Origin: Streptomyces sp. NBC_01276
Lineage (GTDB): Bacteria; Actinomycetota; Actinomycetes; Streptomycetales; Streptomycetaceae
DNA length: 64,000 nucleotides
Assembly: GCF_041435355.1 (NCBI RefSeq)
Contig: NZ_CP108442.1
Span: 310,001-374,000, forward strand
Reading direction: 5' to 3'
Shown: piece after piece, positions 1 through 64,000 of the stretch
How the letters are laid out: each line of letters starts with the position of its first letter
Position numbering within the stretch: the first letter of the stretch is position 1
Notes under the pieces: model-generated
Told to the model about the DNA's origin: nothing
The model's input: only the letters and a program-made list of their open reading frames with translations
Databases searched by the model: none
Translations under genes and position numbers: made by a program

Positions 1-28
1 GGGCGTCCCGCCGGACGGGGGCGCGGGC

Positions 29-955
29 ATGGGTGAGGTGCGGTTCGGGGTGCGGGACGTCGCGGGCGTCAGGTTCGCGATCTCACCGCTGTGGGAGACC
101 GTCACCAGCTTCCGGGCCGTGGCGGATCCGGGCCGCTACGCCGTCCACCTGCCGTGGCTCACCTCGGTACGGGCGCTGCGGACGGACCGGGCCCTGGCCG
201 TGCGGACCGCCCCCTTGCGGGCCCTGATCGCCGTGGACCGGCCCGGGGCGCGTCCGCCGGCGGACGTACCGGCCTTCCTGACGCCCCCTCCGCGCTGCCC
301 CCTGGCCGAGTTCGAGGAGGAGCTCGCGCTGCTGGCGGTCCCACCCGCCGGGGTGGCCGGGATGGCCCCGCCGGACCCGGCGGACGCCCTGCGCGCCTGG
401 TGGGAGGCGGCGGTCCGGCCCTGTTGGCCCCGCGTCCGGGCGGTCCTGGAGGCGGACATCGCCTACCGGACCCGGCAGTTGGCCGAGGACGGCATCCAGG
501 AGGTGCTCTCCCGGCTCCATCCCGCGCTGCGCTGGACGGGCGACCGCCTGGTCTCCCCCGAGCTGGGCCCGGCGGTCCTCGACCTGGACGGCGGGGGGAT
601 CACCCTGGCCCCGAGCGCCTTCGCGGTCCGCTGCCACCTGCTGACCGGGCCCGGGCCGACACCGCCGGCCGTCGTCTACCCGGCGCGGGCGGTGGGCACG
701 CTGTGGGAGCGGCGCGGTGTCCCCGGCGAGGGGCTGGCGCGTCTGCTGGGGCGCAGCCGGGCCCTGCTCCTCTCGTGCACGAGCTCGCCCGCCACCACGA
801 CCCAGCTGGCGGCCCGGACGGGGCTCAGCCTCGGCGCGGTCTCGCAGCACCTCGGGGTGCTGCGGGACGCCGGTCTCGTCACGAGCCACCGCTACCGGCG
901 CGAGGTGCACTACGCGACCAGCGAGCTGGGCGACGCCCTGCTGGAGCGGGCGTAG
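29..955 (+). CDS. ArsR-type winged-helix transcriptional regulator
   Basis: Likely DNA-binding regulator of 308 residues. The recognisable part is the C-terminal 55 residues (about 254-308), a winged helix with a recognition helix around GLSLGAVSQHLGVLRDAGLV and a wing SHRYRREVHY, the ArsR/SmtB pattern. The first 230 residues are an extra domain rich in Trp, Pro and Arg that I cannot assign; this long N-terminal extension ahead of an ArsR HTH is common in Streptomyces regulators. No metal-binding Cys cluster is visible, so metal sensing is unlikely. The ATG lies just inside the window edge behind a G-rich stretch. The effector and targets are unknown. The gene converges on the following minus-strand membrane protein. 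Confidence 0.8.
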   Translation: MGEVRFGVRDVAGVRFAISPLWETVTSFRAVADPGRYAVHLPWLTSVRALRTDRALAVRTAPLRALIAVDRPGARPPADVPAFLTPPPRCPLAEFEEELALLAVPPAGVAGMAPPDPADALRAWWEAAVRPCWPRVRAVLEADIAYRTRQLAEDGIQEVLSRLHPALRWTGDRLVSPELGPAVLDLDGGGITLAPSAFAVRCHLLTGPGPTPPAVVYPARAVGTLWERRGVPGEGLARLLGRSRALLLSCTSSPATTTQLAARTGLSLGAVSQHLGVLRDAGLVTSHRYRREVHYATSELGDALLERA

Positions 956-989
956 GGTCCGGGCCCTCCCCCGGCCGGGCCGGGCCCGT

Positions 990-1649
990 TCACCGGGCCC
1001 GGCGGCCGGCGGTCAGCCCGACCGGCCGGACGGCGGGCCGGACGGACGGGTCGCCGGGGCGGCGGGCCAGGGGGGCGAGGGAGGCGCAGAAGAGGGCCGC
1101 GGCGAGGGGCATCAGGTCGAGGCCGCCGGCCGCCGCGGTGGCGGTTCCGGCCACCGCCGCCAGGGGGCTCCAGAGGCTGACGCGACGCCGGGCGGAGAGC
1201 TGGACGAGGATCCAGATCAGGCCGACGTAGAAGAGCAGCGGGCCCACGCCGTACACCGCCGGCACCACCCCGGGGTGACTCTCCACCTGCTCGAACAACC
1301 GCTCCATGCCGGGCCGGTCGGTGGCGCGGAGGCCGACGTACAGGTCGATGCACGACTGGACGGTCACGGCCAGGGTGCCGGCCAGCCCGAGGGCCGTCGC
1401 GGCGCCGGCGCTCAGCCGCCCGGCGGGCCCCGCGTCCGGCCGGGCCAGCGTCCACAGCCGGGCGAAGACCGGCACGAACAACAGCATGGCGGCGGTCAGC
1501 GCGAGGTGCCCGGTGGTCCATACGGGGCCGGGGCCGTGGTCCGGGTCGGTGAGCCGGATGGCACCGTAGGCGAGGATGAGGAGCGGCGCCGTCACGAAGG
1601 CGGCGCGTGTCAGGGCCGTCCGGGCGGAACGGCGGGGTCGACGAGTCAT
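990..1649 (-). CDS. Putative multi-pass membrane protein
   Basis: A 219-residue protein with about five to six hydrophobic segments: one after the basic N-terminus (AAFVTAPLLILAYGAI), then HLALTAAMLLFVPVFA, a long segment ending VTVQSCIDLYVGL, VYGVGPLLFYVGLIWILV, and a C-terminal pair. The basic start MTRRPRRSART fits positive-inside insertion. I recognise no family motif, so function is unknown. ATG at 1649 is preferred over an upstream ATG at 1685 because it directly precedes the basic patch; neither has a strong Shine-Dalgarno sequence. It is a single gene between convergent and divergent neighbours. Confidence 0.6.
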   Translation of the reverse strand: MTRRPRRSARTALTRAAFVTAPLLILAYGAIRLTDPDHGPGPVWTTGHLALTAAMLLFVPVFARLWTLARPDAGPAGRLSAGAATALGLAGTLAVTVQSCIDLYVGLRATDRPGMERLFEQVESHPGVVPAVYGVGPLLFYVGLIWILVQLSARRRVSLWSPLAAVAGTATAAAGGLDLMPLAAALFCASLAPLARRPGDPSVRPAVRPVGLTAGRRAR

Positions 1650-1776
1650 GAGTCGATCTTGTCCGTGGGGCCGGCCGCCGGACATCGGGCATCACCCCGA
1701 CCCCACCCCGAACCGACCCCGAGCCCGCTCGGGGCTCACAGCTCAGGGCTCACCGCCCGGAGCGGAAGGAAACACC

Positions 1777-2166
1777 ATGAGCGGCGACATCCCCGCCAGG
1801 ATCCTCCTGATCGTGAAGGACCGCAGGCTCTGGGGGCTGCTCGAACGGCTCCTCGTCTCCGCCGGCTACGTGGTCCTCGACGGCGGGAGCGGCCGGGAGA
1901 CGGTGGCTCTGCTGGAGCGCGAGGCGCCCGTGGGCCTGGTGGTCTGCGAGCGCACCGGTCCCGGGCTCGACGAGGTGGCACTGTTCGAGGAGATCCGGCG
2001 GGATCCCGGACACGGGCGGGTCCCGATCCTCGCTCTGCCCCCGGCCGACCCGGAGTGCACCGTCCAGGCGTTGAAGGCGGGAGTGGACGAGGTCCTCGCG
2101 AAGCCCTTCCATCCGAACGACCTCCTCGACCGCGTGCACCGCCTCACCCGGGGCGGGCGCGACTGA
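1777..2166 (+). CDS. Stand-alone receiver-like protein with altered phosphorylation site
   Basis: A 129-residue single-domain protein with the receiver fold of two-component regulators: ARILLIVKDR at beta-1, LVVCERTGPGLDEV at beta-3 and the conserved Lys-Pro loop VLAKPFHPNDLL at the end. Aligned to the usual LVLLDLMLPGLDG pattern, the phospho-accepting Asp is replaced by Glu in VCERT, and the acidic pair after beta-1 is reduced to a single Asp in VKD. By family knowledge Glu at that site can mimic a permanently phosphorylated state. There is no output domain and no kinase next to it. The ATG at 1777 follows GGAAGGA at ideal spacing. Confidence 0.75.
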   Translation: MSGDIPARILLIVKDRRLWGLLERLLVSAGYVVLDGGSGRETVALLEREAPVGLVVCERTGPGLDEVALFEEIRRDPGHGRVPILALPPADPECTVQALKAGVDEVLAKPFHPNDLLDRVHRLTRGGRD

Positions 2167-2180
2167 CCCGGGGCGGGACG

Positions 2181-2216
2181 GTGGCGCCACGGGGCGGCGG
2201 GGCCGCCGGGCGCCAC
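2181..2216. terminator. Bidirectional hairpin terminator
   Basis: Arms GTGGCGCC and GGCGCCAC pair perfectly, with an inner CGGCGG/CCGCCG stem and a bulge on one side. The hairpin fills the short gap between two convergent genes, so it probably ends both transcripts. No T tract follows, as is usual in high-GC actinobacteria. Confidence 0.5.
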
Positions 2217-2220
2217 GGGG

Positions 2221-4578
2221 TCAGGCGATCAGCCAGCTCTGGAACGCCGACCCGGTCGCGGCCTGCTGGGTGACGGCGGCCCCGTCCGTTCCGGAGGCGG
2301 TGGTGAGCAGGAGCCCGCTCTTCCCGTTCGTCACCGAGGAGCCGCCGCCCGGCAGCCCGGCTGTCCTCCAGCGCTGGCCGTCGCCGCCGGTGCAGACGGC
2401 CTGGACGACGGCCGCGCCGGCCGAGGCGGAGCCGCCCTCGATGTCCGCGCAGAGCCCGGAGGCCACGTTGACCAGGGTGTGGGTGCCGTCGGGGCCGGGG
2501 GTGAGCCGCCACTGCTGGTTGGGGCCGCCGTGGGGTGTCCAGGTGATCAGCCGGGTGCCGGGGGCGGTGGAGCCCGCCGGGTCGTCGAGGGCCTTGCCGG
2601 CGGCCGTGAGGGTGCGCGGGGCCGGCGACGGGCCGGCGTAGACCTCGAACTCGTGGAGGGAGTAGCCGTAGGCGGTGCCGCGCCGGGTGCCGAGGACGCG
2701 GATGTACCGGCCGGTCCCGGTCAGGCCGGTGAGGTCCTGGACTCCCCCGGTGCCCGTGGTGGTGGAGTGGATGGTGCGCCAGGTGGTGGCGTCGTCGGAG
2801 AGCTGGATCTGGAAGGACTTCGCGTACGCCGCCTCCCAGCGCAGGACGACGCGGCCGACGTCGCGCGGGGCGCCGAGGTCCACCTGGAGCCACTGGGGGT
2901 CGGCGTAGGCGCTGGACCAGCGGGTGCCTGGGTCGCCGTCGGTGGCGGCCGCCGCCGGGAAGTCCGCGGTCTCGGTGCTGGAGGCGGTGGTCGGGCGGCC
3001 CAGGGCGAGGTTGCCGGGCAGGGCGGCGCCGGGCCAGGCCGGGTTGTGGCCGACGGCCGCCACGATCGGGGTGAAGGCGGCGTACGTGGGCACCGGCTTC
3101 GGAGAGCCCCAGGTCTGCTGGGCCAGTCCGCGCAGCGGGTACATGATCCCGGCCGCGATCTGGTCCTCGGTCTCGGCGGTGGGGTTGTCGCACCAGACGT
3201 GGAGCAGGGAGCCGGGGTTGCGGGTGGGGTCGGAGAGGGTGGCTCCGCCCTCGAAGCGGTCCGCGGTCCAGGTCTCGTACATCCACTTGGTGTCGGGTTT
3301 GGCTCCGCCGAGGACGTAGTAGGTGGGCGTCCAGGAGGCGTTGGCGACGGTGTGCCCGGCGGCGGCGAGCTGCTGCGGGGTGAGGCCGTAGGTGTACCAG
3401 TACTCGACCAGGATGCCGGGGTGCGGGGTGAGGGTGCCGTCGCCGGACTTGATGCCGTCGTTCCACATCCTGGTGGTCTTGCCGGCCGCCCGGACCAGGT
3501 CGTCCGCCCAGTTGACGAACCCGTAGTAGGTGTCCTTGGCGGTGGCGCCGGCGCCGTAGTGGGCGCGGGCGTAGGCGAGGAGCTGCGGGTACTTGGTGTA
3601 GTCGGTGACGTATTCGTCCGCGCCTATGTGCCAGTACGGGGCCGGGAACAGCGGCAGGTACTCGGTGACGAGGTCCTTGACCAGCGCGTACGAGCCGGGC
3701 AGCGAGAGGTCGATGAAGTCGGGGCTGGCTGCTCCGGAGGCGCTCGTGAGCCTGAGTTCGGGGTGGGCGGCGAGGACGGCGTTCATGTGGCCCGGGGTGT
3801 CGATCTCCGGGACGATGGTGACGTGGTACTTGCGGCCCAGGGCGACGAGGTCGGCGATGTCCTGCTTGGAGTAGTGGTCGGCGGAGACGACCTCCGGGTG
3901 GGTGGAGCTCTCCAGGCGGAAGCCGAAGGTGTCCGACAGGTGGAAGTGGAAGTAGTTGAGCTTGAGGTAGGCCAGTTCCTTGATGTGCCGCCGCAGCCAT
4001 TCGACGGTGAAGAACTTGCGCCCCTGGTCGACCATGAGCCCGCGCTCGGGCTTGTCCGGCCAGTCGACGGCGGTGCCCGCCGGCACGGCGGCGGACCGGT
4101 GGAGCAGTTGCAGGACGGTGCGGGTGCCGTTGAAGGCGCCGGTGGCGGTGGCGGCCCGGAGGGTGAGGGCCGGTCCGACGGTCATCCGGTAGCCCTCGGG
4201 CAGCAGGGCGGGATCGTCCAGGCCGATCCCGATGTCCCCGGCGGCCGGAGTGCCGGTGACCACGGGGACCCGGTGCCCGGTCAGCGCCGTGAGGTCCTCG
4301 GCGAAGGTGGCGGCCTCGCCGGAGAGCCGGTCGGCCGCTGCGGGGTCGACGACGATCCGGGCGGCGGCGGTGAAGGAGTAGGGATCGGCGGCCGACGCGG
4401 TCCACTCCCGCAGGGCGGGAACGGTCTGCGGCGGGGTCACCGCCGAGGCGGCCTCACGGTCGGCGACGGCCGCGGGACGCGTGTCCGCGGCCGCGGAAGC
4501 CCCGTGGGCCGCGGCGCCGGGCGCTGTCAGTACGGACACCGCGCAGGCGGTGGCGACCAGGAATCCGAGCGGGCGCAT
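2221..4578 (-). CDS. Secreted GH20 beta-N-acetylhexosaminidase with discoidin and ricin-lectin domains
   Basis: Extracellular enzyme, 785 residues, predicted to release terminal N-acetylglucosamine or N-acetylgalactosamine from chitin fragments or glycans. Order: Sec signal peptide (about 1-27), GH20 N-terminal domain, TIM-barrel catalytic domain with the Asp-Glu pair D321-E322 in HIGADEY, then a coagulation-factor 5/8 (discoidin) carbohydrate-binding domain at about 520-650 (ATDGDPGTRWSS), and a ricin-type beta-trefoil at the end with QxW-like repeats (NQQWRL, GQRWRT, FQSWLI). The Asp-Glu pair is the substrate-assisted catalytic signature. ATG at 4578 has GGAGG upstream, better than an ATG 33 bases further out. 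I saw no DasR-type operator in front of it. Confidence 0.93.
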   Translation of the reverse strand: MRPLGFLVATACAVSVLTAPGAAAHGASAAADTRPAAVADREAASAVTPPQTVPALREWTASAADPYSFTAAARIVVDPAAADRLSGEAATFAEDLTALTGHRVPVVTGTPAAGDIGIGLDDPALLPEGYRMTVGPALTLRAATATGAFNGTRTVLQLLHRSAAVPAGTAVDWPDKPERGLMVDQGRKFFTVEWLRRHIKELAYLKLNYFHFHLSDTFGFRLESSTHPEVVSADHYSKQDIADLVALGRKYHVTIVPEIDTPGHMNAVLAAHPELRLTSASGAASPDFIDLSLPGSYALVKDLVTEYLPLFPAPYWHIGADEYVTDYTKYPQLLAYARAHYGAGATAKDTYYGFVNWADDLVRAAGKTTRMWNDGIKSGDGTLTPHPGILVEYWYTYGLTPQQLAAAGHTVANASWTPTYYVLGGAKPDTKWMYETWTADRFEGGATLSDPTRNPGSLLHVWCDNPTAETEDQIAAGIMYPLRGLAQQTWGSPKPVPTYAAFTPIVAAVGHNPAWPGAALPGNLALGRPTTASSTETADFPAAAATDGDPGTRWSSAYADPQWLQVDLGAPRDVGRVVLRWEAAYAKSFQIQLSDDATTWRTIHSTTTGTGGVQDLTGLTGTGRYIRVLGTRRGTAYGYSLHEFEVYAGPSPAPRTLTAAGKALDDPAGSTAPGTRLITWTPHGGPNQQWRLTPGPDGTHTLVNVASGLCADIEGGSASAGAAVVQAVCTGGDGQRWRTAGLPGGGSSVTNGKSGLLLTTASGTDGAAVTQQAATGSAFQSWLIA

Positions 4579-4802
4579 GGCTGCCTCCAGCCGGGTGGGG
4601 CCGAGGAACACGGGTGCCCAGTGCAGCGCAGCGTCGCGTACATGTCAAGAGATGCTCGGAACGGCGCGGAATCGAGCACCCTCGCGCATTTTCCCGCCGA
4701 TCGCGCGGATCCCGCCGCCCCGCACGGGCACGGGACCCGCGACGGGAAACGTCGGGATCCGTCTTCGGCCGGGGCGGCCACGCGCCGCTCTATGGTGGGC
4801 CC

Positions 4803-5708
4803 ATGACGGAACAGAAGGCGTTCGGCGTGGGCCCCTCGAAGATCGAGATCGCCTACGAGCGTTTCGGTGATCCGCGCGATCCGGCGGTGCTGCTGGTCAT
4901 GGGCATCGCCGTGCAGATGCTGGGCTGGCCCGAGGGATTCTGCGCCGAGCTCACCTCGCGCGGGGTGCAGGTGATCCGGTTCGACAACCGCGACGTCGGG
5001 CTGTCCTCGCACTTCCCGGACGCACCCGTCCCGGACGTCCGCGCGGCGCTCGCCGGGGACCTGTCCTCGGCCTCGTACACCCTCTCCGACATGGCGGCCG
5101 ACGGCGTCGGCCTGCTCGACGCGCTGGAGATCGACGGCGCGCACGTCGTCGGCCTGTCCATGGGCGGTGCGATCGCCCAGACGATGGCGCTCGAACATCC
5201 GGGCCGGGTGCGTTCGCTGACCTCGTTGATGTCCACGACGGGCGACCTCTCCGTCGGACGGCCGAGGCCCGAGGCGCTGGGAGCCCTGGCGGCGCCGGTC
5301 GCGACGGCGCGCGAGGAGGTCGTCGAGCGGATGGTGCGGACCGTACGGGTCCTCGGGTCGCCCGGTTTCCCGTTCGACGAGGCGGCCGTGCGCGACCGGG
5401 CGGCCCGCGCCTACGACCGGTCCCACGACCCCCTCGGCGTCGCCCGCCAGGCGGTGGCCTCGATCGCGGCCGGGGACCGTACGGAGCGGCTCCGCGCGCT
5501 GGCGGTGCCCACCCTGGTCATCCACGGCGCCGACGACCCGATGTGCGACGTCAGCGGGGGGCGGGCCACCGCCGACGCCGTCCCCGGCGCCGAGTTCGTG
5601 ACCTTCGAGGGGATGGGCCACGACCTGCCGCGCGCCCTGTGGCCGGAGATCGCGTCGCTGATCACCGGGCTCGTCCGGCGCGCGGAGGCGGTCGCACCGG
5701 TCCGCTGA
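4803..5708 (+). CDS. Alpha/beta hydrolase (RdmC-like esterase family)
   Basis: Cytoplasmic hydrolase of 301 residues. It has the nucleophile elbow GLSMGG around residues 118-123, an acid in VIHGADDPMCD, and the catalytic His in GMGHDLP near the C-terminus, a complete Ser-Asp-His triad. The VIRFDNRDVGLSSH motif is typical of the group that includes the aclacinomycin methylesterase RdmC, but that name also covers many hydrolases of unknown substrate. It is divergent from the hexosaminidase and converges on the NTF2-like gene. No cofactor or partner gene is adjacent, so the substrate is unknown. Confidence 0.85.
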   Translation: MTEQKAFGVGPSKIEIAYERFGDPRDPAVLLVMGIAVQMLGWPEGFCAELTSRGVQVIRFDNRDVGLSSHFPDAPVPDVRAALAGDLSSASYTLSDMAADGVGLLDALEIDGAHVVGLSMGGAIAQTMALEHPGRVRSLTSLMSTTGDLSVGRPRPEALGALAAPVATAREEVVERMVRTVRVLGSPGFPFDEAAVRDRAARAYDRSHDPLGVARQAVASIAAGDRTERLRALAVPTLVIHGADDPMCDVSGGRATADAVPGAEFVTFEGMGHDLPRALWPEIASLITGLVRRAEAVAPVR

Positions 5709-5728
5709 GACGCCGGGCGGCGGCGGGG

Positions 5729-6127
5729 TCAGGGCCGGTCGAACCAGGAGAAGGCGGCGATCCGCCAGCCCTGCGGGGTGCGGACGAACTGGATGGTCTT
5801 GGTGCCGCCGCCCTCGAAGGGTTCGCCGTCCAGGGTCCCGGACTTGCGGTACTCGCCGAAGCGTGACGCGATGCCACCCTCGATCTCGGTCCGTTCCGAG
5901 ACCTCCCACTCGCTGAACCCGACCAGCCGGCCGTCCTTCAGGAGGCGCTCGCGGGGCTCGATGAACTCGTCCACGGTGTACACCGTGAACTCCGGTCCGG
6001 TATGCACGATCACACCGCCGGGCAGGATCAGCCGGCGGAGCCGGGCCACGTCGGCGCCCCCGCCGTCCCGGTTGTCGAAGGCGGCGAAGAACTCGGCGGT
6101 CAGCGCGTCTATTTCGGTCTTGGACAT
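5729..6127 (-). CDS. NTF2-like / SnoaL-superfamily protein
   Basis: A 132-residue protein with the cone-shaped NTF2-like fold pattern: an N-terminal helix (TEIDALTAEFFAAFDNRDG), a loop with LPGGVIVHTGPEF, and a C-terminal strand TIQFVRTPQGWRIAAFSWFDRP, very typical of DUF4440/SnoaL-like proteins. These act as small-molecule isomerases, hydratases or binding proteins; nothing in the sequence tells which. The stop is 20 bases from the stop of the convergent hydrolase. Confidence 0.75.
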   Translation of the reverse strand: MSKTEIDALTAEFFAAFDNRDGGGADVARLRRLILPGGVIVHTGPEFTVYTVDEFIEPRERLLKDGRLVGFSEWEVSERTEIEGGIASRFGEYRKSGTLDGEPFEGGGTKTIQFVRTPQGWRIAAFSWFDRP

Positions 6128-6199
6128 GGGCGCGACGGTAACACCGGGAGGCCTCGGGTCACGGGGGAAGGCCGGGTTTCCCCCGGGCGGAGCCGGGCC

Positions 6200-7321
6200 T
6201 CAGCCACGGCCGGGATGGTGGGCGAGGGCGGCGTGGGGGTCGTGGCCGCCGGCGTGGACGTGGTCCGTGTGGACCGTCGCCGCCGTCAGCCTCGGCACCG
6301 CGTGGATCAGGGCGTGCTCCGCGGCGACCGCCAGGCGGTGGGCCTGGACGACGCTCAGGTCGGGGCCGACCACGATGTCGGCCTCGGCGCGCAGGGCGTG
6401 ACCGATCCACCGCATGCGCAACTGGCCGACGTCCAGCACCCCCTCGACGCGGCGCAGCGCGCGCTCGGCGGTGTCGACGAGGGCGGGGTCGACGGAGTCC
6501 ATCAGCCGTCGGCCGACCTGGCGGGCGGAATCACCCAGGACCAGCAGGATCGCGAGGGTGATCAGCAGGCCGACCACCGGGTCGGCGCTGCGCCAGCCGA
6601 GGGCGGACCCGCCTGCGCCGAGGAGGACGGCCAGCGAGGTGAAACCGTCGGTACGGGCGTGGAGCCCGTCGGCGACCAGCGCGGCGGAGCCGATCCTGCG
6701 GCCGGTGCGGATGCGGTGGCGGGCCACCCATTCGTTGCCGGCGAACCCGGCCAGCGCCGCGGCGGCGACGGCCCACAGGTGGCTGACGTCGCGGGGGTGC
6801 AGCAGCCGGTCGACGGCCGCCCAGGCCGCGAGGGCCGCGGAGGCGGCGATGGTGAGGACGATCAGCACGCCCGCCAGGTCCTCGGCCCGGCCGTAACCGT
6901 AGGTGTAACGGCGGTTCGCCGCCCGGCGGCCGAGGACGAAGGCGATGCCCAGGGGGACGGCCGTCAGGGCGTCGGCGGCGTTGTGCACGGTGTCGCCGAG
7001 GAGCGCCACCGACCCGGACAGGACCACGATCACCGCCTGGACGGCGGTGGTGACGCCGAGGACGGCGAGCGAGGCCCACAGGGTGCGCATCCCCTCGCGG
7101 GAGGTCTCCATCGCCGCGTCGACCTTGTCCGCGGTCTCGTGGCCGTGCGGGGTGAGCAGGTGGGTGAGCCGGTGCCGGAGGCCGTCGCCCCGGCCGTGCC
7201 CGTGGCCGCCGGCGTGGTCGTCGCCGTGGCCGTGGCCGTCGCCGTGGCCGTCGCCGTGGGTGGGGCCGTGGTGATCGCCGTGGTGGTGTGCGGGGGTGTG
7301 GGTGCTCTCGTTGGCCTCCAT
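6200..7321 (-). CDS. CDF-family cation efflux transporter with His-rich N-terminus
   Basis: Inner-membrane divalent metal (probably zinc) exporter of 373 residues. The two intramembrane metal motifs of cation diffusion facilitators are intact: HNAAD in one helix and HARTD in the later one. About six transmembrane helices are followed by a cytoplasmic ferredoxin-like domain containing VQAHRLA and TVHTDHVH. The first 55 residues carry a His/Gly/Asp-rich stretch (HHHGDHHGPTHGDGHGDGHG and onward) that could bind metal. ATG at 7321 is chosen over a GTG 18 bases upstream. The gene stands alone; no metalloregulator is next to it. Confidence 0.9.
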   Translation of the reverse strand: MEANESTHTPAHHHGDHHGPTHGDGHGDGHGHGDDHAGGHGHGRGDGLRHRLTHLLTPHGHETADKVDAAMETSREGMRTLWASLAVLGVTTAVQAVIVVLSGSVALLGDTVHNAADALTAVPLGIAFVLGRRAANRRYTYGYGRAEDLAGVLIVLTIAASAALAAWAAVDRLLHPRDVSHLWAVAAAALAGFAGNEWVARHRIRTGRRIGSAALVADGLHARTDGFTSLAVLLGAGGSALGWRSADPVVGLLITLAILLVLGDSARQVGRRLMDSVDPALVDTAERALRRVEGVLDVGQLRMRWIGHALRAEADIVVGPDLSVVQAHRLAVAAEHALIHAVPRLTAATVHTDHVHAGGHDPHAALAHHPGRG

Positions 7322-7430
7322 ACGTTCACCGTGGCACACGGAGCCGATTGCGGCTACGGCCGTCGTACGCCCCGTGACCAGGTGCGACGTCCTCGCAACT
7401 ACGCTCCGTGGGACGGACGGCGGGGCGCGC

Positions 7431-8882
7431 TCAGCGCAGCACGCGCGGCAGGCGGAGACTGAGGAGCACGGTGACCGCGATCATGCCCAGCTGGACGAGC
7501 AGCGCCACGGTCAGGGCCGTCCCCATGCCCGCCCCGGGCACCAGGGCGAGGAAGAGGCTGCCCAGGGTCGCCACGCCCAGGGCGAGCGCCGACTGCTGGG
7601 TGGTGACCATGACCCCGCCGCCCACGCCGGCCCGGTCGGCCGGGACGTCCGACAGCATCATCCGCATCAGCACGGGCAGTTGCAGGCCCTGACCGAGGCC
7701 CGCCACGGCGACCGCGGGAGCGAGGGCGGCGAGGCCGACGTCCGGCCAGTCGGCGCGGACGGTCAGCAGGAGCAGGCCGATGCCCAGGCCCTGGAGCAGC
7801 CCGCCCGCGGTGACGACCCGGCTGCCGAAGCGTCCGACCAGCTTCGGGCCGGCCAGGGACGCGGCGAAGAAGGCCACGGCCATCGGCACCAGCGCCAGCC
7901 CGGCGGACACCGGCCCCATCCGCAGGCCCTGCTGCAGGGCGACGGCCACGACGAACATGAAACCGCTGAAGCCCATCGAGAAGGGCACCATCAGCACCAG
8001 GCCGCGCCGCAGCGACTCCAGCCGCAGCAGGCTCGGCGGCACGAGCGGGGTACGGCCCAGCCGGTCCGCGCGCCGCTCCGTGAGGTAGAAGGCCGCGGCC
8101 GCGAACGGGAACACGGCGAGCGAGAGCCAGGTCCACAGCGGCCAGCCGGTCGCCCTGCCCTCGGTCAGCGGCAGCAGCAGGGACACCAGCGACAGGCCGA
8201 GCAGCAGCGTGCCGGGTACGTCGACCGAGGCCGGGCGGTCCGAGCGGGTCTCGGGGACGTACCGCGCGGCGAGGACCAGACCGAGGACCACGACGGGCAC
8301 GTTCACCAGGAACACCGAGCGCCAGCCGGACCCGGCGAGGTCCGCGGCGACCAGCACCCCGCCGAGGATCTGCCCGGTGACCATGGACAGCCCGGCGGTG
8401 GCCCCGTAGAGGCTCATCGCGCGGGCCCGGCGCGGGCCCTGGGTGGTGGCCTGGATGGTGGCCAGCACCTGCGGCAGCATCAGCGCCGCGGCCGCTCCCT
8501 GGGCCACCCGGGCCCCGACCAGGGTCCATGCCGTGGGGGCCAGTCCGCAGGCCAGCGAGGTGAGGCCGAAGGCGGCCATGCCGATGAGGAAGAGCCTGCG
8601 CCGCCCGGCGGTGTCACCGAGGCGGCCGCCGAGCACCAGCAGGACGGCGTAGGCGACTCCGTAGCCGCCGACGATCAGTTCCAGCATCGCGGGGCCGGCG
8701 GCGAGGTCGCTGTCGATGGCCGGCAGCGCCACGTTGACGATGAAGAAGTCGATCAGGGGCAGGGCCGCGCCCAGCAGTACGGTGAACAGGCCCAGCGGGT
8801 TCAGCGCCGCGCCCGTCCCGGCGTCCGGGTACGTGGGGCGGGAGGGGGACGGATGGTTCGTACGTACGGTGGTCTCACTCAC
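7431..8882 (-). CDS. MFS drug-efflux transporter, 14-helix DHA2/QacA type
   Basis: Proton-coupled efflux pump of 483 residues with about 14 hydrophobic helices. It has the MFS motif GRLGDTAGRRR after helix 2, and a first helix PLIDFFIVNVALPAI carrying the acidic residue typical of DHA2 exporters. GTG at 8882 follows GGAGG, which fixes the start; an upstream ATG in frame would run through the divergent promoter. It is divergent from an XRE regulator, with repeated CTGGTA half-sites between them, suggesting that this regulator controls the pump. The exported compound is unknown. Confidence 0.9.
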   Translation of the reverse strand: MSETTVRTNHPSPSRPTYPDAGTGAALNPLGLFTVLLGAALPLIDFFIVNVALPAIDSDLAAGPAMLELIVGGYGVAYAVLLVLGGRLGDTAGRRRLFLIGMAAFGLTSLACGLAPTAWTLVGARVAQGAAAALMLPQVLATIQATTQGPRRARAMSLYGATAGLSMVTGQILGGVLVAADLAGSGWRSVFLVNVPVVVLGLVLAARYVPETRSDRPASVDVPGTLLLGLSLVSLLLPLTEGRATGWPLWTWLSLAVFPFAAAAFYLTERRADRLGRTPLVPPSLLRLESLRRGLVLMVPFSMGFSGFMFVVAVALQQGLRMGPVSAGLALVPMAVAFFAASLAGPKLVGRFGSRVVTAGGLLQGLGIGLLLLTVRADWPDVGLAALAPAVAVAGLGQGLQLPVLMRMMLSDVPADRAGVGGGVMVTTQQSALALGVATLGSLFLALVPGAGMGTALTVALLVQLGMIAVTVLLSLRLPRVLR

Positions 8883-8909
8883 ACCCAGGACGATCCTCCA
8901 GCACCCAGT

Positions 8910-8937
8910 CTGGTACCAGAGTCTTCTTATCCTGGTA
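8910..8937. promoter_or_regulatory. Candidate operator between the MFS pump and the XRE regulator
   Basis: The 102-base divergent gap holds a perfect 10-bp palindrome CTGGTACCAG (8910-8919) and a second CTGGTA half-site at 8932-8937, 22 bases from the first, plus a related ACCTGGCA at about 8947. The 22-base spacing, about two helical turns, suits a dimeric regulator binding one DNA face. Inferred from sequence symmetry only. Confidence 0.45.
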
Positions 8938-8983
8938 TTGGCACTACCTGGCACCCGGATGCCGGCTGCGGCACCCTGGAGTC

Positions 8984-9871
8984 ATGACCACTGTGGCCCC
9001 CGAGAGCGACGTACGCCGGCACGAGCTGGCCGATTTCCTGCGCAGCCGCCGCGAGCGGATCACGCCCGAGCAGGTCGGGCTGGTGCGCGGCCGCCGCCGG
9101 CGCACGCCGGGGCTGCGCCGCGAGGAGGTGGCCCAGCTCTCCGCGGTGGGCGTCACCTGGTACACCTGGCTGGAGCAGGCCCGCGCGATCCAGGTGTCGC
9201 CGCAGGTGCTGGACGCCCTGGCGCGCGCCCTGCTGCTGGACCCCAGCGAGCGGGCGCACCTGTTCGCGCTGGCCGACAGCACCGATCCGGCGTCGCACAC
9301 GCCCTGCCCCAGTGTGACCCCGGCCCTGCGCGCGATGCTCGACCAGCTGGATCCGGTTCCGGCCTGCGTCCAGAACAGCCGGTACGACATCCTCGCGTAC
9401 AACACCACCTACGGGCGGCTGTTGTGCGATCTGGACCGGCTGCGGCCCGAGGAACGCAACTGCATGTGGCTCGCCTTCACGAACCCGGACTGGCGGGCGG
9501 CCGTCGTCGACCTGCCCGAGGTGAACCGGATGATGGCGGCCAAGTTCCGGGCGTCGATGGCGGAGCACCTGGCCGAGCCGACGTGGAAGGCGCTGCTGGC
9601 CAGGCTGGAGGCGGCCTCGGCCGAGTTCCGGGAGATCTGGGCGCGGCACGAGGTGGTCGGGCCGGGCGGGAAGGCGAAGTACATCTTCAACGCCCACGTG
9701 GGCCTGCTGCACCTGGAGCACACCAACCTCTGGCTGGGTCCGGCGGCCGGACCTCGGCTGGTGACGTACGTCCCGCTGGACGAGGAGAGCCGCGAGCGCC
9801 TCGAACGCCTCGGTTCCCTCCGGTCCCCGGACACCGCCGCCCCGGCGGTGGCAGCCGCCCTCGCGTCCTGA
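8984..9871 (+). CDS. XRE-family regulator with MmyB-like ligand-binding domain
   Basis: A 295-residue regulator. The N-terminal helix-turn-helix spans about residues 10-80 (ELADFLRSRRERITPEQVG, then RRTPGLRREEVAQLSAVGVTWYTWLEQ), followed by a PAS-like MmyB domain (DILAYNTTYGRLL, VNRMMAAKFRASMAEH). This pair of domains is very common in Streptomyces, usually next to an oxidoreductase or a transporter gene that it controls. The divergent MFS pump is the obvious target here. The ATG follows CTGGAGTC. Confidence 0.9.
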   Translation: MTTVAPESDVRRHELADFLRSRRERITPEQVGLVRGRRRRTPGLRREEVAQLSAVGVTWYTWLEQARAIQVSPQVLDALARALLLDPSERAHLFALADSTDPASHTPCPSVTPALRAMLDQLDPVPACVQNSRYDILAYNTTYGRLLCDLDRLRPEERNCMWLAFTNPDWRAAVVDLPEVNRMMAAKFRASMAEHLAEPTWKALLARLEAASAEFREIWARHEVVGPGGKAKYIFNAHVGLLHLEHTNLWLGPAAGPRLVTYVPLDEESRERLERLGSLRSPDTAAPAVAAALAS

Positions 9872-9988
9872 AGGCTCCTGCCCTGAAGTCGACTTGACGG
9901 CGGGCGGCTGCGGCGAAAGCGGCCCGCCCCGCCGTGCGGGGGGCCACCATGACGGTGCGGCAGTCCCCGACACGACAGGAGCGCGACC

Positions 9989-11011
9989 GTGGCCCGTCCC
10001 GGCGACCTCACCGACCCCTACGCACCGTCCGCCCTGCACGACGTGATGTTCGGGCACGTACACGCCGCGGCCCTGCGGGCCGTGGCCGTCCACCGGATCC
10101 CCGACCACCTCGCCGACGGCCCCCGCACGGCCGAGGAACTCGCCGCCCGGACCGGCACCGACGCCGCTGCCCTGCGGCGCCTCCTGCGTCTGCTCGCGGT
10201 CCGCGGGCTGTTCCGCGAGGACGAGCGGGGCGCCTTCCGGCTGGAGGAGAGCGGGCGCCCGCTGCGCACCGACGCGCCGGACTCACAGCACGCCGGCGTG
10301 CTCATGATCACCGATCCGATGTTCGCGCGGTCCGCGGCCGAGCTCCCCGGGACGCTGAGCACCGGGGAGTCCTCCTTCGAACTGGCCCACGGCGTGCCCT
10401 TCTTCGAGTACCTCCTCAAGTCCCCCGCCGAACGGTCCGTCTTCGACGCCGGCATGGCCTCGCTCTCCGGCCCCGCCGACGAACTGATCGCGGGGAGCTA
10501 CGCGTTCCCCGAGGGCTCCCGCGTCATCGACGTCGGCGGCGGGCGGGGCGGGCTGCTGCGGGCCGTGCTCGGCCGGTGGCCCTCGCTGGAGGGCGTCCTG
10601 TTCGACCGGCCCGCCACGGTGGCCGAACACCTGCTGGACCAGCCCGGTATCGCGGGGCGGTGGCGGGTCGAGGGCGGGGACTTCTTCACCGCCGTACCGT
10701 CCGGCGGCGACTTCTACGTCCTCAAGCACGTCCTGCACGACTGGAGCGACGAGGACGCCCTGCGCATCCTCGAATCCGTCCGCCGCGCGGCGGCGCCCGG
10801 CGCCCGGCTGCTGATCGCGGACGCGGTGCTGCCCGGGAGCGGCGTGCCGCATCCGGCGGTGGAACTGGACATCGTCATGCTGATGGTGGTCCGGGGCCGC
10901 GAGCGCACCGCGGCCGAGTTCGAGTCGATGCTCGCGCGGTCCGGGTTCCGGCTGCACCGGATCCTGCCGACGCCCGCGCTGCCCTCGGTCATCGAGGCCG
11001 TCGCGGTGTGA
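9989..11011 (+). CDS. SAM-dependent O-methyltransferase (plant-COMT-like, family 2)
   Basis: A 340-residue enzyme that transfers a methyl group from S-adenosylmethionine, typically to a hydroxyl of a polyketide or phenolic. It has an N-terminal winged-helix dimerisation domain (RTAEELAARTGTDAAALRRLLRLL), the SAM-binding glycine loop IDVGGGRGGLLRAVL, and the catalytic stretch LKHVLHDWSDEDALRIL in which His acts as base. Length and order match the actinobacterial O-methyltransferases of antibiotic pathways, but no biosynthetic cluster surrounds it, so the substrate is unknown. GTG start at 9989 with AGGAG upstream. Confidence 0.9.
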   Translation: MARPGDLTDPYAPSALHDVMFGHVHAAALRAVAVHRIPDHLADGPRTAEELAARTGTDAAALRRLLRLLAVRGLFREDERGAFRLEESGRPLRTDAPDSQHAGVLMITDPMFARSAAELPGTLSTGESSFELAHGVPFFEYLLKSPAERSVFDAGMASLSGPADELIAGSYAFPEGSRVIDVGGGRGGLLRAVLGRWPSLEGVLFDRPATVAEHLLDQPGIAGRWRVEGGDFFTAVPSGGDFYVLKHVLHDWSDEDALRILESVRRAAAPGARLLIADAVLPGSGVPHPAVELDIVMLMVVRGRERTAAEFESMLARSGFRLHRILPTPALPSVIEAVAV

Positions 11012-11038
11012 GGGCGCGGGCGCTGTTACCGTGCGGGC

Positions 11039-11593
11039 ATGCGTGCTCCCATCGGCTCCTTCGACCTCGCCCGGCCCGCCCCCGACTGCCTGGAAGAACT
11101 CGTCCCGCCCGTGGCGGCGGCACTCCGCGCCCTCGCGGCGGACCTGCCCGTCGAGCGGATCGTGTACGTCGACACGGATCCGGCCGTCGCCGACACGGCC
11201 GCCTTCGTGGAGCACTATGGGCGCGACCTGCTGGCCCGATCGGCGAACTGCGTGGTGGTGGCCGCGCGGCGCGGGGGCGAGACCGCGCTCGCCGCCTGCC
11301 TGGTGCCCTCGGCGTCCCGGGCCGACGTCAACGGCGTGGTCCGGCGGCACCTGGGGGCCCGGAAGGTGTCCTTCGCGCCGATGGACACGGCCGTGGAGCT
11401 GACCGGGATGGAGTACGGGGGCATCACCCCGCTGGGCCTCCCGTCCGACTGGCCCCTGCTGGTGGACCCCGCCGTCGTCGACATGCCGTACTGCCTGGTG
11501 GGCAGCGGCCGCCGCCGCGGCAAGCTCATCGCCCCGGGCGACCTCTTCGCCCGACTGCCCGGCGCCGAGGTGATCGAGGGCCTGTCGGCCTAG
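11039..11593 (+). CDS. YbaK/ProX-type aminoacyl-tRNA editing protein
   Basis: A 184-residue stand-alone editing domain, predicted to deacylate mischarged tRNAs such as Cys- or Ala-tRNA(Pro). It shows the family core: CVVVAARRGGETALAACLVP, the lysine in ARKVSFAPMD and the glycine/proline loop GGITPLGLP. It starts 27 bases after the methyltransferase stop, so the two may be co-transcribed, though no functional link is evident. The family is well known; the exact tRNA specificity cannot be read from the sequence. Confidence 0.85.
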   Translation: MRAPIGSFDLARPAPDCLEELVPPVAAALRALAADLPVERIVYVDTDPAVADTAAFVEHYGRDLLARSANCVVVAARRGGETALAACLVPSASRADVNGVVRRHLGARKVSFAPMDTAVELTGMEYGGITPLGLPSDWPLLVDPAVVDMPYCLVGSGRRRGKLIAPGDLFARLPGAEVIEGLSA

Positions 11594-11823
11594 AACCCCG
11601 GGGCCCGGCCCTGCCCCGCCTGACGGGCCGGTCGGCTGAGGCATTCGCAGAACGGGATCGTCCACCGCCTCACCCGGCGGCGTGCCGGCGCGGTGCAGGC
11701 GCCACCGTTCGCCATCGGCCATTCGGGTCGCCGCCGCCCCCCGAGTGTCCGGGGCGCTCCTAGGATGGGGCGCGCCGCGGCTCCAGGAGCCGCGTTTCGC
11801 GTTCACGAGCGGGGAGTTGAGGC

Positions 11824-12486
11824 ATGAAGCGGTTGCGGGTGCTGGTGGCGATCGGGGTCCTGGCACTGGGTTCGGCCGGTGCGGGGACCGCCCAGGCCGC
11901 TCCGGTGTCCCGGGGATCCGGCTGTCCGACGGCGGAGGTCTTCGCCACGGACAACACGGCGGTCATCACGGATCCGGCCGACCCCCGGCTGCGGACGCGC
12001 CTGACGCGCTTCGACCACGAGGTGCGGGGCATCGTCCGGGCGCACGGCGCGCTGACGGCCGGCTCGACCCTGCTGGACGGGGTGTTCTGGTCCGGCGAGC
12101 AGAAGCAGACCACGTACGAGCGGTCGCGGGAGTTCGACGTCGAGCGCGTGGGGCGGGACGGTCTGCACCACATCGCCGACGTCATCCGCAAGCAGTACGA
12201 CCAGGAGTCGGTGCTGACGTTCCGCTGTCTGCCGCGCACCTCGCTGGAGACCGACGCGGTGGAGGTGCGGGCCGCCGGGGTCAGCCCCACCCGGCTGCGC
12301 GAAGCGCTGGTCGCGGACCCCGAGGCCCGCGAGCGGCTCGGCGGCGGCTCGGTCACCCTGGGCGGGGAGCTGATCCTCATCGCCCCGGTGTCCGACCTGC
12401 CGCTGGCCCGCAGGTTCACGGCCGCCCTCGGGGTCGACTGGAGCCGTGCGGAAGTGCGTTACGGTGACGAGGAGTTCGTGGCCTGA
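11824..12486 (+). CDS. Secreted hypothetical protein
   Basis: A 220-residue protein with a clear Sec signal peptide (KRLRVLVAIGVLALGSAGAGTAQA, cleavage predicted after AQA near residue 25). The mature part begins APVSRGSGC and holds a second Cys in LTFRCLPRT, which could pair with the first. The region IADVIRKQYDQESVLTFRCL looks globular and enzyme-like, but I cannot name a family. The ATG at 11824 follows GGGGAG. Confidence 0.65.
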   Translation: MKRLRVLVAIGVLALGSAGAGTAQAAPVSRGSGCPTAEVFATDNTAVITDPADPRLRTRLTRFDHEVRGIVRAHGALTAGSTLLDGVFWSGEQKQTTYERSREFDVERVGRDGLHHIADVIRKQYDQESVLTFRCLPRTSLETDAVEVRAAGVSPTRLREALVADPEARERLGGGSVTLGGELILIAPVSDLPLARRFTAALGVDWSRAEVRYGDEEFVA

Positions 12487-12580
12487 TCCGTCGGCCCGCG
12501 CCTGACGCCCGCCCCGGGACGGCGGCCGCGTCCGGCTGGGCCGCGCGCCACGGGGGAATCCACAGACAGGCAGGGTGAAC

Positions 12581-13126
12581 ATGTTCGAGTCGGTCCAGGA
12601 CAATCCGTACCCCGACACCCACGTCCTCGGCGAGGGCCCCGAACCGCACCCGCTGCTGCGGCCGGTGCTGCCGCTGATCGGGCGTTGGCACGGGCGCGGG
12701 GAGGGCGAGTACCCGACGCTGGAGCAGGACTTCCGGTACGAGCAGGAGCTCACCTTCAGCCACGACGGCCGTCCGTTCCTGCGCTACGAGGCGCGCGCCT
12801 GGCTGATCGACGGATCCGGGGCGCCGGTGCGGCCGGCGGGGCGGGAGGCCGGGTGGTGGCGGGTGACCCCCGACGCCTCCCTGGAGGTGGTGCTCGCGCA
12901 CCCGACCGGCATCGTCGAGACCTACGTCGGCCGGGTGTCCGGGACCGAGGTGGAGATCGAGACGAAGGACGTGGCGCTGACCCCGCTGGCCAAGGAGGTC
13001 ACGGCCACCCGCCGTCACTACACGCTCGACGGCGACCGGATGACGGTCGTTCACGACATGGCGGCCGTGGGCCGGCCCCTGCAGCACCACCTCACCGCGC
13101 ACCTGCGCCGCCGCCCCTCCTCCTGA
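12581..13126 (+). CDS. Nitrobindin-like heme-binding beta-barrel protein (FABP-like)
   Basis: A 181-residue protein with the nitrobindin signature [16 protein letters not shown] near the N-terminus (consensus GxWxGxG) and a ten-strand barrel pattern to the end ([40 protein letters not shown]). By family knowledge these proteins bind heme b and isomerise peroxynitrite to nitrate; the proximal His is expected near the C-terminus, where HHLTAHLRR is present. ATG at 12581 with AGGG upstream is preferred to an in-frame GTG two codons earlier. Cytoplasmic, with no operon partner. Confidence 0.85.
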
Positions 13127-13249
13127 CCGGCACGCCCCCGGGGGTGGCACCAGCACCACCCCCGGGACGGATGCCAGGGGGATCGCCGCGGGACCCCCGG
13201 GGCGGAGAGGGTGGGGTGACCGATCCACTCCACCGGGGGGAACCCGACC

Positions 13250-14803
13250 GTGCACCTCTTCCGCAAGCCCGCGCGCTGGGCCGCGACCGCCGCCTGCGGG
13301 CTGCTCGCCCTCGCAGCCCTGCCCGCCTCACCCGCCGCCGCGGCCGCTCCGCCGGCCGGCGCGCCCGCCGTTCCCGGGCGGTACGCCCACCAGCGGCTCG
13401 ACTGGCGTCCCTGTCCGTCCGGTTCGCTCGAATGCGCCTCCATGACGGTGCCGCGCGACTGGTACCACCCCGGCGAGGGAGCGGACCTCACGGTCACGGT
13501 GTCCCGCCACCGGGCCGCCGGTCCCGCCGCCCGGCGCGGTGTGCTGATGATGGCCGCGGGCGGGCCCGGCGCCTCGGGGCTGGGCCGGCCCGAGGGGCTG
13601 GCCTCTTACGCCCCGAAGCTGGCGGCCGCGTACGACATCGTCGGCTTCGACCAGCGAGGGGTCGGGGCCAGTACGAACGTGGTCTGCTCGGACCAGGACG
13701 CCGTCGACGACATGTTCGGCGGCGGCGACCTGCGCGACCGCTCGCCGGAGGCGGTGAACGGCACGCTGGAGCGGGCGCGGCGGTTCGTTCGGGACTGCCG
13801 GAACAACTCGGGCGGTCTGCTGCCCTTCATCACCACCGATCAGGCCGTGCGCGACATGGACCTGTACCGCGCGCTGCTGGGGACCGAGCGGATCTCCTAC
13901 TACGGCCCCTCGTACGCCACCTTCCTCGGTGCCCAGTACGCGCGGACGTTCCCGCGCCGGGTCGACCGCATGGTCCTCGACAGCGCCATCGACGCCACCG
14001 CCGGCTGGGAGGAGTTCATGACGGGGCAGCCGCTGAGCTTCCAGCGGCGCTTCGAGGAGGACTTCCTGCCCTGGCTGGCCCTCCATGACGACGTCTACCA
14101 CCTGGGGCGGACCCCGCAGGAGGCCAAGGCCGGCTACGAGCGTCTGCGCGCCGCGCTCCGCGACCGCCCGCTGGACCTGGAGGGGACGCGGGTCACCCCC
14201 GACCGCCTCGACGCGGCCACGACGTCGATCATCTACAGCGGCAGCCGCTTCCCCGACCTCGCGGCCGTGCTCGGCCTGCTCCAGAACCCGGACGCCGCGC
14301 CGCCCGCCGCCCGGCAGGCCCTCGCCGCGAAGCTCAGGCATCCGCTGGGGGCGGCGTTCGCGGCGGACTTCTTCTCGGTCGTCTGCCAGGACTCCCCGTG
14401 GGACCGTGACCTCGACCACTGGGTGGCGCGCAGCGGGGCCGACGCCCGCACCCACCCCATGATCGGGGCCCGGGAGCTGTCGTACGCGGCGGTCTGCGCC
14501 CAGTGGCCGCGCTCGCGCGCGCCCCGGCCCGCGGGGAACGGCCGGGAGCTGCCGCCCATCCTGATGCTGGGCTCGACGCACGACCCGGCCACCTACTACG
14601 AGGGCGCCGTACGGGCACACCAGCGGCTGGCGGGCTCTCGCATGATCACCGTGCACGGCGGCGACCACGGCGTGTACCAGGCGGGCAACGCCTGCGTCGA
14701 CGGGTACGTGGAGGGGTTCCTGGCCGACGGCCGGATGCCGGCCGCGGACGCCGCCTGCGAGGGGAATCCGCTGCCGGTCCCCGCGGCGCCGGCCCGGGGC
14801 TGA
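13250..14803 (+). CDS. Secreted alpha/beta-hydrolase exopeptidase (SlpD/SlpE, tripeptidyl aminopeptidase type)
   Basis: A 517-residue exported hydrolase. The signal peptide covers about residues 1-31 (ATAACGLLALAALPASPAAA). The mature enzyme has the oxyanion region MMAAGGPGASGLG, IVGFDQRGVGAS, the nucleophile elbow YYGPSYATFLG, and a C-terminal half with the acid in GSTHDPATYYEGA and the His in VHGGDHGVY, as in proline-iminopeptidase-like Streptomyces tripeptidyl aminopeptidases. The elbow reads GPSYA where the family usually has GxSYG. GTG start at 13250. A second family member lies at 17825-19339. Confidence 0.85.
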   Translation: MHLFRKPARWAATAACGLLALAALPASPAAAAAPPAGAPAVPGRYAHQRLDWRPCPSGSLECASMTVPRDWYHPGEGADLTVTVSRHRAAGPAARRGVLMMAAGGPGASGLGRPEGLASYAPKLAAAYDIVGFDQRGVGASTNVVCSDQDAVDDMFGGGDLRDRSPEAVNGTLERARRFVRDCRNNSGGLLPFITTDQAVRDMDLYRALLGTERISYYGPSYATFLGAQYARTFPRRVDRMVLDSAIDATAGWEEFMTGQPLSFQRRFEEDFLPWLALHDDVYHLGRTPQEAKAGYERLRAALRDRPLDLEGTRVTPDRLDAATTSIIYSGSRFPDLAAVLGLLQNPDAAPPAARQALAAKLRHPLGAAFAADFFSVVCQDSPWDRDLDHWVARSGADARTHPMIGARELSYAAVCAQWPRSRAPRPAGNGRELPPILMLGSTHDPATYYEGAVRAHQRLAGSRMITVHGGDHGVYQAGNACVDGYVEGFLADGRMPAADAACEGNPLPVPAAPARG

Positions 14804-14810
14804 TCCGGCA

Positions 14811-14838
14811 GGGGCCCGGCGCACGGCGCACGGGCCCC
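14811..14838. terminator. Hairpin between convergent genes
   Basis: GGGGCCCG and CGGGCCCC form an 8-bp stem around a 12-base loop, directly after the exopeptidase stop and before the convergent SDR stop. It probably ends the rightward transcript. Confidence 0.4.
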
Positions 14839-14864
14839 CGGCCGGCCCGGACCGGCTCGCCCCG

Positions 14865-14908
14865 GGGCCTCAGGGCCTCGGGGCCTCAGGGCCTGGGCTC
14901 AGGGCCTC
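14865..14908. repeat. Degenerate tandem repeat of GGGCCTC(A)
   Basis: Five copies of GGGCCTC or GGGCCTG recur every 8 bases or so, with one 13-base step, up to the stop codon of the SDR gene. The last copy overlaps that stop. Looks like local slippage; no function is evident. Confidence 0.55.
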
Positions 14909-15668
14909 AGGCCGAGGAGCCGCTGTCCACGACGAGGTCGGACCCGACGACCGCGCCGGCGGCGGGCGAGGCGAGGTAGAGGACGGCCGCGGCCACCTCC
15001 TCGGCCTCCGCGGCCCGCCCGAGCGGGGTCTGCGTCTTCATCCGCCCGGTGCGCTCGGCCTCCGTCTCGCCCGGCAGCAGTGACATGGGCGCGACGGAGG
15101 CTCCCGGGCTGACGGCGTTGATGCGGACGCCGTCCTGGACGTGGTCGAGGGCGGCGGCGCGGGTGAGGGCGGAGACGGCGGCCTTCGAGGTGATGTACGC
15201 GGCGGCGCCGGGGACGCGGCGGTGGGCGCCGAGGTTGGAGGAGATGTTGACGATGGCGCCGCCGCCGTTCTCCCTCATGTGCGCGATCTCGTGCTTCATC
15301 GCCAGCCAGACGCCGGTGACGTTGGTGCGCAGCACCGCGTCCCAGTCCTCCTCGTCCACGTCGGCGACGGGGCCCGCGCCGCGCAGTATCCCCGCGTTGT
15401 TGACGGCGATGTCCAGGCCGCCGAAACGGGTGACGCTCGCGTGGACGAGGTCGCGCAGGCTGTCGGAGTCGGTGACGTCCGCGGTGACGGCGGCCGCGGC
15501 CCCGCCGGCCGCCCCGATGAGGGCGACCGTCTCCTCCAGCGGGGCCGCGGTGCGTCCCGCGGCGACCACGGACGCGCCCTCGGCGGCGAAGGCCAGGGCG
15601 ATCGCCCGGCCGAGGCCGGAGCCCGCGCCGGTCACCAGGACGGTCTTGCCGGTGAAGCGGTGCTGCAT
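14907..15668 (-). CDS. SDR-family NAD(P)-dependent oxidoreductase
   Basis: Classical short-chain dehydrogenase of 253 residues. Cofactor loop TGAGSGLG near residue 14, NNAG motif, catalytic Ser in NISSNLG, and the YxxxK pair in AAYITSKAA are all present. The substrate is probably a hydroxyl or keto compound but cannot be told. ATG at 15668 has AAGGAG eight bases upstream, and frames further out are not supported. It lies downstream of a TetR gene on the same strand; both are preceded by near-identical 20-bp sites, so the TetR probably represses this gene and itself. Confidence 0.9.
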   Translation of the reverse strand: MQHRFTGKTVLVTGAGSGLGRAIALAFAAEGASVVAAGRTAAPLEETVALIGAAGGAAAAVTADVTDSDSLRDLVHASVTRFGGLDIAVNNAGILRGAGPVADVDEEDWDAVLRTNVTGVWLAMKHEIAHMRENGGGAIVNISSNLGAHRRVPGAAAYITSKAAVSALTRAAALDHVQDGVRINAVSPGASVAPMSLLPGETEAERTGRMKTQTPLGRAAEAEEVAAAVLYLASPAAGAVVGSDLVVDSGSSA

Positions 15669-15707
15669 GTCGATGACTCCTTCGAGGGAGGGGCACCCGC
15701 CCCATAT

Positions 15708-15727
15708 TTGACTGATCGGTTCAGAAT
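15708..15727. promoter_or_regulatory. Candidate TetR operator upstream of the SDR gene
   Basis: The 20-mer TTGACTGATCGGTTCAGAAT lies 40 bases upstream of the SDR start. It contains the near-palindrome ACTGATCGGT and matches 17 of 20 positions with a site on the other strand upstream of the TetR gene (16377-16396). A repeated site in front of both genes is what an autoregulating local repressor would need. Confidence 0.55.
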
Positions 15728-15774
15728 TCGGTGCCGCGGAAGGGGAGCCCGAAGGCCCCCCTTCCGCACGGTCT

Positions 15775-16359
15775 TCAGTCCAGCAGGGCCAGGGCCTGCT
15801 CGGCGGCGTCCCGCACCCTGGCGGGGTCCCCGCAGGCCTTGCCCACGATCCGTACGCCCTGGAGCAGCACCAGCAGCATGCGGGCCAGCGCGCGGGGGTC
15901 GCGGTCCGGGGCCAGCTCACCCTGCCCCTGGGCCCGTACGAGGGCCGAGTGGAGCAGGGTTTCCAGGCGGTCCCAGCCCGCCTCGACCCGGCGGGCCGCG
16001 GCCGTGTCGTGCGAGGCCAGCTCGGCGGCGGTGTTGGTGACGAAACAGCCGTTCAACCTCTCCTGCGGCGCGCCCGCCTCGGCGGCGAAGCGGCGCACCA
16101 CCGCCCTGACCGCGGGCAGCGCGGGCCCCGGCCGCGACAGCTCCGCGAGGAGCAGCAGGTCACGGGATTCGGCGTAGCGGTCGAGCGCCTTCAGGTAGAG
16201 CTCGTGCTTGCTGCCGAAGGTCGCGTAGATGCTCGCGCGGCCGATGCCGAGGCACTCGACGAGGTCGGTCACCGACGTCGCCTCGTAGCCGCGCCGCCAG
16301 AACAGCTCAAGAGCCGACTGCAGCACGGCGTCCGGATCGAATTCCTTGGTCCTGGCCAT
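15775..16359 (-). CDS. TetR/AcrR-family repressor
   Basis: A 194-residue regulator. The N-terminal HTH runs about residues 8-55 (FDPDAVLQSALELFWRRGYEATSVTDLVECLGIGRASIYATFGSKHELYLKAL), a textbook TetR domain; the C-terminal part resembles TetR_C domains with NGCFVTNTAAELA. Such proteins release DNA when they bind a small hydrophobic ligand. The start MARTKEF at 16359 is preferred to an in-frame ATG four codons upstream because it fits the family N-terminus; neither has a good ribosome site. Its likely targets are itself and the SDR gene downstream. Confidence 0.9.
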   Translation of the reverse strand: MARTKEFDPDAVLQSALELFWRRGYEATSVTDLVECLGIGRASIYATFGSKHELYLKALDRYAESRDLLLLAELSRPGPALPAVRAVVRRFAAEAGAPQERLNGCFVTNTAAELASHDTAAARRVEAGWDRLETLLHSALVRAQGQGELAPDRDPRALARMLLVLLQGVRIVGKACGDPARVRDAAEQALALLD

Positions 16360-16376
16360 GCCCAAGATCATAGAAG

Positions 16377-16396
16377 ATTCTGGAACGAACAGTCAA
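16377..16396. promoter_or_regulatory. Candidate TetR operator upstream of the tetR gene
   Basis: Read on the minus strand the site is TTGACTGTTCGTTCCAGAAT, matching the SDR upstream site at 17 of 20 positions. It ends about 17 bases from the chosen TetR start, where binding would block transcription. Confidence 0.5.
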
Positions 16397-16517
16397 TAAA
16401 TCGGGGCCGGGGCTCGCCTCCCCGCCCCGGCGCGCCCCGGCGGCCCATCCGTGCTGTGCTCGTAAGAGGAGGGGCAACGGGAGGAAGGCACGCAGTCACC
16501 GACCCAGAGGAGGAACC

Positions 16518-16952
16518 ATGACCAGGAACCTGCGGGCCCGGGACATCATGACCGGGGACGTGCAGTGCGTACGGGAGGACCAGTCCCTGCTGGACGCGTC
16601 GCGCATGATGCGCGACCTGAACGTCGGCGCCCTGCCCATCTGCGGGAACGACGGACGCCTCCAGGGAATGATCACCGACCGCGACATCGTCGTGAAGTGC
16701 TGCGCCGAGGGCCGGGAGCCGGCCGGGGTGCGTGCCGGCGAGCTGGGCGGGGTCCTGCACTGGGTGGACGGCGAGACCACCGCCCAGGAGGCCCTGGACA
16801 CCATGGAGGTCCACCAGATCAAGCGGCTGCCCGTCATCGACATGGCCGGGGGCCACCGGCTCGTGGGCATGATCACCGAGGCCAACCTCGCCAAGAACCT
16901 CTCCGACGCGGACATCGCGGAGTTCGCGGTGCGCGTCTACGCCGCCAACTGA
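16518..16952 (+). CDS. CBS-domain pair protein
   Basis: A 144-residue protein made of two CBS motifs (about 8-60 and 75-135): ARDIMTGDVQCVREDQSLLDASRMM with ITDRDIVVK, then LPVIDMAGGHRLVGMITEANLAK. Stand-alone CBS pairs bind adenine nucleotides such as AMP or ATP and act as energy or redox sensors; many Streptomyces copies are of unknown target. The start has GAGGAGG upstream. Single gene, ended by a small hairpin. Confidence 0.9.
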   Translation: MTRNLRARDIMTGDVQCVREDQSLLDASRMMRDLNVGALPICGNDGRLQGMITDRDIVVKCCAEGREPAGVRAGELGGVLHWVDGETTAQEALDTMEVHQIKRLPVIDMAGGHRLVGMITEANLAKNLSDADIAEFAVRVYAAN

Positions 16953-16958
16953 CGACCG

Positions 16959-16977
16959 CGCCCGGCGCCACCGGGCG
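16959..16977. terminator. Small hairpin between convergent genes
   Basis: CGCCCGG and CCGGGCG pair around a 5-base loop just past the stop of the CBS gene, in the gap to the convergent DUF2278 gene. Plausible terminator with a short stem. Confidence 0.35.
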
Positions 16978-17004
16978 GCCGTCCCCGCGGGCCGTCGCCA
17001 GGGC

Positions 17005-17667
17005 CTAGAGGGGGTGGCCGTCCGGGCCGGTGTGGTCCGCCTGGCTGGTGAACTTGTTGAGGAAGACGTCGTAGAGGCCGTCGGGGCGGCGGGTGAAGGT
17101 GGCCCCGTCCTGCCAGGTGCCGTTGTCGGGCCACCACTGACTGCCGTAGGGGTCGCCCTGGTTCTGGTGGATGTTGTGCATGCCCAGGCCGCCGTGGTCG
17201 AAGGGCTGGCCGAGGATCAGGATCGGCCGGCCGATGACGAGGATCGGCTCCAGCGCCCCCGCGGCGTCCAGATTGGAGCCGGAGATCCACGGGCGGGGAG
17301 GGTCCAGCCGGTCCAGGAGGTGCTGGATCCACGCGGGCGGGCGGCGGACGAAGAGGCAGCCGGGGCTGTCCACGAGGGCCGGGTGGCGCAGGTAGTCGAC
17401 GGCGCCCGAGCCGGACGACATCGACAGGTCGTGGTAGCCGGCGGCCAGCGCGGGCAGCGGGTCGAGCTGCGAGGCGGACAGGGTGAAGGTCTTCCACTGG
17501 ACGCCGGTGGCGGACTCCTTGCTGTCCACGTCGACGGCGCACCGGTAGCGCCCGGCGGGCGCGTCGACCTCCAGGTTGACGTGGAACCAGTGCCCCTGGG
17601 TGTCGGGCTGGTCGCGGAAGTGGCTGTGCAGCGTCCCTGACAGCACGCCGTAGGAGTCGAGCGGCAT
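17005..17667 (-). CDS. DUF2278 (YukJ-like) family protein
   Basis: A 220-residue protein matching, from memory, the DUF2278/YukJ family: start MPLDSYGVLSGTL, then HWFHVNLEVDAPAGRYRCAVDVDSKES, a central WIQHLLDRLDPPRPWISGSN, and the signature HNIHQNQGDPYGSQWWPDNGTWQDG. No signal peptide or membrane segment is present. The biochemical role of this family is not known to me. It ends next to the CBS gene stop and is not in an operon. Confidence 0.75.
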   Translation of the reverse strand: MPLDSYGVLSGTLHSHFRDQPDTQGHWFHVNLEVDAPAGRYRCAVDVDSKESATGVQWKTFTLSASQLDPLPALAAGYHDLSMSSGSGAVDYLRHPALVDSPGCLFVRRPPAWIQHLLDRLDPPRPWISGSNLDAAGALEPILVIGRPILILGQPFDHGGLGMHNIHQNQGDPYGSQWWPDNGTWQDGATFTRRPDGLYDVFLNKFTSQADHTGPDGHPL

Positions 17668-17719
17668 GACCGTCAGTCAACCACCGCCGGCCCGTCGGCC
17701 GGGGGGACTCGCTCGACTG

Positions 17720-17745
17720 CCGCCGCCCGTGGCCACGGGCGGCGG
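17720..17745. terminator. 26-bp perfect palindrome, terminator of the downstream-facing hydrolase
   Basis: CCGCCGCCCGTGG is followed immediately by its exact reverse complement. It lies about 80 bases past the stop of the exopeptidase at 17825 (minus strand), the right place for its terminator. As DNA it could also act as a protein site. Confidence 0.5.
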
Positions 17746-17824
17746 TACCCGGTCACCCGCCGGTGTGGTCGCGGTCGGCGGCCGGCCGGCCGGATCCACC
17801 GGCGGACCCCCGGCGCGGTGGCCG

Positions 17825-19339
17825 TCAGTTGGCGCAGTCGGTGTCGCGGGCGGGGCGCCGGCCGGTGGTGAGGAAGGTGGTGACGGTGCGGTCCGCGCAG
17901 GCGTTGCCGTTGCCGAGGTAGAGGCCGTGGCCGCCCTGCTCGACGGTGACGAGGACCGCCCGGTCACCCAGGGCCTCGCGCATCTTCAGGCCCTTGGAGT
18001 GGGGCGTGGAGGGGTCGCGGCGGCTCTGGACCATGAGGATGTCGGACGGACCGTTCGCGGTGATCCGGGTCGGCTTCTGCTCCGGGGCGTCCTTCCAGTA
18101 GGCGCAGGGCAGCACGTTGACGGGCATGCCCGCGGTGAGGGGGTGGCGGGCGCGGTCCTCGTCCACGGCGCGCTGGCCCGCGGCGGCGCCCTCGCGCGGC
18201 CAGGCCACGTCGTTGCAGAGCACGGCGACCAGCTGGGCGGCGTCCTCGTCGCGCAGCGGCTGGGCCAGCTCCGGCGGGAGGACGGGGGTGGCCGCCGGGT
18301 CCCGGAGGGAGACGAGGAGTTTGGCGAAGGCGGGGAAGGCGGAGTCGCCGTACAGGGCGTTCTGCAGGGCCTGGCGCAGGCCGTTGCCGGTCAGGGGCAC
18401 GCCCGGGGTGGTCGTCGGCCGCGGGGTGCGGTCCAGGGAGGCGGCGAGGGCCAGCAGCTGCGGCTCCACGTCCCCGGGGTCGCGGGCCAGCCGCAGGCCG
18501 TCGCGGTCCCGGTCGGGGTGGGCGGCCCAGGCGGCGAAGTCGGGGAAGCGGTCGTCGGCGCCCTGGCCCATGTTCGCCAGCCAGCCCCGGGCGAGGCGGG
18601 TGGGGTCGGGGTCGCCGCTGCTGTCCAGGACCCAGCGGTCGGTGCGCTCCGGGTGCTTCTGCGCGTACACGGCGCCGACGTAGGTCCCGTACGAGACGCC
18701 CCAGGCGGAGATCTTGCGTTCGCCGAGGACCTCGCGGAGCCGGTCCATGTCGGCCACCTCGTTCGCGGTGGTGAAACTGCGCAGCACGGGGCCGCCGTTG
18801 CGGGCGCAGGCCTCGGCGATGCGCTCGGAGCGGGCGACGTTCTCGGAGATGTCGCCGTTGGGGGCGGGCCAGGCGCGCAGGCTGGTGAGGTAGCGGTCGC
18901 CGGGGGTGAGACCGCAGGAGGCGGTGGTGCTGCCGCCGACGCCGCGGGGGTCGAAGGCGACGAGGTCGTAGGCGCCGGCGAGCTGCTTCTGGAGCGCGGC
19001 GCCCTTCTGCGTGAGGCGCTGGACGCCCGAGCCGCCGGGTCCGCCGGGGATGACGACCAGGGTGCCGCGCCGGGCCTCGGGGCGGTCGCTGCGGACGCGG
19101 GAGACGGCGACGGTGATCTGCGGGCCGGCCGGGTTCGCGTAGTCGAGGGGGACGGGCAGGTCGGCGCACTCCTGGGTGGCGGGGCCGCCCGGCTTCGCGC
19201 AGGGGTGCCAGACGAGCCGGGGAAGCTGCGCTCCCGCCCCGGGAGCCGTGGCCGCCGCCGGGACGACGGCGCTCAGGGTGGTGGCGGCGGTGGCGGCGCA
19301 GAGGGCGAGGAGGAGGGCCTTGTTCCTGGAATTCGTCAT
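17825..19339 (-). CDS. Secreted alpha/beta-hydrolase exopeptidase (SlpD/SlpE, tripeptidyl aminopeptidase type)
   Basis: A 504-residue exported enzyme. Signal peptide about 1-28 (KALLLALCAATAATTLSAVVPAAA). The catalytic fold shows VVIPGGPGGSGVQ, LVAFDPRGVGGS, the canonical nucleophile elbow WGVSYGTYVG, the acid in QSRRDPSTPH and the His in EQGGHGLYL. The proline-iminopeptidase-like fold with a C-terminal TAP domain is typical of Streptomyces tripeptidyl aminopeptidases, which trim the N-termini of exported peptides. ATG at 19339 gives a proper signal peptide and follows GAGG. Same family as 13250-14803 but clearly divergent. Confidence 0.9.
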   Translation of the reverse strand: MTNSRNKALLLALCAATAATTLSAVVPAAATAPGAGAQLPRLVWHPCAKPGGPATQECADLPVPLDYANPAGPQITVAVSRVRSDRPEARRGTLVVIPGGPGGSGVQRLTQKGAALQKQLAGAYDLVAFDPRGVGGSTTASCGLTPGDRYLTSLRAWPAPNGDISENVARSERIAEACARNGGPVLRSFTTANEVADMDRLREVLGERKISAWGVSYGTYVGAVYAQKHPERTDRWVLDSSGDPDPTRLARGWLANMGQGADDRFPDFAAWAAHPDRDRDGLRLARDPGDVEPQLLALAASLDRTPRPTTTPGVPLTGNGLRQALQNALYGDSAFPAFAKLLVSLRDPAATPVLPPELAQPLRDEDAAQLVAVLCNDVAWPREGAAAGQRAVDEDRARHPLTAGMPVNVLPCAYWKDAPEQKPTRITANGPSDILMVQSRRDPSTPHSKGLKMREALGDRAVLVTVEQGGHGLYLGNGNACADRTVTTFLTTGRRPARDTDCAN

Positions 19340-19420
19340 GGGGCAAGCCTCGTTGTCCGCGGCCCCGGCTCCCATCCGGCAGCCCGGTCGCCCCGGGGTG
19401 GGGATAACCCCCCTGGTCCG

Positions 19421-22400
19421 TCAGGCCTGGTGACCGTGGGACCGGTGGGTGCAGCAGCCGTCCCTGAGCATCTGGCGCAGGACCGGCTGCCAGTCGGGGC
19501 CGGGCCCTGCGGCGCGGGGGTGGGCGGCTTCGAGTGCGGCGCGTTCGTGGAGGGTTCCGGCGCGCACGGCGGCCCGGACGCGGACGAGGTCGGCGAAGTC
19601 GGTGAAGGGGTCGCCGTCGACGAGGGTGAGGTCGGCGAGCTTGCCCGGTTCCACCGTGCCGAGGTGGTCGGCGACGCCGAAGACGCGGGCCGGGGTGCGG
19701 GTGGCGGTGGTGAGGGCCTCGGCCGGGGAGAAGCCGTACCGGTGCAGGGCGCGCAGGGCGAGGTGGAGGTGGAGGCCGACCGGGGTGAGGGGTGCGTCGG
19801 TGCCGAGGGCGACCCGGCCGCCGCCCGCGAGGACCCGCCGGTAGACGCCGGTCTCCCGTTCCAGGGCCGTGAGTTGTTCGGCGGTCGGCGGCAGGGCGGC
19901 GGCGGCCCGGACGGCGCTCGCGTCCCAGGGGGGCATCAGGGCGGTGACGCGGGGGTCGTCGGCGAGGGACGGGTCGGCGCCGATCAGCGGCAGGGCCGCG
20001 AAGGGGGTGGCGATGAGGTCGAAGCCGCCGTGGGTGTAGAGCGCGAGGGTGTCCTCGTAGGTGTGGCCGGCCGGGGTGGCGCCGTGGCCGTGTTCGGCGC
20101 GTTCGGTGGCGACGAGGTGCGTGGTGAGGTCCTGGCCGGAGGTGACGCCCTGGGCGCACAGGTGGGAGCCGGCCAGGACGCCGAGCCGCTCGTGCGCGAA
20201 GCGGGCGGCCTGCTCCATGAAGGCGTACGGGGCGCGGACGTAGGTTTTGACGAAGTCCCAGTCCAGCGCCTGCGCGCGGGCCAGGGAGCGGGCGAGGCCC
20301 TCGGCGGTGCGGTGGGCGCGGCCCATGCTGTAGGCGACGCGGGAGCCGTCGAGGAGTTCGCCGCCGGCCAGCAGCCGGGGGGCGGTGAGCCGGCCGGCGC
20401 GGATGTCGTCGCGCAGGCGGGCCTGTTCGTGGGCGGAGCCGCCGAGGGAGACGGTGGTGGTGACGCCGTAGGCGAGGTGCAGGAGGCCCTGGCGGGCGCC
20501 GTAGGTGTACGGGTACGGGTGGACGTGGGCGTCCCACAGCCCGGGCAGGACGGTGCCCCGGGAGGCGTCGACGGTGCGGGCCGCGCGGCGGCGGGGCCGG
20601 TGTGCTTCGACGGCGGTGACGCGCCCGCCGCTGATCAGGACGTCGACGTCGGCGCGGGGCGGGGCTCCGGTGCCGTCCCAGAGGAGGCCGGCGTGCACGA
20701 CGGTGTCGACGGCGGAGGGGCGGCGGTGGGTCAGCGAGACCGGTACGGTGCGGGGCGGGCGCGCGGGGGCGCCCTGGGCGTCGAGGGTCAGCAGGCGCAG
20801 CCGGTCGCCCGACTGGTAGAGCAGGGTGCGGGAGTCGGCGGCCCAGGAGGGGTGGTCGGCGCACTCGTCGGTGAGGCGGCGGGCGGTGCCGGTGGGGGTG
20901 CCGTCGGGGGTGACGGGCAGCAGCCACAGGGCGGATTCGGCGACGCAGGCGAGGAAGCGGCCGTCGGGCGACCAGACGGGGCCGCTGGCGTAGCTGTCGG
21001 AGAGGGAGGCGTGCGGGGCGAGGGCGTGCAGCCGGGCCGCGCCGGTGGTGGTGTCGACGATCCGGATGAGGTTGTGGCCCTCGCGGAAGCGGTGGCTGAT
21101 CCGGTTGCGGTCGCAGAGGGCGACGTGGCGGCCGTCGGGCGACCAGCTGGGCGGGCTCGGCAGTCCGCCGCCGCCGAGGGCCGCCACGAGGGGGGTCTCG
21201 GTGGCGCTGGCGAGGTCGCGGACGAGGAGGTGTCCTGAGAGGTCGAGGCAGGCGAGCCGGGTGCCGTCCGGTGAGAGCGAGCCGTAGACGCGGCCGTCGG
21301 CGGCGAGGACGCTCTCGTGGCCGCCGGCGAGTTCGCGGCGCCGTACGGTGTTGAGCCCGTCGCGGTCGTCGGTGTAGATCAGCGCCCGGCCGTCGGGGGT
21401 CCACACCGGTCCCTGGACGTAGGCCGTCGCGGGGGCCTGGGCGATCCTGCGCGGGGCTCCCCCGCCGACGGGGACGGTCCACAGGGCGTTGAGGGCGACG
21501 AGGGCGACGGTGCGGCCGTCGGGCGAGAGGCGGGGCAGGTGGACTCCGCGTACGGGGCGTCCGGGCTCGGCCTCCAGCGCGTACTCCTTGACGCGGTAGC
21601 GGGGGCGGGGCACTTCGAGGGTGGCGTCGAGGGGGATCTCGCGGCCGGTGGTGTCGCGGTGCGGGCGGATCACCCGGAAGCGGCCGTCGAGGGTGACGAG
21701 CAGGCGGTCGTCACCGATCCAGCGCGGGGGCGCGGGGGCGACGTCCCCGTCGAGGGGGACGGGGCGGCCGTCGGCGTGGAGGGTGAGGATCTGGGTCTTG
21801 CGGGGTCCGGGGGCGGCGGACAGCCAGGCGGTGCGGCCGGCCGGGGAGAGGGCGGGGGTCAGCAGGCTGCCGTCGGCGACGGTGTGGTCCACGCGTACGG
21901 GGCCCCGTCCGTCGGCGGCGACGGAGGCGAGGGTCCGGGCGGTCAGGGTCTCCCCGTCGACGGTGGCGCGGACGAAGAGCACGCGGGCTCCGTCCGGGGT
22001 CCAGACGGGGTCGAAGTCCTCCCAGGCGCCCTCCTGTCCGGGACCCTGCTGCCCGGGGAGACCGGTGAGGGGGACGGGGCGGCCGCCCGTGAGGGGGACG
22101 GTCCAGATCCGGTACGGGCCGCCGGCGACGGGGTCCCCGCCGCGCTCGGAGCAGAAGGCGAGGTGGCGGCCGTCGGGCGACCAGGCGGGCGCCCGGTGGT
22201 CGAAGGGGCCGTCGGTGAGCCTGCGCAGGCCGGATCCGTCGGCGTCCATCACCCAGATGTGGAAGGCGCCGCCGCGGTAGGCGCTCATGGCGATCCGGTG
22301 GCCGTCCGGGGAGAACACCGGGCGGCCGGGCTCCAGGTCGGGCGGGGTGAGGCGGGTGGCGGGCGCGCCGTCGGGGGGCAGCGACCACAGGACGCCCTGC

Positions 22401-22672
22401 ACCTCGGCGACGACGCGCTCCCCGGTGGCGGTGGCGGTGGCCGCGCCGTTGGTCGCGCGGGTGAGGCGGATCCGGGCCGTTTCCCCGGCCGCGTACGCGC
22501 CGGCCGCGGCCGGACCGGTCACGGCCGCGGGGGCCGTGTCCGCGCCGGCGGGGTCGGGGCCGGCCGGGGCCGTGGCCGCCGCGGCGGCCGGCGGGTGGCC
22601 GACCAGCGCCGCCAGCGCTCCCGCCGAGCCCGCCCGTAGAACCGTCCTGCGCGCCACCCGCACCCCGACCAC
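19421..22672 (-). CDS. Exported WD40-like beta-propeller / amidohydrolase fusion
   Basis: About 1083 residues. A Tat-type signal (ARRTVLRAGSAGALAALVG) leads; then eight or so TolB/WD40-like blades (repeated motifs such as PVFSPDGHRIA, PAWSPDGRHLAF, PVWSPDGRFLA), and a C-terminal metal-dependent amidohydrolase with HVHPYPY, a His in LAGSHLCAQ, HGHGATPAGHTYE, and the catalytic Asp in LGTDAPL. These residues match imidazolonepropionase-like amidohydrolases, suggesting an extracytoplasmic hydrolase, perhaps of cyclic amides or peptides. The start is uncertain: several GTG codons occur between 22660 and 22672 and an ATG lies at 22726; none has a strong ribosome site. Confidence 0.85.
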   Translation of the reverse strand: MVGVRVARRTVLRAGSAGALAALVGHPPAAAAATAPAGPDPAGADTAPAAVTGPAAAGAYAAGETARIRLTRATNGAATATATGERVVAEVQGVLWSLPPDGAPATRLTPPDLEPGRPVFSPDGHRIAMSAYRGGAFHIWVMDADGSGLRRLTDGPFDHRAPAWSPDGRHLAFCSERGGDPVAGGPYRIWTVPLTGGRPVPLTGLPGQQGPGQEGAWEDFDPVWTPDGARVLFVRATVDGETLTARTLASVAADGRGPVRVDHTVADGSLLTPALSPAGRTAWLSAAPGPRKTQILTLHADGRPVPLDGDVAPAPPRWIGDDRLLVTLDGRFRVIRPHRDTTGREIPLDATLEVPRPRYRVKEYALEAEPGRPVRGVHLPRLSPDGRTVALVALNALWTVPVGGGAPRRIAQAPATAYVQGPVWTPDGRALIYTDDRDGLNTVRRRELAGGHESVLAADGRVYGSLSPDGTRLACLDLSGHLLVRDLASATETPLVAALGGGGLPSPPSWSPDGRHVALCDRNRISHRFREGHNLIRIVDTTTGAARLHALAPHASLSDSYASGPVWSPDGRFLACVAESALWLLPVTPDGTPTGTARRLTDECADHPSWAADSRTLLYQSGDRLRLLTLDAQGAPARPPRTVPVSLTHRRPSAVDTVVHAGLLWDGTGAPPRADVDVLISGGRVTAVEAHRPRRRAARTVDASRGTVLPGLWDAHVHPYPYTYGARQGLLHLAYGVTTTVSLGGSAHEQARLRDDIRAGRLTAPRLLAGGELLDGSRVAYSMGRAHRTAEGLARSLARAQALDWDFVKTYVRAPYAFMEQAARFAHERLGVLAGSHLCAQGVTSGQDLTTHLVATERAEHGHGATPAGHTYEDTLALYTHGGFDLIATPFAALPLIGADPSLADDPRVTALMPPWDASAVRAAAALPPTAEQLTALERETGVYRRVLAGGGRVALGTDAPLTPVGLHLHLALRALHRYGFSPAEALTTATRTPARVFGVADHLGTVEPGKLADLTLVDGDPFTDFADLVRVRAAVRAGTLHERAALEAAHPRAAGPGPDWQPVLRQMLRDGCCTHRSHGHQA

Positions 22673-22745
22673 CCGTCCCGTGTCTCGCCGTCCGTCCGAC
22701 GGCCCGTCAGGCAGCCAAACGATCAAGACCGGGTTCCGGCAACGG

Positions 22746-22782
22746 CCTCGCCCCGGCGGGCCGTACGTCCGCCGGGGCGAGG
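22746..22782. terminator. Terminator of the multicopper oxidase gene region
   Basis: CCTCGCCCCGGCGG and CCGCCGGGGCGAGG form a perfect 14-bp stem with a 9-base loop, 14 bases past the oxidase stop on the minus strand. Confidence 0.65.
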
Positions 22783-22795
22783 GATCCGTGGTACT

Positions 22796-24268
22796 TCAGG
22801 AGATGCGCATGTTCGCCATCATGCCCATGGCCCCGTGGTCGAACAGGTGGCAGTGGTAGACGTAGGTGCCACGGTAGCCGGTGAAGGTGGCCTGGAGCTT
22901 CACCGTTTCGCCCGGCTTGAGCGGGACGGTGTCCTTCAGGCCCGTCTCGGAGCCGGCGGTGACCGGCTGCCCGTTCCGCTCCAGCACCCTGAACTGCACG
23001 AGGTGCATGTGGAAGTTGTGCGGGGCGAACTGGTTGGAGTTCTTCACGGTCCAGATCTCGGTGGCACCGTAGGCGATCTCGGTGTCGATCCGGTCCATGT
23101 CGTACGTCTTGCCGTTGATGTACGCCTGGCTGCCCGGGCTGCCGGTCTCGTCCATCTTCATGTCGAAGCTGCGGTTGACGGTGGCGGCGGGCAGCGGCGG
23201 GAGGGTGCGCAGGGTGTCCGGGACGACGCTGTCGTCCCGCGCGGTGCGGGTGACCCGGAACTGGATCACCTTGCCGACCACGTCGGCCGATTCGAAGGGG
23301 GCGACGTCCTTGTTGACCAGTTCGATGGTGGTGCCGACCGGGTAGCGGGAGAAGTCGATGACGACGTCGGCGCGCTCGCCCGGGCTGATCGCGACGGTGT
23401 CGGTGCGGTGCGGGGCGGGGAGCAGGCCGCCGTCCGTGCCGATCTGGACGATCTCGGAGCCGTCGGCGAGGCGGAGGGCGAAGAACCGCTGGTTGGCCGT
23501 GTTGGTGAGGCGGAAGCGGTACTTGCGGGCCGCGACCTCGAAATACGGCCAGGCCCTGCCGTTGGCGAGGATGACGTTGCGGTGCTTGAAGTCGCCCATC
23601 TCGTAGATGAGTTCGCCGTTCTGCGCGAAGCGGGCGTCGCGCAGCGAGACCGGGACGTCGTAGGCGCCGGAGGGCAGGCGCAGGCGGCGCTCGATGTCGT
23701 CGGTGAGCACGTAGGTGCCCGTCATCCCGCGGAAGACGTTCTCCGACTCCATGTGGTGGGCGTGGTCGTGGAACCACAGGTTCGCGTGCGGCTGGGTGTT
23801 GGGGTACGTGTACGTCTTGGTGCCGCCGTCCGCCTCGATGAGGTCCATGGGCGAGCCGTCGCTGTCCTGCGGCACGTGGGCGCCGTGCAGGTGGATCGAG
23901 GTGGGGACGGAGAGGGAGTTGGTCTGGCGGACCACGACCCGGCGGCCGGACTCGGCCTTGATGACGGGGCCGGGGAAGGATCCGTTGAAGGTGCGCAGCC
24001 GGGTGGTCAGGCCGGGCACGATCTCCTTCGAAGCCTCCTTCAGGTTCATCCGGTAGTAGCTGGTGGTGCTCGTCGTCAGGTACGGCTGGAGGACCGGGGC
24101 GAGCGGCATCCTCTGGGTGAACTTGGCTATGCCCGCGGCGTCGAGCTCGGCCGCGGGGGCGGGGGGCTCGGTGGCGACGGCGTTCACGACCGGCAGCAGC
24201 ATCCCGCCCGTGCCGACGATGCTGGTGGCGGCCACGCCTGCCCTGAGTGCGGTCCGTCGAGTGATCAC
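22796..24268 (-). CDS. Tat-exported multicopper oxidase (CotA/laccase-like)
   Basis: A 490-residue three-domain cupredoxin oxidase that would oxidise phenols, metals or bilirubin-like compounds using O2. All four copper motifs are present: HLHGAH (about residue 127), WFHDHAHH, PHNFHMH, and YHCHLFDHGAMGMM near the C-terminus, which supplies the type 1 copper with Cys, His and an axial Met. The N-terminus ITRRTALRAGVAAT is a Tat signal, as expected for an enzyme that folds with copper before export. GTG at 24268 follows GGGGGAA. Divergent from the GH15-like gene. The natural substrate is not evident. Confidence 0.93.
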   Translation of the reverse strand: MITRRTALRAGVAATSIVGTGGMLLPVVNAVATEPPAPAAELDAAGIAKFTQRMPLAPVLQPYLTTSTTSYYRMNLKEASKEIVPGLTTRLRTFNGSFPGPVIKAESGRRVVVRQTNSLSVPTSIHLHGAHVPQDSDGSPMDLIEADGGTKTYTYPNTQPHANLWFHDHAHHMESENVFRGMTGTYVLTDDIERRLRLPSGAYDVPVSLRDARFAQNGELIYEMGDFKHRNVILANGRAWPYFEVAARKYRFRLTNTANQRFFALRLADGSEIVQIGTDGGLLPAPHRTDTVAISPGERADVVIDFSRYPVGTTIELVNKDVAPFESADVVGKVIQFRVTRTARDDSVVPDTLRTLPPLPAATVNRSFDMKMDETGSPGSQAYINGKTYDMDRIDTEIAYGATEIWTVKNSNQFAPHNFHMHLVQFRVLERNGQPVTAGSETGLKDTVPLKPGETVKLQATFTGYRGTYVYHCHLFDHGAMGMMANMRIS

Positions 24269-24618
24269 TGTTCCCCCGTGGGTGGTTGCCCGGCGGCTCA
24301 CGGCCGCGCGGCTGGGCGCGTGGGTACGCGGTTGTGGACGCGGGAAGCTTGTTCGATCACGGTTGTGCCGCGCTCGTGCGGCCGTGGGGCGCCCGCCCTG
24401 CTCCGCTGGAGCCGCGGGGCGCGACGCCGGGCGGTCCGGGCACGGGGGCCGTGCCACGGACCGTTGGGCCATACGGGCGACAGTGCGGGTGTCCTGCGCG
24501 GCAGGAGCGGTAGCGTCCACGCCGTGGCGCCCCGGCCGGGTCATATTGACTGAACGGCGCGCCGAGTGCGCGACGCGAACTGCTTCATGACGCTTCATCA
24601 CTGTGGAGGCCATGCGTG
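24269..24618. other. Divergent intergenic region, 350 bases
   Basis: Separates the multicopper oxidase and the GH15-like gene and must hold both promoters. It contains an AT-richer patch TCATATTGACTGAA (about 24542-24555) and a short direct repeat CTTCAT-GACG-CTTCAT just before the rightward gene. I see no small gene and no convincing operator. Confidence 0.5.
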
Positions 24619-26502
24619 ATGCGTATCCGGTCCGTTCTGGTGGCCACCGCCCTGCTGGCGACCCTGTCGCCCGCCGTGTACGGGCGGGCCGCCACGGGCG
24701 GGCCCCTCTCCTTCGACGGGCAGCCGGCTCACGACGTGGCCCTGTACGGGATCGCGGGGTCCGGGACGACGGGGCACGCGGGGGCCCAGGAGTTCGTCTC
24801 CGACGGCTCCCGGCTGACCCGGGTGAGCCTGTACCTGAGCAGCCGTGCCGGGACGGGGACGGTGGACGTGCAGGTTCGCGGCGTCCGCGACGACCCCGCT
24901 TCCGCGGTCGCGTCCGGCCGGGTCGACCTCGCGGGGCTGGGCGGGCCGGGCGCCGGCTGGGTGGAGGTCCCGCTGGAGGCCGCGCTGCGGCCGGGCGCCA
25001 GGTACTACCTCTTCGCGCAGGCCGCCACGGCCGGGGGCCGGCCGGTCGTCTGGCACGGCACCCGTGCGGCGTCGCCGGGCCTTCCGGCCGCCTCGCGGTA
25101 CGACGAGGAGCTGGGCGGCTGGCAGGAGGACGAGGGGCGGCTCGCGTTCTACGTGAACCCGGAGGGCGGCGAGCGGTGCGGGGAGACCGAGGCCTGCTAC
25201 GTACCGGACACGATGCGGGGCGCGCGGACCGCCGGGCTGCTCACCGACGGGAAGGCGGTGGAGGCCGTCGACCCGCCCTTCGCGGTCGGCGCCCACTACG
25301 TGGAGGGCAGCAACGTGCTGGCGCTGCCGTCGGGCCGGTGGCGCTACCTCCCGCCGGGGGCGGCGAAGTCGCGCGTCGTGGCGGCGGACGACCCCGGCGC
25401 ACTGGCCCAGATCTCCGAGTCCCGGCGCTGGCTGGCCTCCGGCGCGGTCCCGGGTTCGGCCGGGGCGCGGCGCGCGGGCGCGGAGCGGGCGCTGCTGTCG
25501 ATGCGGGCGCTGCTGCGTCCCAACGGGGCCTTCGCGGCGGCCTGGTCCCCCTTCTGGGACTTCTCCTGGCCGCGTGACTCGGCCTTCGCCGCGGCCGCCT
25601 TCGCACACACCGGCCACGACGAGGAGGCGTACCGGATCCTGCGGTACAACGCGGCCACGCAGCGGGAGGACGGCACCTGGGAGGCCCGTACCCGCCTGGA
25701 CGGCTCCGGGCCGCCCGACTCCCGGACCTGGCAGCTCGACGCCAACGGCTGGGTGCCCTGGGCCACCTGGCAGTGGTACCGGGCGGCTCCCGTGGCGGAC
25801 CGCGACGAGCGGCTGCGCGCGCTGTACCCGGCGATCGCCGGTGCCGCCGACCACACGTCCGGGTCCCTGGACGCGGAGGGGCTGCCGCCGGCCTCCCCCG
25901 ACTACTGGGAACTGCCCACCGGCACCGCCAACATCGGTACGGCCGCCCCCCTGCTGGCGGGGCTGAACGCCGCTGCCGACCTGGCGGCCCGCCTCGGGCG
26001 GGCGGAGGACTCGCGGCGGTGGGCGCAGGCCGCCGGGCGGCTGGAGGCGGGGATCGCGAAACGGTTCGCGCCGCTCGGCTACCCGCGCACCGTCGACGGG
26101 CTCCACGGCCGCGACAGCGCGGCCGCGTTCATGGCTCCGCCCTTCAACACCGCTCCCGCCGGTCTGCCCGCCGCCCTCGACGACACCTACCGGGCGCTGC
26201 TGCGCCCCAACGGCGGTGTGGTTCCGGGGAACGACCCCGACGCGCCGTGGGGGAACGTCTCCTGGACCGCGAGCACCTCTTTCTTCGCGCTGGCCTGGTC
26301 GACGACGGGCCGGCGGGACAAGGGCGGCGCGGTGCTGGACTGGGTGCTGTCCCGGCGCAACCTGCTCGGCGAGCTCCCCGAGACGGTGGACGAGAAGGGC
26401 CTGCCGAAGGCCGTGGTGCCGCTGGGCTGGACGGACGCGCTGGTGCTGCTCACCCTCCTGCAGCAGGACGGCACGACGCTGCCGACCCCGCCGCGGCGCT
26501 GA
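24619..26502 (+). CDS. Secreted GH15/glucoamylase-like (alpha/alpha)6-barrel glycosidase
   Basis: About 627 residues with a Sec signal peptide (RSVLVATALLATLSPAVYG). Residues 30-180 form a beta-rich domain. The C-terminal barrel carries motifs of six-hairpin glycosidases of the GH15 kind: FWDFSWPRDSAFAAAAFAHTG, YNAATQREDGTWEARTRLDG, and TWQLDANGWVPWATWQWYR. Acidic residues in PDYWELPTGTANIGTAAPLL and PWGNVSWTASTSFF are plausible for catalysis. Alpha-glucan substrates are typical, but specificity is inferred. GGAGG precedes tandem starts GTG and ATG (24616 and 24619). Confidence 0.8.
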   Translation: MRIRSVLVATALLATLSPAVYGRAATGGPLSFDGQPAHDVALYGIAGSGTTGHAGAQEFVSDGSRLTRVSLYLSSRAGTGTVDVQVRGVRDDPASAVASGRVDLAGLGGPGAGWVEVPLEAALRPGARYYLFAQAATAGGRPVVWHGTRAASPGLPAASRYDEELGGWQEDEGRLAFYVNPEGGERCGETEACYVPDTMRGARTAGLLTDGKAVEAVDPPFAVGAHYVEGSNVLALPSGRWRYLPPGAAKSRVVAADDPGALAQISESRRWLASGAVPGSAGARRAGAERALLSMRALLRPNGAFAAAWSPFWDFSWPRDSAFAAAAFAHTGHDEEAYRILRYNAATQREDGTWEARTRLDGSGPPDSRTWQLDANGWVPWATWQWYRAAPVADRDERLRALYPAIAGAADHTSGSLDAEGLPPASPDYWELPTGTANIGTAAPLLAGLNAAADLAARLGRAEDSRRWAQAAGRLEAGIAKRFAPLGYPRTVDGLHGRDSAAAFMAPPFNTAPAGLPAALDDTYRALLRPNGGVVPGNDPDAPWGNVSWTASTSFFALAWSTTGRRDKGGAVLDWVLSRRNLLGELPETVDEKGLPKAVVPLGWTDALVLLTLLQQDGTTLPTPPRR

Positions 26503-27700
26503 CGGCACGGCGGCCGCTCGCGCGCCGGTCCCCGATGGTGAGTACGCCCGGCGGGCGGCTGACGGCGGGCGGGAGCGCCAGGGGGCGGCGGCCGGGGGTG
26601 AGGGAACCGAGGACGCGGGGGCCGCGGGCTCCGGTGCAGTCGGGTGCGTTGCCGGGGATGCCGTGGACGGTGAGGAAGCCGAGGACGGCGAAGGCGTACG
26701 CCTCCTTCGCGGCGGCGGGCAGACCGAGCGCGTCCGAGGTGAGCAGGGCGGTGCCCGGGGGCAGTTCCTCGCGCAGGGCCGCCATCAGGGCGGGGTTGCG
26801 GGTGCCGCCGCCGGAGGCGATGACCTCGGTGGCGCCCAGGGGCCGCAGGGCGTCGGCGACGGTGCGGGCGGTGAGCCGGGTGAGGGTGGCCAGGACGTCC
26901 TGTGGTGGGAGGCCGGGGTGGGGGGCCAGGGCGGCGCGCAGGTGGCCGGGGTGGAAGAGCTCCTTGCCGGTGGTCTTGGGGGCGGGCAGCCGGTAGTACG
27001 GCTCGTCGAGGAGCCGGCGCAGGAGGGGCGCGTGGACCCGTCCGGCCGCGGCGAGGGCGCCGTCCGCGTCGTGGTCGAGCCGCCCGGCGGTGAGTTCGCG
27101 TACGACGGCGTCGAGGAGGGCGTTGCCGGGGCCGGTGTCGAAGGCCACGGGCGGGCCGGCCGGCGGGAGGACGGTGAGGTTGGCGATCCCGCCGATGTTC
27201 AGGGCGGCCGGGACGCCGGGGCGGCCGCGCAGCAGCATCAGGTCGACGAGGCTGACCAGCGGGGCGCCCTGGCCGCCGGCGGCGACGTCGCGGGGCCGGA
27301 AGTCGCTGACGACGGGGCAGCCGGTGGCCTCGGCGATCCAGGCCGGGCTGCCGATCTGCAGGGTGCCGTGCACCCTGCCGGCGTCCGCCCAGTGGAAGAC
27401 GGTCTGCCCGTGCGAGGCCATCAGCTCGGCCCGCCCGGCGCACAGTTCGCGGTCGGCGCGGACGGCCAGCGCGGCGAAGGCCTGTCCGATGCGGGTGTCG
27501 AGGCGGCACACGTCGGCCAGGGTGGTGGCGGCGGGCGGCAGGGCGGCGGTGAGGGCGGCCCGCAGGGTCTCCTCGTAGGGGGCGCTGACCATGCCGAGCG
27601 GGACCAGGCGCAGGGCGCCGTCCTCGTCGAGGGCGATGTCCGCGGCGGCGGCGTCGACGGCGTCGTAGGAGGTTCCGGACATCAGCCCGACGACCCTCAC
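26450..27700 (-). CDS. anmK: Anhydro-N-acetylmuramic acid kinase
   Basis: A 416-residue cytoplasmic kinase that opens and phosphorylates 1,6-anhydro-MurNAc to MurNAc-6-phosphate during peptidoglycan recycling. Family motifs: GLMSGTSYDAVDAA at the N-terminus, GTLQIGSPAWIA, the catalytic Asp in RPRDVAAGGQGAPLV, NIGGIANLT, FDTGPGNALLD and ASGGGTRNPALM. GTG at 27700 overlaps the upstream transporter stop by GTGA, so translation is coupled. The last 40 residues look low-complexity, and the 3' end overlaps the convergent GH15-like gene by 53 bases, unusual and possibly an over-long tail. Its context with an L,D-transpeptidase fits cell-wall turnover. Confidence 0.93.
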   Translation of the reverse strand: MRVVGLMSGTSYDAVDAAAADIALDEDGALRLVPLGMVSAPYEETLRAALTAALPPAATTLADVCRLDTRIGQAFAALAVRADRELCAGRAELMASHGQTVFHWADAGRVHGTLQIGSPAWIAEATGCPVVSDFRPRDVAAGGQGAPLVSLVDLMLLRGRPGVPAALNIGGIANLTVLPPAGPPVAFDTGPGNALLDAVVRELTAGRLDHDADGALAAAGRVHAPLLRRLLDEPYYRLPAPKTTGKELFHPGHLRAALAPHPGLPPQDVLATLTRLTARTVADALRPLGATEVIASGGGTRNPALMAALREELPPGTALLTSDALGLPAAAKEAYAFAVLGFLTVHGIPGNAPDCTGARGPRVLGSLTPGRRPLALPPAVSRPPGVLTIGDRRASGRRAVSAAAGSAASCRPAAGG

Positions 27701-29049
27701 CGCAGCGGTCCCCGGTGGTCGTCGCCGCGCAGGCCGGACAGGGCGAGGGCGCTGAGGGCGCAGAGGCCGCCGGCGTAGTAGGCGGGGACGTCGGGGTCGC
27801 CCGTGGCCGCGGTCAGGGCGGTGACGATCAGGCCCGCGCAGCCGGAGAAGACGGCGTTGGCGAGGGCGTAGGCGAGTCCGAGTCCGGTGCAGCGCGCGGA
27901 GGAGGGGAACATCTCGGCGAGCATGGCGGGGCCGGGGCCGGCGAGCAGCCCGACCGTGGCGCCCGCGGCGAGCAGGGCGGCCGCCTTGGCGGGTGCGGCG
28001 GCGGCCGGGTCCCGCAGGAGGTGCAGGAGCGGGAGCGCGCACAGGGCCACGGCGAGGGCGCCCGCGAGCATGACGGGGCGGCGGCCCACGCGGTCGCTGA
28101 GCCGGCCGGCGGGGAGGATCGAGGCGGCGAAGCCGAGGTTGGCGAGGGTGGTGGCGATCAGTGCCTCCCGGAAGGACGCGCCGAGCGTGGACTGGAGGTA
28201 GGACGGCAGGACGACGAGGAAGGTGTACCCGGCCGCCGACCAGCCCATGATCCGCCCGACGCCGAGCGCCACGGCCCGCACCGTGCCGATGCCCGGGGCG
28301 GGGGCGGGTTCCGGGACGGGGGCGGGTTCCGGGGAGGGGGTGCGGGGGCCGGGTCCGGGGAGGGCGGTGCGCAGGCCGAGGGCGGCCAGGCCGAGCGGCA
28401 GGGCCAGCAGGAACGGGATCCGCCAGCCCCACGCGGACAGGGCCGCCGGGGGCAGCAGCGAGGCCGTCAGGGCGGCGGCCGCGGCTCCGGCGAGCAGGCC
28501 CAGGGCGACGGTGAAGGACTGCCACGCCCCGTACCGGCCGCGCTTCCCCGGGGGCGCGTGCTCGGTCATCAGGGCCACCGCGCCGCCGAACTCCCCTCCG
28601 GCGCACAGGCCTTGTACCGCGCGCAGCAGGACGAGCAGCCAGGGGGCGGCGGCGCCGGCCGTCGCCCGGTCCGGGAGCAGGCCGATCAGGGTGGTGGCGA
28701 GGGTCATCAGGGCGATCACGAGGACCAGCGCGCGGCGGCGCCCGGCCCGGTCGGCGAGGCGGCCGAAGAGGAGGGCTCCGGCGGGCCGGAAGAAGAAGGC
28801 CACGGCGAAGGAGGCGTAGGCGGCCAGGAGCGGGGCGGCCGGGTCCGTGCCCTCCGTACCCGGAGTGAAGAAGCGGTCGGCGATGACGGTGGCGAAGCAG
28901 CCGTACACGCCGAACTCGTACCACTCGACGAAGTTCCCGGCCGCGCCGGCCAGCAGCGCCCGGCGCGGCGGGACGGCCCGGCCGGTGGGCCCGGTGGCGG
29001 GGGGAGCGGCGGGCGGGCCGGGCGCGGCCGCTCCCGGCGGCCCGGTCAC
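27697..29049 (-). CDS. MFS transporter of the metabolite:H+ symporter (MHS) family
   Basis: A 450-residue permease with about 12 helices. NFVEWYEFGVYGCFATVIADRFF is the MHS family signature (as in ProP and KgtP), with GRLADRAGRRRALV and GRLSDRVGRRPVML marking the two halves. MHS proteins import small organic acids, amines or sugars acids with protons. The GTG start overlaps the L,D-transpeptidase stop, and its stop overlaps the anmK start, each by four bases, so it is locked in a wall-related operon. That position suggests an imported wall fragment, such as an anhydro-muropeptide sugar, as substrate; this is inference. Confidence 0.9.
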   Translation of the reverse strand: MTGPPGAAAPGPPAAPPATGPTGRAVPPRRALLAGAAGNFVEWYEFGVYGCFATVIADRFFTPGTEGTDPAAPLLAAYASFAVAFFFRPAGALLFGRLADRAGRRRALVLVIALMTLATTLIGLLPDRATAGAAAPWLLVLLRAVQGLCAGGEFGGAVALMTEHAPPGKRGRYGAWQSFTVALGLLAGAAAAALTASLLPPAALSAWGWRIPFLLALPLGLAALGLRTALPGPGPRTPSPEPAPVPEPAPAPGIGTVRAVALGVGRIMGWSAAGYTFLVVLPSYLQSTLGASFREALIATTLANLGFAASILPAGRLSDRVGRRPVMLAGALAVALCALPLLHLLRDPAAAAPAKAAALLAAGATVGLLAGPGPAMLAEMFPSSARCTGLGLAYALANAVFSGCAGLIVTALTAATGDPDVPAYYAGGLCALSALALSGLRGDDHRGPLR

Positions 29050-30491
29050 GTCGTCGGGTGCAGCCGGGAGGGGGCGTGCGCGGCGAGGGGTGCCGGGCGG
29101 GCGGCGGCGGAACTCAGGGCGCTGCCCGACAGCCAGGTGCGCCAGTCCACGTTCCAGTCGCCGAAGCCGTTGTCGAAGGGGGCCATCGGCGCGCCGCCGC
29201 TGTTGACCACCTCGACGATGTCGCCCTCGCGGACCGTCTCGAAGAACCAGGCGGCGTCCTCGGTGGACATGCCGGTGCAGCCGTGGCTGACGTTCTCCTC
29301 GCCCTGCGCCTCGACCGACCAGGGCGCGGCGTGGACGTACTCGCCGCTCCAGGTGACCCGGGTCGCGTAGAGGACGGGGAGGTCGTAGAACTCCTTGGTG
29401 CCCTTCTGGATGCCGACGGTGTCCCCGCGCATGCGGACCTTGGCCTCCTTGCCCAGGACGACCTTGATGCCGCTGCGGGTGAGGAAGCCCGCCTTGCCGG
29501 TGGTGACCGGGATGGTCCGGATGACCCGGCCGTTGCGGCGTACGGTCATCTCGTGGGCGGCGGAGTCGGTGACGGCCTCGATCCGGTCGGCGACGGTGAA
29601 CTCCAGGGACTCGGAGGGGCCTCCGTACCCGTGGCCGCCGAGCTCGACCCCGTCGAGGCCGCTGCGGACGCGGACCACAGTGTGGGCGGGCCAGTAGGTG
29701 CGGGGCCGGAAGTGCAGGGTGGTGTCGTCGACCCAGTGCCAGGCGCCCTCGACGTGGGGCTCCGAGGTGACCTGGAGGCCCTGTTCGACGCGGGCCCGCG
29801 CGTCGGCGTCCCCGGCGGGGACCGGGCGGCTCAGGACGGCCGTCACGATCTCCCCGGCCCCGTACGTGCCCGGGCGGGGTCCGAACTCGGCGGTGAGCCT
29901 GCCGCCGTCGGCGGGGGGCGCGGTCCGGAAGGCCATGGTGACGCCGACCGGGGTGCCGTCCCCGTCCTGGGCGCCGACCCGCACGGTGTAGCTCTCCCCC
30001 GCCCGCAGCGGTTCGGTGTTGCGCCAGTGGCCGCCGCCCGGGGCGAGGGCGCCGGCCAGGTGGCGGCCGTGGCCGTCGTGGACGGTGACGTCGGTGAGGC
30101 CGCCGGCCTGCGAGCGGGCGAGGGCGATCTCCAGGGGCCCGCCCGCGTCCGTGGGGAGGGCTTCGGGGCGGCGGAACGCCGGGTCGGGCAGGACGGAAGC
30201 GGCTCCGCGGGCGGTGGCCAGAACCCGCTGCTCCCGCCAGGCACCGCAGGGCCCGCCCCGGAAGGCTCCGGCCTCGCACCAGCCGGCGGTGACGGGGCCG
30301 CGGTCGCCGTCCTCCCCGTCGACGGCTCGGCCGACCAGCAGGGTGACCGCCGCGTCCCGGGCCGCGCCCGCCGCCGTCCGGCCCAAGGGGCCGTTCCCCG
30401 CGGACGGTTGGCCGGGGGCGGCGGCGACGGCCAGCAGGGCGCCCGTCACCGCTGCCGCCGCACTCCACGCTTGAGTCCGTGACTTCGCCAC
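29046..30491 (-). CDS. L,D-transpeptidase (YkuD family) with Ig-like domains
   Basis: A 481-residue exported enzyme that makes 3-3 peptidoglycan cross-links. An N-terminal signal (AWSAAAAVTGALLAVAAAPG), a region of about 100 residues, an Ig-like domain resembling those of mycobacterial Ldt enzymes (RPGTYGAGEIVTAVLSRPV, EGAWHWVDDTTLHFRPRTYWPAHTVVRV), then the YkuD catalytic domain with the active-site motif SHGC (Cys about residue 405) followed by TGMSTEDAAWFF. No lipobox Cys is present. GTG at 30491 follows GGGAGGG. It is the first gene of a three-gene operon with an MHS transporter and anmK. Confidence 0.92.
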   Translation of the reverse strand: MAKSRTQAWSAAAAVTGALLAVAAAPGQPSAGNGPLGRTAAGAARDAAVTLLVGRAVDGEDGDRGPVTAGWCEAGAFRGGPCGAWREQRVLATARGAASVLPDPAFRRPEALPTDAGGPLEIALARSQAGGLTDVTVHDGHGRHLAGALAPGGGHWRNTEPLRAGESYTVRVGAQDGDGTPVGVTMAFRTAPPADGGRLTAEFGPRPGTYGAGEIVTAVLSRPVPAGDADARARVEQGLQVTSEPHVEGAWHWVDDTTLHFRPRTYWPAHTVVRVRSGLDGVELGGHGYGGPSESLEFTVADRIEAVTDSAAHEMTVRRNGRVIRTIPVTTGKAGFLTRSGIKVVLGKEAKVRMRGDTVGIQKGTKEFYDLPVLYATRVTWSGEYVHAAPWSVEAQGEENVSHGCTGMSTEDAAWFFETVREGDIVEVVNSGGAPMAPFDNGFGDWNVDWRTWLSGSALSSAAARPAPLAAHAPSRLHPTT

Positions 30492-30754
30492 GCAGCCCTC
30501 CCAGGTCGCACACGCCGGATGGCAGCATCAAAACGACCGGATCACGAAACGATGATCATAAACTCGGCCCTGGGGCCGAACGGGCACGCCAAGAGAACCC
30601 GGACGGAGCAGAGCGCGCCGTCCGCCGCCCCTCACGGCCGCCCGGCCCATCGCACCGGAGCACGATTTCCGGCCACCCCCTACGGGGTCGCGGGAGGGCG
30701 CCCTGGGGTTCGCGGGTGGCGGAGGGTGCCGGTCCGGTCCCGTAGGCTCGACGG

Positions 30755-31375
30755 ATGGCGAAGTATTTCGACGTACACCCGGAAAACCCCCAGCGGCGCA
30801 CCATCAGCGGCGTGGCCGACAGCATCCGTTCGGGCGCGCTCATCGCGTATCCGACGGACTCGTGTTTCGCGTTGGGCTGCCGGCTCGGCAACCGCGACGG
30901 CCTCACCCGGATCCGTACGATCCGCGACCTCGACGACCGCCACCACTTCACCCTGGTGTGCCAGAACTTCGCCCAGCTGGGGCAGTTCGTACAGGTCGAC
31001 AACGACGTCTTCCGCGCGATCAAGGCGGCGACGCCAGGCCCGTACACCTTCATCCTGAAGGCCACGTCGGAGGTGCCGCGCCAGCTGATGCACCCCAAGA
31101 AGAAGACGGTCGGCGTCCGGATCCCCGACCACCTCGTCACCCAGGCCCTCCTCACCGAGCTGGGCGAGCCCCTGGTGTCCAGCACGCTGCTCCTGCCGGA
31201 CGAGGAGGAGCCGCTGACGCAGGGCTGGGAGATCAAGGAGCGGCTCGACCACGTGGTGGACGCCGTGCTCGACTCCGGGGACTGCGGGACCCGGCCGACG
31301 ACGGTCATCGACTTCTCCGGCGGCGAGGCCGAAATCATTCGCCGCGGCGCGGGCGACACGGACCGTTTCGAGTAA
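30755..31375 (+). CDS. yciO: YciO-type threonylcarbamoyl-AMP synthase-like protein
   Basis: A 206-residue YrdC-fold protein. It matches E. coli YciO strikingly along its length from memory: start YFDVHPENPQRR, then IAYPTDSCFALGC, FTLVCQNFAQLGQF, TPGPYTFILKATSEVPRQLM, KKKTVGVRIPDH and TTVIDFSG. The KKKTVGVRIP segment carries the Lys/Arg residues that bind nucleotide and RNA in this superfamily. TsaC itself makes threonylcarbamoyl-AMP for tRNA t6A; YciO has the fold but its role is less certain. It is single, ended by a 13-bp-stem hairpin. Confidence 0.88.
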   Translation: MAKYFDVHPENPQRRTISGVADSIRSGALIAYPTDSCFALGCRLGNRDGLTRIRTIRDLDDRHHFTLVCQNFAQLGQFVQVDNDVFRAIKAATPGPYTFILKATSEVPRQLMHPKKKTVGVRIPDHLVTQALLTELGEPLVSSTLLLPDEEEPLTQGWEIKERLDHVVDAVLDSGDCGTRPTTVIDFSGGEAEIIRRGAGDTDRFE

Positions 31376-31403
31376 CAGCGCCGGACGCACCTTCTCGCAC
31401 GAG

Positions 31404-31435
31404 GGCGGATTCCGTTCCGGGAAACGGAATCCGCC
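31404..31435 (+). terminator. Strong hairpin terminator after yciO
   Basis: GGCGGATTCCGTT and AACGGAATCCGCC form a perfect 13-bp stem with a 6-base loop, 28 bases past the YciO stop. It separates this gene from the RiPP cluster. Confidence 0.75.
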
Positions 31436-31829
31436 ATCCCGGACGACTGGATTCGGCCACGCGGAGGATCTCGCCCCATCCCGTTTCGACCCGCGGGTAA
31501 TGCGCACTCAATTCAGACTCAAGCGAGCCGACCATCGGGACTCGTTTACTCGTGAACAGCATTGACGCGCCGACAGTAACCCCACGGGACGTCCGGGTGA
31601 CGGAGAGGAGAAGGCGCGCCCGTGCGCCGGAAATGTTGCGGTCGACGCCTCGACTTTCGCAAGATCCGTTATGTAGGGTTCCAGATATTCACCGCCCGAC
31701 GGGGAGCGGCGAGCATCCTCAGGCCATGGTCCGGACTATTTCCGGAACATGTCCGGCACGGAAGCTCCGCAGACCACCGCACCCGTCACACCCGTCTGCG
31801 AAACACGTGACCCGACACGGGGGACCATC
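31436..31829 (+). promoter_or_regulatory. Promoter region of the SARP activator gene, about 390 bases
   Basis: Lower in G+C than its surroundings, without a convincing gene. It contains AT-rich stretches (for example GTTATGTAGGG near 31668-31678 and GGACTATTTCCGGAACATG near 31733-31751) that could be promoter elements for the SARP gene. No clear 11-bp-phased SARP heptamers were seen here. An in-frame ATG at 31749 exists, but the SARP domain fold starts at 31830. Confidence 0.4.
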
Positions 31830-33647
31830 ATGCGGTTCCAGCTATTGGGGCCCCTGAGTATTGCGCACGGCCCCGAGACAGTGGTTCTCAAACCGTCCAA
31901 GCCCACCAGTCTGCTCGCGGCGCTTCTCCTCCATCCCGGCGCCGTGGTTTCCACCGGCTATCTCCTGCGCGCCGTTTGGGACGAGGAGCCGCCCGCGACC
32001 GCGCGGGCCGCGCTCCAGACGTGCGTACTGCGCCTGCGCAGGTTATTCGCGAAATACGGTATATCCGCGACGACCATAGAGGCCGTACCGGGCGGGTACC
32101 GGATGCGCAACGACACCGAGACCCTGGACCTGGTGCTGTTCCGGTTACTGGCGGCGCAGGCCCGCGCCGCCGCCGGCACGGACGGGGAGCTGCACCGGCT
32201 GCGCGAGGCGCTCTCGCTCTGGCACGGCCAGCCCCTGGCCAACGTGGCCTCGCGGATGCTCCAGCGGGACGCGGTGCCCGCGCTCGAACAGGAGCGGCTG
32301 CGGGTGCTGGAGCGGGTATGCGACCTCGAACTCGCCGCCGGCAACTGCCATCAGGTGCTGGTCGACCTCTACGGGAGCGGCCGCCGGTACCCGCTGCGCG
32401 AGCGGTTCACCGAGCAGCTGATCGAGGCCCTCTACCGCACCGGACGGCAGGCCGAGGCGCTGGCCGAGTACCGCACCGTGCGCGACCGGCTGCGCGAGGA
32501 ACTCGGTGTGGACCCGGGACCCGGACTGCGCCGCCTGGAGCTCGCGATCCTGCGGGCCGAGGAGCTGGGGCCGGCCGTCCGTGCCGAAGGGATGGCCGAA
32601 CTCCCCTCGCGGCAGGACCCGCCGGCGGTCGGCGGCCCGGTTCCGCCCCGGGGCTCCGGCGCGGGCGCGGGGCACCCCGGCGGCGCGGGTACGGCCCACC
32701 CCGGCCGCGCGGGCTCCCCGGCCGGCGGGGCGACGCCGGTACGCGGCTTCGCCGGACGCGAGGCGGACCTGCGGGCGATGGCCCTGCGGCTCACCGACGC
32801 GGACGGGCCCCGGGTCGTGGTCGTCTCCGGAGCACCCGGCATCGGCAAGTCGGCGCTGGCCCGGCAGAGCGCGTACGAGGTCCGGGACGCCTTCCCCGGC
32901 GGGGTGACCGTCGTCGACCTGGCCCGCCCGGACGGCAGTGCCCTCGGCGTGGAGGAGGCCCGCGAGCTGCTACCCGAGCCCGACGGCGGCGGGCGGCGGC
33001 TGGTCCTCCTCGACAACGCGGCCGGCGCCGGACAGGTGCTTCCCCTGCTGTCCGGCACGGGCGACGCCTCGGTGCTGGTGACCAGCCGGCGCGGGCTCGC
33101 CGCGGTCGTCGCCACCCACGGCGGGGCCGTGCACCGGCTCGACGTGCTCGGGACGGGCGAGGCCCACCGGCTGCTCGCCGGGCTGGTCGGGGCCGAGCGG
33201 ATCGGCGCCGAGGAGGCGGCCGTCCGGGAACTGGCCGCGGTGTGCGGCCACTTCCCGCTCGCGCTGAGGATCGCCGCCGGGCGGCTGCTGACCCGGCCGG
33301 GCCTGTCCGTCGCGGACTGCACGGCCTGGCTGGCGGAGGATCCGCCGGGCAGGCTGGCGCTGGCCGAGGACCCGCGGCTGTCGGTGCCGGAGGTGTTCGG
33401 GCAGGCCGTGAGCGTGCTCCCGCCCCCGTTGCGCGAAACGTTTCTGCGGGTGGGCTCGCTCGATCCCGCCGAGGGGCTGTGCGCGGCCGGGAGCGAAACC
33501 GTCCTCGAACAGCTCGTGGAGGCGGGGATGCTGGAGGACGGGCCGCCCGGCCAGCCGTACCGGATCCATGCCTTCCTCCAGGTCTACGCGCGGTGGCTGG
33601 CCCGGGACGGCGAGGACGCGGCGGCGACGACGTCCCTCACGCGCTGA
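31830..33647 (+). CDS. SARP-family activator with NB-ARC ATPase domain (AfsR-like), two TTA codons
   Basis: Probable pathway activator of the RiPP cluster, 605 residues. An OmpR-type winged helix (1-95, MRFQLLGPLS, LLAALLLHPGAVVSTGYLLRAVW, GGYRMR) and a bacterial transcriptional activation domain (about 100-250, ALSLWHGQPLANV, GRQAEALAEYRTVRDRLREELGVDPGPGLRRLE) form the SARP core. A Pro/Gly linker leads to an NB-ARC-like ATPase with Walker A GAPGIGKSAL (about 334-343), LVLLDNAA, and VTSR. No TPR domain follows, so it is shorter than AfsR. Leu72 and Leu106 are encoded by TTA, the rare bldA-dependent codon. ATG at 31830 follows GGGGGA and starts exactly at the domain. Confidence 0.93.
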   Translation: MRFQLLGPLSIAHGPETVVLKPSKPTSLLAALLLHPGAVVSTGYLLRAVWDEEPPATARAALQTCVLRLRRLFAKYGISATTIEAVPGGYRMRNDTETLDLVLFRLLAAQARAAAGTDGELHRLREALSLWHGQPLANVASRMLQRDAVPALEQERLRVLERVCDLELAAGNCHQVLVDLYGSGRRYPLRERFTEQLIEALYRTGRQAEALAEYRTVRDRLREELGVDPGPGLRRLELAILRAEELGPAVRAEGMAELPSRQDPPAVGGPVPPRGSGAGAGHPGGAGTAHPGRAGSPAGGATPVRGFAGREADLRAMALRLTDADGPRVVVVSGAPGIGKSALARQSAYEVRDAFPGGVTVVDLARPDGSALGVEEARELLPEPDGGGRRLVLLDNAAGAGQVLPLLSGTGDASVLVTSRRGLAAVVATHGGAVHRLDVLGTGEAHRLLAGLVGAERIGAEEAAVRELAAVCGHFPLALRIAAGRLLTRPGLSVADCTAWLAEDPPGRLALAEDPRLSVPEVFGQAVSVLPPPLRETFLRVGSLDPAEGLCAAGSETVLEQLVEAGMLEDGPPGQPYRIHAFLQVYARWLARDGEDAAATTSLTR

Positions 33648-33721
33648 TACGCCGCCCCGCCCGACCCCGTACCGCCCCGGCTGCCCCAGGGCCCACGCCC
33701 GGTCCGGCAGCACCGCTCGTA

Positions 33722-33767
33722 CCGGCAGCCCCACTTGCCCGGCAGCCCCATTCGCCCGGCAGCCCAG
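33722..33767. repeat. Three short direct repeats of CCGGCAGCCC(CA)
   Basis: Copies start at 33722, 33739 and 33757, 17-18 bases apart, within the C-rich spacer upstream of the RiPP operon. Confidence 0.6.
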
Positions 33768-33915
33768 CTCCGTCACGCCCACACCGTTCGTCCCGCACGC
33801 ACCGCCCGGCCCGCACGCGCGCCGTCGCGCACCCCCACCCGCCCGCGACCCGCTCCTCCCGGCCCCGCCCGACCCCTGCGGTGGGCGCCGGCCGCGCACC
33901 CCCCACAGCCCGCCG

Positions 33916-33946
33916 CCCCTCCCTCCCCTCCCGCCCCTCCCGCCCC
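33916..33946 (-). other. Potential G-quadruplex tract on the minus strand
   Basis: The plus strand is an unbroken run of C tracts separated by single T or G bases; the minus strand therefore has seven G runs of at least three, spaced by single bases, an ideal G-quadruplex pattern. It lies 55 bases before the start of the first biosynthetic gene, on the template strand of the operon. Confidence 0.5.
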
Positions 33947-34000
33947 GGCATTTCCCACCTCACGTCTCCGACCCCACCAGACCGCAAGCAGAGGTGTTCC

Positions 34001-36196
34001 ATGTCCCAAGCCAGCTTCGACGACGTCGCCGCCACCCGGCCCCGGATCCGCCGGGACGTGCTCTTCACCGAGACGCCGGACGGCGTGCTGTTCCACAACT
34101 CCGACGGCGGGTTCCGCCTCACCGCCCGCGCGGCCTACCGCTTCGCGACGCTGATCGTCCCTCACCTGACCGGCGAGCACTCCGTGGCCGAGCTCTGTCA
34201 GGGGCTGGGCGCACCCCAGCGCGCGATGGTCGGCGAACTCGTCAGAACCCTGTACGACAGGGACTTCGCCCGTCCCGTGGCCGAGCCGGAGTCCACTTCC
34301 CCGGCCGCGGTCCCCGAGCCCGACGTCGCACGGCGGTACGCGCCGCAGATCGCCTACGCCGACCACTACGCCGACGACGCCGAGGCCCGCTTCCTGCGCT
34401 TCCGCGGCACCCGGGTGGCCGTCCTCGGCGAGGACCCCGTCGCCCGCTGGTGCGCGGTCTCCCTGGTGCGCAACGGCTGCGCGGCCGTGGCTCTGCCGCC
34501 GGGGCCGGCGGTGGCCGAGGTGGAGGCCGAGGCCGCGGAGGCGGTCGCGGACGGCTGTCCGGTGGAGGTCCGCACGCTGGCCGCCCTCCCGTCGGGGTGG
34601 GAGGAACTGGCCGGCTACGACTTCGTGGTGGTGACCGGCGGGACCGACGCCCCGGCCCGGCTGCTCCCGCTGCTGCGCGCCGGGATACCCGAGGGCCGCT
34701 CGCTGCTGCCCGCCTGGACGTACGGCGGCGACGCCGTCGTGGGCCCCCTGATGACGCACGGCACCGTCGGCTGCTGGTCCTGTGCCGCGCTGCGGCTGGG
34801 CGCGGCGCGCGGGGGCGCGGGCGCGGCCGAGCTGTGGAGCGCGCTGGCGCTGCCGGGCAGCCCCCCGGCCGCGGGGCCGGTGCCGGGCCGGCCGCTGGCC
34901 GCGATGATCGGCAACCTGCTGGGGTACGAGGTGTTCCGCGCGACCTCGGGGACCCTGCCGGCCGAGACCGCCGGGCGGCTGCTCGTCCAGGACATGGCCT
35001 CGCTGGACGTGACGGCCGAGCCGCTGTTCCCGCACCCGCGCTGCCCGTTCTGCGCGCAGGAGGAACCTTCCCCGGTGTCCGTGGACCTCGCCGCCGCGGG
35101 CCGCTCGGGCACGCCCGCGCTGCCCACGCTGGAGACGGCCCGGGAGGCGGAGGAGCTCGTCGAGGAGCTGAACCGGCGTTCCGCGGCGGTGCGGCCGTAC
35201 GCGGGGGTGTTCACCCGGTACGCGGACGAGGAGCTGACGCAGATCCCGCTCAAGCTGGGCGTGGTCGAGCTGGGCATCGGGCACGCCGGGCCGCGCGCGG
35301 TGGCCGCCTTCGACATCCACCACGTGGCCGGGGCGCGGATGCGGGCGCTGGACGCCGCGGCGCTGGTGTACGCGGAGCACGTGGTGCCGGCGCGCGGGCT
35401 GACCGCGGGCGGCTGGGGCGACGCGGTGACGGCGGCCCGGCTGACGACGGCCTCCGGGATACCGGGCGAGGTGTCCGCGTACCAGCGGGCGGTGTCCCTG
35501 CTGACGAAGGAACCGGCGCTGGTCCCGGCGGGCGCGGTGCGGCCGTTCGGCCCGCACAACGCCGACCGCCTCTTCGAGCGCACCCGTGCCGGGGCGGGGG
35601 CCGGCCCCTCCCCCGCCGACTCGGCCGCCGCCGGTCTGCTGTCGGCGCTCGGGCACAGCGCGCTGCTGCGGGCCGTGCGCGGCGCCGCGGCGGCCCCGGT
35701 GGCGCTGCCGGAACCGCGGGAGGGGGAGGACGCCGAACTCGTCTTCCTCGTGCGGTCGGCGGAGCGGCTCGGGCTGGAGCCGGAGGTGCTGGACCTCGGC
35801 GAGGGCGCCCGCAGCGGGGTCGAGGTGCTGCTGGCCCGGTCCGGGGAACACTGGGCGCTGGGCGAGGGGCTGGACCGGCGGTCGGCGGCGGTCGCGGCCC
35901 TGCGGGAGCTGCTGGGCGCGGTCCAGTACGCCGCCGATCCGGCGGCCGGAGGCCCGGCCGACACGGGCGATCCGCTGCTGCGGGACCTGGACCCGCGGGC
36001 GCTGACGGTCTCCGGTGCGGCCCCCGTGCCGGCGGCGGGCCCGGAGACCACCTGGGACGCGGTGCTGGAGCGGCTGGGCGCCGGCGGACGGGACGCGTAC
36101 GTGGTGGCGACCGGGGCGCCGGAGCTGGCGGGCGCCGGTGTCCACACCGTGCGGGTGCTGCTCACGGCGGAGCGGGAGCCCGGCGATGACGCGTGA
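34001..36196 (+). CDS. F protein: ThiF-like TOMM leader-binding partner
   Basis: Predicted to bind the precursor leader and present it to the YcaO cyclodehydratases; 731 residues. Residues 10-90 (RRDVLFTETPDGVLFHNSDGGFRLT, LTGEHSVAELCQGL) look like a PqqD-type RiPP recognition element. Then an E1/ThiF-like domain (VAVLGEDPVARWCAVSLVRNG) with two CxxC pairs, C258/C261 and C348/C351, that likely bind a structural zinc. The C-terminal 360 residues contain RPYAGVFTRYADEELTQIPL, resembling the front of a YcaO fold without its ATP-binding motif. The length fits the ocin-ThiF-like proteins of thiopeptide and goadsporin loci. ATG at 34001 follows AGAGG. Confidence 0.88.
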   Translation: MSQASFDDVAATRPRIRRDVLFTETPDGVLFHNSDGGFRLTARAAYRFATLIVPHLTGEHSVAELCQGLGAPQRAMVGELVRTLYDRDFARPVAEPESTSPAAVPEPDVARRYAPQIAYADHYADDAEARFLRFRGTRVAVLGEDPVARWCAVSLVRNGCAAVALPPGPAVAEVEAEAAEAVADGCPVEVRTLAALPSGWEELAGYDFVVVTGGTDAPARLLPLLRAGIPEGRSLLPAWTYGGDAVVGPLMTHGTVGCWSCAALRLGAARGGAGAAELWSALALPGSPPAAGPVPGRPLAAMIGNLLGYEVFRATSGTLPAETAGRLLVQDMASLDVTAEPLFPHPRCPFCAQEEPSPVSVDLAAAGRSGTPALPTLETAREAEELVEELNRRSAAVRPYAGVFTRYADEELTQIPLKLGVVELGIGHAGPRAVAAFDIHHVAGARMRALDAAALVYAEHVVPARGLTAGGWGDAVTAARLTTASGIPGEVSAYQRAVSLLTKEPALVPAGAVRPFGPHNADRLFERTRAGAGAGPSPADSAAAGLLSALGHSALLRAVRGAAAAPVALPEPREGEDAELVFLVRSAERLGLEPEVLDLGEGARSGVEVLLARSGEHWALGEGLDRRSAAVAALRELLGAVQYAADPAAGGPADTGDPLLRDLDPRALTVSGAAPVPAAGPETTWDAVLERLGAGGRDAYVVATGAPELAGAGVHTVRVLLTAEREPGDDA

Positions 36197-38120
36197 CGCC
36201 CCCGCCCGCCGGGTGACGGCCGCCGCCTCGGTGTCCGAGGGGCTCGGCCCGGAGGCCGCCGGACGGTTCGCGGCCCTGCTGGACCGCGCCCTGACGGACC
36301 TGGACGCTCCCGCGGTGACCCTGACGGCCCTCGGCCTGCGCGACGCCTTCCACGCGCCGGCCCCGGACGCGGCGGTGCCGGGCGGGGCCGGGGTTCCGGT
36401 GAGCCTGTACGGGCACCAGGCCGTCGTCGGACCCGTGACCGTGGCGGGTCCGGGGTGCGCGCGGTGCCTGGAGCGGCGCTGGCAGGCCGTCCGGTCCGTC
36501 GCGCTGCGGGACGCGCTGGAGCTGGGTAGCGGTACGCGGGCGGTGGGCGGGTGGCCGTACGCGCACCCCTTCGCCGCCGACGCCGTCGCCGCGCTGGTGG
36601 CGGCGGTCGCCGGGAACGGTCCGGGGGCGGGCCCGTTCCCCGAGGTGCGGTCGCTCGACCTGCGCACGGGCGCGGTCCGGCGCTACCCGCTGGTGCCCGA
36701 TCCCGAGTGCCCGGTGTGCGCCACGCCCACGGTGGACGGGCCCGCACCGCCGGGCCTGGCGCCGGCGCCCAAGTACCGGCCGGGCGCCTTCCGTACCCGT
36801 CCCGTGGAGGAGTACGCCATCGAGGTGGCGGCCTTCGCCAATCCGCTGTGCGGGGCGCTGGGGCCCTCCCTGGTGCAGGACGTCTCCTCGACGTCCACCT
36901 CGGCCACCATCGGCTGCTTCTCGATGCGTTCGGGCGAGTACCTGCGCGAGACCTTCTGGGGCGGGCACACCGACACCTTCGACCGCAGCGCGCGCGTCGG
37001 GGTGCTGGAGGGGCTGGAGCGGTACGCGGGGATGCGCGCCCGCTCCCGTACGACCAGCGTCACCGGCTCGCTCCGGTCGTTCGGCTCCGAGGCCGTGGAT
37101 CCGCGGGAAGTCGGCCTGTACGGGGAGCGGTTCCACCGGGACAACCCCCGGGTGCGGCCCTTCGACCCGGACCGGGAGATCCCCTGGGTATGGGGCTGGT
37201 CCCTGCGCGACCGGGAGCCGCGCCTGGTGCCCGAGGTCCTGACGTACTACCACGCGCCCGGCCTGGAGAACCGGTTCGTCCAGGAGAGCTCAAACGGCTG
37301 CGCCTCCGGCGGGAGCCTGGCCGAGGCCTGCTACTTCGGGCTGATGGAGGTCGTGGAGCGGGACGCCTTCCTGCTCGCCTGGTACGGGCGCCAGCCGCTG
37401 CCGGAGATCGATCCGGCGACCAGCTCCCGGGCCTCCACCCGGGCGATGGTCGACCGGCTGGCCCTGTACGGGTACCGGGCGCGGTTCTTCGACACGCGGA
37501 TCAGCTTCCCGATCCCGGTGGTGACCGCCGTCGCGGAGCGCTTCGACGGGGGCACGGGCCGGATGTGCTTCGGGGCGGGGGCCGGGCTGGACCCGGAGTC
37601 CGCGCTGGACTCGGCGCTGTGCGAGATCGCCACGGACGCGGTGAACCTGCCCGGCCGCACCGAGCGGGACTCAGACCGGCTGCGCGCGATGGCGGCCGAC
37701 TTCGACCTGGTCACCGCCCTGCACGACCACCCGCTGGTGTACGGGGTGCCGCAGATGGGCCGGCACGCCGACTTCCTGCTGCGCACCCCGTACCCCGGGC
37801 CGCCGCGTCCGGTGTCGGCGCTGCTGGGCCCCGACGGGGTGTCGGACGACGTCCGCGAGGACCTGGCGCGGTGCGTCGACGCCGTCGCCGCCCGGGGGTT
37901 CGACGTGGTGGTGGTCGACCAGACGATGCCCGAGCAGCGGGCGCTGGGACTGCACACCGTGAGCGTGCTCGTACCCGGGCTGCTGCCGATCGACTTCGGC
38001 TGGTCGCGGCAGCGGGCCCTGGGCATGCCGCGGCTGCGGACCGCCCTGCGCGAGGCCGGGCTGCGCGAGCGGGACCTGGAGGACTCCGACCTCAACCCGG
38101 CCCCGCACCCCTTCCCCTGA
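36186..38120 (+). CDS. YcaO-domain cyclodehydratase 1
   Basis: ATP-dependent enzyme that cyclises Cys, Ser or Thr side chains onto the backbone to give azolines; 644 residues. The N-terminal part is a C-protein-like (TOMM cyclodehydratase) region with two CxxC motifs (CARC, CPVC). The YcaO domain follows, with SSNGCASGGSLAEACYFGLM and EVVERDAFLLAWYG, where the Glu residues coordinate Mg-ATP, and GLLPIDFGWSRQRA. The last residues PAPHPFP give the Pro-rich C-terminus that is catalytically important in YcaO enzymes. It starts inside the end of the F protein gene (11-base overlap), so the two are translationally coupled. A second complete YcaO is encoded at 46599. Confidence 0.93.
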   Translation: MTRDAPARRVTAAASVSEGLGPEAAGRFAALLDRALTDLDAPAVTLTALGLRDAFHAPAPDAAVPGGAGVPVSLYGHQAVVGPVTVAGPGCARCLERRWQAVRSVALRDALELGSGTRAVGGWPYAHPFAADAVAALVAAVAGNGPGAGPFPEVRSLDLRTGAVRRYPLVPDPECPVCATPTVDGPAPPGLAPAPKYRPGAFRTRPVEEYAIEVAAFANPLCGALGPSLVQDVSSTSTSATIGCFSMRSGEYLRETFWGGHTDTFDRSARVGVLEGLERYAGMRARSRTTSVTGSLRSFGSEAVDPREVGLYGERFHRDNPRVRPFDPDREIPWVWGWSLRDREPRLVPEVLTYYHAPGLENRFVQESSNGCASGGSLAEACYFGLMEVVERDAFLLAWYGRQPLPEIDPATSSRASTRAMVDRLALYGYRARFFDTRISFPIPVVTAVAERFDGGTGRMCFGAGAGLDPESALDSALCEIATDAVNLPGRTERDSDRLRAMAADFDLVTALHDHPLVYGVPQMGRHADFLLRTPYPGPPRPVSALLGPDGVSDDVREDLARCVDAVAARGFDVVVVDQTMPEQRALGLHTVSVLVPGLLPIDFGWSRQRALGMPRLRTALREAGLRERDLEDSDLNPAPHPFP

Positions 38121-38169
38121 CCCGGCCGCCGGCACGCTCCGGCACGCTCCGATCGACCGAGGAGGACCC

Positions 38170-39714
38170 GTGGGCTACGCCCATGACTACGCCAGCGCCA
38201 TCATGTACCGGGGCCGGATCCCCATGGAGCCCGTGGACTTCGTGCCCGACTGGGCCGACCGCCCCCGCAAGGCCAAGTTCTACGCGGAGGCGGAGACCCT
38301 GCCGCTGCCGGATCCGGCGGACGGGCCGCGGCCCGCGCCGGGGTTCACCCTGCCGCTGCTCTCCGGGATGCTCCAGGACTCGTACGGGCTGACCGGCCGG
38401 CGCCTGGGGGTGCAGGCCAACACCGACCTGGCGGCGCTCCCCCACTACACGCAGGCCAACTGGTCCCGGGGCACCGCCTCCGGCGGCGGGCTCTACCCCG
38501 TCGGCGTGTACTGGGCCGCCGGGGCGGGCGGCCCCCTCACGCCGGGGGTGTACCACTACGCCCCGCACCAGCACGGGCTGCGCCGGCTGCTGACCGGCGA
38601 CGTCACCGGTGAGGTCCGCGCGGCGCTCGGGGCGGGCCCGGACGGCTGCACCCAGTACCTGGTGCTCGGCGTCAAGTACTGGCAGAACGCCTTCAAGTAC
38701 AACAGCTTCTCCTTCCACGCGGTGAGCATGGACGTGGGCGCGCTGCTGCAGACCTGGCGGCTGTGGGCGCGGGCGTACGGGCTGCGGATCGCGCCCGCGC
38801 TGTGGTTCGACGAGGAGCGGCTGGCCCGGCTGCTCGGCGTGGTCCCCGAGGAGGAGGGGATCTTCGCCGTGCTCCCGCTGGAGTGGGAGGGCGACGGGCC
38901 CCGGGTACCCGCAGCGGCACCCGCCGCGGCACCCGCCGTCCGCCTCCGTGACAGCGAGCGCTCCCGGACCGTGCTCGGCTTCGAGACGCTGCGCCGGATC
39001 CACGGCGCCACGCTGGGCCGGGCGGGCGGCCGGCCGGCTCCGGGCGCGCTGGACGCGGCCGCCGCGTACCCGCCCCGGGGCGGTCAGGGCGTGCCGCTGC
39101 CCGTGCCGGACGCCGCCCCGCTGGAGCCGGCGGCGGCGCTGCGGGCGCGGCGCAGCAGCTTCGGCCGGTTCGACGCGAGCCGGCCGGTGACGGCGGGGCA
39201 GCTGGCGGCCGCGCTGGCCGACTGCGCGGCCACCCGGGTGGGCAGCGACGCGGAACGGCCCGAGGGGCCGCCGCTCACCTCCCTGTACGCCTTCGTCAAC
39301 CACGTCGAGGGCATCGCCCCCGGCAGCTACGCCTACGATCCGGCGGCCCACGCCCTGCGCCTGGTGGTGGCCGGGCCGCCCGGCCCCTTCCTCCAGGCCA
39401 ACTACTTCCTGTCCAACTACAACCTGGAGCAGGCGGCGGCCGTGCTCGTGCCGACCGTGCGGACCACCGCGGTCCTCGACGCGGTCGGCGACCGCGGCTA
39501 CCGCCTCGTCGGCGCGGCCGTCGGTGCCGTCGCGCAGACCTTCTACGCCTGCGCCGCCGCCCACGGGCTCGGCGCGGGCGTGGCGCTCGGCTTCGACAAC
39601 GTCTCGTACGCCGAGCGGCTGGGGCTGGAGGACACCGACGAGGCGCCGCTGCTGATCATGCTGCTCGGTCACGAGCGGCCGCGCCCCGCCGACTTCCGCC
39701 ACGAGATCGCCTGA
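38170..39714 (+). CDS. SagB-type azoline dehydrogenase, tandem nitroreductase fold
   Basis: FMN-dependent oxidase expected to convert azolines into aromatic thiazoles and oxazoles; 514 residues. Two nitroreductase-like halves can be seen: the N-terminal one with RGTASGGGLYPVGVYW, GVYHYAPHQHGLRRL and YNSFSFHAVSMDVGALLQTW, and a C-terminal one with LRARRSSFGRFDASRPVTAGQLAAAL, SYAYDPAAHALRLV and GDRGYRLVGAAVGAVAQTFYACAAAHGLG. The arrangement matches SagB-like enzymes of thiopeptide and goadsporin clusters. GTG at 38170 has GAGGAGG upstream; the gap to the YcaO gene is 49 bases. Flavin binding is inferred. Confidence 0.9.
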   Translation: MGYAHDYASAIMYRGRIPMEPVDFVPDWADRPRKAKFYAEAETLPLPDPADGPRPAPGFTLPLLSGMLQDSYGLTGRRLGVQANTDLAALPHYTQANWSRGTASGGGLYPVGVYWAAGAGGPLTPGVYHYAPHQHGLRRLLTGDVTGEVRAALGAGPDGCTQYLVLGVKYWQNAFKYNSFSFHAVSMDVGALLQTWRLWARAYGLRIAPALWFDEERLARLLGVVPEEEGIFAVLPLEWEGDGPRVPAAAPAAAPAVRLRDSERSRTVLGFETLRRIHGATLGRAGGRPAPGALDAAAAYPPRGGQGVPLPVPDAAPLEPAAALRARRSSFGRFDASRPVTAGQLAAALADCAATRVGSDAERPEGPPLTSLYAFVNHVEGIAPGSYAYDPAAHALRLVVAGPPGPFLQANYFLSNYNLEQAAAVLVPTVRTTAVLDAVGDRGYRLVGAAVGAVAQTFYACAAAHGLGAGVALGFDNVSYAERLGLEDTDEAPLLIMLLGHERPRPADFRHEIA

Positions 39715-39755
39715 CCGGACGCGAAGTGCCCACCGAGAGAAGCGGAACGATCAGG

Positions 39756-42605
39756 ATGAACACCACCACCCAATGGCGAGCGGGCGACCGCTTCATGCTG
39801 CGCGTGGCCGGCCTGCCCCTGACCGCGGCCGACGCGCTGCGCTGCGCGGACACCCGCCGCTGGGCGGCCGACGTGCTCACGGCCGAGGACGCGCTGCGGG
39901 CGGACGCCCAGTGGCTGAGCGAGGTGCTGCACCGGGCGGTCGGCGCGACCGACCCGGATCCGGGCGGACCGGACGCGGCGGGGCGCCGCGCGCTGCTGCG
40001 GCTGCGGCGGCAGATCCACAACGGGCGGCCGCCCGCCGACCCCGAGGGCGCGCTGCGCACGCTCGCCGACTTCGGCGGACCGGGGGCCGGCGACGCGGTG
40101 GAGCGGCTCGGCGGCTGGCTGCTGCGCGCGGGCGAACTGGCGAAGCTGCTGGCCGAGGGCGAGGCCCTGCTGGCCGCCGATCTGGGCCGGGGCCGGGCGG
40201 CGCTGCGCGAACTGCTGGCGGACGAGCGGCTGCGGCACGGGCTGCTGCTGGCCTCGCCGGTCCTGGAAGGGCAGCTCGACGCGTACGCGGAGGCCACCGC
40301 GGACGGCGCGGTGCCGCGGGGCCGGGCCCGCAAGGCCGAGCGCTCGGTGCTCTCGTACCTCTTCCGCACTGCCTGCAAGACCAGCCCCTTCAGCACCTTC
40401 ACCGGGGTGGCGACCGGCCGGTTCACGGCGGAGGGCGGGCCGGAGGGGATCCGGGTGGAAGACCACTGGAGCAGCCACGTCCGGCTGAACGTGGTGGTCC
40501 TGGCCCGGCTCGCGGAGCTGGTCCTGGCCGATCCGGTGCGCCGCCGGGACCTGCCGCTGCGCCCGGCGCCGGGCTGGGGGCGCGAGGAGGACCGGATCCG
40601 CTACGTGCGCCGCTCGGTCACGGCCGGCGACGACTCGGCCGCCGTCACCTTCGACGCGGTCAAGGACCGCCTGTTCTTCCTGCGCCGCAGCGGCACCCTC
40701 GACCGGCTGCTCGCCCTGTTCGCGGAGCGGGAGGAGGCCGTCGGGCAGCCGGAGCTGCGCCACCGGGAGCTGCGCCACCGGGAGCTGGCCGACTGGCTGG
40801 CGGCGGAGCACGGGGCGCCGGCGGCGGAGTGCGAGGCGTACATCGCGGCCCTGCTGGAGCTGGGCATGGTGCGCGTGCCGTGCCTGGACACCCAGGTGCA
40901 CAGCGGGGATCCCGTACGGTCCTTCCAGGGTGCGCTGCGCGCGCTGGAGCGGCCCTGGGCGGAGGCACTCGCCGGACTGCTGGAGGAGCCGGCCCGGGTG
41001 CTGGAGCGCTATCCGCACGCGGACCGGGCGGAGCGCGCGGAACTGCTGCGCGCCCTGCGCACCGGGCTGCGCCGGGCGCAGGAGGAGCTGGGCGCGCCCG
41101 CGGACGCGCCGCTGCCGCAGACCCTGGTCTACGAGGACGTGAGCGCGGGCCGTGAGCTGCCGGCGCCGGCGCCGGCGTGGGCACGGGAGGGTTCCGGCGG
41201 GGGCGCGCTGCGGTCGGTGGAGCGGATCCTGCCGGCCTTCGACCTGACCCTCGCCCAGCGGATCACCTTCGAGGGCTTCTTCACCGCCCGCTACGGGCGG
41301 GGCGGGCGCTGCGAGGACCTCCTGGGCCTGGTGCACGACTTCCACGAGGACTTCTTCGACCAGTACCTGTCCTTCACCGCGCGGCGCACCCCCTTCGACG
41401 CGCGCGGCGAGTACGTGCCGGAGGAGAACTGGCTCGGGCTGCCCGGCATCCGGGCCCTGGACGCGGCCCGGCGCGCCTTCACCGGCCGGATGCGGGAGCA
41501 CTGGGCGGCGTACGAGGAGCGGGGCGGCGGCGCCGAACTGCGCCTGACCGAGGACGACGTCGAGGCCGTGGCGGGGGAACTGGAGCCGGTGGTACCCGGT
41601 TTCGCGCCGCGCTGCCACCACGTGCAGCTGGCCCGCGACCCGGCCACGGGCGCGGAGCTGACCGTGCTGAACCGCTCCTACGGCGGGCTGTCCTTCCCCT
41701 TCAGCCGTTTCACCCACGTCTACGGGGACCGGGACGGCCGGCCGTCCCTCGACGGGCAGTTGCGCGCCACGGCCGCCGCGGTCACCCCGCCGGGCGCGGT
41801 GTTCGCCGAGGTCACCGGCGGGCCGGTGACCACCAACCTGAACCTGCACGGACGGCTCACCGACCACGAGATCGTCTGTCCGGGCGAGAGCGGCACCCTG
41901 CCGGAGGAACGGCTGCTGCGCCTGGACGACCTGTACGCGCAGCACGTGCCCGGGACGGGCCGGGTGGTGCTGCGGTCGCGCCGCCTGGGCGTGGAGGTGA
42001 TCCCGGTGTACCTCGGGTACCTGGTGCCGCTCGCGCTGCCCGCCGTACCGCGGACCCTGCTGCTGCTCTCACCGTCCTCGATGTCCCCGCTGGACGTGTG
42101 GGCGGGGGTGCCGGACGCCGCGGCGCACGGCGGGGTGAGCGCGCGTCCGCGGGTGGTGCACGGGGACGTGGTGCTGAGTCGGCGCAGCTGGACCACCACG
42201 GCGGGGCGACTGCCCGTCCACGGGGCGCGGGAGGCCGCGCACTTCCTGGAGTGGCAGCGCTGGCGACGGGCCCACGGGCTGCCGGAGCGGGTGTTCGCGA
42301 CGGTGTCGGCGGGTCCGTCGGCGCTGGGGGCGAAACCGCAGTACGTGGACTTCGCGAGCCTGCTGTCGCTGGCGGCCTTCGAGCCGCTGCTGCGGGAGGG
42401 CGGCCACCGGGTGGTCTTCCGCGAGATGCTGCCGGACCCCGGCGCGCTGCACACCTTCTCGGAGCGCGGGGCGCACGTCGCCGAACTCGCCGTCGAGACC
42501 TTCACCACGACCGCCCCGGGCGCCACGGCCACCCCGTCGGGCCCGGGCTCCCCGTTGTCCTCGAACTCCCCTGATCCGGAAGGCGTTGCCAGATGTCAGA
42601 GCTGA
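39756..42605 (+). CDS. Split LanB dehydratase, tRNA-Glu-dependent glutamylation subunit
   Basis: Transfers glutamate from glutamyl-tRNA onto Ser and Thr side chains of the precursor as the first half of dehydration; 949 residues. It covers the Lant_dehydr_N domain only: RDFMLRVAGLPL-like start, RKAERSVLSYLFRTACKTSPFSTFTGVA (a hallmark block), RLNVVVLARL, and later RSYGGLSFPFSRFTHVYG and FATVSAGPSALGAKPQYVDF. The C-terminal elimination domain found in full LanB is missing and is supplied by the next gene, as in TbtB/TbtC and GodF/GodG. The start may be ATG 39756 or GTG 39726. It overlaps the next gene by 13 bases. Confidence 0.92.
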   Translation: MNTTTQWRAGDRFMLRVAGLPLTAADALRCADTRRWAADVLTAEDALRADAQWLSEVLHRAVGATDPDPGGPDAAGRRALLRLRRQIHNGRPPADPEGALRTLADFGGPGAGDAVERLGGWLLRAGELAKLLAEGEALLAADLGRGRAALRELLADERLRHGLLLASPVLEGQLDAYAEATADGAVPRGRARKAERSVLSYLFRTACKTSPFSTFTGVATGRFTAEGGPEGIRVEDHWSSHVRLNVVVLARLAELVLADPVRRRDLPLRPAPGWGREEDRIRYVRRSVTAGDDSAAVTFDAVKDRLFFLRRSGTLDRLLALFAEREEAVGQPELRHRELRHRELADWLAAEHGAPAAECEAYIAALLELGMVRVPCLDTQVHSGDPVRSFQGALRALERPWAEALAGLLEEPARVLERYPHADRAERAELLRALRTGLRRAQEELGAPADAPLPQTLVYEDVSAGRELPAPAPAWAREGSGGGALRSVERILPAFDLTLAQRITFEGFFTARYGRGGRCEDLLGLVHDFHEDFFDQYLSFTARRTPFDARGEYVPEENWLGLPGIRALDAARRAFTGRMREHWAAYEERGGGAELRLTEDDVEAVAGELEPVVPGFAPRCHHVQLARDPATGAELTVLNRSYGGLSFPFSRFTHVYGDRDGRPSLDGQLRATAAAVTPPGAVFAEVTGGPVTTNLNLHGRLTDHEIVCPGESGTLPEERLLRLDDLYAQHVPGTGRVVLRSRRLGVEVIPVYLGYLVPLALPAVPRTLLLLSPSSMSPLDVWAGVPDAAAHGGVSARPRVVHGDVVLSRRSWTTTAGRLPVHGAREAAHFLEWQRWRRAHGLPERVFATVSAGPSALGAKPQYVDFASLLSLAAFEPLLREGGHRVVFREMLPDPGALHTFSERGAHVAELAVETFTTTAPGATATPSGPGSPLSSNSPDPEGVARCQS

Positions 42606-43672
42606 CCCCGACGCGTGGCGCGTGGCAGGCCATGCACATCTTCTACGCCGCCAACCCGCAGCCCCTGCTGGTGCGGTGCGTGCGCCCGCTGATCGCCTCG
42701 CTCGCAGAGGACGGCCTGCTGGCGGGCCACTTCTTCATCAACTACTGGCTGGAAGGGCCGCACGTGCGGCTGCGGCTGTGCCCGGTGGCCCCCGAGGCGG
42801 AGCCCGAGGTGCGGCGGCGCACCGAGGAGGCGGTGGCCGCCTTCCTGAAGGCCCGGCCGGCGCTGTACGAGGTGGACTCCGGATTCCTCAACGAGTTCTA
42901 CAACACGCTCTTCGACATCGAGTTCCCCGAGGGGGACCGGGCCGCCTTCATGGGCGCCGACGGCCGGATGAACCTGCGCCCCAACAACTCCTTCTCCTGG
43001 GAGCCGTACGAACCGGAGTTCGGCAAGTACGGCGGTCCGGCCGGGGTCGAGCTCGCCGAGTGGCACTTCGCCCGCTCCAGCGATCTGGTCATGGAGGCCC
43101 TGGGCTCGATGAACCTGCACCTGCGGACGGTGCTGCTGGGCACGTCGGCGCAGCTGATGATGGTGATGGCGGGGGTGTTCCTGCCCGACCGGGAGGAGCT
43201 CGGCGGCTACCTCGACCGTTACTACGAGTTCTGGCACCGGGCCTTCCCGGGCACCGGGTTCATCGGCTCCTCCGAGTACGACCGCACCTACGAGCAGACC
43301 GCCCCCGGGCTCGCGCGCCGCTTCGCGGGGGTGCTGGCGGCGCTCGGCTCCGGGGAGACCGGCCGGCTGCCCGCCTTCCTCGCCGGCTGGGCCGAGCACT
43401 GCCGGGAGCTGCGGCGGCGGGCCGAGGCGCTCGCCGTCGACGGGGAGCTGGTGTTCCGCTCGTGGGACGGGACCCGCGACGAGCGGGTGACGGATCCGGC
43501 GGTGGCGCTGCCGCTGCTGCTCTCCCCCTACATGCACATGACGAACAACCGGCTGCACGTGACCATCCGGGACGAGGCCTATCTCGCGCACCTGCTGGGC
43601 CGGGTGCTGCGGGAGGGCGTGCCCGGGGGCGCCTCGCCGGACCCGGCCGGGGCGGAGGTGGTCGGGCCGTGA
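42593..43672 (+). CDS. Split LanB dehydratase, glutamate-elimination subunit
   Basis: Removes glutamate from glutamylated Ser/Thr to leave dehydroalanine and dehydrobutyrine; 359 residues. This is the SpaB_C/thiopeptide-type bacteriocin domain alone: WQAMHIFYAANPQPLLVRCVRPL, HFFINYWLEGPHVRLRL, SWEPYEPEFGKYGGPAGVELAEWHFARSSD (the conserved YxPExxRYGG-like block) and MHMTNNRLHVTIRDEAYLAHLL. These blocks are those of elimination domains such as NisB C-terminus and TbtC; the divergent pyridine synthases (TclM/TbtD) usually lack such a close match. It is therefore unlikely to be a [4+2] cyclase, and no second copy is present. Confidence 0.88.
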   Translation: MSELTPTRGAWQAMHIFYAANPQPLLVRCVRPLIASLAEDGLLAGHFFINYWLEGPHVRLRLCPVAPEAEPEVRRRTEEAVAAFLKARPALYEVDSGFLNEFYNTLFDIEFPEGDRAAFMGADGRMNLRPNNSFSWEPYEPEFGKYGGPAGVELAEWHFARSSDLVMEALGSMNLHLRTVLLGTSAQLMMVMAGVFLPDREELGGYLDRYYEFWHRAFPGTGFIGSSEYDRTYEQTAPGLARRFAGVLAALGSGETGRLPAFLAGWAEHCRELRRRAEALAVDGELVFRSWDGTRDERVTDPAVALPLLLSPYMHMTNNRLHVTIRDEAYLAHLLGRVLREGVPGGASPDPAGAEVVGP

Positions 43673-44775
43673 GCACGCCGTCGGGGATGCTGGAGCACCG
43701 GCCGGCGCTGCGGCCGGGGATCCTGCTGTCGCCGCCGCTGCTGAACGGCCCGGCCGTGGTGCACCTGGTGAAGGATCCGGTGTCCGGGTCCTCCTTCGAG
43801 ATCGGGCCGAAGGAGTACTTCCTGGTCTCGCGGCTGGACGGCTCGCGCAGCCTCGCGGAGATCGGCGAGGCCTACGGCCGGGCCTTCGGGCGCCGCCTGG
43901 GCGAGCGGAACTGGCAGCAGCTGCTCGGGCTGCTGGGGAGCCGGCGGCTGCTGGCGGGCGGTCCGCTCCCGGAGCCCGCGGCCGGACCGGGACCGCAGCG
44001 CACCGGGACCCTGCTGCGCGGGACCCTGCGGCTGGTCGCGGACGCCGACGCGACGACGGCGCGGCTGCACCGGTTCCTGCGGCCGGTCCTGCGGCCGGTG
44101 GCGGTGGGGGCGCTGATCCTCGTATGCCTGGGCATGGAAGGGGTGCTGGCTCTCGCGGCCGGGGAACTCCTGGAGGACCTGTGGTGGTTGCTGTCGCGCC
44201 CGGTGCCGCTGCTGGCGGTGGCCACGCTGCTGTGGTTGAGCACCGCCCTGCACGAGTTCGCGCACGGGATCGCCGCCCGGCACGTCGGCGGTACGGTCGG
44301 GGAGATCGGGCTGCGCTGGCGGCTGCCGGTCGCGATCATGTACTGCACCGTCGACAACTACCGCTACCTGCGGCGTCGTCGCCAGCAGCTGGCGGTCGCC
44401 GGGGCGGGCGCCTTCGCCAACCTGTTGTTCCTGCTGCCCTTCTTCGGCTGGTGGGCCGCACTGCCCACCGACGACGCCACCGGGCGGGTGCTGGGCGCGC
44501 TGCTGCTGCTCGGCAGCGCCCAGGCCCTGGTCAACCTCGTCCCGCTGCCGCCGCTCGACGGCTACGCGCTGCTCGGGCACGCCCTGCGCGTGACCCGGCT
44601 GGCGCCCGCCAGCTCGGCCTACCTGCGGCTGCGGATGCGCGACCGCGCCGCCGCGGACGCGTACCCGCGCCGGGCCCGGCGGCTCTACCTCGGCTACGGC
44701 ATCGGCTCGGCCGTGCTGGTCCTGCTCCTGGCCGGGGCCGCGGCGGCCGCCGTGGTCCTCACCGTCCGTACCTGA
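43669..44775 (+). CDS. PqqD-like domain plus M50 site-2-type membrane metalloprotease
   Basis: A 368-residue membrane protein. Residues 20-95 are PqqD-like (FEIGPKEYFLVSRLDGSRSLAEIGEAYGRAFG, WQQLLGLLGSRRLLAG), a possible leader-recognition module. The membrane part has about six helices with the zinc site HEFAH (H195, E196, H199) and the third ligand motif LPPLDGYALLGH (D297) of site-2 proteases. Related proteins are called putative peptide zinc metalloproteases and appear in RiPP loci. It is the best candidate for leader removal or processing coupled to export. GTG start overlaps the preceding stop by GTGA. Confidence 0.85.
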   Translation: MSTPSGMLEHRPALRPGILLSPPLLNGPAVVHLVKDPVSGSSFEIGPKEYFLVSRLDGSRSLAEIGEAYGRAFGRRLGERNWQQLLGLLGSRRLLAGGPLPEPAAGPGPQRTGTLLRGTLRLVADADATTARLHRFLRPVLRPVAVGALILVCLGMEGVLALAAGELLEDLWWLLSRPVPLLAVATLLWLSTALHEFAHGIAARHVGGTVGEIGLRWRLPVAIMYCTVDNYRYLRRRRQQLAVAGAGAFANLLFLLPFFGWWAALPTDDATGRVLGALLLLGSAQALVNLVPLPPLDGYALLGHALRVTRLAPASSAYLRLRMRDRAAADAYPRRARRLYLGYGIGSAVLVLLLAGAAAAAVVLTVRT

Positions 44776-44807
44776 ACCCGAACCCCTTCCTTCCACCCGC
44801 TCCGTCT

Positions 44808-44846
44808 CCGATGCCGCCACCGATACCGATGTCGCTACCGATACCG
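44808..44846. repeat. Short direct repeats CCGATRCCG upstream of the ABC genes
   Basis: CCGATGCCG (44808) and CCGATACCG (44820 and 44838) recur in the 88-base gap between the M50 gene and the ABC ATPase, the widest internal gap of the operon. Could be a regulatory site or just leader sequence. Confidence 0.4.
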
Positions 44847-44863
44847 AGGGAACCGCACCGCCC

Positions 44864-45850
44864 ATGACAACTGACCGCACCCCACCGCCCGAGGCACCCG
44901 TCACGGGCCCCGTCGCCGTCTCCGTCCAGGAGGTCCGCAAGCGCTACGGCGACCGCCAGGCCGTGGACGGCATCTCCCTCGACGTGCGCCGCGGCGAGTT
45001 CTTCGGCCTGCTCGGCCCCAACGGCGCGGGCAAGACCACCCTCATCGAGATCGTCGAGGGCCTGCGCCAGGCGGACTCCGGCACGGTGGAGGTCCTGGGC
45101 GAACGCCCCTGGCCCCGCAACACCGCGCTGCTGCCGCGGATCGGCGTCCAGACGCAGGCGTCGGCCTTCTTCGTGCGGCAGACGGCGCGCGAGCACCTGG
45201 CGACCGTCGCCGGGCTGTACCGCAAGGACGCGGCCGCCGCGGACCGCACGCTGGAGACGGTCGCCCTGACCGAGCAGCGCGACGTCCTCGTCGAGAACCT
45301 CTCGGGCGGGCAGCGCCAGCGGCTCGCCATCGCCTCGGCGCTGGTCCACGACCCCGAACTGATCTTCCTGGACGAACCGACGGCCGCGCTGGACCCGCAG
45401 GCCCGCCGTGACCTGTGGGAGGTGCTGCGCGCCCTCAAGGGCGAGGGCCGCACCATCGTCTACACCACCCACCACCTGGACGAGGCCGAGGCCCTGTGCG
45501 ACCGGGTGGCCATCCTCGTCGCGGGCCGGATCGCCGCCCTCGACTCCCCGCACCGGCTGGTCGCCTCCGCCGGGGCCCCGGCCCGGCTGCTGGTGCCGGC
45601 CGGGCGGATCGGCGTCGCGCAGGCCGCCGCCCTGGAGGGGGTGGACCGGGTGAGCGAGCAGGGCGGCTCCCTGGTGCTGGAGACCTCTGCCCCCGGCCGG
45701 GTCCTGCAGGCCGTCGACGCCCTCACCGGACTCGACGGGGTGATGACCCGGACGGCGACCCTGGAGGACGTCTACCTGGAACTCACCGGCCACCACCACG
45801 GGCCGGACACCGGCCGCACCCCCGCACACACCACGGAGTCCCCGGCATGA
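44864..45850 (+). CDS. ABC-2 type exporter, ATPase subunit
   Basis: A 328-residue ATPase energising export of the peptide product and probably giving self-protection. Walker A GPNGAGKTT, Q-loop region GVQTQASAFF, signature LSGGQRQRLAIASAL, Walker B ELIFLDEPTAALD and the switch His in TTHHLDEAEAL are all intact. The C-terminal extension after residue 230 (SPHRLVASAGAPARLLVP) is the DrrA/CcmA-type domain of drug exporters. It overlaps the permease gene by ATGA. Confidence 0.95.
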   Translation: MTTDRTPPPEAPVTGPVAVSVQEVRKRYGDRQAVDGISLDVRRGEFFGLLGPNGAGKTTLIEIVEGLRQADSGTVEVLGERPWPRNTALLPRIGVQTQASAFFVRQTAREHLATVAGLYRKDAAAADRTLETVALTEQRDVLVENLSGGQRQRLAIASALVHDPELIFLDEPTAALDPQARRDLWEVLRALKGEGRTIVYTTHHLDEAEALCDRVAILVAGRIAALDSPHRLVASAGAPARLLVPAGRIGVAQAAALEGVDRVSEQGGSLVLETSAPGRVLQAVDALTGLDGVMTRTATLEDVYLELTGHHHGPDTGRTPAHTTESPA

Positions 45851-46602
45851 GCGCGTACACGGCACTGACCTCGTCGGGCTACCGGGCCCAGGTCCGGGAC
45901 AAGGCCACCCTCTTCTTCACCTTCGCCTTCCCCCTCCTCTTCCTCGTCGTCTTCGGCCTGATCTTCAGCGGCCAGGACGTGGAGGAGAGCGGACGCCCCT
46001 ACATCTCGTACATCGCACCGGGGGTGATGTCCTGGGGCGTCGCCAACGCCGCCGTCTTCGGTATCGCCTTCACCCTGATGCAGTGGCGGCGCGACGACCT
46101 GCTGCGGCTGATCCGGCTCACCCCCACGCCGCTGACCACCGTGCTGGCCTCCCGCTACGTCCTGGCCGTGGTCGTGGGCGTCGTGCAGGCGGCGGTGTTC
46201 ATAGCCGTGGCCATGCTGCCCGGCTTCGGGCTGGTCCTGGACGGCCGCTGGCCGCTGGTGCTGCCGGCGCTGGTGGCCGGAATCACCGCCTTCATGGCGA
46301 TCGGCGTGATCGTCGGGAACTTCGCCAACACTCCCGAGGCCGTCGCCGCGATCGCCAACTGCCTGATGGTGCCGATGGCGTTCCTGTCCGGGTCCTTCCT
46401 GCCGCTCGACATGATGCCGGGCTGGCTGCGGTCGGTCTCCCGGGTGCTGCCCCTGCGCTACCTCAACGACGCGGCCACGGGCGCGCTGACCGGTTCGGGC
46501 TCCCTCGCCACCATCGGGATCGGGTGCGCGGCGCTGTGCGGGTTCGCCCTGCTGTTCGGCGGGATCGGGCTCAAGACCTTCCGCTGGAGCAACCAGTCAT
46601 GA
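45847..46602 (+). CDS. ABC-2 type exporter, permease subunit
   Basis: A 251-residue membrane protein with about six helices, paired with the ATPase just upstream. Motifs of ABC-2 permeases: RAQVRDKATLFFTFAFPLLFLVVFGLIFS at the start, and the conserved NCLMVPMAFLSGSFLPLDMMPGWLRSVSRVLPLRYLNDA near the end. It would form a dimer with two ATPase copies. Its stop overlaps the start of the second YcaO gene by ATGA, which ties that YcaO into the operon. Confidence 0.93.
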   Translation: MSAYTALTSSGYRAQVRDKATLFFTFAFPLLFLVVFGLIFSGQDVEESGRPYISYIAPGVMSWGVANAAVFGIAFTLMQWRRDDLLRLIRLTPTPLTTVLASRYVLAVVVGVVQAAVFIAVAMLPGFGLVLDGRWPLVLPALVAGITAFMAIGVIVGNFANTPEAVAAIANCLMVPMAFLSGSFLPLDMMPGWLRSVSRVLPLRYLNDAATGALTGSGSLATIGIGCAALCGFALLFGGIGLKTFRWSNQS

Positions 46603-48548
46603 CCACGACGAGAGCCGTACGGGAGGGGGTCCCGGCGGGCGCCCCGATGGAAGCGGCCCGGCGCGCGCTGGAGGGGGCCCTCGGCGGCGCGGGCACCGGG
46701 CCCGCCGTCGTCACCCTGGGGGTGCACGACGCCCTCGGACCGCGCGCCGCCGACCCGTTCGCCCCGGTCCGGCCGGGCGCCACGGTCCACCTCAGCGCCC
46801 GGGCCGTACTGGTCGGCCCGTGGGGCGGCGACGGCACCGCGCCCGCCTGCGGGCAGTGCCTGGCGATGCGCTGGCAGCGGCTGCGCAGCCGCAGCGAACG
46901 GGACGCGCTGGAGACCGGCACCGGGCCGGTCACCACCGTGGCGGTGAACTGGCCCCGGCTGTCCCCGTACGTGCTCGACGCGGTCGCCGCCCTGCACGCG
47001 GCCGTGGCGGGCGGGGAGGCGGGCGCGCCCGGCCCGTCGGCGGCCGACCGGGCCCTGCCCCAGGTCTCCCGGCTGGACCTGGAGACCCTCCAGGTGCGCA
47101 CGTACCCGCTGGCCGCCGACCCGCTGTGCCCGGACTGCGGTCCGCGCGGCACCGACGCCCCGCGGCCGTTCACCCCGCGCTCGCGGCCCAAGCCCCACCC
47201 GGGGGCGCAGCGGCTGCGCGCGGCGTCCTCGTACCCGGTGCCGCACGAGGCGCTGGCCAACCCGGTGACGGGGGTGCTGGGCGCGGGCACCTGGACCAAC
47301 GTGACCTCGCCGACCACCGCGCCCGTCGCGGGCAGCGTCTTCATGCGCGGCTACGCCGGGCTGACGGACGTCACCTGGAGCGGGCAGGCCAACAGCTTCT
47401 CCGCCAGCCGCGACCTGGCCTTCCTGGAGGGCCTGGAGCGGTACGCGGGCACGCACCGGCGCACCGGCGCCACCGAGGTGCTCACCGCCCCCTACGCGGA
47501 ACTGGGCGGGCGGGCCCTGGACCCGGCGCTCTGCGGGTTCTACCCGGAGGCGACCTACCGGGACGATCCGCTGGTCTCGCCCTTCGACCCGCGGCGGCCC
47601 ATCCCCTGGGTGTACGGGCATTCGCTGCGCGACGACCGCCCGGTGCTGGTCCCGGCCCGCCTGGCGTACTACAGCGCGGGCCTCGCGGCCGACAACTTCG
47701 TCTTCGAGTGCTCCAACGGCTGCGCCATCGGCGGTTCTCCCGAGGAGGCCCTGCTCGGCGCGCTGCTGGAGCTGATCGAGCGGGACGCCTTCCTGCTGGC
47801 CTGGTACGGCGGCCTGCGGCTGACGGAGATCGACCTGGCGTCCGTGCCGGGGCCGGCGGTGCGGACGATGGTGGACCGGGCCGCCCTGCAGGGGTACGAC
47901 GTGCACGCCTTCGACAACCGGATCGACCTGGCGGTGCCGGTGGTGACGGGGCTCGCGGTGCGGCGCGACGGCGGGCCGGGGCTGTACTCCTTCGGCGCGG
48001 GGGCCGCGCTGGATCCGGCGGCGGCGGTGGAGGCCGCCCTGTCGGAGGTGCTCACCTACATCCCGCACCTGCCCGGCCAGGTGGCGGAGCGGCAGGCCGA
48101 ACTGGAGGCGATGACCCGGGACTTCTCCCTGGTCAAGCACCTCAAGGACCATGCCCAGCTGTACGGGCTGCCCGCGATGTCCCCGTACGTGCGCCCGTAC
48201 CGGGAGCCGCTCGCCGTGCGGCCGATGGACGGGCTGTACGAGGAGTGGGAGGAGCGGGGGCGCCCGCGGACGGGCGATCTGCGCGACGACCTGATGCTGT
48301 GCGTGGGCGAACTCACCTCCGCCGGGCACGATGTGATCGTCGTGGACCAGACGACTCCGGAGCAGCGCCGGGCGGGGCTGAGCACGGTGTGCGCGATCGT
48401 CCCGGGGCTGCTGCCGATCGACTTCGGCTGGTCGCGCCAGCGGGCCCCGTACATGCCGCGGATGCGGACGGCGGCCGTGCGCGCCGGGCTGCGCCGGGAG
48501 CCGCTGACGGAGGCGGAGGTCCGGCTGGTGCCGCACCCGTTCCCCTGA
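46599..48548 (+). CDS. YcaO-domain cyclodehydratase 2
   Basis: A 649-residue paralogue of the first YcaO, also with an N-terminal C-protein-like part (CGQC, CPDC zinc-type pairs) and a full YcaO domain: SNGCAIGGSPEEALLGALLELIERDAFLLAWY, then GLLPIDFGWSRQRAPYMPRMR, ending in LVPHPFP. The ATP-binding Glu residues and Pro-rich C-terminus are intact, so it should be active. It is well diverged from YcaO 1, particularly before residue 200, so it is not a recent duplicate. It may handle a different residue class (Ser/Thr versus Cys) or work as a heteromer; that is inference. Last gene of the operon, followed by the terminator at 48569. Confidence 0.92.
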   Translation: MTTTRAVREGVPAGAPMEAARRALEGALGGAGTGPAVVTLGVHDALGPRAADPFAPVRPGATVHLSARAVLVGPWGGDGTAPACGQCLAMRWQRLRSRSERDALETGTGPVTTVAVNWPRLSPYVLDAVAALHAAVAGGEAGAPGPSAADRALPQVSRLDLETLQVRTYPLAADPLCPDCGPRGTDAPRPFTPRSRPKPHPGAQRLRAASSYPVPHEALANPVTGVLGAGTWTNVTSPTTAPVAGSVFMRGYAGLTDVTWSGQANSFSASRDLAFLEGLERYAGTHRRTGATEVLTAPYAELGGRALDPALCGFYPEATYRDDPLVSPFDPRRPIPWVYGHSLRDDRPVLVPARLAYYSAGLAADNFVFECSNGCAIGGSPEEALLGALLELIERDAFLLAWYGGLRLTEIDLASVPGPAVRTMVDRAALQGYDVHAFDNRIDLAVPVVTGLAVRRDGGPGLYSFGAGAALDPAAAVEAALSEVLTYIPHLPGQVAERQAELEAMTRDFSLVKHLKDHAQLYGLPAMSPYVRPYREPLAVRPMDGLYEEWEERGRPRTGDLRDDLMLCVGELTSAGHDVIVVDQTTPEQRRAGLSTVCAIVPGLLPIDFGWSRQRAPYMPRMRTAAVRAGLRREPLTEAEVRLVPHPFP

Positions 48549-48568
48549 GCGGGCCGGCCCCGCGCGCC

Positions 48569-48608
48569 GGATGCCCCGGCCCCCTCGGGAGAGGGGGCCG
48601 GGGCATCC
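48569..48608. terminator. Perfect 18-bp-stem bidirectional terminator
   Basis: GGATGCCCCGGCCCCCTC and its exact reverse complement flank a GGGA loop. It sits between the convergent YcaO 2 gene and the precursor gene, so it would stop the operon and the precursor transcript alike, preventing antisense interference. Confidence 0.85.
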
Positions 48609-48633
48609 GTGTGCACGGCCTGCTGAGCTCGGG

Positions 48634-48807
48634 TCAGGCGCTGCAGGAGGTGGTGCTGGTGGTGGAGGAACAGGTCGAGGTGGAGCTGCAGCTGGTGGAA
48701 CCGGCGAGCACGACCTCGCTGGCGTCCGAGTAGTCCGAGATCTCGAAGGTCTCCGACTCCAGCTCCAGGATCTCGTCGGCGAGCGAGGCGAGCGGCGACT
48801 TCTCCAT
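48634..48807 (-). CDS. RiPP precursor peptide, Ser/Thr/Cys core
   Basis: A 57-residue precursor, substrate of the cluster enzymes. Leader about residues 1-36 is acidic: MEKSPLASLADEILELESET, then FEISDYSDASEVVLAG, the D/E-rich helix and VLAG boundary typical of thiopeptide and goadsporin-like leaders. The 21-residue core starts STSCSSTSTC and ends TTSTTSCSA: 10 Ser, 7 Thr, 3 Cys, 1 Ala, with Cys at core positions 4, 10 and 19. Twenty of 21 positions can be modified. ATG at 48807 has AAGGAG five bases away; an in-frame GTG at 48849 lacks one. The gene is convergent to the operon and transcribed from the 48.9-kb regulatory region. Confidence 0.92.
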   Translation of the reverse strand: MEKSPLASLADEILELESETFEISDYSDASEVVLAGSTSCSSTSTCSSTTSTTSCSA

Positions 48808-48812
48808 GGGGA

Positions 48813-48818
48813 CTCCTT
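48813..48818 (-). promoter_or_regulatory. Ribosome binding site of the precursor gene
   Basis: AAGGAG on the minus strand, five bases before ATG 48807. It decides the start against the upstream in-frame GTG at 48849. Confidence 0.8.
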
Positions 48819-48830
48819 CAGTTGGTGCGG

Positions 48831-48902
48831 TCACTGGGTGCGCGACCACGGGACGGCCGTCTCCGTGCGGTGCCCCTCCAGGAGAACCGCTCGCACCGTC
48901 AT
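48831..48902 (-). CDS. Candidate 23-codon small ORF upstream of the precursor
   Basis: Encodes a 23-residue peptide starting MTVRAVLLEGH and ending AVPWSRTQ, on the same strand as the precursor and stopping 23 bases before its ATG. AAGGAGG lies nine bases before its start, one of the best Shine-Dalgarno sequences in the cluster. It resembles no leader or core I know. It may be a translated leader peptide that sets precursor expression, or a coincidence. If transcription of the precursor starts within it (see the phased repeats), it would not be translated. Confidence 0.35.
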   Translation of the reverse strand: MTVRAVLLEGHRTETAVPWSRTQ

Positions 48903-48917
48903 GTCACGTGTCCTCCT

Positions 48918-48957
48918 TCTGACATTCCTCTGACAGAAGGTGTCAGCGGCCTGACAG
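48918..48957. promoter_or_regulatory. Candidate SARP binding site: heptamers in 11-bp phase
   Basis: TCTGACA at 48918 and again at 48929 are separated by exactly 4 bases; related heptamers at 48940 (GTGTCAG, inverted) and 48951 (CTGACAG) keep the 11-bp phase. Two or three direct heptamers with 4-base spacers are the known layout of SARP boxes. On the minus strand a TGACAT at 48906-48901 lies 11 bases beyond and could be the -10 for the precursor. The inverted pair CTGACA-N5-TGTCAG also allows a dimeric repressor instead. Confidence 0.6.
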
Positions 48958-48982
48958 ACCCGGCCGGATCCGGTGGCCGATC

Positions 48983-50299
48983 ATGGGCTCCATGACCGCG
49001 ACCGTCCCGGCCTCCGCCTCCGCCTCCCCTTCCGCCCCCGGCCCCGCCTCCGCCGTGCTCGCGGCGCTCCCCCCGCTGCTGCGGCCGCTGACCACCCTGT
49101 ACCTGGATCTGCACCGGCACCCGGAGCTGTCGGGCGGGGAACGACGCACGGCGGGCCGCTTCGCCGACTGGCTGGAGTCCGCCGGGTACGCGACCACCCG
49201 CGGGATCGGCGGGCACGGCGTGGCCGGGGTGCTGCGACGGGGCGAAGGCCCGACCGTGGTGCTGCGCGCCGAGCTGGACGCGCTGCCGGTCCGGGAGACC
49301 ACCGGGCTGCCGTACGCGAGCGAGGGGCCGGTGGCGCACGCCTGCGGGCACGACCTGCACCTGGCCGCGGCCGCCGGGGCCGCCTCCGTGCTGGCGGGCG
49401 CCGCCCCGGAGGCCTGGCGGGGCACGCTGGTGGTGGTGGGCCAGCCCGCGGAGGAGACGCTGGAGGGGGCCGCGGCGATGCTCGCCGACGGGCTGTACGA
49501 GCGTGTCGGCCGCCCGGACACGGTCCTCGCGCAGCACGCCGCGCCGCTCCCGGCCGGGATGGTGGCGCACGGGTACGGGCCGATGACGGCGGGCAGCGTC
49601 ACCTTCCGGGTCGTGGTGCACGGCCGGGGCGGGCACGCGGGCGCCCCGCACCTGACGGTGGACCCGGTGGTGACGGCGGCCCACGTGGTGATCCGGCTGC
49701 AGACGGTGGTGGCGCGGGAGGCGGCGCCCTCGGAGCAGGTGGCCGTCACCGTGGGCTCGTTCCGGGCGGGCGAGCGCGCCAACGTGGTGCCGGAGCGGGC
49801 CGAGCTGCTGATCACGGTGCGGGCCGCGGGCGGGGCGGCGCTCGCGCGGGCCGCGGCCGGCGTGGAACGGATCGTCCGCGCGGAGTGCGCGGCTTCCGGC
49901 TGCCCCCGCGAGCCGGAGATCGTCCGCGAGCGCGAGTCTCCCGTCACCCACCCCGATCCGGCGACGACGGGGACGGTGCGGGAGGCGCACGCGGCGCACT
50001 TCGGGGCGGAGCGGGTGGCGATGTGGCCGCCGTCGCTCGCCACGGAGGACTTCGGGCTGTTCGGCGACGCGGGGCGGTCGGTGCACGGGGCGGAGGGGGT
50101 ACGGCTCGCCTACTGGATGCTGGGCGTGGTCGGCCCCGCCGCGTGGGCGGCGGCGCCCGGGGAGGACGCCGCCGCGAAGCTGGCCGCGCTCCCGGCCAAT
50201 CACGCGCCGGACTTCGCGCCCGACGTGCGGACGGCGCTGCCGGCAGGGGTGGCCGCGCTCACGGCGGCGGCGCTGGCCTGCCTGAACCCGATCCGGTGA
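48983..50299 (+). CDS. M20D-family amidohydrolase / metallopeptidase
   Basis: A 438-residue zinc amidohydrolase of the HipO/IAA-amino-acid hydrolase group that cleaves N-acyl amino acids or small peptides. Metal and catalytic motifs: DLHRHPELSGGE, LRAELDALPVRE, HACGHDLHLA (metal ligand His), GQPAEETLEGA with the catalytic Glu pair, HAAPLPAG, and GRGGHAGAPH in the dimerisation domain. It lies divergent from the precursor gene across the phased repeats, so it may be co-regulated and may trim or tailor the peptide, or it may be unrelated. The start could also be ATG 48992. Confidence 0.9.
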   Translation: MGSMTATVPASASASPSAPGPASAVLAALPPLLRPLTTLYLDLHRHPELSGGERRTAGRFADWLESAGYATTRGIGGHGVAGVLRRGEGPTVVLRAELDALPVRETTGLPYASEGPVAHACGHDLHLAAAAGAASVLAGAAPEAWRGTLVVVGQPAEETLEGAAAMLADGLYERVGRPDTVLAQHAAPLPAGMVAHGYGPMTAGSVTFRVVVHGRGGHAGAPHLTVDPVVTAAHVVIRLQTVVAREAAPSEQVAVTVGSFRAGERANVVPERAELLITVRAAGGAALARAAAGVERIVRAECAASGCPREPEIVRERESPVTHPDPATTGTVREAHAAHFGAERVAMWPPSLATEDFGLFGDAGRSVHGAEGVRLAYWMLGVVGPAAWAAAPGEDAAAKLAALPANHAPDFAPDVRTALPAGVAALTAAALACLNPIR

Positions 50300-50308
50300 G
50301 CGGGCCGG

Positions 50309-50323
50309 CCCCGGCGGCCGGGG
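50309..50323. terminator. Short hairpin between convergent genes
   Basis: CCCCGG and CCGGGG pair around CGG, directly before the stop of the convergent cyanase gene. Short, so modest confidence. Confidence 0.35.
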
Positions 50324-50794
50324 TCAGAAGGGCCGGGTCGGGAGGTACTTGCCGTCGAGCGTGATGACGGCGCGCTCGCCGCCGTCGGGGTCGGCGACCT
50401 TCCGCACGTCGAGGCGGAAGTTGATGGCGCTGATGATGCCGTCGCCGAACTCCTCGTGGACCAGGGCCTTGAGGGTGGTGCCGTAGACCTGGAGCATCTC
50501 GTGGAAGCGGTAGATCGTCGGGTCGGTGGGGACCGAGCCGGGGATCGAGCCCCGGGTGGGGATGGTCTGCAGCCACATCGCGGCGTCCTCGTCGAGGCCG
50601 AGGAGTTCGGCGACGGCCTTGGCGGCGGGCTCCGGCAGCGGGTGCTGGCCGAGGACGGCGGCGGTGACGAAGGCCACGGACAGGCCGGTGACGTCGGCGA
50701 TCTGGCGCCAGGTCAGGTTCTTGCGGACCTTGGCCTCGACGGCCGCGTCGGCGAGGCGCTCACGGACGGCGGGGGCGAACTGGGCGTGCACCAT
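50324..50794 (-). CDS. cynS: Cyanate hydratase (cyanase)
   Basis: A 156-residue enzyme that converts cyanate and bicarbonate into ammonia and CO2. Match to the E. coli enzyme is very close in the C-terminal half, with the active-site residues Arg96, Glu99 and Ser122 at the same numbers ([31 protein letters not shown]), and the end [15 protein letters not shown]. The N-terminal helical domain is also present. It forms a decamer in known species. It follows the carbonic anhydrase gene by 72 bases on the same strand, so both belong to a cyanate operon under the divergent LysR regulator. Confidence 0.97.
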
Positions 50795-50866
50795 GGGAAG
50801 GGTGTCCTTTCGGAGGGGGGAAGGGGTTCGGGGCGGGGAAGGGCGCCGGGACGGAGGTGGCGGGGG

Positions 50867-51472
50867 TCAGGCCGCGAGGGCGACGGTGCCGCCGGTGCGC
50901 TCGATCTCCTCGACGGCGCCGGAGGGGATGTCGTAGACCCAGCCGCGCAGGACCAGCGACCGGGCGGCGAGGGCGCGGGCCACCGGCGGGTGGGTGGCGA
51001 GGTTCGCCAGCTGGGCCCGTACGTTCTCCCGTACCAGCGCGTCCAGGGGGTACGGGCCGCCGCCGGCCGGGGCGGTGCGGGCGAGGGCGGCGTCCGCGTG
51101 GCGGAGCCAGCCGGCCACCGCCGGGAGGGAGCCGAGGTCGTGGCGCTCGGCGAGCGCGGTCATCGCGCCGCAGGCGGAGTGGCCGCAGACCACGATGTCG
51201 GTGACGCCGAGGACGGCGACGGCGTACTCGACGCCGGCCGCCACCCCGTCCGGGCCCGGGGTGTGCGCGGGGACGAGGTTGCCCGCGGTCCGGACGACGA
51301 ACAACTCGCCGGGCTCACTCTGGGTGATCAGCTCGGGGACCACGCGGGCATCGGAGCAGCTGATGAACAGGGTCCGCGGGCGGTGGGTCGCGGCGAGCTC
51401 GGCGAAGAGCTCCGCCTTGGCGGGGAAGACGTCGTGGCGGAACCGCTCGACGCCCTCGGTGAGGTCGTGCAT
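50867..51472 (-). CDS. cynT: Beta-class carbonic anhydrase of the cyanate operon
   Basis: A 201-residue zinc enzyme interconverting CO2 and bicarbonate. Zinc ligands Cys39 (CSDAR), His98 and Cys101 (HSAC) and the Asp41-Arg43 dyad are in place. In cyanate operons it replenishes bicarbonate, which cyanase consumes and which is otherwise lost as CO2. ATG at 51472 follows CGGGAG. It is the first gene of the operon, divergent from a LysR regulator, so the gene order here is cynT-cynS. Confidence 0.94.
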   Translation of the reverse strand: MHDLTEGVERFRHDVFPAKAELFAELAATHRPRTLFISCSDARVVPELITQSEPGELFVVRTAGNLVPAHTPGPDGVAAGVEYAVAVLGVTDIVVCGHSACGAMTALAERHDLGSLPAVAGWLRHADAALARTAPAGGGPYPLDALVRENVRAQLANLATHPPVARALAARSLVLRGWVYDIPSGAVEEIERTGGTVALAA

Positions 51473-51560
51473 GGTCACTCCCGTTCTTGGGATCCACCCC
51501 CTGGGGGGCTGACGAGATCCACCATGCATGACCTGCTGTCATAGTGTCCAAGAGCGGAAT

Positions 51561-51577
51561 TCGATGACTCTCATCGA
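51561..51577. promoter_or_regulatory. LysR-type operator between cynT and its regulator
   Basis: TCGATGA-CTC-TCATCGA is a perfect inverted repeat with 7-base arms in the 124-base divergent gap, close to the regulator start. LysR proteins bind such T-N11-A interrupted dyads. A TATAGT further on (51585-51590) may be a -10 for the regulator itself. Confidence 0.65.
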
Positions 51578-51596
51578 TGTCATCTATAGTCGGTCC

Positions 51597-52544
51597 ATGG
51601 CTTTGGAACTGCGCCACCTGCGCTACCTGCTCGCGGTCGCCGAACACAGCAGCTTCACGCGCGCCGCCGAGGAGCTGCGGATCTCCCAGCCCACCCTGTC
51701 CCAGCAGGTCAAGCAGCTGGAGCGGACGGTGGGCGTGCAGCTCCTGGACCGCAGCGGACGCGCGGTGCGCCTCACGGACGCCGGAGCGGTCTACGCGGAG
51801 CACGCCCGCCGGGCGCTGCGGGACCTCGCGACCGCCGAGCGGGCGGTCCACGACCTCTCCGACCTCAGCCGCGGCCACCTGCGGCTGGCCCTCACCCCCA
51901 CCTTCACGGCCTACCTCCTCGGCCCGCTGCTCGCCGCCTTCCACACGGCGCACCCCGGCATCACGGTGGAGGTGCGGGAGATGCCCCAGGACCGCATCGA
52001 GGCCGCGCTGCTGGCCGACGACACCGACCTCGGCATCGCCTTCCGGGGCGTCCACCTGCCGGGGGTCGCCGCGACCGGGCTGTTCACCGAGACCCTGGGC
52101 CTGGTGGTGGGCGGCAGCGGTACGGCCCCCACGGCGCCGGAGCCGGATCCGCTGCCGGTGTCGGCCCTGGCGGACCGTCGGCTGGCGCTGCTGAGCGGGG
52201 ACTTCGCGACCCGGGAGCACATCGACGCCTACCTCGCGGTGCACGGGGTCAGGCCGCGGGTCGCGGTGGAGGCCGGATCCGTCCAGGCGCTGACCGAACT
52301 CGTGCAGCGGACCGGCCTGGCCACCGTCCTGCCCGACGCCGTCACCGACGACCATCCGCGCCTGACCCCGGTCCGGCTGGTCCCGCCGCTGCCGCCGCGC
52401 ACGGTGAGCCTGCTGCGGCGCGATGGCGCGTACCGCAGCGCCGCGGCCCGGGCCTTCACCGCGCTGGCCCGGGAGGTGACCGCCGCCCGGGGGTACGCCC
52501 CGCCGGGGGGAACGGAGAGCGCGCGGGGTCAGGAGAGCCCGTAG
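51597..52544 (+). CDS. cynR: LysR-family regulator of the cyanate operon
   Basis: A 315-residue LysR protein. The HTH is textbook (MALELRHLRYLLAVAEHSSFTRAAEELRISQPTLSQQVKQLE), followed by a substrate-binding domain (LRLALTPTFTAYLLGPLLAAFH, DLGIAFRG). Divergent placement next to cynT-cynS identifies it as the CynR-type activator, which in E. coli responds to cyanate. The ATG at 51597 starts exactly at the HTH; an earlier ATG would add a tail running through the operator. Its 3' end overlaps the convergent MerR gene by 16 bases. Confidence 0.88.
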   Translation: MALELRHLRYLLAVAEHSSFTRAAEELRISQPTLSQQVKQLERTVGVQLLDRSGRAVRLTDAGAVYAEHARRALRDLATAERAVHDLSDLSRGHLRLALTPTFTAYLLGPLLAAFHTAHPGITVEVREMPQDRIEAALLADDTDLGIAFRGVHLPGVAATGLFTETLGLVVGGSGTAPTAPEPDPLPVSALADRRLALLSGDFATREHIDAYLAVHGVRPRVAVEAGSVQALTELVQRTGLATVLPDAVTDDHPRLTPVRLVPPLPPRTVSLLRRDGAYRSAAARAFTALAREVTAARGYAPPGGTESARGQESP

Positions 52545-53173
52545 CGACGGGCCGACTCCTCCTCCTGCGCCAGCCGGTGCATGGCCTTGAGCACCGGCTC
52601 GAAGAGGACGGCGGCGGCGACCGCCGCCTCCACCCTCTCCGCCTCCGAGGGGTAGTCCTCCATGTTGTCGAGGTCGTGGACGGCGACCTGGTGCATCAGA
52701 CGGGCGTAGGGCGCCAGCATCCGTGCGTCCCAGCGGTAGCCGAGGCGGATGAGCGAGGCCACCGCCAGCACCAGGGAGCGGTGGTCCGGGGAGAGGGGGG
52801 CCAGTTCCCGGGCGGTCGACCAGCCCAGCCCCTCCAGCAGCCGGTCCACCTCGGCGCGGGCCGTCACCACGGCGTCGTCCTCCTCGTCCGGCTCCGGTAC
52901 GCGCGGCAGCGCCCACAGGGCGGCTCCCGTGCGGATCGTCCGGCCCAGCGAGTCGTCGTCGACGTGCCGGAGCACCTCGCGGGCCGTCGCCACGGGCACC
53001 CCGCCGACCTGGATCAGCGTGCGTACCAGGCGCAGCCGGCGCAGGTGCGTTTCGTCGTAGTCGGCCGTCGTCGCGCCGATCCGGCGTCCGGGCGGCAACA
53101 GGCCTTCGCGCAGGTAGTACTTGATGGTCGCGGTGGAGACACCGCTGCGCTCGCTCAGCTCCGCCAGCCGCAT
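52529..53173 (-). CDS. MerR-family regulator
   Basis: A 214-residue regulator with the MerR HTH at the start (MRLAELSERSGVSTATIKYYLREGLLPPGRR, HLRRLRLVRTLIQVGGVPVATAREVL), then a helical C-terminal domain of about 130 residues containing SLIRLGYRWDARMLAPYARLMHQVAVHDLDNM. No Cys is present, so it is not a metal or redox sensor of the classic type. The C-terminal helical bundle resembles those of actinobacterial MerR proteins that bind drugs, but the ligand is unknown. ATG at 53173. Confidence 0.88.
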   Translation of the reverse strand: MRLAELSERSGVSTATIKYYLREGLLPPGRRIGATTADYDETHLRRLRLVRTLIQVGGVPVATAREVLRHVDDDSLGRTIRTGAALWALPRVPEPDEEDDAVVTARAEVDRLLEGLGWSTARELAPLSPDHRSLVLAVASLIRLGYRWDARMLAPYARLMHQVAVHDLDNMEDYPSEAERVEAAVAAAVLFEPVLKAMHRLAQEEESARRYGLS

Positions 53174-53341
53174 CCCTGTGTGCCTTTCCTTGGAGAGCGC
53201 CACTATCTCATCAGGGCGCGCCCGGAAGGGCTCCCCGGACCGCACCCGGCGGCGGGGGGGGCGGGCGCTCGCCGGGCGGGCCGGGCCGGGTCGGCCCAGG
53301 ATGGGAGGGTGTGGGGGTCGGGTAGCGACGGGAGTGCGTAC

Positions 53342-53575
53342 ATGAGCGGCAGGCGGTACGAGCTGGTCTTCCCCTCGACCGACGGGACGGGCGAGGACGT
53401 CGTGGTCGTGGACCGCACCGACACCGCGGGACCGGGCGGCCACCCGGTGTACGCCGACGCCTCCGGCATCGTCCGTGCGGAGATCAGTGACCGGGGCGAG
53501 GTGCGCATGCTCCCCTCGGGCGGCCACCAGGTCCCCGCGCACCCGCTGGCGGCCCGCCCGCTGCCGGACGGGTGA
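53342..53575 (+). CDS. Small conserved actinobacterial protein (DUF6296-like)
   Basis: A 77-residue protein starting MSGRRYELVFPSTDGTGEDV and ending in a Pro/Gly-rich tail; it carries VVDRTDTAGPGGHPVYADASGIVRAEIS. From memory this matches DUF6296 of Streptomyces; no function is known to me. No signal or membrane segment. It begins 168 bases from the divergent MerR start, so that regulator may control it. Confidence 0.65.
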   Translation: MSGRRYELVFPSTDGTGEDVVVVDRTDTAGPGGHPVYADASGIVRAEISDRGEVRMLPSGGHQVPAHPLAARPLPDG

Positions 53576-53615
53576 CCCCGGTCCGCCGGTCCGGGCGGGC
53601 GACGGGACCGGGTGC

Positions 53616-53975
53616 TCAGGGGTTCGCGCGGGCCGCCGCCTGGCGCTGGCGCTTGCTCTGCTTGGCCAGCGAGAGGTCCTCGGCGGTGCAGCGCAGCCGC
53701 TTGAAGCCGTAGCCGCGCTCCGTCAGCCAGCTCTCGGCGGCCAGTTCGGCGCGGGCGGCGGCTTCGAGGATGTCCTCCTCCGCCTCCCCGGAGTCCAGGA
53801 AGCGGAAGGCGAAGGAGTTGCGGGCGGCCAGCTCGTAGGAGAGGTTCCCCTCGGTGGTGAACGAGGCGCGCAGTACGTCGTGCGCGGGGGCCGCGGCCGT
53901 CAGCTCGGCGTGCTGTTCGGCGGTGAGGCCGTCGAAGAAGCCGCGGACGGTGACGCGGAAGGTGCGGGTGCTCAT
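53616..53975 (-). CDS. Conserved actinobacterial protein (DUF6204-like)
   Basis: A 119-residue protein beginning MSTRTFRVTVRGFFDGLTAE, with FRFLDSGEAEEDILEAAARAELAAESWLTERGYGFKRLR and a basic C-terminal end (SKRQRQ). From memory it matches DUF6204; function unknown. ATG at 53975 is preferred to an upstream GTG-rich extension. It may be a ferredoxin-like alpha/beta fold by its strand-helix rhythm. Converges on the DUF6296-like gene. Confidence 0.7.
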   Translation of the reverse strand: MSTRTFRVTVRGFFDGLTAEQHAELTAAAPAHDVLRASFTTEGNLSYELAARNSFAFRFLDSGEAEEDILEAAARAELAAESWLTERGYGFKRLRCTAEDLSLAKQSKRQRQAAARANP

Positions 53976-54065
53976 CGTGGCACCGTAGACCGGGCCGCCC
54001 GCGCGGCGCACCGCATTTTCGGCGGTCGCCGGGGCCGGCCCGGACGGCCGCGCGTACGGTCGGGT

Positions 54066-54917
54066 TCACGTCTCGACGGGGGCTCCGAGGGGGTCGAGGG
54101 CGCGGCGCCGGCGGCTGATGGAGTCGGGGTCCCAGCCGGGGCGGGGGACGGAGGCCAGGAGCAGCCGGGTGTACGGATGGTCCGGGGTGGTGAGCAGTTC
54201 GGCGACGGGCCGGTGTTCCATGGTCCGGCCGCGGTACATGACGAGGGCCTCGTCGCAGACGTAGCGGACGACGGCCAGGTCGTGGCTGACGAAGACCAGG
54301 CCGATGCCGGTGTCGCGGCGGATGTCGGCGAGCAGGTTGAGGACCTGGGCCTGCACCGACACGTCGAGGGCGGACACGGCTTCGTCGAGGACGAGCACGG
54401 CCGGTTCGACGGCGAGGGCGCGGGCGATCGCGGCGCGCTGGCGCTGGCCGCCGGAGAGGTGGCGGGGCAGGGCGGCCGCTTCCCGGTCGCCGAGCCCGAC
54501 CCGGGCCAGGAGCGCCCGGACGCGGGTGGCGCGCTCCGCCGGGTCGCGGGTTCCGTGCAGCCGGAGCACCCCGTCGAGGGTGGCTCCGACGGTGATCCGG
54601 GCGTCGAGCGAGAGGTAGGGGTCCTGGAAGACGATCTGCACGGCCTTGGCGCGCGCCAGCCGGGCCGCCCTGCCGCGTACGGACGCGGCCAGGGGGCGGC
54701 CCTGGACGTGGATCTCCCCGGAGTCGGGGCGTTCGAGGCCGATGAGCATCCGGGCGGTGGTGGTCTTCCCCGACCCGGACTCCCCGACGATGCCGAGGGC
54801 GCCGCCGTGGCGCAGCGTGAAGGACAGGCCGTCCACGGCGACGACCTCGGTGGCGCCGCTCCGGTAGGTCTTGCGCAGGCCGTCGACCCGCAGGAGCGGG
54901 GGCTGGTCGGTGGTCAC
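54066..54917 (-). CDS. Peptide ABC importer, ATPase subunit 2 (OppF/DppF-like)
   Basis: A 283-residue ATPase of a dipeptide/oligopeptide (or nickel) importer. Walker A GESGSGKTTTAR, signature LSGGQRQRAAIARAL, Walker B PAVLVLDEAVSALDVS, and switch His FVSHDLAV are intact. The C-terminal tail is short and lacks the Cys-rich region of subunit 1. Last gene of a five-gene operon in the order binding protein, two permeases, two ATPases, all joined by ATGA or GTGA overlaps. GTG at 54917 follows AGGAGGT. Confidence 0.92.
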   Translation of the reverse strand: MTTDQPPLLRVDGLRKTYRSGATEVVAVDGLSFTLRHGGALGIVGESGSGKTTTARMLIGLERPDSGEIHVQGRPLAASVRGRAARLARAKAVQIVFQDPYLSLDARITVGATLDGVLRLHGTRDPAERATRVRALLARVGLGDREAAALPRHLSGGQRQRAAIARALAVEPAVLVLDEAVSALDVSVQAQVLNLLADIRRDTGIGLVFVSHDLAVVRYVCDEALVMYRGRTMEHRPVAELLTTPDHPYTRLLLASVPRPGWDPDSISRRRRALDPLGAPVET

Positions 54918-55936
54918 CTGACCTCCTGGTTCCGGTTGGGGTGGTGGTCGCCGTGCTGGTCGCGGTGGGGTGTGAGGGTGAGTTCGCCGGCCCGGTGGCA
55001 GGCGACCAGGGCCGGACCGTGCTCGCGCAGCGGGGGCGGTGACTGGTCGCAGCGGCCGGGTTCGGCGAAGCGGCAGCGCGGGGCGAAGGAGCAGCCGGTG
55101 GCGGATTCGAGCAGGCCCATGGGGGCGCCGGGGATGGGGACGAGCCGCTCGGGCGCCTTGCCGTCCAGCGGCGGGGAGGAGCCGAGCAGTCCGGCGGTGT
55201 ACGGGTGCCGGGGCGTGGTGAAGAGGTCTCCCACGGGGGCGGTCTCGACGATGCGGCCCGCGTACATCACGTAGATCCGGTCGCTGACGGAGGCGGCGAG
55301 TTCGATGTCGTGGGTGATCAGGAGCAGGCCCAGGCCGCGTTCGCGCCGCAGCCGGCCGAGGACGGCGAGGATCTCCGCCTGGGTGCTGACGTCGAGGGCG
55401 GTGGTCGGCTCGTCGCACAGCAGCAGGCGGGGCTCGGCGGTCAGGGCGGCGGCGATCACGACGCGCTGGAGCATGCCGCCGGAGAGCTCGTGCGGGTACT
55501 GGTCCAGGTGGCGGACGGGATCGGGGAGGCCGACCGCGCCGAGCAGTTCGGCGGCCCGTGCGCGGGCCCGTTCCCGGGTCCAGCCGTGGACCAGGCGCAG
55601 GGACTCGGTGAGGAAGTCCCCGACGCGGCGGACGGGGTTGATCGCGGCGCGCGGGTCCTGGTAGATCATCGCCGCCGTGTCGGTGCGCACCGCGCGCAGG
55701 CTCGCGGCGTCGGCTCCGACGAGGTCGGTGCCGTCGACGAGGACCCGGCCGGCGATCCGGGCGCCCCCGGGGAAGAGGCCGAGGGCGGCGCGGGCGGTGA
55801 CGGACTTGCCGGAGCCGGATTCGCCGACCAGGGCGACGGCCTCGCCGGCCCCGACGGTGAGGCCGATGCCGTCTAGGACGGGGCGGGCCGTGCCGGGCAG
55901 GGTGACGCTGAGGTCTTCGTACCGGAGCAGGGTCAT
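54914..55936 (-). CDS. Peptide ABC importer, ATPase subunit 1 (OppD/DppD-like)
   Basis: A 340-residue ATPase with Walker A GESGSGKSVTAR, signature LSGGMLQRVVIAAAL, Walker B RLLLCDEPTTALDVS and the C-terminal Cys motif GCSFAPRCRFAEPGRCDQSPP, which in OppD/DppD proteins can bind an iron-sulfur cluster. The last part (HRDQHGDHHPNRNQ) is His-rich and unusual; metal (nickel?) transport cannot be excluded. It overlaps the neighbouring genes by 4 bases on both sides. Confidence 0.93.
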   Translation of the reverse strand: MTLLRYEDLSVTLPGTARPVLDGIGLTVGAGEAVALVGESGSGKSVTARAALGLFPGGARIAGRVLVDGTDLVGADAASLRAVRTDTAAMIYQDPRAAINPVRRVGDFLTESLRLVHGWTRERARARAAELLGAVGLPDPVRHLDQYPHELSGGMLQRVVIAAALTAEPRLLLCDEPTTALDVSTQAEILAVLGRLRRERGLGLLLITHDIELAASVSDRIYVMYAGRIVETAPVGDLFTTPRHPYTAGLLGSSPPLDGKAPERLVPIPGAPMGLLESATGCSFAPRCRFAEPGRCDQSPPPLREHGPALVACHRAGELTLTPHRDQHGDHHPNRNQEVR

Positions 55937-56814
55937 CGGGGGTCCCTTCCCGCGAGCTTGTCGGCGAGGCTCTCCCCGACGACGGTGAAGGCGACGACCA
56001 CGACGACGACCGCGACGGCCGGGACGACCGCGGACAGCGGCTGTCCCTGGAGCACGGCGGCCTGCCCCTGGTTGATCATGGCGCCCCAGTCGGGTGTCGG
56101 CGGCTGGACGCCGAGGCCGAGGAAGGAGAGGGCCGCGAGGTCGAGCAGGGCGTAGCCGAAGTTCACCGTCGCCTGGGCGAGGAGCGTCGGGGCGATGTTG
56201 GGGAGCATCCGGCGGACCGTCACGAACACGGCGGAGTGGCCCTGGACGGTGTAGGCGGCGATGTAGGGGCGGGCCTTCTCCTGGAGGGCCAGGCCCCGGA
56301 CGAGGCGTGCGGTGTACGGCATGTAGGCGATGGCCATGGCGAGCACGGGGGCGGTCATGCCCTTGCCGAAGAGGGCGACGGCGAGGATCGCGAGCAGCAG
56401 GGCGGGGAAGGCGAACAGCACGTCGAGCACGCGTCCGGCGAGGGCGTCGGTCCGGCCGCCGCGCCACGCGGTGAACAGGCCGACGGCGACACCGATGACG
56501 GTGGAGAACACCACGACGGCGAGCGGCCCGACCAGACTGGTCCGGCTGCCGACGAGGAGCGCCGACAGGGTGTCGTGGCCGCCCTGGTCGGTGCCGAGCC
56601 AGTGCCCGGCGCCGGGCCCGAGGAGGGTGTCCCCGAGGCTGCCGAAGGTGGGGTCCTGCGGTGCGATCCAGGGCGCCACCGCGGCGACCAGGACGAACAG
56701 GACGAGGAGGAAAAGGCAGGTCCGCTGGAGCGGGCCGCCGCCGAGGGCCCGTAGCCGGGTGAGGCGGGCGGGGCGCGACAGGAGCGTGGCGGAGGCCTGG
56801 GTGTCAGGGGTCAT
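55933..56814 (-). CDS. Peptide ABC importer, permease subunit 2 (OppC/DppC-like)
   Basis: A 293-residue inner-membrane permease with about six helices, an OppC_N-type first helix (LFLLVLFVLVAAVAPWIAPQDP) and HWLGTDQGGHDTLSALLVGSRTSLVG, the typical DppC block. The EAA loop that contacts the ATPase lies around RRMLPNIAPTLLAQA. Paired with the next permease upstream. Confidence 0.93.
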   Translation of the reverse strand: MTPDTQASATLLSRPARLTRLRALGGGPLQRTCLFLLVLFVLVAAVAPWIAPQDPTFGSLGDTLLGPGAGHWLGTDQGGHDTLSALLVGSRTSLVGPLAVVVFSTVIGVAVGLFTAWRGGRTDALAGRVLDVLFAFPALLLAILAVALFGKGMTAPVLAMAIAYMPYTARLVRGLALQEKARPYIAAYTVQGHSAVFVTVRRMLPNIAPTLLAQATVNFGYALLDLAALSFLGLGVQPPTPDWGAMINQGQAAVLQGQPLSAVVPAVAVVVVVVAFTVVGESLADKLAGRDPR

Positions 56815-57863
56815 CGGGCACTCCCCCCGGCCGCCGTGCGCGGGTCGATCAGCGGGTGCAGGAGGTCCACGAGGGCGTTGACCACGACGAAGGCGGCCAC
56901 GACCAGCAGCACGATCGCCTGGACGACCTGGAAGTCGAGCTGGTCGACGCTCTGGACGAGCAGGGAGCCCACGCCCGACATACCGAAGGCGGTCTCGACG
57001 ATGGCGGTGCTGACGAGCATGCCCGAGACGAGGAGCGCGGAGACGGTGACGATGGGGCCCAACGCGTTGCGCAGGACGTGGCGCCGGATCACCGTCCGCC
57101 GGGGGGTGCCCCGGCTGAGCGCGACCTCGACGTGTTCGCGGCGCAGTTCGTCGAGCATCGCCGAGCGGGTCACGCGGGTCACCAGGGCCGTGAAGGTCAC
57201 GGCCAGGGCGACCGCCGGCAGGAAGACGTGGTGCAGCCGGTCGAACACCCCGCTGCCGTTGCCGATGGTCGGGAACCAGCCCAGGCGGACTCCGAGGAGG
57301 GAGCGCAGGAGCAGGGCGACGACGAAGGCGGGTGCGGCCGCTCCGATCGTGACCAGCAGCATCAGCGCCCGGTCGGTACGGCCGCCGCGGCGCAGCGCTC
57401 CGACGATCCCCGCGCCGACGCCCACGACGGCGATCATCAGGGCCGCGGTGGCGACGAGGAGCAGGGAAGAGGGCAGCCGGGACCAGATGACCGCGGAGAC
57501 GTCCTGGTGGAAGAGGTGGGAGCGGCCGAAGTCCCCCTGGACGACGCCTTCGAGCCACTGCCAGTAGCGCAGCAGGAAGGGCTGGTCGAAGCCGTACTGG
57601 TGGCGCAGTTCGGCGAGTTGCTCGGGGCCGGGGCTGCGCCCGCGCACCAGGAAGGAGACCGGGTCGCCGGGCGCGAGGTAGAGGGAGGAGAACACCAGGA
57701 AGGAGGTGACCAGGAGGGTCACGGCCATCCCGGCGAGCCGGCGCAGGACCCGCCCGCCCCGGGCGAGGACCGCCGGAACGGGGGCGGGGGCGGCCGGGGC
57801 GGGGGCGGCCGGCACGGGACCGGCGGGGGCGGGCGGCGCCGCGCCCGGGGGCTCGTCGGTCAT
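56811..57863 (-). CDS. Peptide ABC importer, permease subunit 1 (OppB/DppB-like)
   Basis: A 350-residue permease. After a Pro/Ala-rich leader of about 35 residues comes the DppB pattern: RRLAGMAVTLLVTSFLVFSSLYLAPGDPVSFLVRG, YGFDQPFLLRYWQWL, GDFGRSHLFHQDVSAVI, and the EAA-type loop RRTVIRRHVLRNALGP. About six membrane segments. Overlaps its neighbours by ATGA. Confidence 0.93.
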   Translation of the reverse strand: MTDEPPGAAPPAPAGPVPAAPAPAAPAPVPAVLARGGRVLRRLAGMAVTLLVTSFLVFSSLYLAPGDPVSFLVRGRSPGPEQLAELRHQYGFDQPFLLRYWQWLEGVVQGDFGRSHLFHQDVSAVIWSRLPSSLLLVATAALMIAVVGVGAGIVGALRRGGRTDRALMLLVTIGAAAPAFVVALLLRSLLGVRLGWFPTIGNGSGVFDRLHHVFLPAVALAVTFTALVTRVTRSAMLDELRREHVEVALSRGTPRRTVIRRHVLRNALGPIVTVSALLVSGMLVSTAIVETAFGMSGVGSLLVQSVDQLDFQVVQAIVLLVVAAFVVVNALVDLLHPLIDPRTAAGGSAR

Positions 57864-59587
57864 CCCTTGGCTCCGATCTCTGCGGCCCACGGGTAGTAGA
57901 GGTAGGCGATGGAAGGCTGGACGCCGGTGATCCGCTTGCCCAGGAAGACGCTCACGGGCTGGGTGTACAGGGGCAGCCAGGGCAGTTCGCGCAGGGCGAT
58001 GCGCTGGGCCTCGGCATTGGCCGCCGCGTGTCCGGCCGGGTCGTAGGTGTCGACGGCGCGGTCGACGGCCGCGTCGTAGGCGGGGTCGGACCAGCCGCCG
58101 TAGTTGCTGAACGCGCCGGTGCGCAGGGAGGCGTACATGTCCAGCGGATCGGTGATGGAGGTGTACCAGAACGTGAGGAAGAGGTCGACGCCCTCGCGGG
58201 CGGCGGGGTCGGTGAAGAGCGCGGTGTACTTCTCGGCGGAGACGCTGTCGATCTGCGGTTCGAGTCCGATGGCCTTGGCGGCCTGGGCTACGGCCTGGGT
58301 GATGATCGTGGTCTGCGAGTCCAGGGGGCTGGTCGCGATCACGACCTTCTGGCCGGACACTCCGGCCTCGGCGGCGAGCGCCTTGGCCTTGGCCGGGTCG
58401 TACGGGTACTTCGGCAGGTCCTTCAGGAGGGCCTCGCGGGTGGCGGCGGGCGCTGCGCTCCACAGGTTGTCGGTGACGAGCGAGTCGGCGACCTCTCCGG
58501 CGCCGCCGGCTCCGGCCTTGACGATGCCCTTGCGGTCGATGGCCATGAGCAGGGCCCGGCGTACGCGGGCGTCGCCGAGGGGGCCCTTGAGGTTGCCGAC
58601 GACCTCGTCGGCGACGGTGGTGCTGCGGCCGAAGTAGAGGTTTCCGGCCTGGGTGGAGCGCAGTCGGTCGTACGCGTTGGGCGGGACCATCCAGCCGCCG
58701 TCGACCTCGCCGGACTGGAAGGCGTTGACCCGGGTGGTGGCGTCGGCGAGGAAGACGAACTTCACCTCGCCGGACCTGGCCTTGAGTTCGGGGTTCCAGT
58801 AGGCGTCGTTGCGCTTGAGGGTGAGGGACTGGCCGGAGGTCCAGGAGCCGAAGGAGAAGGGGCCGGTGCAGTTGACGCCGGTCTGCGGGTTCCCGTAGTC
58901 CTTGCCGGCCTTGGCGAGGGTGGCGGCGGACTCCACCGTGCCGGGAGCGGCGGCGAGGTACTGGTTGAAGGTGGAGTCGGGCTGGCTGAGCGTGACGGTG
59001 ACCTCCATGTCCCCGCTGCGCTCGACCGACTTGACGTTCTTGAAGGGGTAGGCCCAGACGCTGGCCACGGCCGGGTCGAGGTTGCGGCGCAGCGAGGCGA
59101 CGACGTCGTCGGCGGTGAGCGGGGTCCCGTCGTGGAACCGCACTCCGGGCCGGATCCGGTAGACCCAGGTGGTGGGGGTGGGGTTGCTGAACGACTCCGC
59201 GAGGTTGGGGGAGGTCGTGAGGTCGGGGTTCCAGCGCAGCAGGCTCTCGCAGACGTTGGCGAGGATCTGGTTGGGCGGGTAGTCGAAGGACTGCGCGTAG
59301 TCGATGGAGGCGGGCTCGGCGAAGGTCGACCAGGTGAAGGAGGCGAGGTCGCCGGCCGGGGCGGGGGTGCGGTCGGTGATCCGGTAGGCGGCGGCCGCGT
59401 CCTTAGCCGGGTGGGCCGTGCCGCTGCACCCGCCGGTGAGGAACACGGCGGTGGCGGCGAGCCCGCCGACCGCGGCGCGCCGCAGGCGGGCGGCACGGGC
59501 GGCACGGGGGGTAAGGGGGGTAAGGGGGGTAAGGGGGGTAAGACTGGTGCTCTGCGGGCGTGTCGCTCTCGATCGGGCTGATGGCAT
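57860..59587 (-). CDS. Peptide ABC importer, substrate-binding lipoprotein (SBP family 5)
   Basis: A 575-residue lipoprotein that captures the substrate outside the membrane. Lipobox LTGGC puts the lipidated Cys at residue 54. Family 5 motifs follow: GDLASFTWSTFAEPASIDYAQ, LAESFSNPTPTTWVYRIRPGVRFHDGTPLTADDVVASL, and GTGPFSFGSW-like segments. The region before the signal helix is unusually long and holds four tandem Leu-Thr-Pro repeats (residues 16-27). ATG at 59587 follows GGAGG. It heads the operon and probably shares regulation with the amidohydrolase gene 103 bases upstream. Confidence 0.93.
   Translation of the reverse strand: MPSARSRATRPQSTSLTPLTPLTPLTPRAARAARLRRAAVGGLAATAVFLTGGCSGTAHPAKDAAAAYRITDRTPAPAGDLASFTWSTFAEPASIDYAQSFDYPPNQILANVCESLLRWNPDLTTSPNLAESFSNPTPTTWVYRIRPGVRFHDGTPLTADDVVASLRRNLDPAVASVWAYPFKNVKSVERSGDMEVTVTLSQPDSTFNQYLAAAPGTVESAATLAKAGKDYGNPQTGVNCTGPFSFGSWTSGQSLTLKRNDAYWNPELKARSGEVKFVFLADATTRVNAFQSGEVDGGWMVPPNAYDRLRSTQAGNLYFGRSTTVADEVVGNLKGPLGDARVRRALLMAIDRKGIVKAGAGGAGEVADSLVTDNLWSAAPAATREALLKDLPKYPYDPAKAKALAAEAGVSGQKVVIATSPLDSQTTIITQAVAQAAKAIGLEPQIDSVSAEKYTALFTDPAAREGVDLFLTFWYTSITDPLDMYASLRTGAFSNYGGWSDPAYDAAVDRAVDTYDPAGHAAANAEAQRIALRELPWLPLYTQPVSVFLGKRITGVQPSIAYLYYPWAAEIGAKG
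59506..59541. repeat. Four exact tandem copies of a 9-base unit (GGGGGGTAA)
   Basis: Perfect 9-base period in frame with the binding-protein gene, encoding Leu-Thr-Pro four times ahead of the signal peptide. Unit gain or loss would keep the reading frame. Confidence 0.85.
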
Positions 59588-59690
59588 CGTCTGCCTCCGT
59601 GAGGGGTGAGCTTCCTGGGTGCGTGGTGCTACCCGGCGGCGGGCGGACCGGCCGGGGCGTTGCGGTGCGTCGCCGTGGGGGGACCGGCGC

Positions 59691-61406
59691 TCAGTCCTTC
59701 GCGGCGAAGACCTCTTCGCCGTCGAGGTAGGTGCGGCGCACCCGGGTCCCGGCGATCTCGCCGGGGGGCAGCTCGAAGGGGTTGCGGTCGAGCACGACGA
59801 GGTCGGCGTACTTGCCCTCCTCGACGGTGCCGGTGACCGTGTCGAGGTGGTTCGCCCAGGCGCTGCCGGCGGTGTAGGCGGTGAGGGCCTGGGCGAGGGT
59901 GAGGGCCTGCTCCGGGAAGAAGGGCGCGACCGGCTCGCGGCGGCCGTGGGGGCCGTCGGCTCCGTCGGGGGTTCCGGCGGCCTCGTCGGGGACGGTCCGG
60001 TTGACGGCGACGTGGATGCCCCAGAGCGGGTTGGGGCTGCTCACCGACCAGTCGCTGCCGGCGACCAGGCGGGTTCCGGCGCGCAGGAGGTCTCCGAACG
60101 GGTACTGGAGGGCGGCGCGTTCGGGGCCCAGGAAGGGGATCGTCAGCTCGTCCATCTGCGGTTCGTGGGCGGCCCACAGCGCCTGGATGTTGGCGGCCGC
60201 CCCCACCCGGGCGAAGCGGGCGATGTCGTCGGGGTGGACGACCTGGAGGTGGGCGAGGTGGTGGCGGTTGTCGTTGGCGCCGTTGGCCGCGCGGGCGGCT
60301 TCCAGGGCGTCGAGGACCTCCCGGACCGCGCGGTCCCCGAGCGCGTGGAAGTGGAGCTGGAAGCCCGAGCGGTCGAGGAGCCGTACGGCTTCGGTGAGGA
60401 GCTCGGGATCGATGAAGCTGAGGCCGGAGTTCCCGGTGGCGCAGCCGCAGCCGTCGAGGTAGGGCTCCAGCATGCCGGCCGTGAAGTTCTCGGCGATGCC
60501 GTCCTGCATGATCTTGACGCTGGTGGCGTTGAAGCGGCCCACCCGTCCGGTGCGGCGGCGCTCCTCGATCTCGGGTATCTGTTCCAGCCCGCGCTCGCGG
60601 TCCCACCACAGGGCGCCGACCACCCGGGCCCGCAGCGACCCCTCGCGGGCGGCGCGCAGGTAGACGTCGTAGTTGTCGGGGTTGCCGGGGAAGGCGCCGA
60701 TCATGGCGTCCTGCCAGCTGGTCACTCCCAGGGAGAAGAGGTGCTCCTGGGCGGCGAGGAGGCCGGCGTGGGCCTCGTCGGCGGTGGCGATCGGCACGTG
60801 GCGGGCGACCAGCTCCACGGCCCCCTCCTGGAGGGTGCCGGCCGGGTACCCGTCCGGTTCCCGCTCGATCCGGCCGTCCACGGGGTCGGGGGTGGCGGCG
60901 TCGACGCCCGCGAGGCGCAGGGCGGGGGTGTTGACCCAGGCGCCGTGTCCGTCGCGGTTGCCGAGCAGGACGGGCCGGTCGGGCACCACGGCGTCGAGCA
61001 TGGCCCGGGTGGGGGTGCCACCGGGGAAGACGTCCATCGACCAGCCGCCGCCGCGGATCCACGGGGCCTCGGGGTGCGCGGCGGCGTACGCGGCCACCAC
61101 GGCCAGGTAGCCGTCGATGGAGTGCTCCCCGCTCAGGTCGCAGCCGAGCATCTGGACGCCGGCCACGACCGGGTGGACGTGGGCGTCCTGGAATCCGGGG
61201 AGGAGCAGCCCGCCCGCGAGGTCCACCACCTCGGTGCCCGCGTCGGCGAGCGAGCGCACGGCGCTCTCGTCGGCGACGGCGAGGATCCGGCCCGCGCCGA
61301 CGGCCACGGCCGCGTCGACCGGTGTCCCGTGGGTCCCCGTGAACACCTGTCCTCCCACGAAGACGGTGTCCGCCCGCTGCCTGCTGCGCTGCCTGTTCCG
61401 GTCCAT
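59691..61406 (-). CDS. YtcJ-like amidohydrolase (amidohydrolase 3 family)
   Basis: A 571-residue metal-dependent hydrolase. The metal site has HVHPV after LLLPGFQDA, a lysine region VKIMQDGIAENFTAG, HFHALGDRAV, HLQVVHPDD and the catalytic Asp in VAGSDWSVSSPNP. The family is seen in formamide, hydantoin-like and N-acyl breakdown; the substrate is unknown. No signal peptide, so it acts in the cytoplasm. ATG at 61406 with GGAGGA upstream. Its position before the peptide importer suggests that the importer delivers its substrate, under the divergent TetR regulator. Confidence 0.88.
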   Translation of the reverse strand: MDRNRQRSRQRADTVFVGGQVFTGTHGTPVDAAVAVGAGRILAVADESAVRSLADAGTEVVDLAGGLLLPGFQDAHVHPVVAGVQMLGCDLSGEHSIDGYLAVVAAYAAAHPEAPWIRGGGWSMDVFPGGTPTRAMLDAVVPDRPVLLGNRDGHGAWVNTPALRLAGVDAATPDPVDGRIEREPDGYPAGTLQEGAVELVARHVPIATADEAHAGLLAAQEHLFSLGVTSWQDAMIGAFPGNPDNYDVYLRAAREGSLRARVVGALWWDRERGLEQIPEIEERRRTGRVGRFNATSVKIMQDGIAENFTAGMLEPYLDGCGCATGNSGLSFIDPELLTEAVRLLDRSGFQLHFHALGDRAVREVLDALEAARAANGANDNRHHLAHLQVVHPDDIARFARVGAAANIQALWAAHEPQMDELTIPFLGPERAALQYPFGDLLRAGTRLVAGSDWSVSSPNPLWGIHVAVNRTVPDEAAGTPDGADGPHGRREPVAPFFPEQALTLAQALTAYTAGSAWANHLDTVTGTVEEGKYADLVVLDRNPFELPPGEIAGTRVRRTYLDGEEVFAAKD

Positions 61407-61472
61407 CGACGCTTCCTCCGGCTCGGCGGGCCGGGCCCGCACGGCGTGTTCGTTGAGGAGGAGTGAACGGGA

Positions 61473-61501
61473 GCGCAACAGTGTTGTCAACGGTGTTGCG
61501 C
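61473..61501. promoter_or_regulatory. 29-bp palindromic TetR operator with overlapping promoter
   Basis: GCGCAACA and TGTTGCGC form 8-bp outer arms around an inner GTTG-T-CAAC dyad, all centred on the same point. TTGCGC (61496-61501) and TACACT (61521-61526) may be the -35 and -10 of the rightward tetR gene with 19-base spacing, so binding would repress it. The site also lies 67 bases from the amidohydrolase start. Confidence 0.7.
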
Positions 61502-61535
61502 TGCCTCTGTTCCGCATCGTTACACTGACCGCACC

Positions 61536-62231
61536 ATGCCGAAGTCATCCGAGACACCCACCCGGTCCAAGCGCGCCGGAAGCCAGCTCACGCCCGACGC
61601 CATCATCGAAGCGAGCCTGCGCATCGCGGCGCGGGGCAGCGAGGACGCCTTCACCGTGCGCCGTCTCGGCGAGGAGCTCGGCGCCGACCCGACGGCGGTC
61701 TACCGGCACTTCCGCGACAAGGACGACCTGCTGCTGTCGGTGGCGGACCGCACCCTGGGCGAGGTCCTCGACCGCATCCCCGGGGGCCTCGACTGGAAGG
61801 ACCGGCTGCGGGCCCTGGCCGCCGGCTCCCTGGAGGTCGCCCTCAAGTACCCGGTGGTCGGCTCGACCATGGCCAGCCGGACCACCCGCAGGCCCAACGA
61901 GTTCCGGGTGGTGGAACTGATCCTCGGCGCCGTCACGGAGGCCGGGCTCGAAGGCGCCGAGGCGGCCGTGCACTACCGGATGGTCGGCGACTCCCTGCTG
62001 GCCTACGTCGGCCAGCGCGCCGCCTACCTGCTCTTCGACCCGGACGTCCGCGCGGCCGACGAGTCCTCCTGGAGCCGGGAGTACCGGCTGGTCGACCCCG
62101 CGGGCTTCCCCCACATCACCCGGCTGAGCACCGAGCTCGCCGAGGTGACGGAGGAGCAGATCTTCGAGGTCAGGGTCGAGGCCCTGATCACCGCGATCGA
62201 GAGGCGGGTACGGACCCTGCGGGGAGCCTGA
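61536..62231 (+). CDS. TetR-family regulator of the amidohydrolase/importer operon
   Basis: A 231-residue TetR protein. HTH at about 20-65 (LTPDAIIEASLRIAARGSEDAFTVRRLGEELGADPTAVYRHFRDKDDLLLSVADR) and a C-terminal TetR_C domain of the tetracycline-repressor type. It is divergent from the amidohydrolase gene across a 29-bp palindrome, so it probably represses both itself and the amidohydrolase/peptide-importer genes until an inducer is present. The start has no strong ribosome site and a short 5' leader. Confidence 0.92.
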   Translation: MPKSSETPTRSKRAGSQLTPDAIIEASLRIAARGSEDAFTVRRLGEELGADPTAVYRHFRDKDDLLLSVADRTLGEVLDRIPGGLDWKDRLRALAAGSLEVALKYPVVGSTMASRTTRRPNEFRVVELILGAVTEAGLEGAEAAVHYRMVGDSLLAYVGQRAAYLLFDPDVRAADESSWSREYRLVDPAGFPHITRLSTELAEVTEEQIFEVRVEALITAIERRVRTLRGA

Positions 62232-62235
62232 GCCC

Positions 62236-62266
62236 CCTGCCGCCCCGGCTCGGCCGGGGCGGCAGG
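62236..62266. terminator. Bidirectional terminator between tetR and the monooxygenase
   Basis: CCTGCCGCCCCGGC and GCCGGGGCGGCAGG form a perfect 14-bp stem with a 3-base loop, five bases after the tetR stop and close to the convergent stop. Confidence 0.7.
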
Positions 62267-62273
62267 AGTGGTC

Positions 62274-63497
62274 TTACGAGAGCCCGCGCCGGCCGGCCTC
62301 CCGCCGGATGCGGGCTTCGGGCACCGGGACGGCCGGGAAGGTCAGGGCCTCCTCGTTCCGGCGCGCCAGTTCCTCGTGCGGCGTGAGGCGGAAGTAGTCG
62401 TCGCGGACCCGGCGGTGTTCGGGCGTGTCGGCCTGTTCGAGGTCGCTCATCGCCCGGGAGGCGGCGACCATGGCCCGGGTCCGGTCGCGGCGGCGGTCCT
62501 CGTAGGTCCGCAGGGCGAGCGGCAGGTCCTCGCGGGCCTCCGGCCCGGCCAGGGTGTGGGCCAGGACCACGGCGTCCTCGATCGCCATGGCCGACCCCTG
62601 CCCGAGGGTGGTCAGCATGGGGTGCGCCGCGTCACCGAGGAGGGTGACGGGGCCCTCTCCCCACCGTTCCAGGAACGGACGGTCGTGGGAGGGCGTGGCG
62701 AGGATGCCCTCGGCGGGCGTGGCCCCGATCACCGACCGCACCTCGTCGGCCCACCCCTCGAAGGCCCGCAGGACGTCCTCCTTGGTGCCGTCCCAGGCCT
62801 TCGAGCGGGCTTCGGGCATGTTCCGGGTGCCCCACCAGTAGGAGCGCCCGTGGCCGATGTCGATGAGACCGAAGCGCTGTCCGCTGCCCCAGTAGTGGCG
62901 CACGGCGCCCGGGGCGAGCCCGGGGTGGCGGAAGGGGACGATGCCGAGCCAGCAGACGTAGCCGCTGTCCTGCGAGGTCTCCGGTCCGACGAGCCCGCCG
63001 CGTACGGCCGAGTTGAACCCGTCGGCACCGATGAGGAGGTCCCCGCGCGCCGAACTCCCGTCGGCGAAGCGGACGACGACGCCCGAGTCGTCGCTCTCGA
63101 AGCCGGTCGCGGTGGCGCCCAGGTGGACGGGGCAGTCCCCGGCCGCCTCCAGCAGGGCCTTCTGGAGGTCCGAGCGGCTCAGGCAGACGCTGGGCGCGCC
63201 GACCTTCTCGCAGACCTCCTTGAAGGGCAGGTCCCTGATGAGACGGCCGCTGTGGTCCACGACGGTGAAGGACTCGACGACCCGGCCGCGTTCCTCCAGG
63301 CCCAGGTCGATGCCGAGCGTGGCGAGGGCGCTGATGGCGTTGCTCATGACCGACAGGCCGGAACCGGCGGCACGCAGTTCGGTGGCCCGTTCGTACACCT
63401 CCACGTCGATCCCGACCCGGCGCAGTGTGACCGCGCAGGCCAGCCCGCCGATGCCGGCTCCGATGACGATGGCCTTCACGGGGCGATTCGTCGGCAT
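62274..63497 (-). CDS. FAD-dependent monooxygenase (PHBH-fold hydroxylase)
   Basis: A 407-residue flavoprotein hydroxylase. FAD motifs: AIVIGAGIGGLACAVTLRRVG near the start (GxGxxG) and VTLLGDAAHPMLTTLGQGSAMAIEDAVVLAH around residue 290, plus GDLLIGADGFNSAVR. It would use NAD(P)H and O2 to hydroxylate an aromatic or polyene substrate. Its start is four bases after the stop of a thioesterase-domain gene, so it probably tailors the product of the megasynthase at the window edge. ATG at 63497 with GAGGAG 11 bases upstream. Confidence 0.9.
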   Translation of the reverse strand: MPTNRPVKAIVIGAGIGGLACAVTLRRVGIDVEVYERATELRAAGSGLSVMSNAISALATLGIDLGLEERGRVVESFTVVDHSGRLIRDLPFKEVCEKVGAPSVCLSRSDLQKALLEAAGDCPVHLGATATGFESDDSGVVVRFADGSSARGDLLIGADGFNSAVRGGLVGPETSQDSGYVCWLGIVPFRHPGLAPGAVRHYWGSGQRFGLIDIGHGRSYWWGTRNMPEARSKAWDGTKEDVLRAFEGWADEVRSVIGATPAEGILATPSHDRPFLERWGEGPVTLLGDAAHPMLTTLGQGSAMAIEDAVVLAHTLAGPEAREDLPLALRTYEDRRRDRTRAMVAASRAMSDLEQADTPEHRRVRDDYFRLTPHEELARRNEEALTFPAVPVPEARIRREAGRRGLS

Positions 63498-63501
63498 GTC
63501 G

Positions 63502-64000
63502 TCAGTTCTCCTCGTGGGTTCCGGGGGTTCCGGTGGTTTCGGGGGTTCCGGACCTGATCAGGTCCGCGACCGTCCTCGCCGTGTGCTCCACGTACGGTTC
63601 CTCCATGATCGTGAGATGGTCGCCGGGCACGGCGATGATCCGGAGCCTGCCGCCGGCCATGTCCCGCCAGCCGTTGGACTCGTCCTCGTGGCGGCTTCCG
63701 GCCGCGCCGTGCATCGCGGCGAGGACGTCGGGCAGGGGTTCCATGGCGCGGATCAGGGTGAGCCCCCGGTACCCGCCCTCGGGGCGGTACTCCAGCGCCG
63801 CCCGCCAGTTCGCCCGGTAGACGGCGAAGAGCCGGCGTATGACGGCTCCCGAACTGCCGGCCGGCAGGACGCCCTCGTCGGCCGCGAGGCGGGCGATGAA
63901 GTCGAACTTCTCCTCCAGGCCCTCCAGTTCGTCGGGTATGACCTCCATCGGCGAGTCCCCGCCGCGCTTCAGCCAGAGCAGTTCCCAGAAGAACCACCCC
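63502..64000 (-). CDS. 3' end of a gene ending in a thioesterase domain (truncated by window edge)
   Basis: About 165 residues are visible and the frame stays open to the window end, beginning inside GWFFWELLWLKRGGDSPMEV. The sequence fits the C-terminal part of a type I thioesterase of an NRPS or PKS: the lid-like stretch AVYRANWRAALEYRPE, then GGYRGLTLIRAMEPL and the catalytic His in VPGDHLTIMEEPYVEHTARTVADL. The nucleophile Ser lies outside. The ATG at 63948 is probably internal, not the start. The last 12 residues contain GT/PETTGTPGT repeats from tandem GGTTCCGG DNA. Whether the rest is a megasynthase or a free thioesterase cannot be seen. Confidence 0.7.
   Translation of the reverse strand, partial: GWFFWELLWLKRGGDSPMEVIPDELEGLEEKFDFIARLAADEGVLPAGSSGAVIRRLFAVYRANWRAALEYRPEGGYRGLTLIRAMEPLPDVLAAMHGAAGSRHEDESNGWRDMAGGRLRIIAVPGDHLTIMEEPYVEHTARTVADLIRSGTPETTGTPGTHEEN

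Follow-up and report, generated by a model that had tools for sequence, protein, structure and literature searches.

What does the gene cluster at 31830–48902 of a 64,000-nt stretch of Streptomyces sp. NBC_01276 DNA (NZ_CP108442.1, 310,001–374,000; here called the window) produce, a linear azole peptide or a macrocyclic thiopeptide? A preliminary description had proposed a linear azol(in)e peptide with Dha or Dhb, on a scaffold not recognised, made from a Ser/Thr/Cys-only precursor by an F protein, two YcaO enzymes, a SagB dehydrogenase, a split LanB pair, an M50 protease, an ABC-2 exporter and a SARP activator. All of these enzymes, the SARP and the exporter were found in one cluster, with domain scores over curated cut-offs.

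The SARP (AfsR-type) transcriptional activator with an NB-ARC domain (31830–33647, + strand, ATG at 31830) matched PF03704 (BTAD, 120.9 bits against a curated cut-off of 22.1 in the profile search), PF00486 and PF00931. The predicted F protein, a TOMM leader-peptide-binding (ocin-ThiF-like) protein (34001–36196, +), scored 61 bits on TIGR03882 (cut-off 36.9) and 62.1 bits on the longer TIGR03693 model, under its cut-off of 561.9; the Pfam scan gave no match to it. The two cyclodehydratases, YcaO-1 (36186–38120, +) and YcaO-2 (46599–48548, +), were 45% identical, carried N-terminal TIGR03882 domains and scored 311.8 and 321.2 bits, respectively, on TIGR03604 (cut-off 219.25). A PxPxP ending is a mark of azoline-forming YcaOs, and both proteins ended in PHPFP, as did 69 of 70 YcaO-1 and all 73 YcaO-2 orthologues that reach the stop. 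Between them lay, all on the + strand, a SagB-family azoline dehydrogenase (38170–39714; PF00881; TIGR03605, 143.4 bits, cut-off 78.4), LanB_N (39756–42605; PF04738, 135.1 bits, cut-off 28), LanB_C (42593–43672; PF14028, 136.2 bits, cut-off 24.4), an M50 intramembrane metalloprotease (43669–44775; PF02163, 34.9 bits, cut-off 27.2), an ABC transporter ATPase (44864–45850; PF00005, 107 bits, cut-off 25) and an ABC-2 type permease (45847–46602; PF01061, 89.1 bits, cut-off 26.9). LanB_N, a predicted Ser/Thr glutamylation protein of the TbtB/GodF type, matched PDB 6ec7 (E 3e-33) but nothing in the NCBIfam scan. The M50 protein, probably the leader peptidase, kept the HE.[AG]H motif in 78 of 78 complete orthologues and scored 94 bits on the daptide metalloprotease model NF041824, under its cut-off of 300.

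The 57-residue precursor was present as claimed. Its gene (48634–48807, − strand) is convergent to the biosynthetic operon, and the core STSCSSTSTCSSTTSTTSCSA was predicted from translation, TIGR03892 and conservation at 48637–48699, ahead of a stop codon at 48634–48636. The tail contained only Ser, Thr and Cys before a terminal Ala, giving 20 such residues in a 21-residue core with no Ile. The neutral monoisotopic mass of the unmodified core is calculated as 1975.729, from which each azole would take 20.026 and each dehydration 18.011. The precursor matched TIGR03892 (thiopep_precurs) at 49.5 bits (cut-off 25) and nothing in the Pfam scan. Of 80 related loci, 63 had it, always on the − strand and flanked by YcaO-2 and an M20 gene, so that it is not a chance ORF. 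In the other 17 loci it was missing from the fetched stretch; a genome-wide search for 10 of these placed it outside that stretch in nine. A composition search in the loci without it (with a filter that passed over four precursors) returned nothing or chance-looking ORFs only. The M20 metallopeptidase gene itself (48983–50299, +; PF01546, PF07687), seen in 70 of the 80 loci and encoding a possible trimming or self-protection enzyme, lies past the 3′ end of 31830–48902, so that the extent first given enclosed the named parts but stopped short of this conserved neighbour.

Scanning for TGNCAG pairs revealed four TGACA/TGTCA units with 10–11 bp spacing (48920–48956) between the precursor and M20 genes, and no other close pairs within the 64-kb window. 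Of 63 precursor genes, 40 had such a pair upstream, compared with a mean of 0.49 of 63 for control windows, and the other 23 upstream regions lacked the pattern; a scan for sigma-70 promoters and terminators around the precursor found none. To judge from this pattern, the tandem boxes are probably a SARP operator.

From these genes we infer the chemistry, cleavage site, regulation and export as follows. Acting at the tandem TGNCAG boxes, the SARP would activate the precursor gene and probably that of the peptidase. The F protein would bind the leader (...ETFEISDYSDASEVVLAG) and hand the core to the two YcaO cyclodehydratases, and SagB would oxidise the azolines to azoles. LanB_N would glutamylate chosen Ser/Thr residues, from which LanB_C would eliminate glutamate to give Dha/Dhb; in goadsporin, Dha reportedly occurs only where the following residue is an azole (PMC5303826). 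The M50 protease would remove the leader, the M20 peptidase might trim the ends, and the product would be exported through the ABC-2 pump. As the cluster yielded no [4+2] enzyme that could form a pyridine, the product would stay linear.

In a thiopeptide pathway, LanB_C or a pyridine synthase elsewhere in the genome would build a pyridine from two Dha residues and close a macrocycle. This was taken seriously because the top named matches of LanB_C, in NCBIfam (under cut-off) and the PDB, were pyridine synthases (TbtD/PbtD), and the precursor exceeded a thiopeptide-precursor cut-off. On NF045556, however, LanB_C scored 98.6 bits (cut-off 325), against 396 to 482 bits for seven pyridine synthases; its score resembles those of the second matches beside the true pyridine synthases, which were 76.1 to 102.5 bits at four of the seven places. 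Further proteins at about 100–190 bits on this model, below the cut-off, were also seen. The His of HxxNNRL was present in all eight elimination-type rows of an alignment (LanB_C, two relatives, three Streptomyces neighbours of pyridine synthases and two plasmid TclL), and was Tyr in all three aligned pyridine synthases, which were above the NF045556 cut-off and carried YLYxHLNRL instead. HxTNNRL was kept in 80 of 80 LanB_C orthologues, and six-frame searches gave exactly one H[LM]xNNR[LI] motif in each of the 80 loci and YLYxHLNRL in none. When compared with the micrococcin and lactocillin plasmids, LanB_C was 25–26% identical to the proteins in the TclL position but 12–13% to those in the TclM position. 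Overall identity parted the two types only modestly in the multi-row alignment, being 30% with the three elimination-type proteins from Streptomyces, 24% with the two TclL and 23–25% with pyridine synthases.

A search of two genomes with PF14028 gave one such gene within the cluster in each. The source genome held three more matches, in two regions, each with its own YcaO nearby. One of these proteins, at 6.854 Mb, scored 137 bits on NF045556, lacked HxxNNRL and might conceivably work in trans, but its region looks like a separate pathway because of that YcaO. By its sequence type, LanB_C belongs with the glutamate-elimination proteins (TclL/TbtC/GodG type) rather than with the pyridine synthases that close thiopeptides, and no TclM/TbtD pyridine synthase was found in the cluster by NF045556, alignments or motif search. 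On the comparison with pyridine synthases and plasmid TclL/TclM the thiopeptide reading was rejected as improbable.

A cross-linked product, in which Cys thiols left unheterocyclised add to Dha/Dhb to form lanthionine-like rings, would suit a core whose Cys residues adjoin many dehydratable Ser/Thr. No LanC-like cyclase was found among the scanned genes, however, and several core Cys positions swap with Ser and Thr across relatives, an exchange that fits azoles and would break a fixed thioether. The nearly invariant Cys19 leaves room for a single ring there, but we consider such rings very improbable.

Spongiicolazolicins, isolated from Streptomyces CWH03 (S. pacificus), were weighed because this producer carries the present cluster with an identical 21-residue core, and because 29 and 28 residues counted back from the stop, beginning in the leader (AAEVVLAG..., AEVVLAG...), equal the reported lengths (PMC8838263). 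They are described in a later paper (PMC11583998) as triplets of Dha, azole and unmodified residue. That this cluster makes them is very improbable, since a second CWH03 cluster fits the later papers' descriptions better. It contains genes for a YcaO, an M50 protease and a PF14028 protein, together with three candidate precursors; the tail of each can be read as 29 residues from a Gly, and Ser-Cys/Ser/Thr-X triplets stand out best in the second of them.

The genes are best read as predicting a linear azol(in)e product that contains dehydroamino acids, because azole and LanB genes are all present and the sole PF14028 protein of the cluster is, by sequence, of the elimination type; the proposal of the preliminary description is supported. 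We hold it likely that the locus is a goadsporin/coryneazolisin-like RiPP cluster directing such an azole-rich product.

The cluster was common. Among 392 Streptomyces genomes, LanB_C (E ≤ 1e-60) was detected in 67 and the precursor (E ≤ 0.001) in 64, with both in 63, LanB_C alone in four and the precursor alone in one, i.e. about one Streptomyces species in six. S. albidoflavus NRRL B-1271 is one of the carriers, and strain J1074 may be another. Only 10 core peptides were encoded by 76 distinct DNA sequences, and the last 13 core residues (TCSSTTSTTSC-S/C/T-A) were met again in Kitasatospora, Catenulispora, Actinokineospora and Micromonospora. Over the 80 loci the cluster proteins themselves fell to median identities of about 49–74%. 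Gene content, LanB_C sequence type, core conservation and box conservation were observed directly, and the core is nearly fixed and under strong selection. Cores of most antibiotic RiPPs vary fast. Retention of core residues while the cluster proteins diverge would be in keeping with a product that acts like a hormone, binds metal or has a single conserved target; tentatively, the genus and its relatives might share a single, almost fixed molecule that is not an arms-race weapon, although we think this rather doubtful. If it is true, the scaffold would be an unreported one, possibly with azoles or dehydroamino acids at as many as 20 of its 21 core positions.

As to novelty, the core strings occurred in no paper of the literature searched and no report of the product was recognised there (most subscription journals lay outside these searches). 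To that extent the scaffold is unrecognised, as first described, but the cluster is no rarity: about one-sixth of Streptomyces species carry it, many such precursors bear the NCBI name thiazolylpeptide-type bacteriocin, and the coryneazolisins (PMC4603692) are comparable in architecture. This widespread cluster is probably a variant of the goadsporin/coryneazolisin kind, with a product unreported in the literature searched. If the prediction is true, about one Streptomyces species in six encodes a linear hypermodified peptide of which we found no report. The fixed core raises a testable question, namely the reason for conservation where RiPP cores usually vary. The cluster would also allow study, in a natural setting, of how two paralogous YcaOs and a LanB pair divide between them a core whose residues could nearly all be acted on by either kind of enzyme.

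Thiopeptide clusters (micrococcin, lactocillin, thiomuracin) have the same leader family, YcaO and LanB_N with a TclL/TbtC-type protein, and many have an F protein as here, but they possess a TclM/TbtD pyridine synthase, of which none was found here. Goadsporin GodI is an Ffh homologue with an immunity role; no GodI-like homologue was found among the present cluster genes by Pfam scan. As described (PMC5303826), the god cluster of Streptomyces sp. TP-A0584 shares with ours a YcaO cyclodehydratase, a dehydrogenase and a split LanB pair, and likewise has no pyridine synthase, so that a linear azole and Dha product is expected here too. It differs in its single fused cyclodehydratase (two YcaOs and an F protein here), in its GodH acetyltransferase (none found here by Pfam scan), in GodB, in place of which we found the M50 protease and ABC-2 pump, and in its unrelated core. 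Dehydrazoles are defined (PMC10676384) by a DUF4135 LanMbC dehydratase, a domain found in none of the scanned cluster genes. Spongiicolazolicins A and B are also reported as linear azole peptides, from a strain bearing the present cluster, but later papers describe them as Dha-azole-X triplets with ordinary residues, for which the second CWH03 cluster is the better match. Coryneazolisins, from Corynebacterium and with an uncharacterised product (Cox et al. 2015, PMC4603692), resemble the present system in their pair of D (YcaO) proteins, their lanthipeptide-like dehydratases, the lack of a [4+2] enzyme and a Cys/Ser/Thr-rich core; that core has 10 Cys/Ser/Thr, an Ile and 5–7 Cys/Ser/Thr, whereas ours has no Ile, one of their D proteins is discrete and one fused, whereas TIGR03882 occurs on both YcaOs here, and the present cluster occurs in Streptomyces and other actinomycetes. 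An Actinomyces oris plasmid (NZ_CP116225) has the same order of YcaO, nitroreductase, LanB_N, LanB_C, precursors and second YcaO, preceded by a hypothetical gene where the F protein gene stands here, but has other regulators and four tandem precursors; these have the leader ETFEVKDY and a Ser/Thr/Cys-rich core, e.g. STCSSSSSSSSSCSSTSSCATA, and the plasmid LanB_C is 35–37% identical to the present one.

As the preliminary description had it, the window contained a RiPP gene cluster, all ten plus-strand genes and the minus-strand precursor gene being found. The ten-gene run (31830–48548, plus strand) encoded a SARP, an F protein, YcaO-1, SagB, LanB_N, LanB_C, an M50 protease, an ABC ATPase, an ABC-2 permease and YcaO-2. 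Convergent to YcaO-2 was the precursor gene (48634–48807, minus strand), encoding MEKSPLASLADEILELESETFEISDYSDASEVVLAG followed, from the inferred core start, by STSCSSTSTCSSTTSTTSCSA. A GC-rich inverted repeat between these two genes (~48570–48607) was seen by eye and was not flagged by a terminator scan around the precursor. A conserved M20 peptidase gene (48983–50299) came next after the precursor; as a guess, its product might trim the peptide or protect the host. The M50 protease matched the daptide protease model below cut-off. Beyond M20, genes for cyanate hydratase, carbonic anhydrase and a LysR regulator (50324–52544) were likely a cyanate detoxification unit and looked unrelated to the cluster; upstream of the cluster lay an L,D-transpeptidase (YkuD) gene with an Ig-like domain (29046–30491). 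The source genome was 9.37 Mb, and the nearest locus by LanB_C among those found was in S. lavendulae CCM 3239 (95% identical).

The best named matches of LanB_C (42593–43672), the single PF14028 protein of the cluster, were TbtD-type pyridine synthases, so the choice between an elimination protein and a pyridine synthase was tested. Among 246 Streptomyces genomes, the pyridine synthase profile NF045556 (cut-off 325 bits) exceeded its cut-off at seven places (396–482 bits), and a second match of 76.1–102.5 bits adjoined four of them. LanB_C scored 98.6 and 96.4 bits in two scans, within the range of those second matches. At three fetched loci the pyridine synthases carried YLYxHLNRL and the adjoining second proteins CAHLVNNRL; LanB_C carried PYMHMTNNRL. 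On plasmids whose genes, including TclL and TclM, we label by gene order as those of micrococcin and lactocillin, the TclL-position proteins carried HLxNNRL, and the TclM-position proteins had no HxxNNRL-like motif. Overall identity was a weaker guide than the motif: in one alignment LanB_C was 30% identical to the three pyridine-synthase neighbours, 24% to TclL and 23–25% to pyridine synthases, and in the plasmid comparison 25–26% to TclL and 12–13% to TclM. HxTNNRL was kept in 80/80 LanB_C orthologues and YLYxHLNRL occurred in none of the 80 loci, indicating by sequence that LanB_C is of the elimination type. The earlier reading, which predicts a linear azole- and dehydroamino-acid-containing peptide, was sound.

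The source genome had three further PF14028 matches, a pair near 6.85 Mb and a single one at 1.93 Mb, and one of these proteins could conceivably act in trans on the peptide of the cluster. One match near 6.85 Mb reached 137 bits on NF045556, below cut-off, and lacked HxxNNRL; the other had HMLFNRL, continuing into further sequence. Both the 6.85-Mb and the 1.93-Mb regions had a YcaO gene of their own nearby and look like separate pathways. The two 6.85-Mb regions lay beside a YcaO gene on contig C1 (6848000–6866000, L176), probably another azole/dehydro peptide cluster. The 1.93-Mb region (1926784–1949544) carried HLMNNRL, had YcaO matches close by (1.93 and 1.95 Mb) and was possibly one more RiPP cluster. 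More YcaO matches over cut-off were located at 6.50 and 7.66 Mb.

Scanning a contig database with LanB_C confirmed 143 stretches, the best 80 of which were used as loci (79 named Streptomyces or Streptomycetaceae, one Sphaerimonospora); gene order was conserved. The precursor was present in 63 of the 80, each time encoded on the minus strand, with YcaO-2 on one side and M20 on the other. Ten of the 17 loci without it in the fetched stretch were searched genome-wide, the other seven, on short contigs, being left out, and 9/10 carried it outside that stretch; Sphaerimonospora had no precursor genome-wide at E ≤ 0.1. Two adjoining precursor copies with differing cores were seen at L027, L056 (STSCSS... 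and STSTSS...), L125 and L129. A Streptomyces subgroup (L094–L099) had core cysteines at 1, 14 and 19 rather than at 4, 10 and 19 (CTSTSSTSTSSSTCSTTSCSA), its precursor lying away from the usual place (e.g. ~11.6 kb before LanB_C in genome G152). In 392 evenly drawn Streptomyces genomes, the precursor (E ≤ 0.001) was found in 64 and LanB_C (E ≤ 1e-60) in 67; comparing the lists gave both in 63, LanB_C alone in four and the precursor alone in one. A class-wide survey matched 15/394 genomes (E ≤ 1e-4) in 3/137 genera. The protein database held 146 precursor relatives; the 120 listed included Kitasatospora, Catenulispora, Actinokineospora, Micromonospora, Dactylosporangium and Nonomuraea, and those named by their sources (45 sequences read) were mostly "thiazolylpeptide-type bacteriocin". 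The family is widespread, with precursors already named in databases.

The most interesting fact of the cluster was its near-fixed core. Precursors with the leader pattern and exactly 21 core residues, more divergent ones being left out, gave 109 rows (some genomes twice) with 76 distinct DNA sequences and 10 distinct peptides. Among 89 rows with distinct DNA, 14/21 positions were invariant, and mean pairwise differences were 6.14 synonymous versus 1.09 non-synonymous codons. Invariant serines used both TCN and AGY codons (41 versus 48 at Ser3, 51 versus 38 at Ser5), indicating that the residue was kept despite changes needing more than one base. The 61 distinct tails of the 120 listed relatives (of 146), two of them empty or of four residues, were aligned ungapped from the C-terminus; TCSSTTSTTSC-S/C/T-A was the most constant segment. 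Cysteine stood at positions 10 and 19 in most tails and, swapping with Ser or Thr, at 1, 2, 3, 4, 7, 14 and 20 in 6 to 17, differing tail lengths blurring positions before about 9. These Cys-tolerant positions may be the azole positions. For goadsporin, azoles have to be in place ahead of glutamylation, and Dha arises only before an azole (PMC5303826). If, by analogy, the same order holds here, the likeliest Dha/Dhb sites would be Ser/Thr directly before Cys-tolerant positions, namely Ser3, Thr9, Thr13, Ser18 and perhaps Ser1.

Upstream of the precursor were four TGACA/TGTCA units 10–11 bp apart (48920–48956), the only place in the 64 kb with TGNCAG pairs (N not G) at 10–12 or 21–23 bp. With this pattern, chosen after the repeats had been seen, 63 regions upstream of a precursor were compared, one from the window and the rest from 62 loci, L028 being dropped for an unclear start codon. 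A 10–12 bp pair occurred in 40 and was absent from 23; random windows drawn 200 times from these loci gave a mean of 0.49/63 and a maximum of 4. Since SARP operators are usually direct repeats at about 11 bp, the tandem boxes are a putative, and probable, SARP site.

The cluster belongs to a known kind, LAPs with dehydroamino acids; its product is chemically unreported as far as the literature search reaches. Coryneazolisin clusters, whose product was not known to Cox et al. 2015 (PMC4603692), combine two D proteins with LanB-type dehydratases and lack a [4+2] enzyme; these features are common to our cluster, whereas the coryneazolisin core and its discrete/fused D pairing, as described there, are not found in this family. 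An Actinomyces oris plasmid cluster was similar in gene order and had four tandem Ser/Thr/Cys-rich precursors, and the precursor of a cluster on the plasmid of Streptomyces sp. NBC_00316 was more Cys-rich. This plasmid precursor (L136, ~5283, plus strand), whose tail is very rich in Cys (WSSSSCSCSSCCSCSTSSCCSCSSSTS), lay just before a YcaO gene, where the record annotates only a minus-strand hypothetical gene. The spongiicolazolicin producer S. pacificus CWH03 had the identical 21-residue core (L033) and, besides, a second cluster containing YcaO, nitroreductase, M50 and PF14028 genes plus three candidate precursors. The latter, in tandem at 18636–19667 of L086 beside YcaO, M50 and PF14028 genes and with leader end E-I/L-EVLP, are likely the spongiicolazolicin precursors; the Dha-azole-X triplets by which spongiicolazolicins are described (PMC11583998) fit this second cluster.
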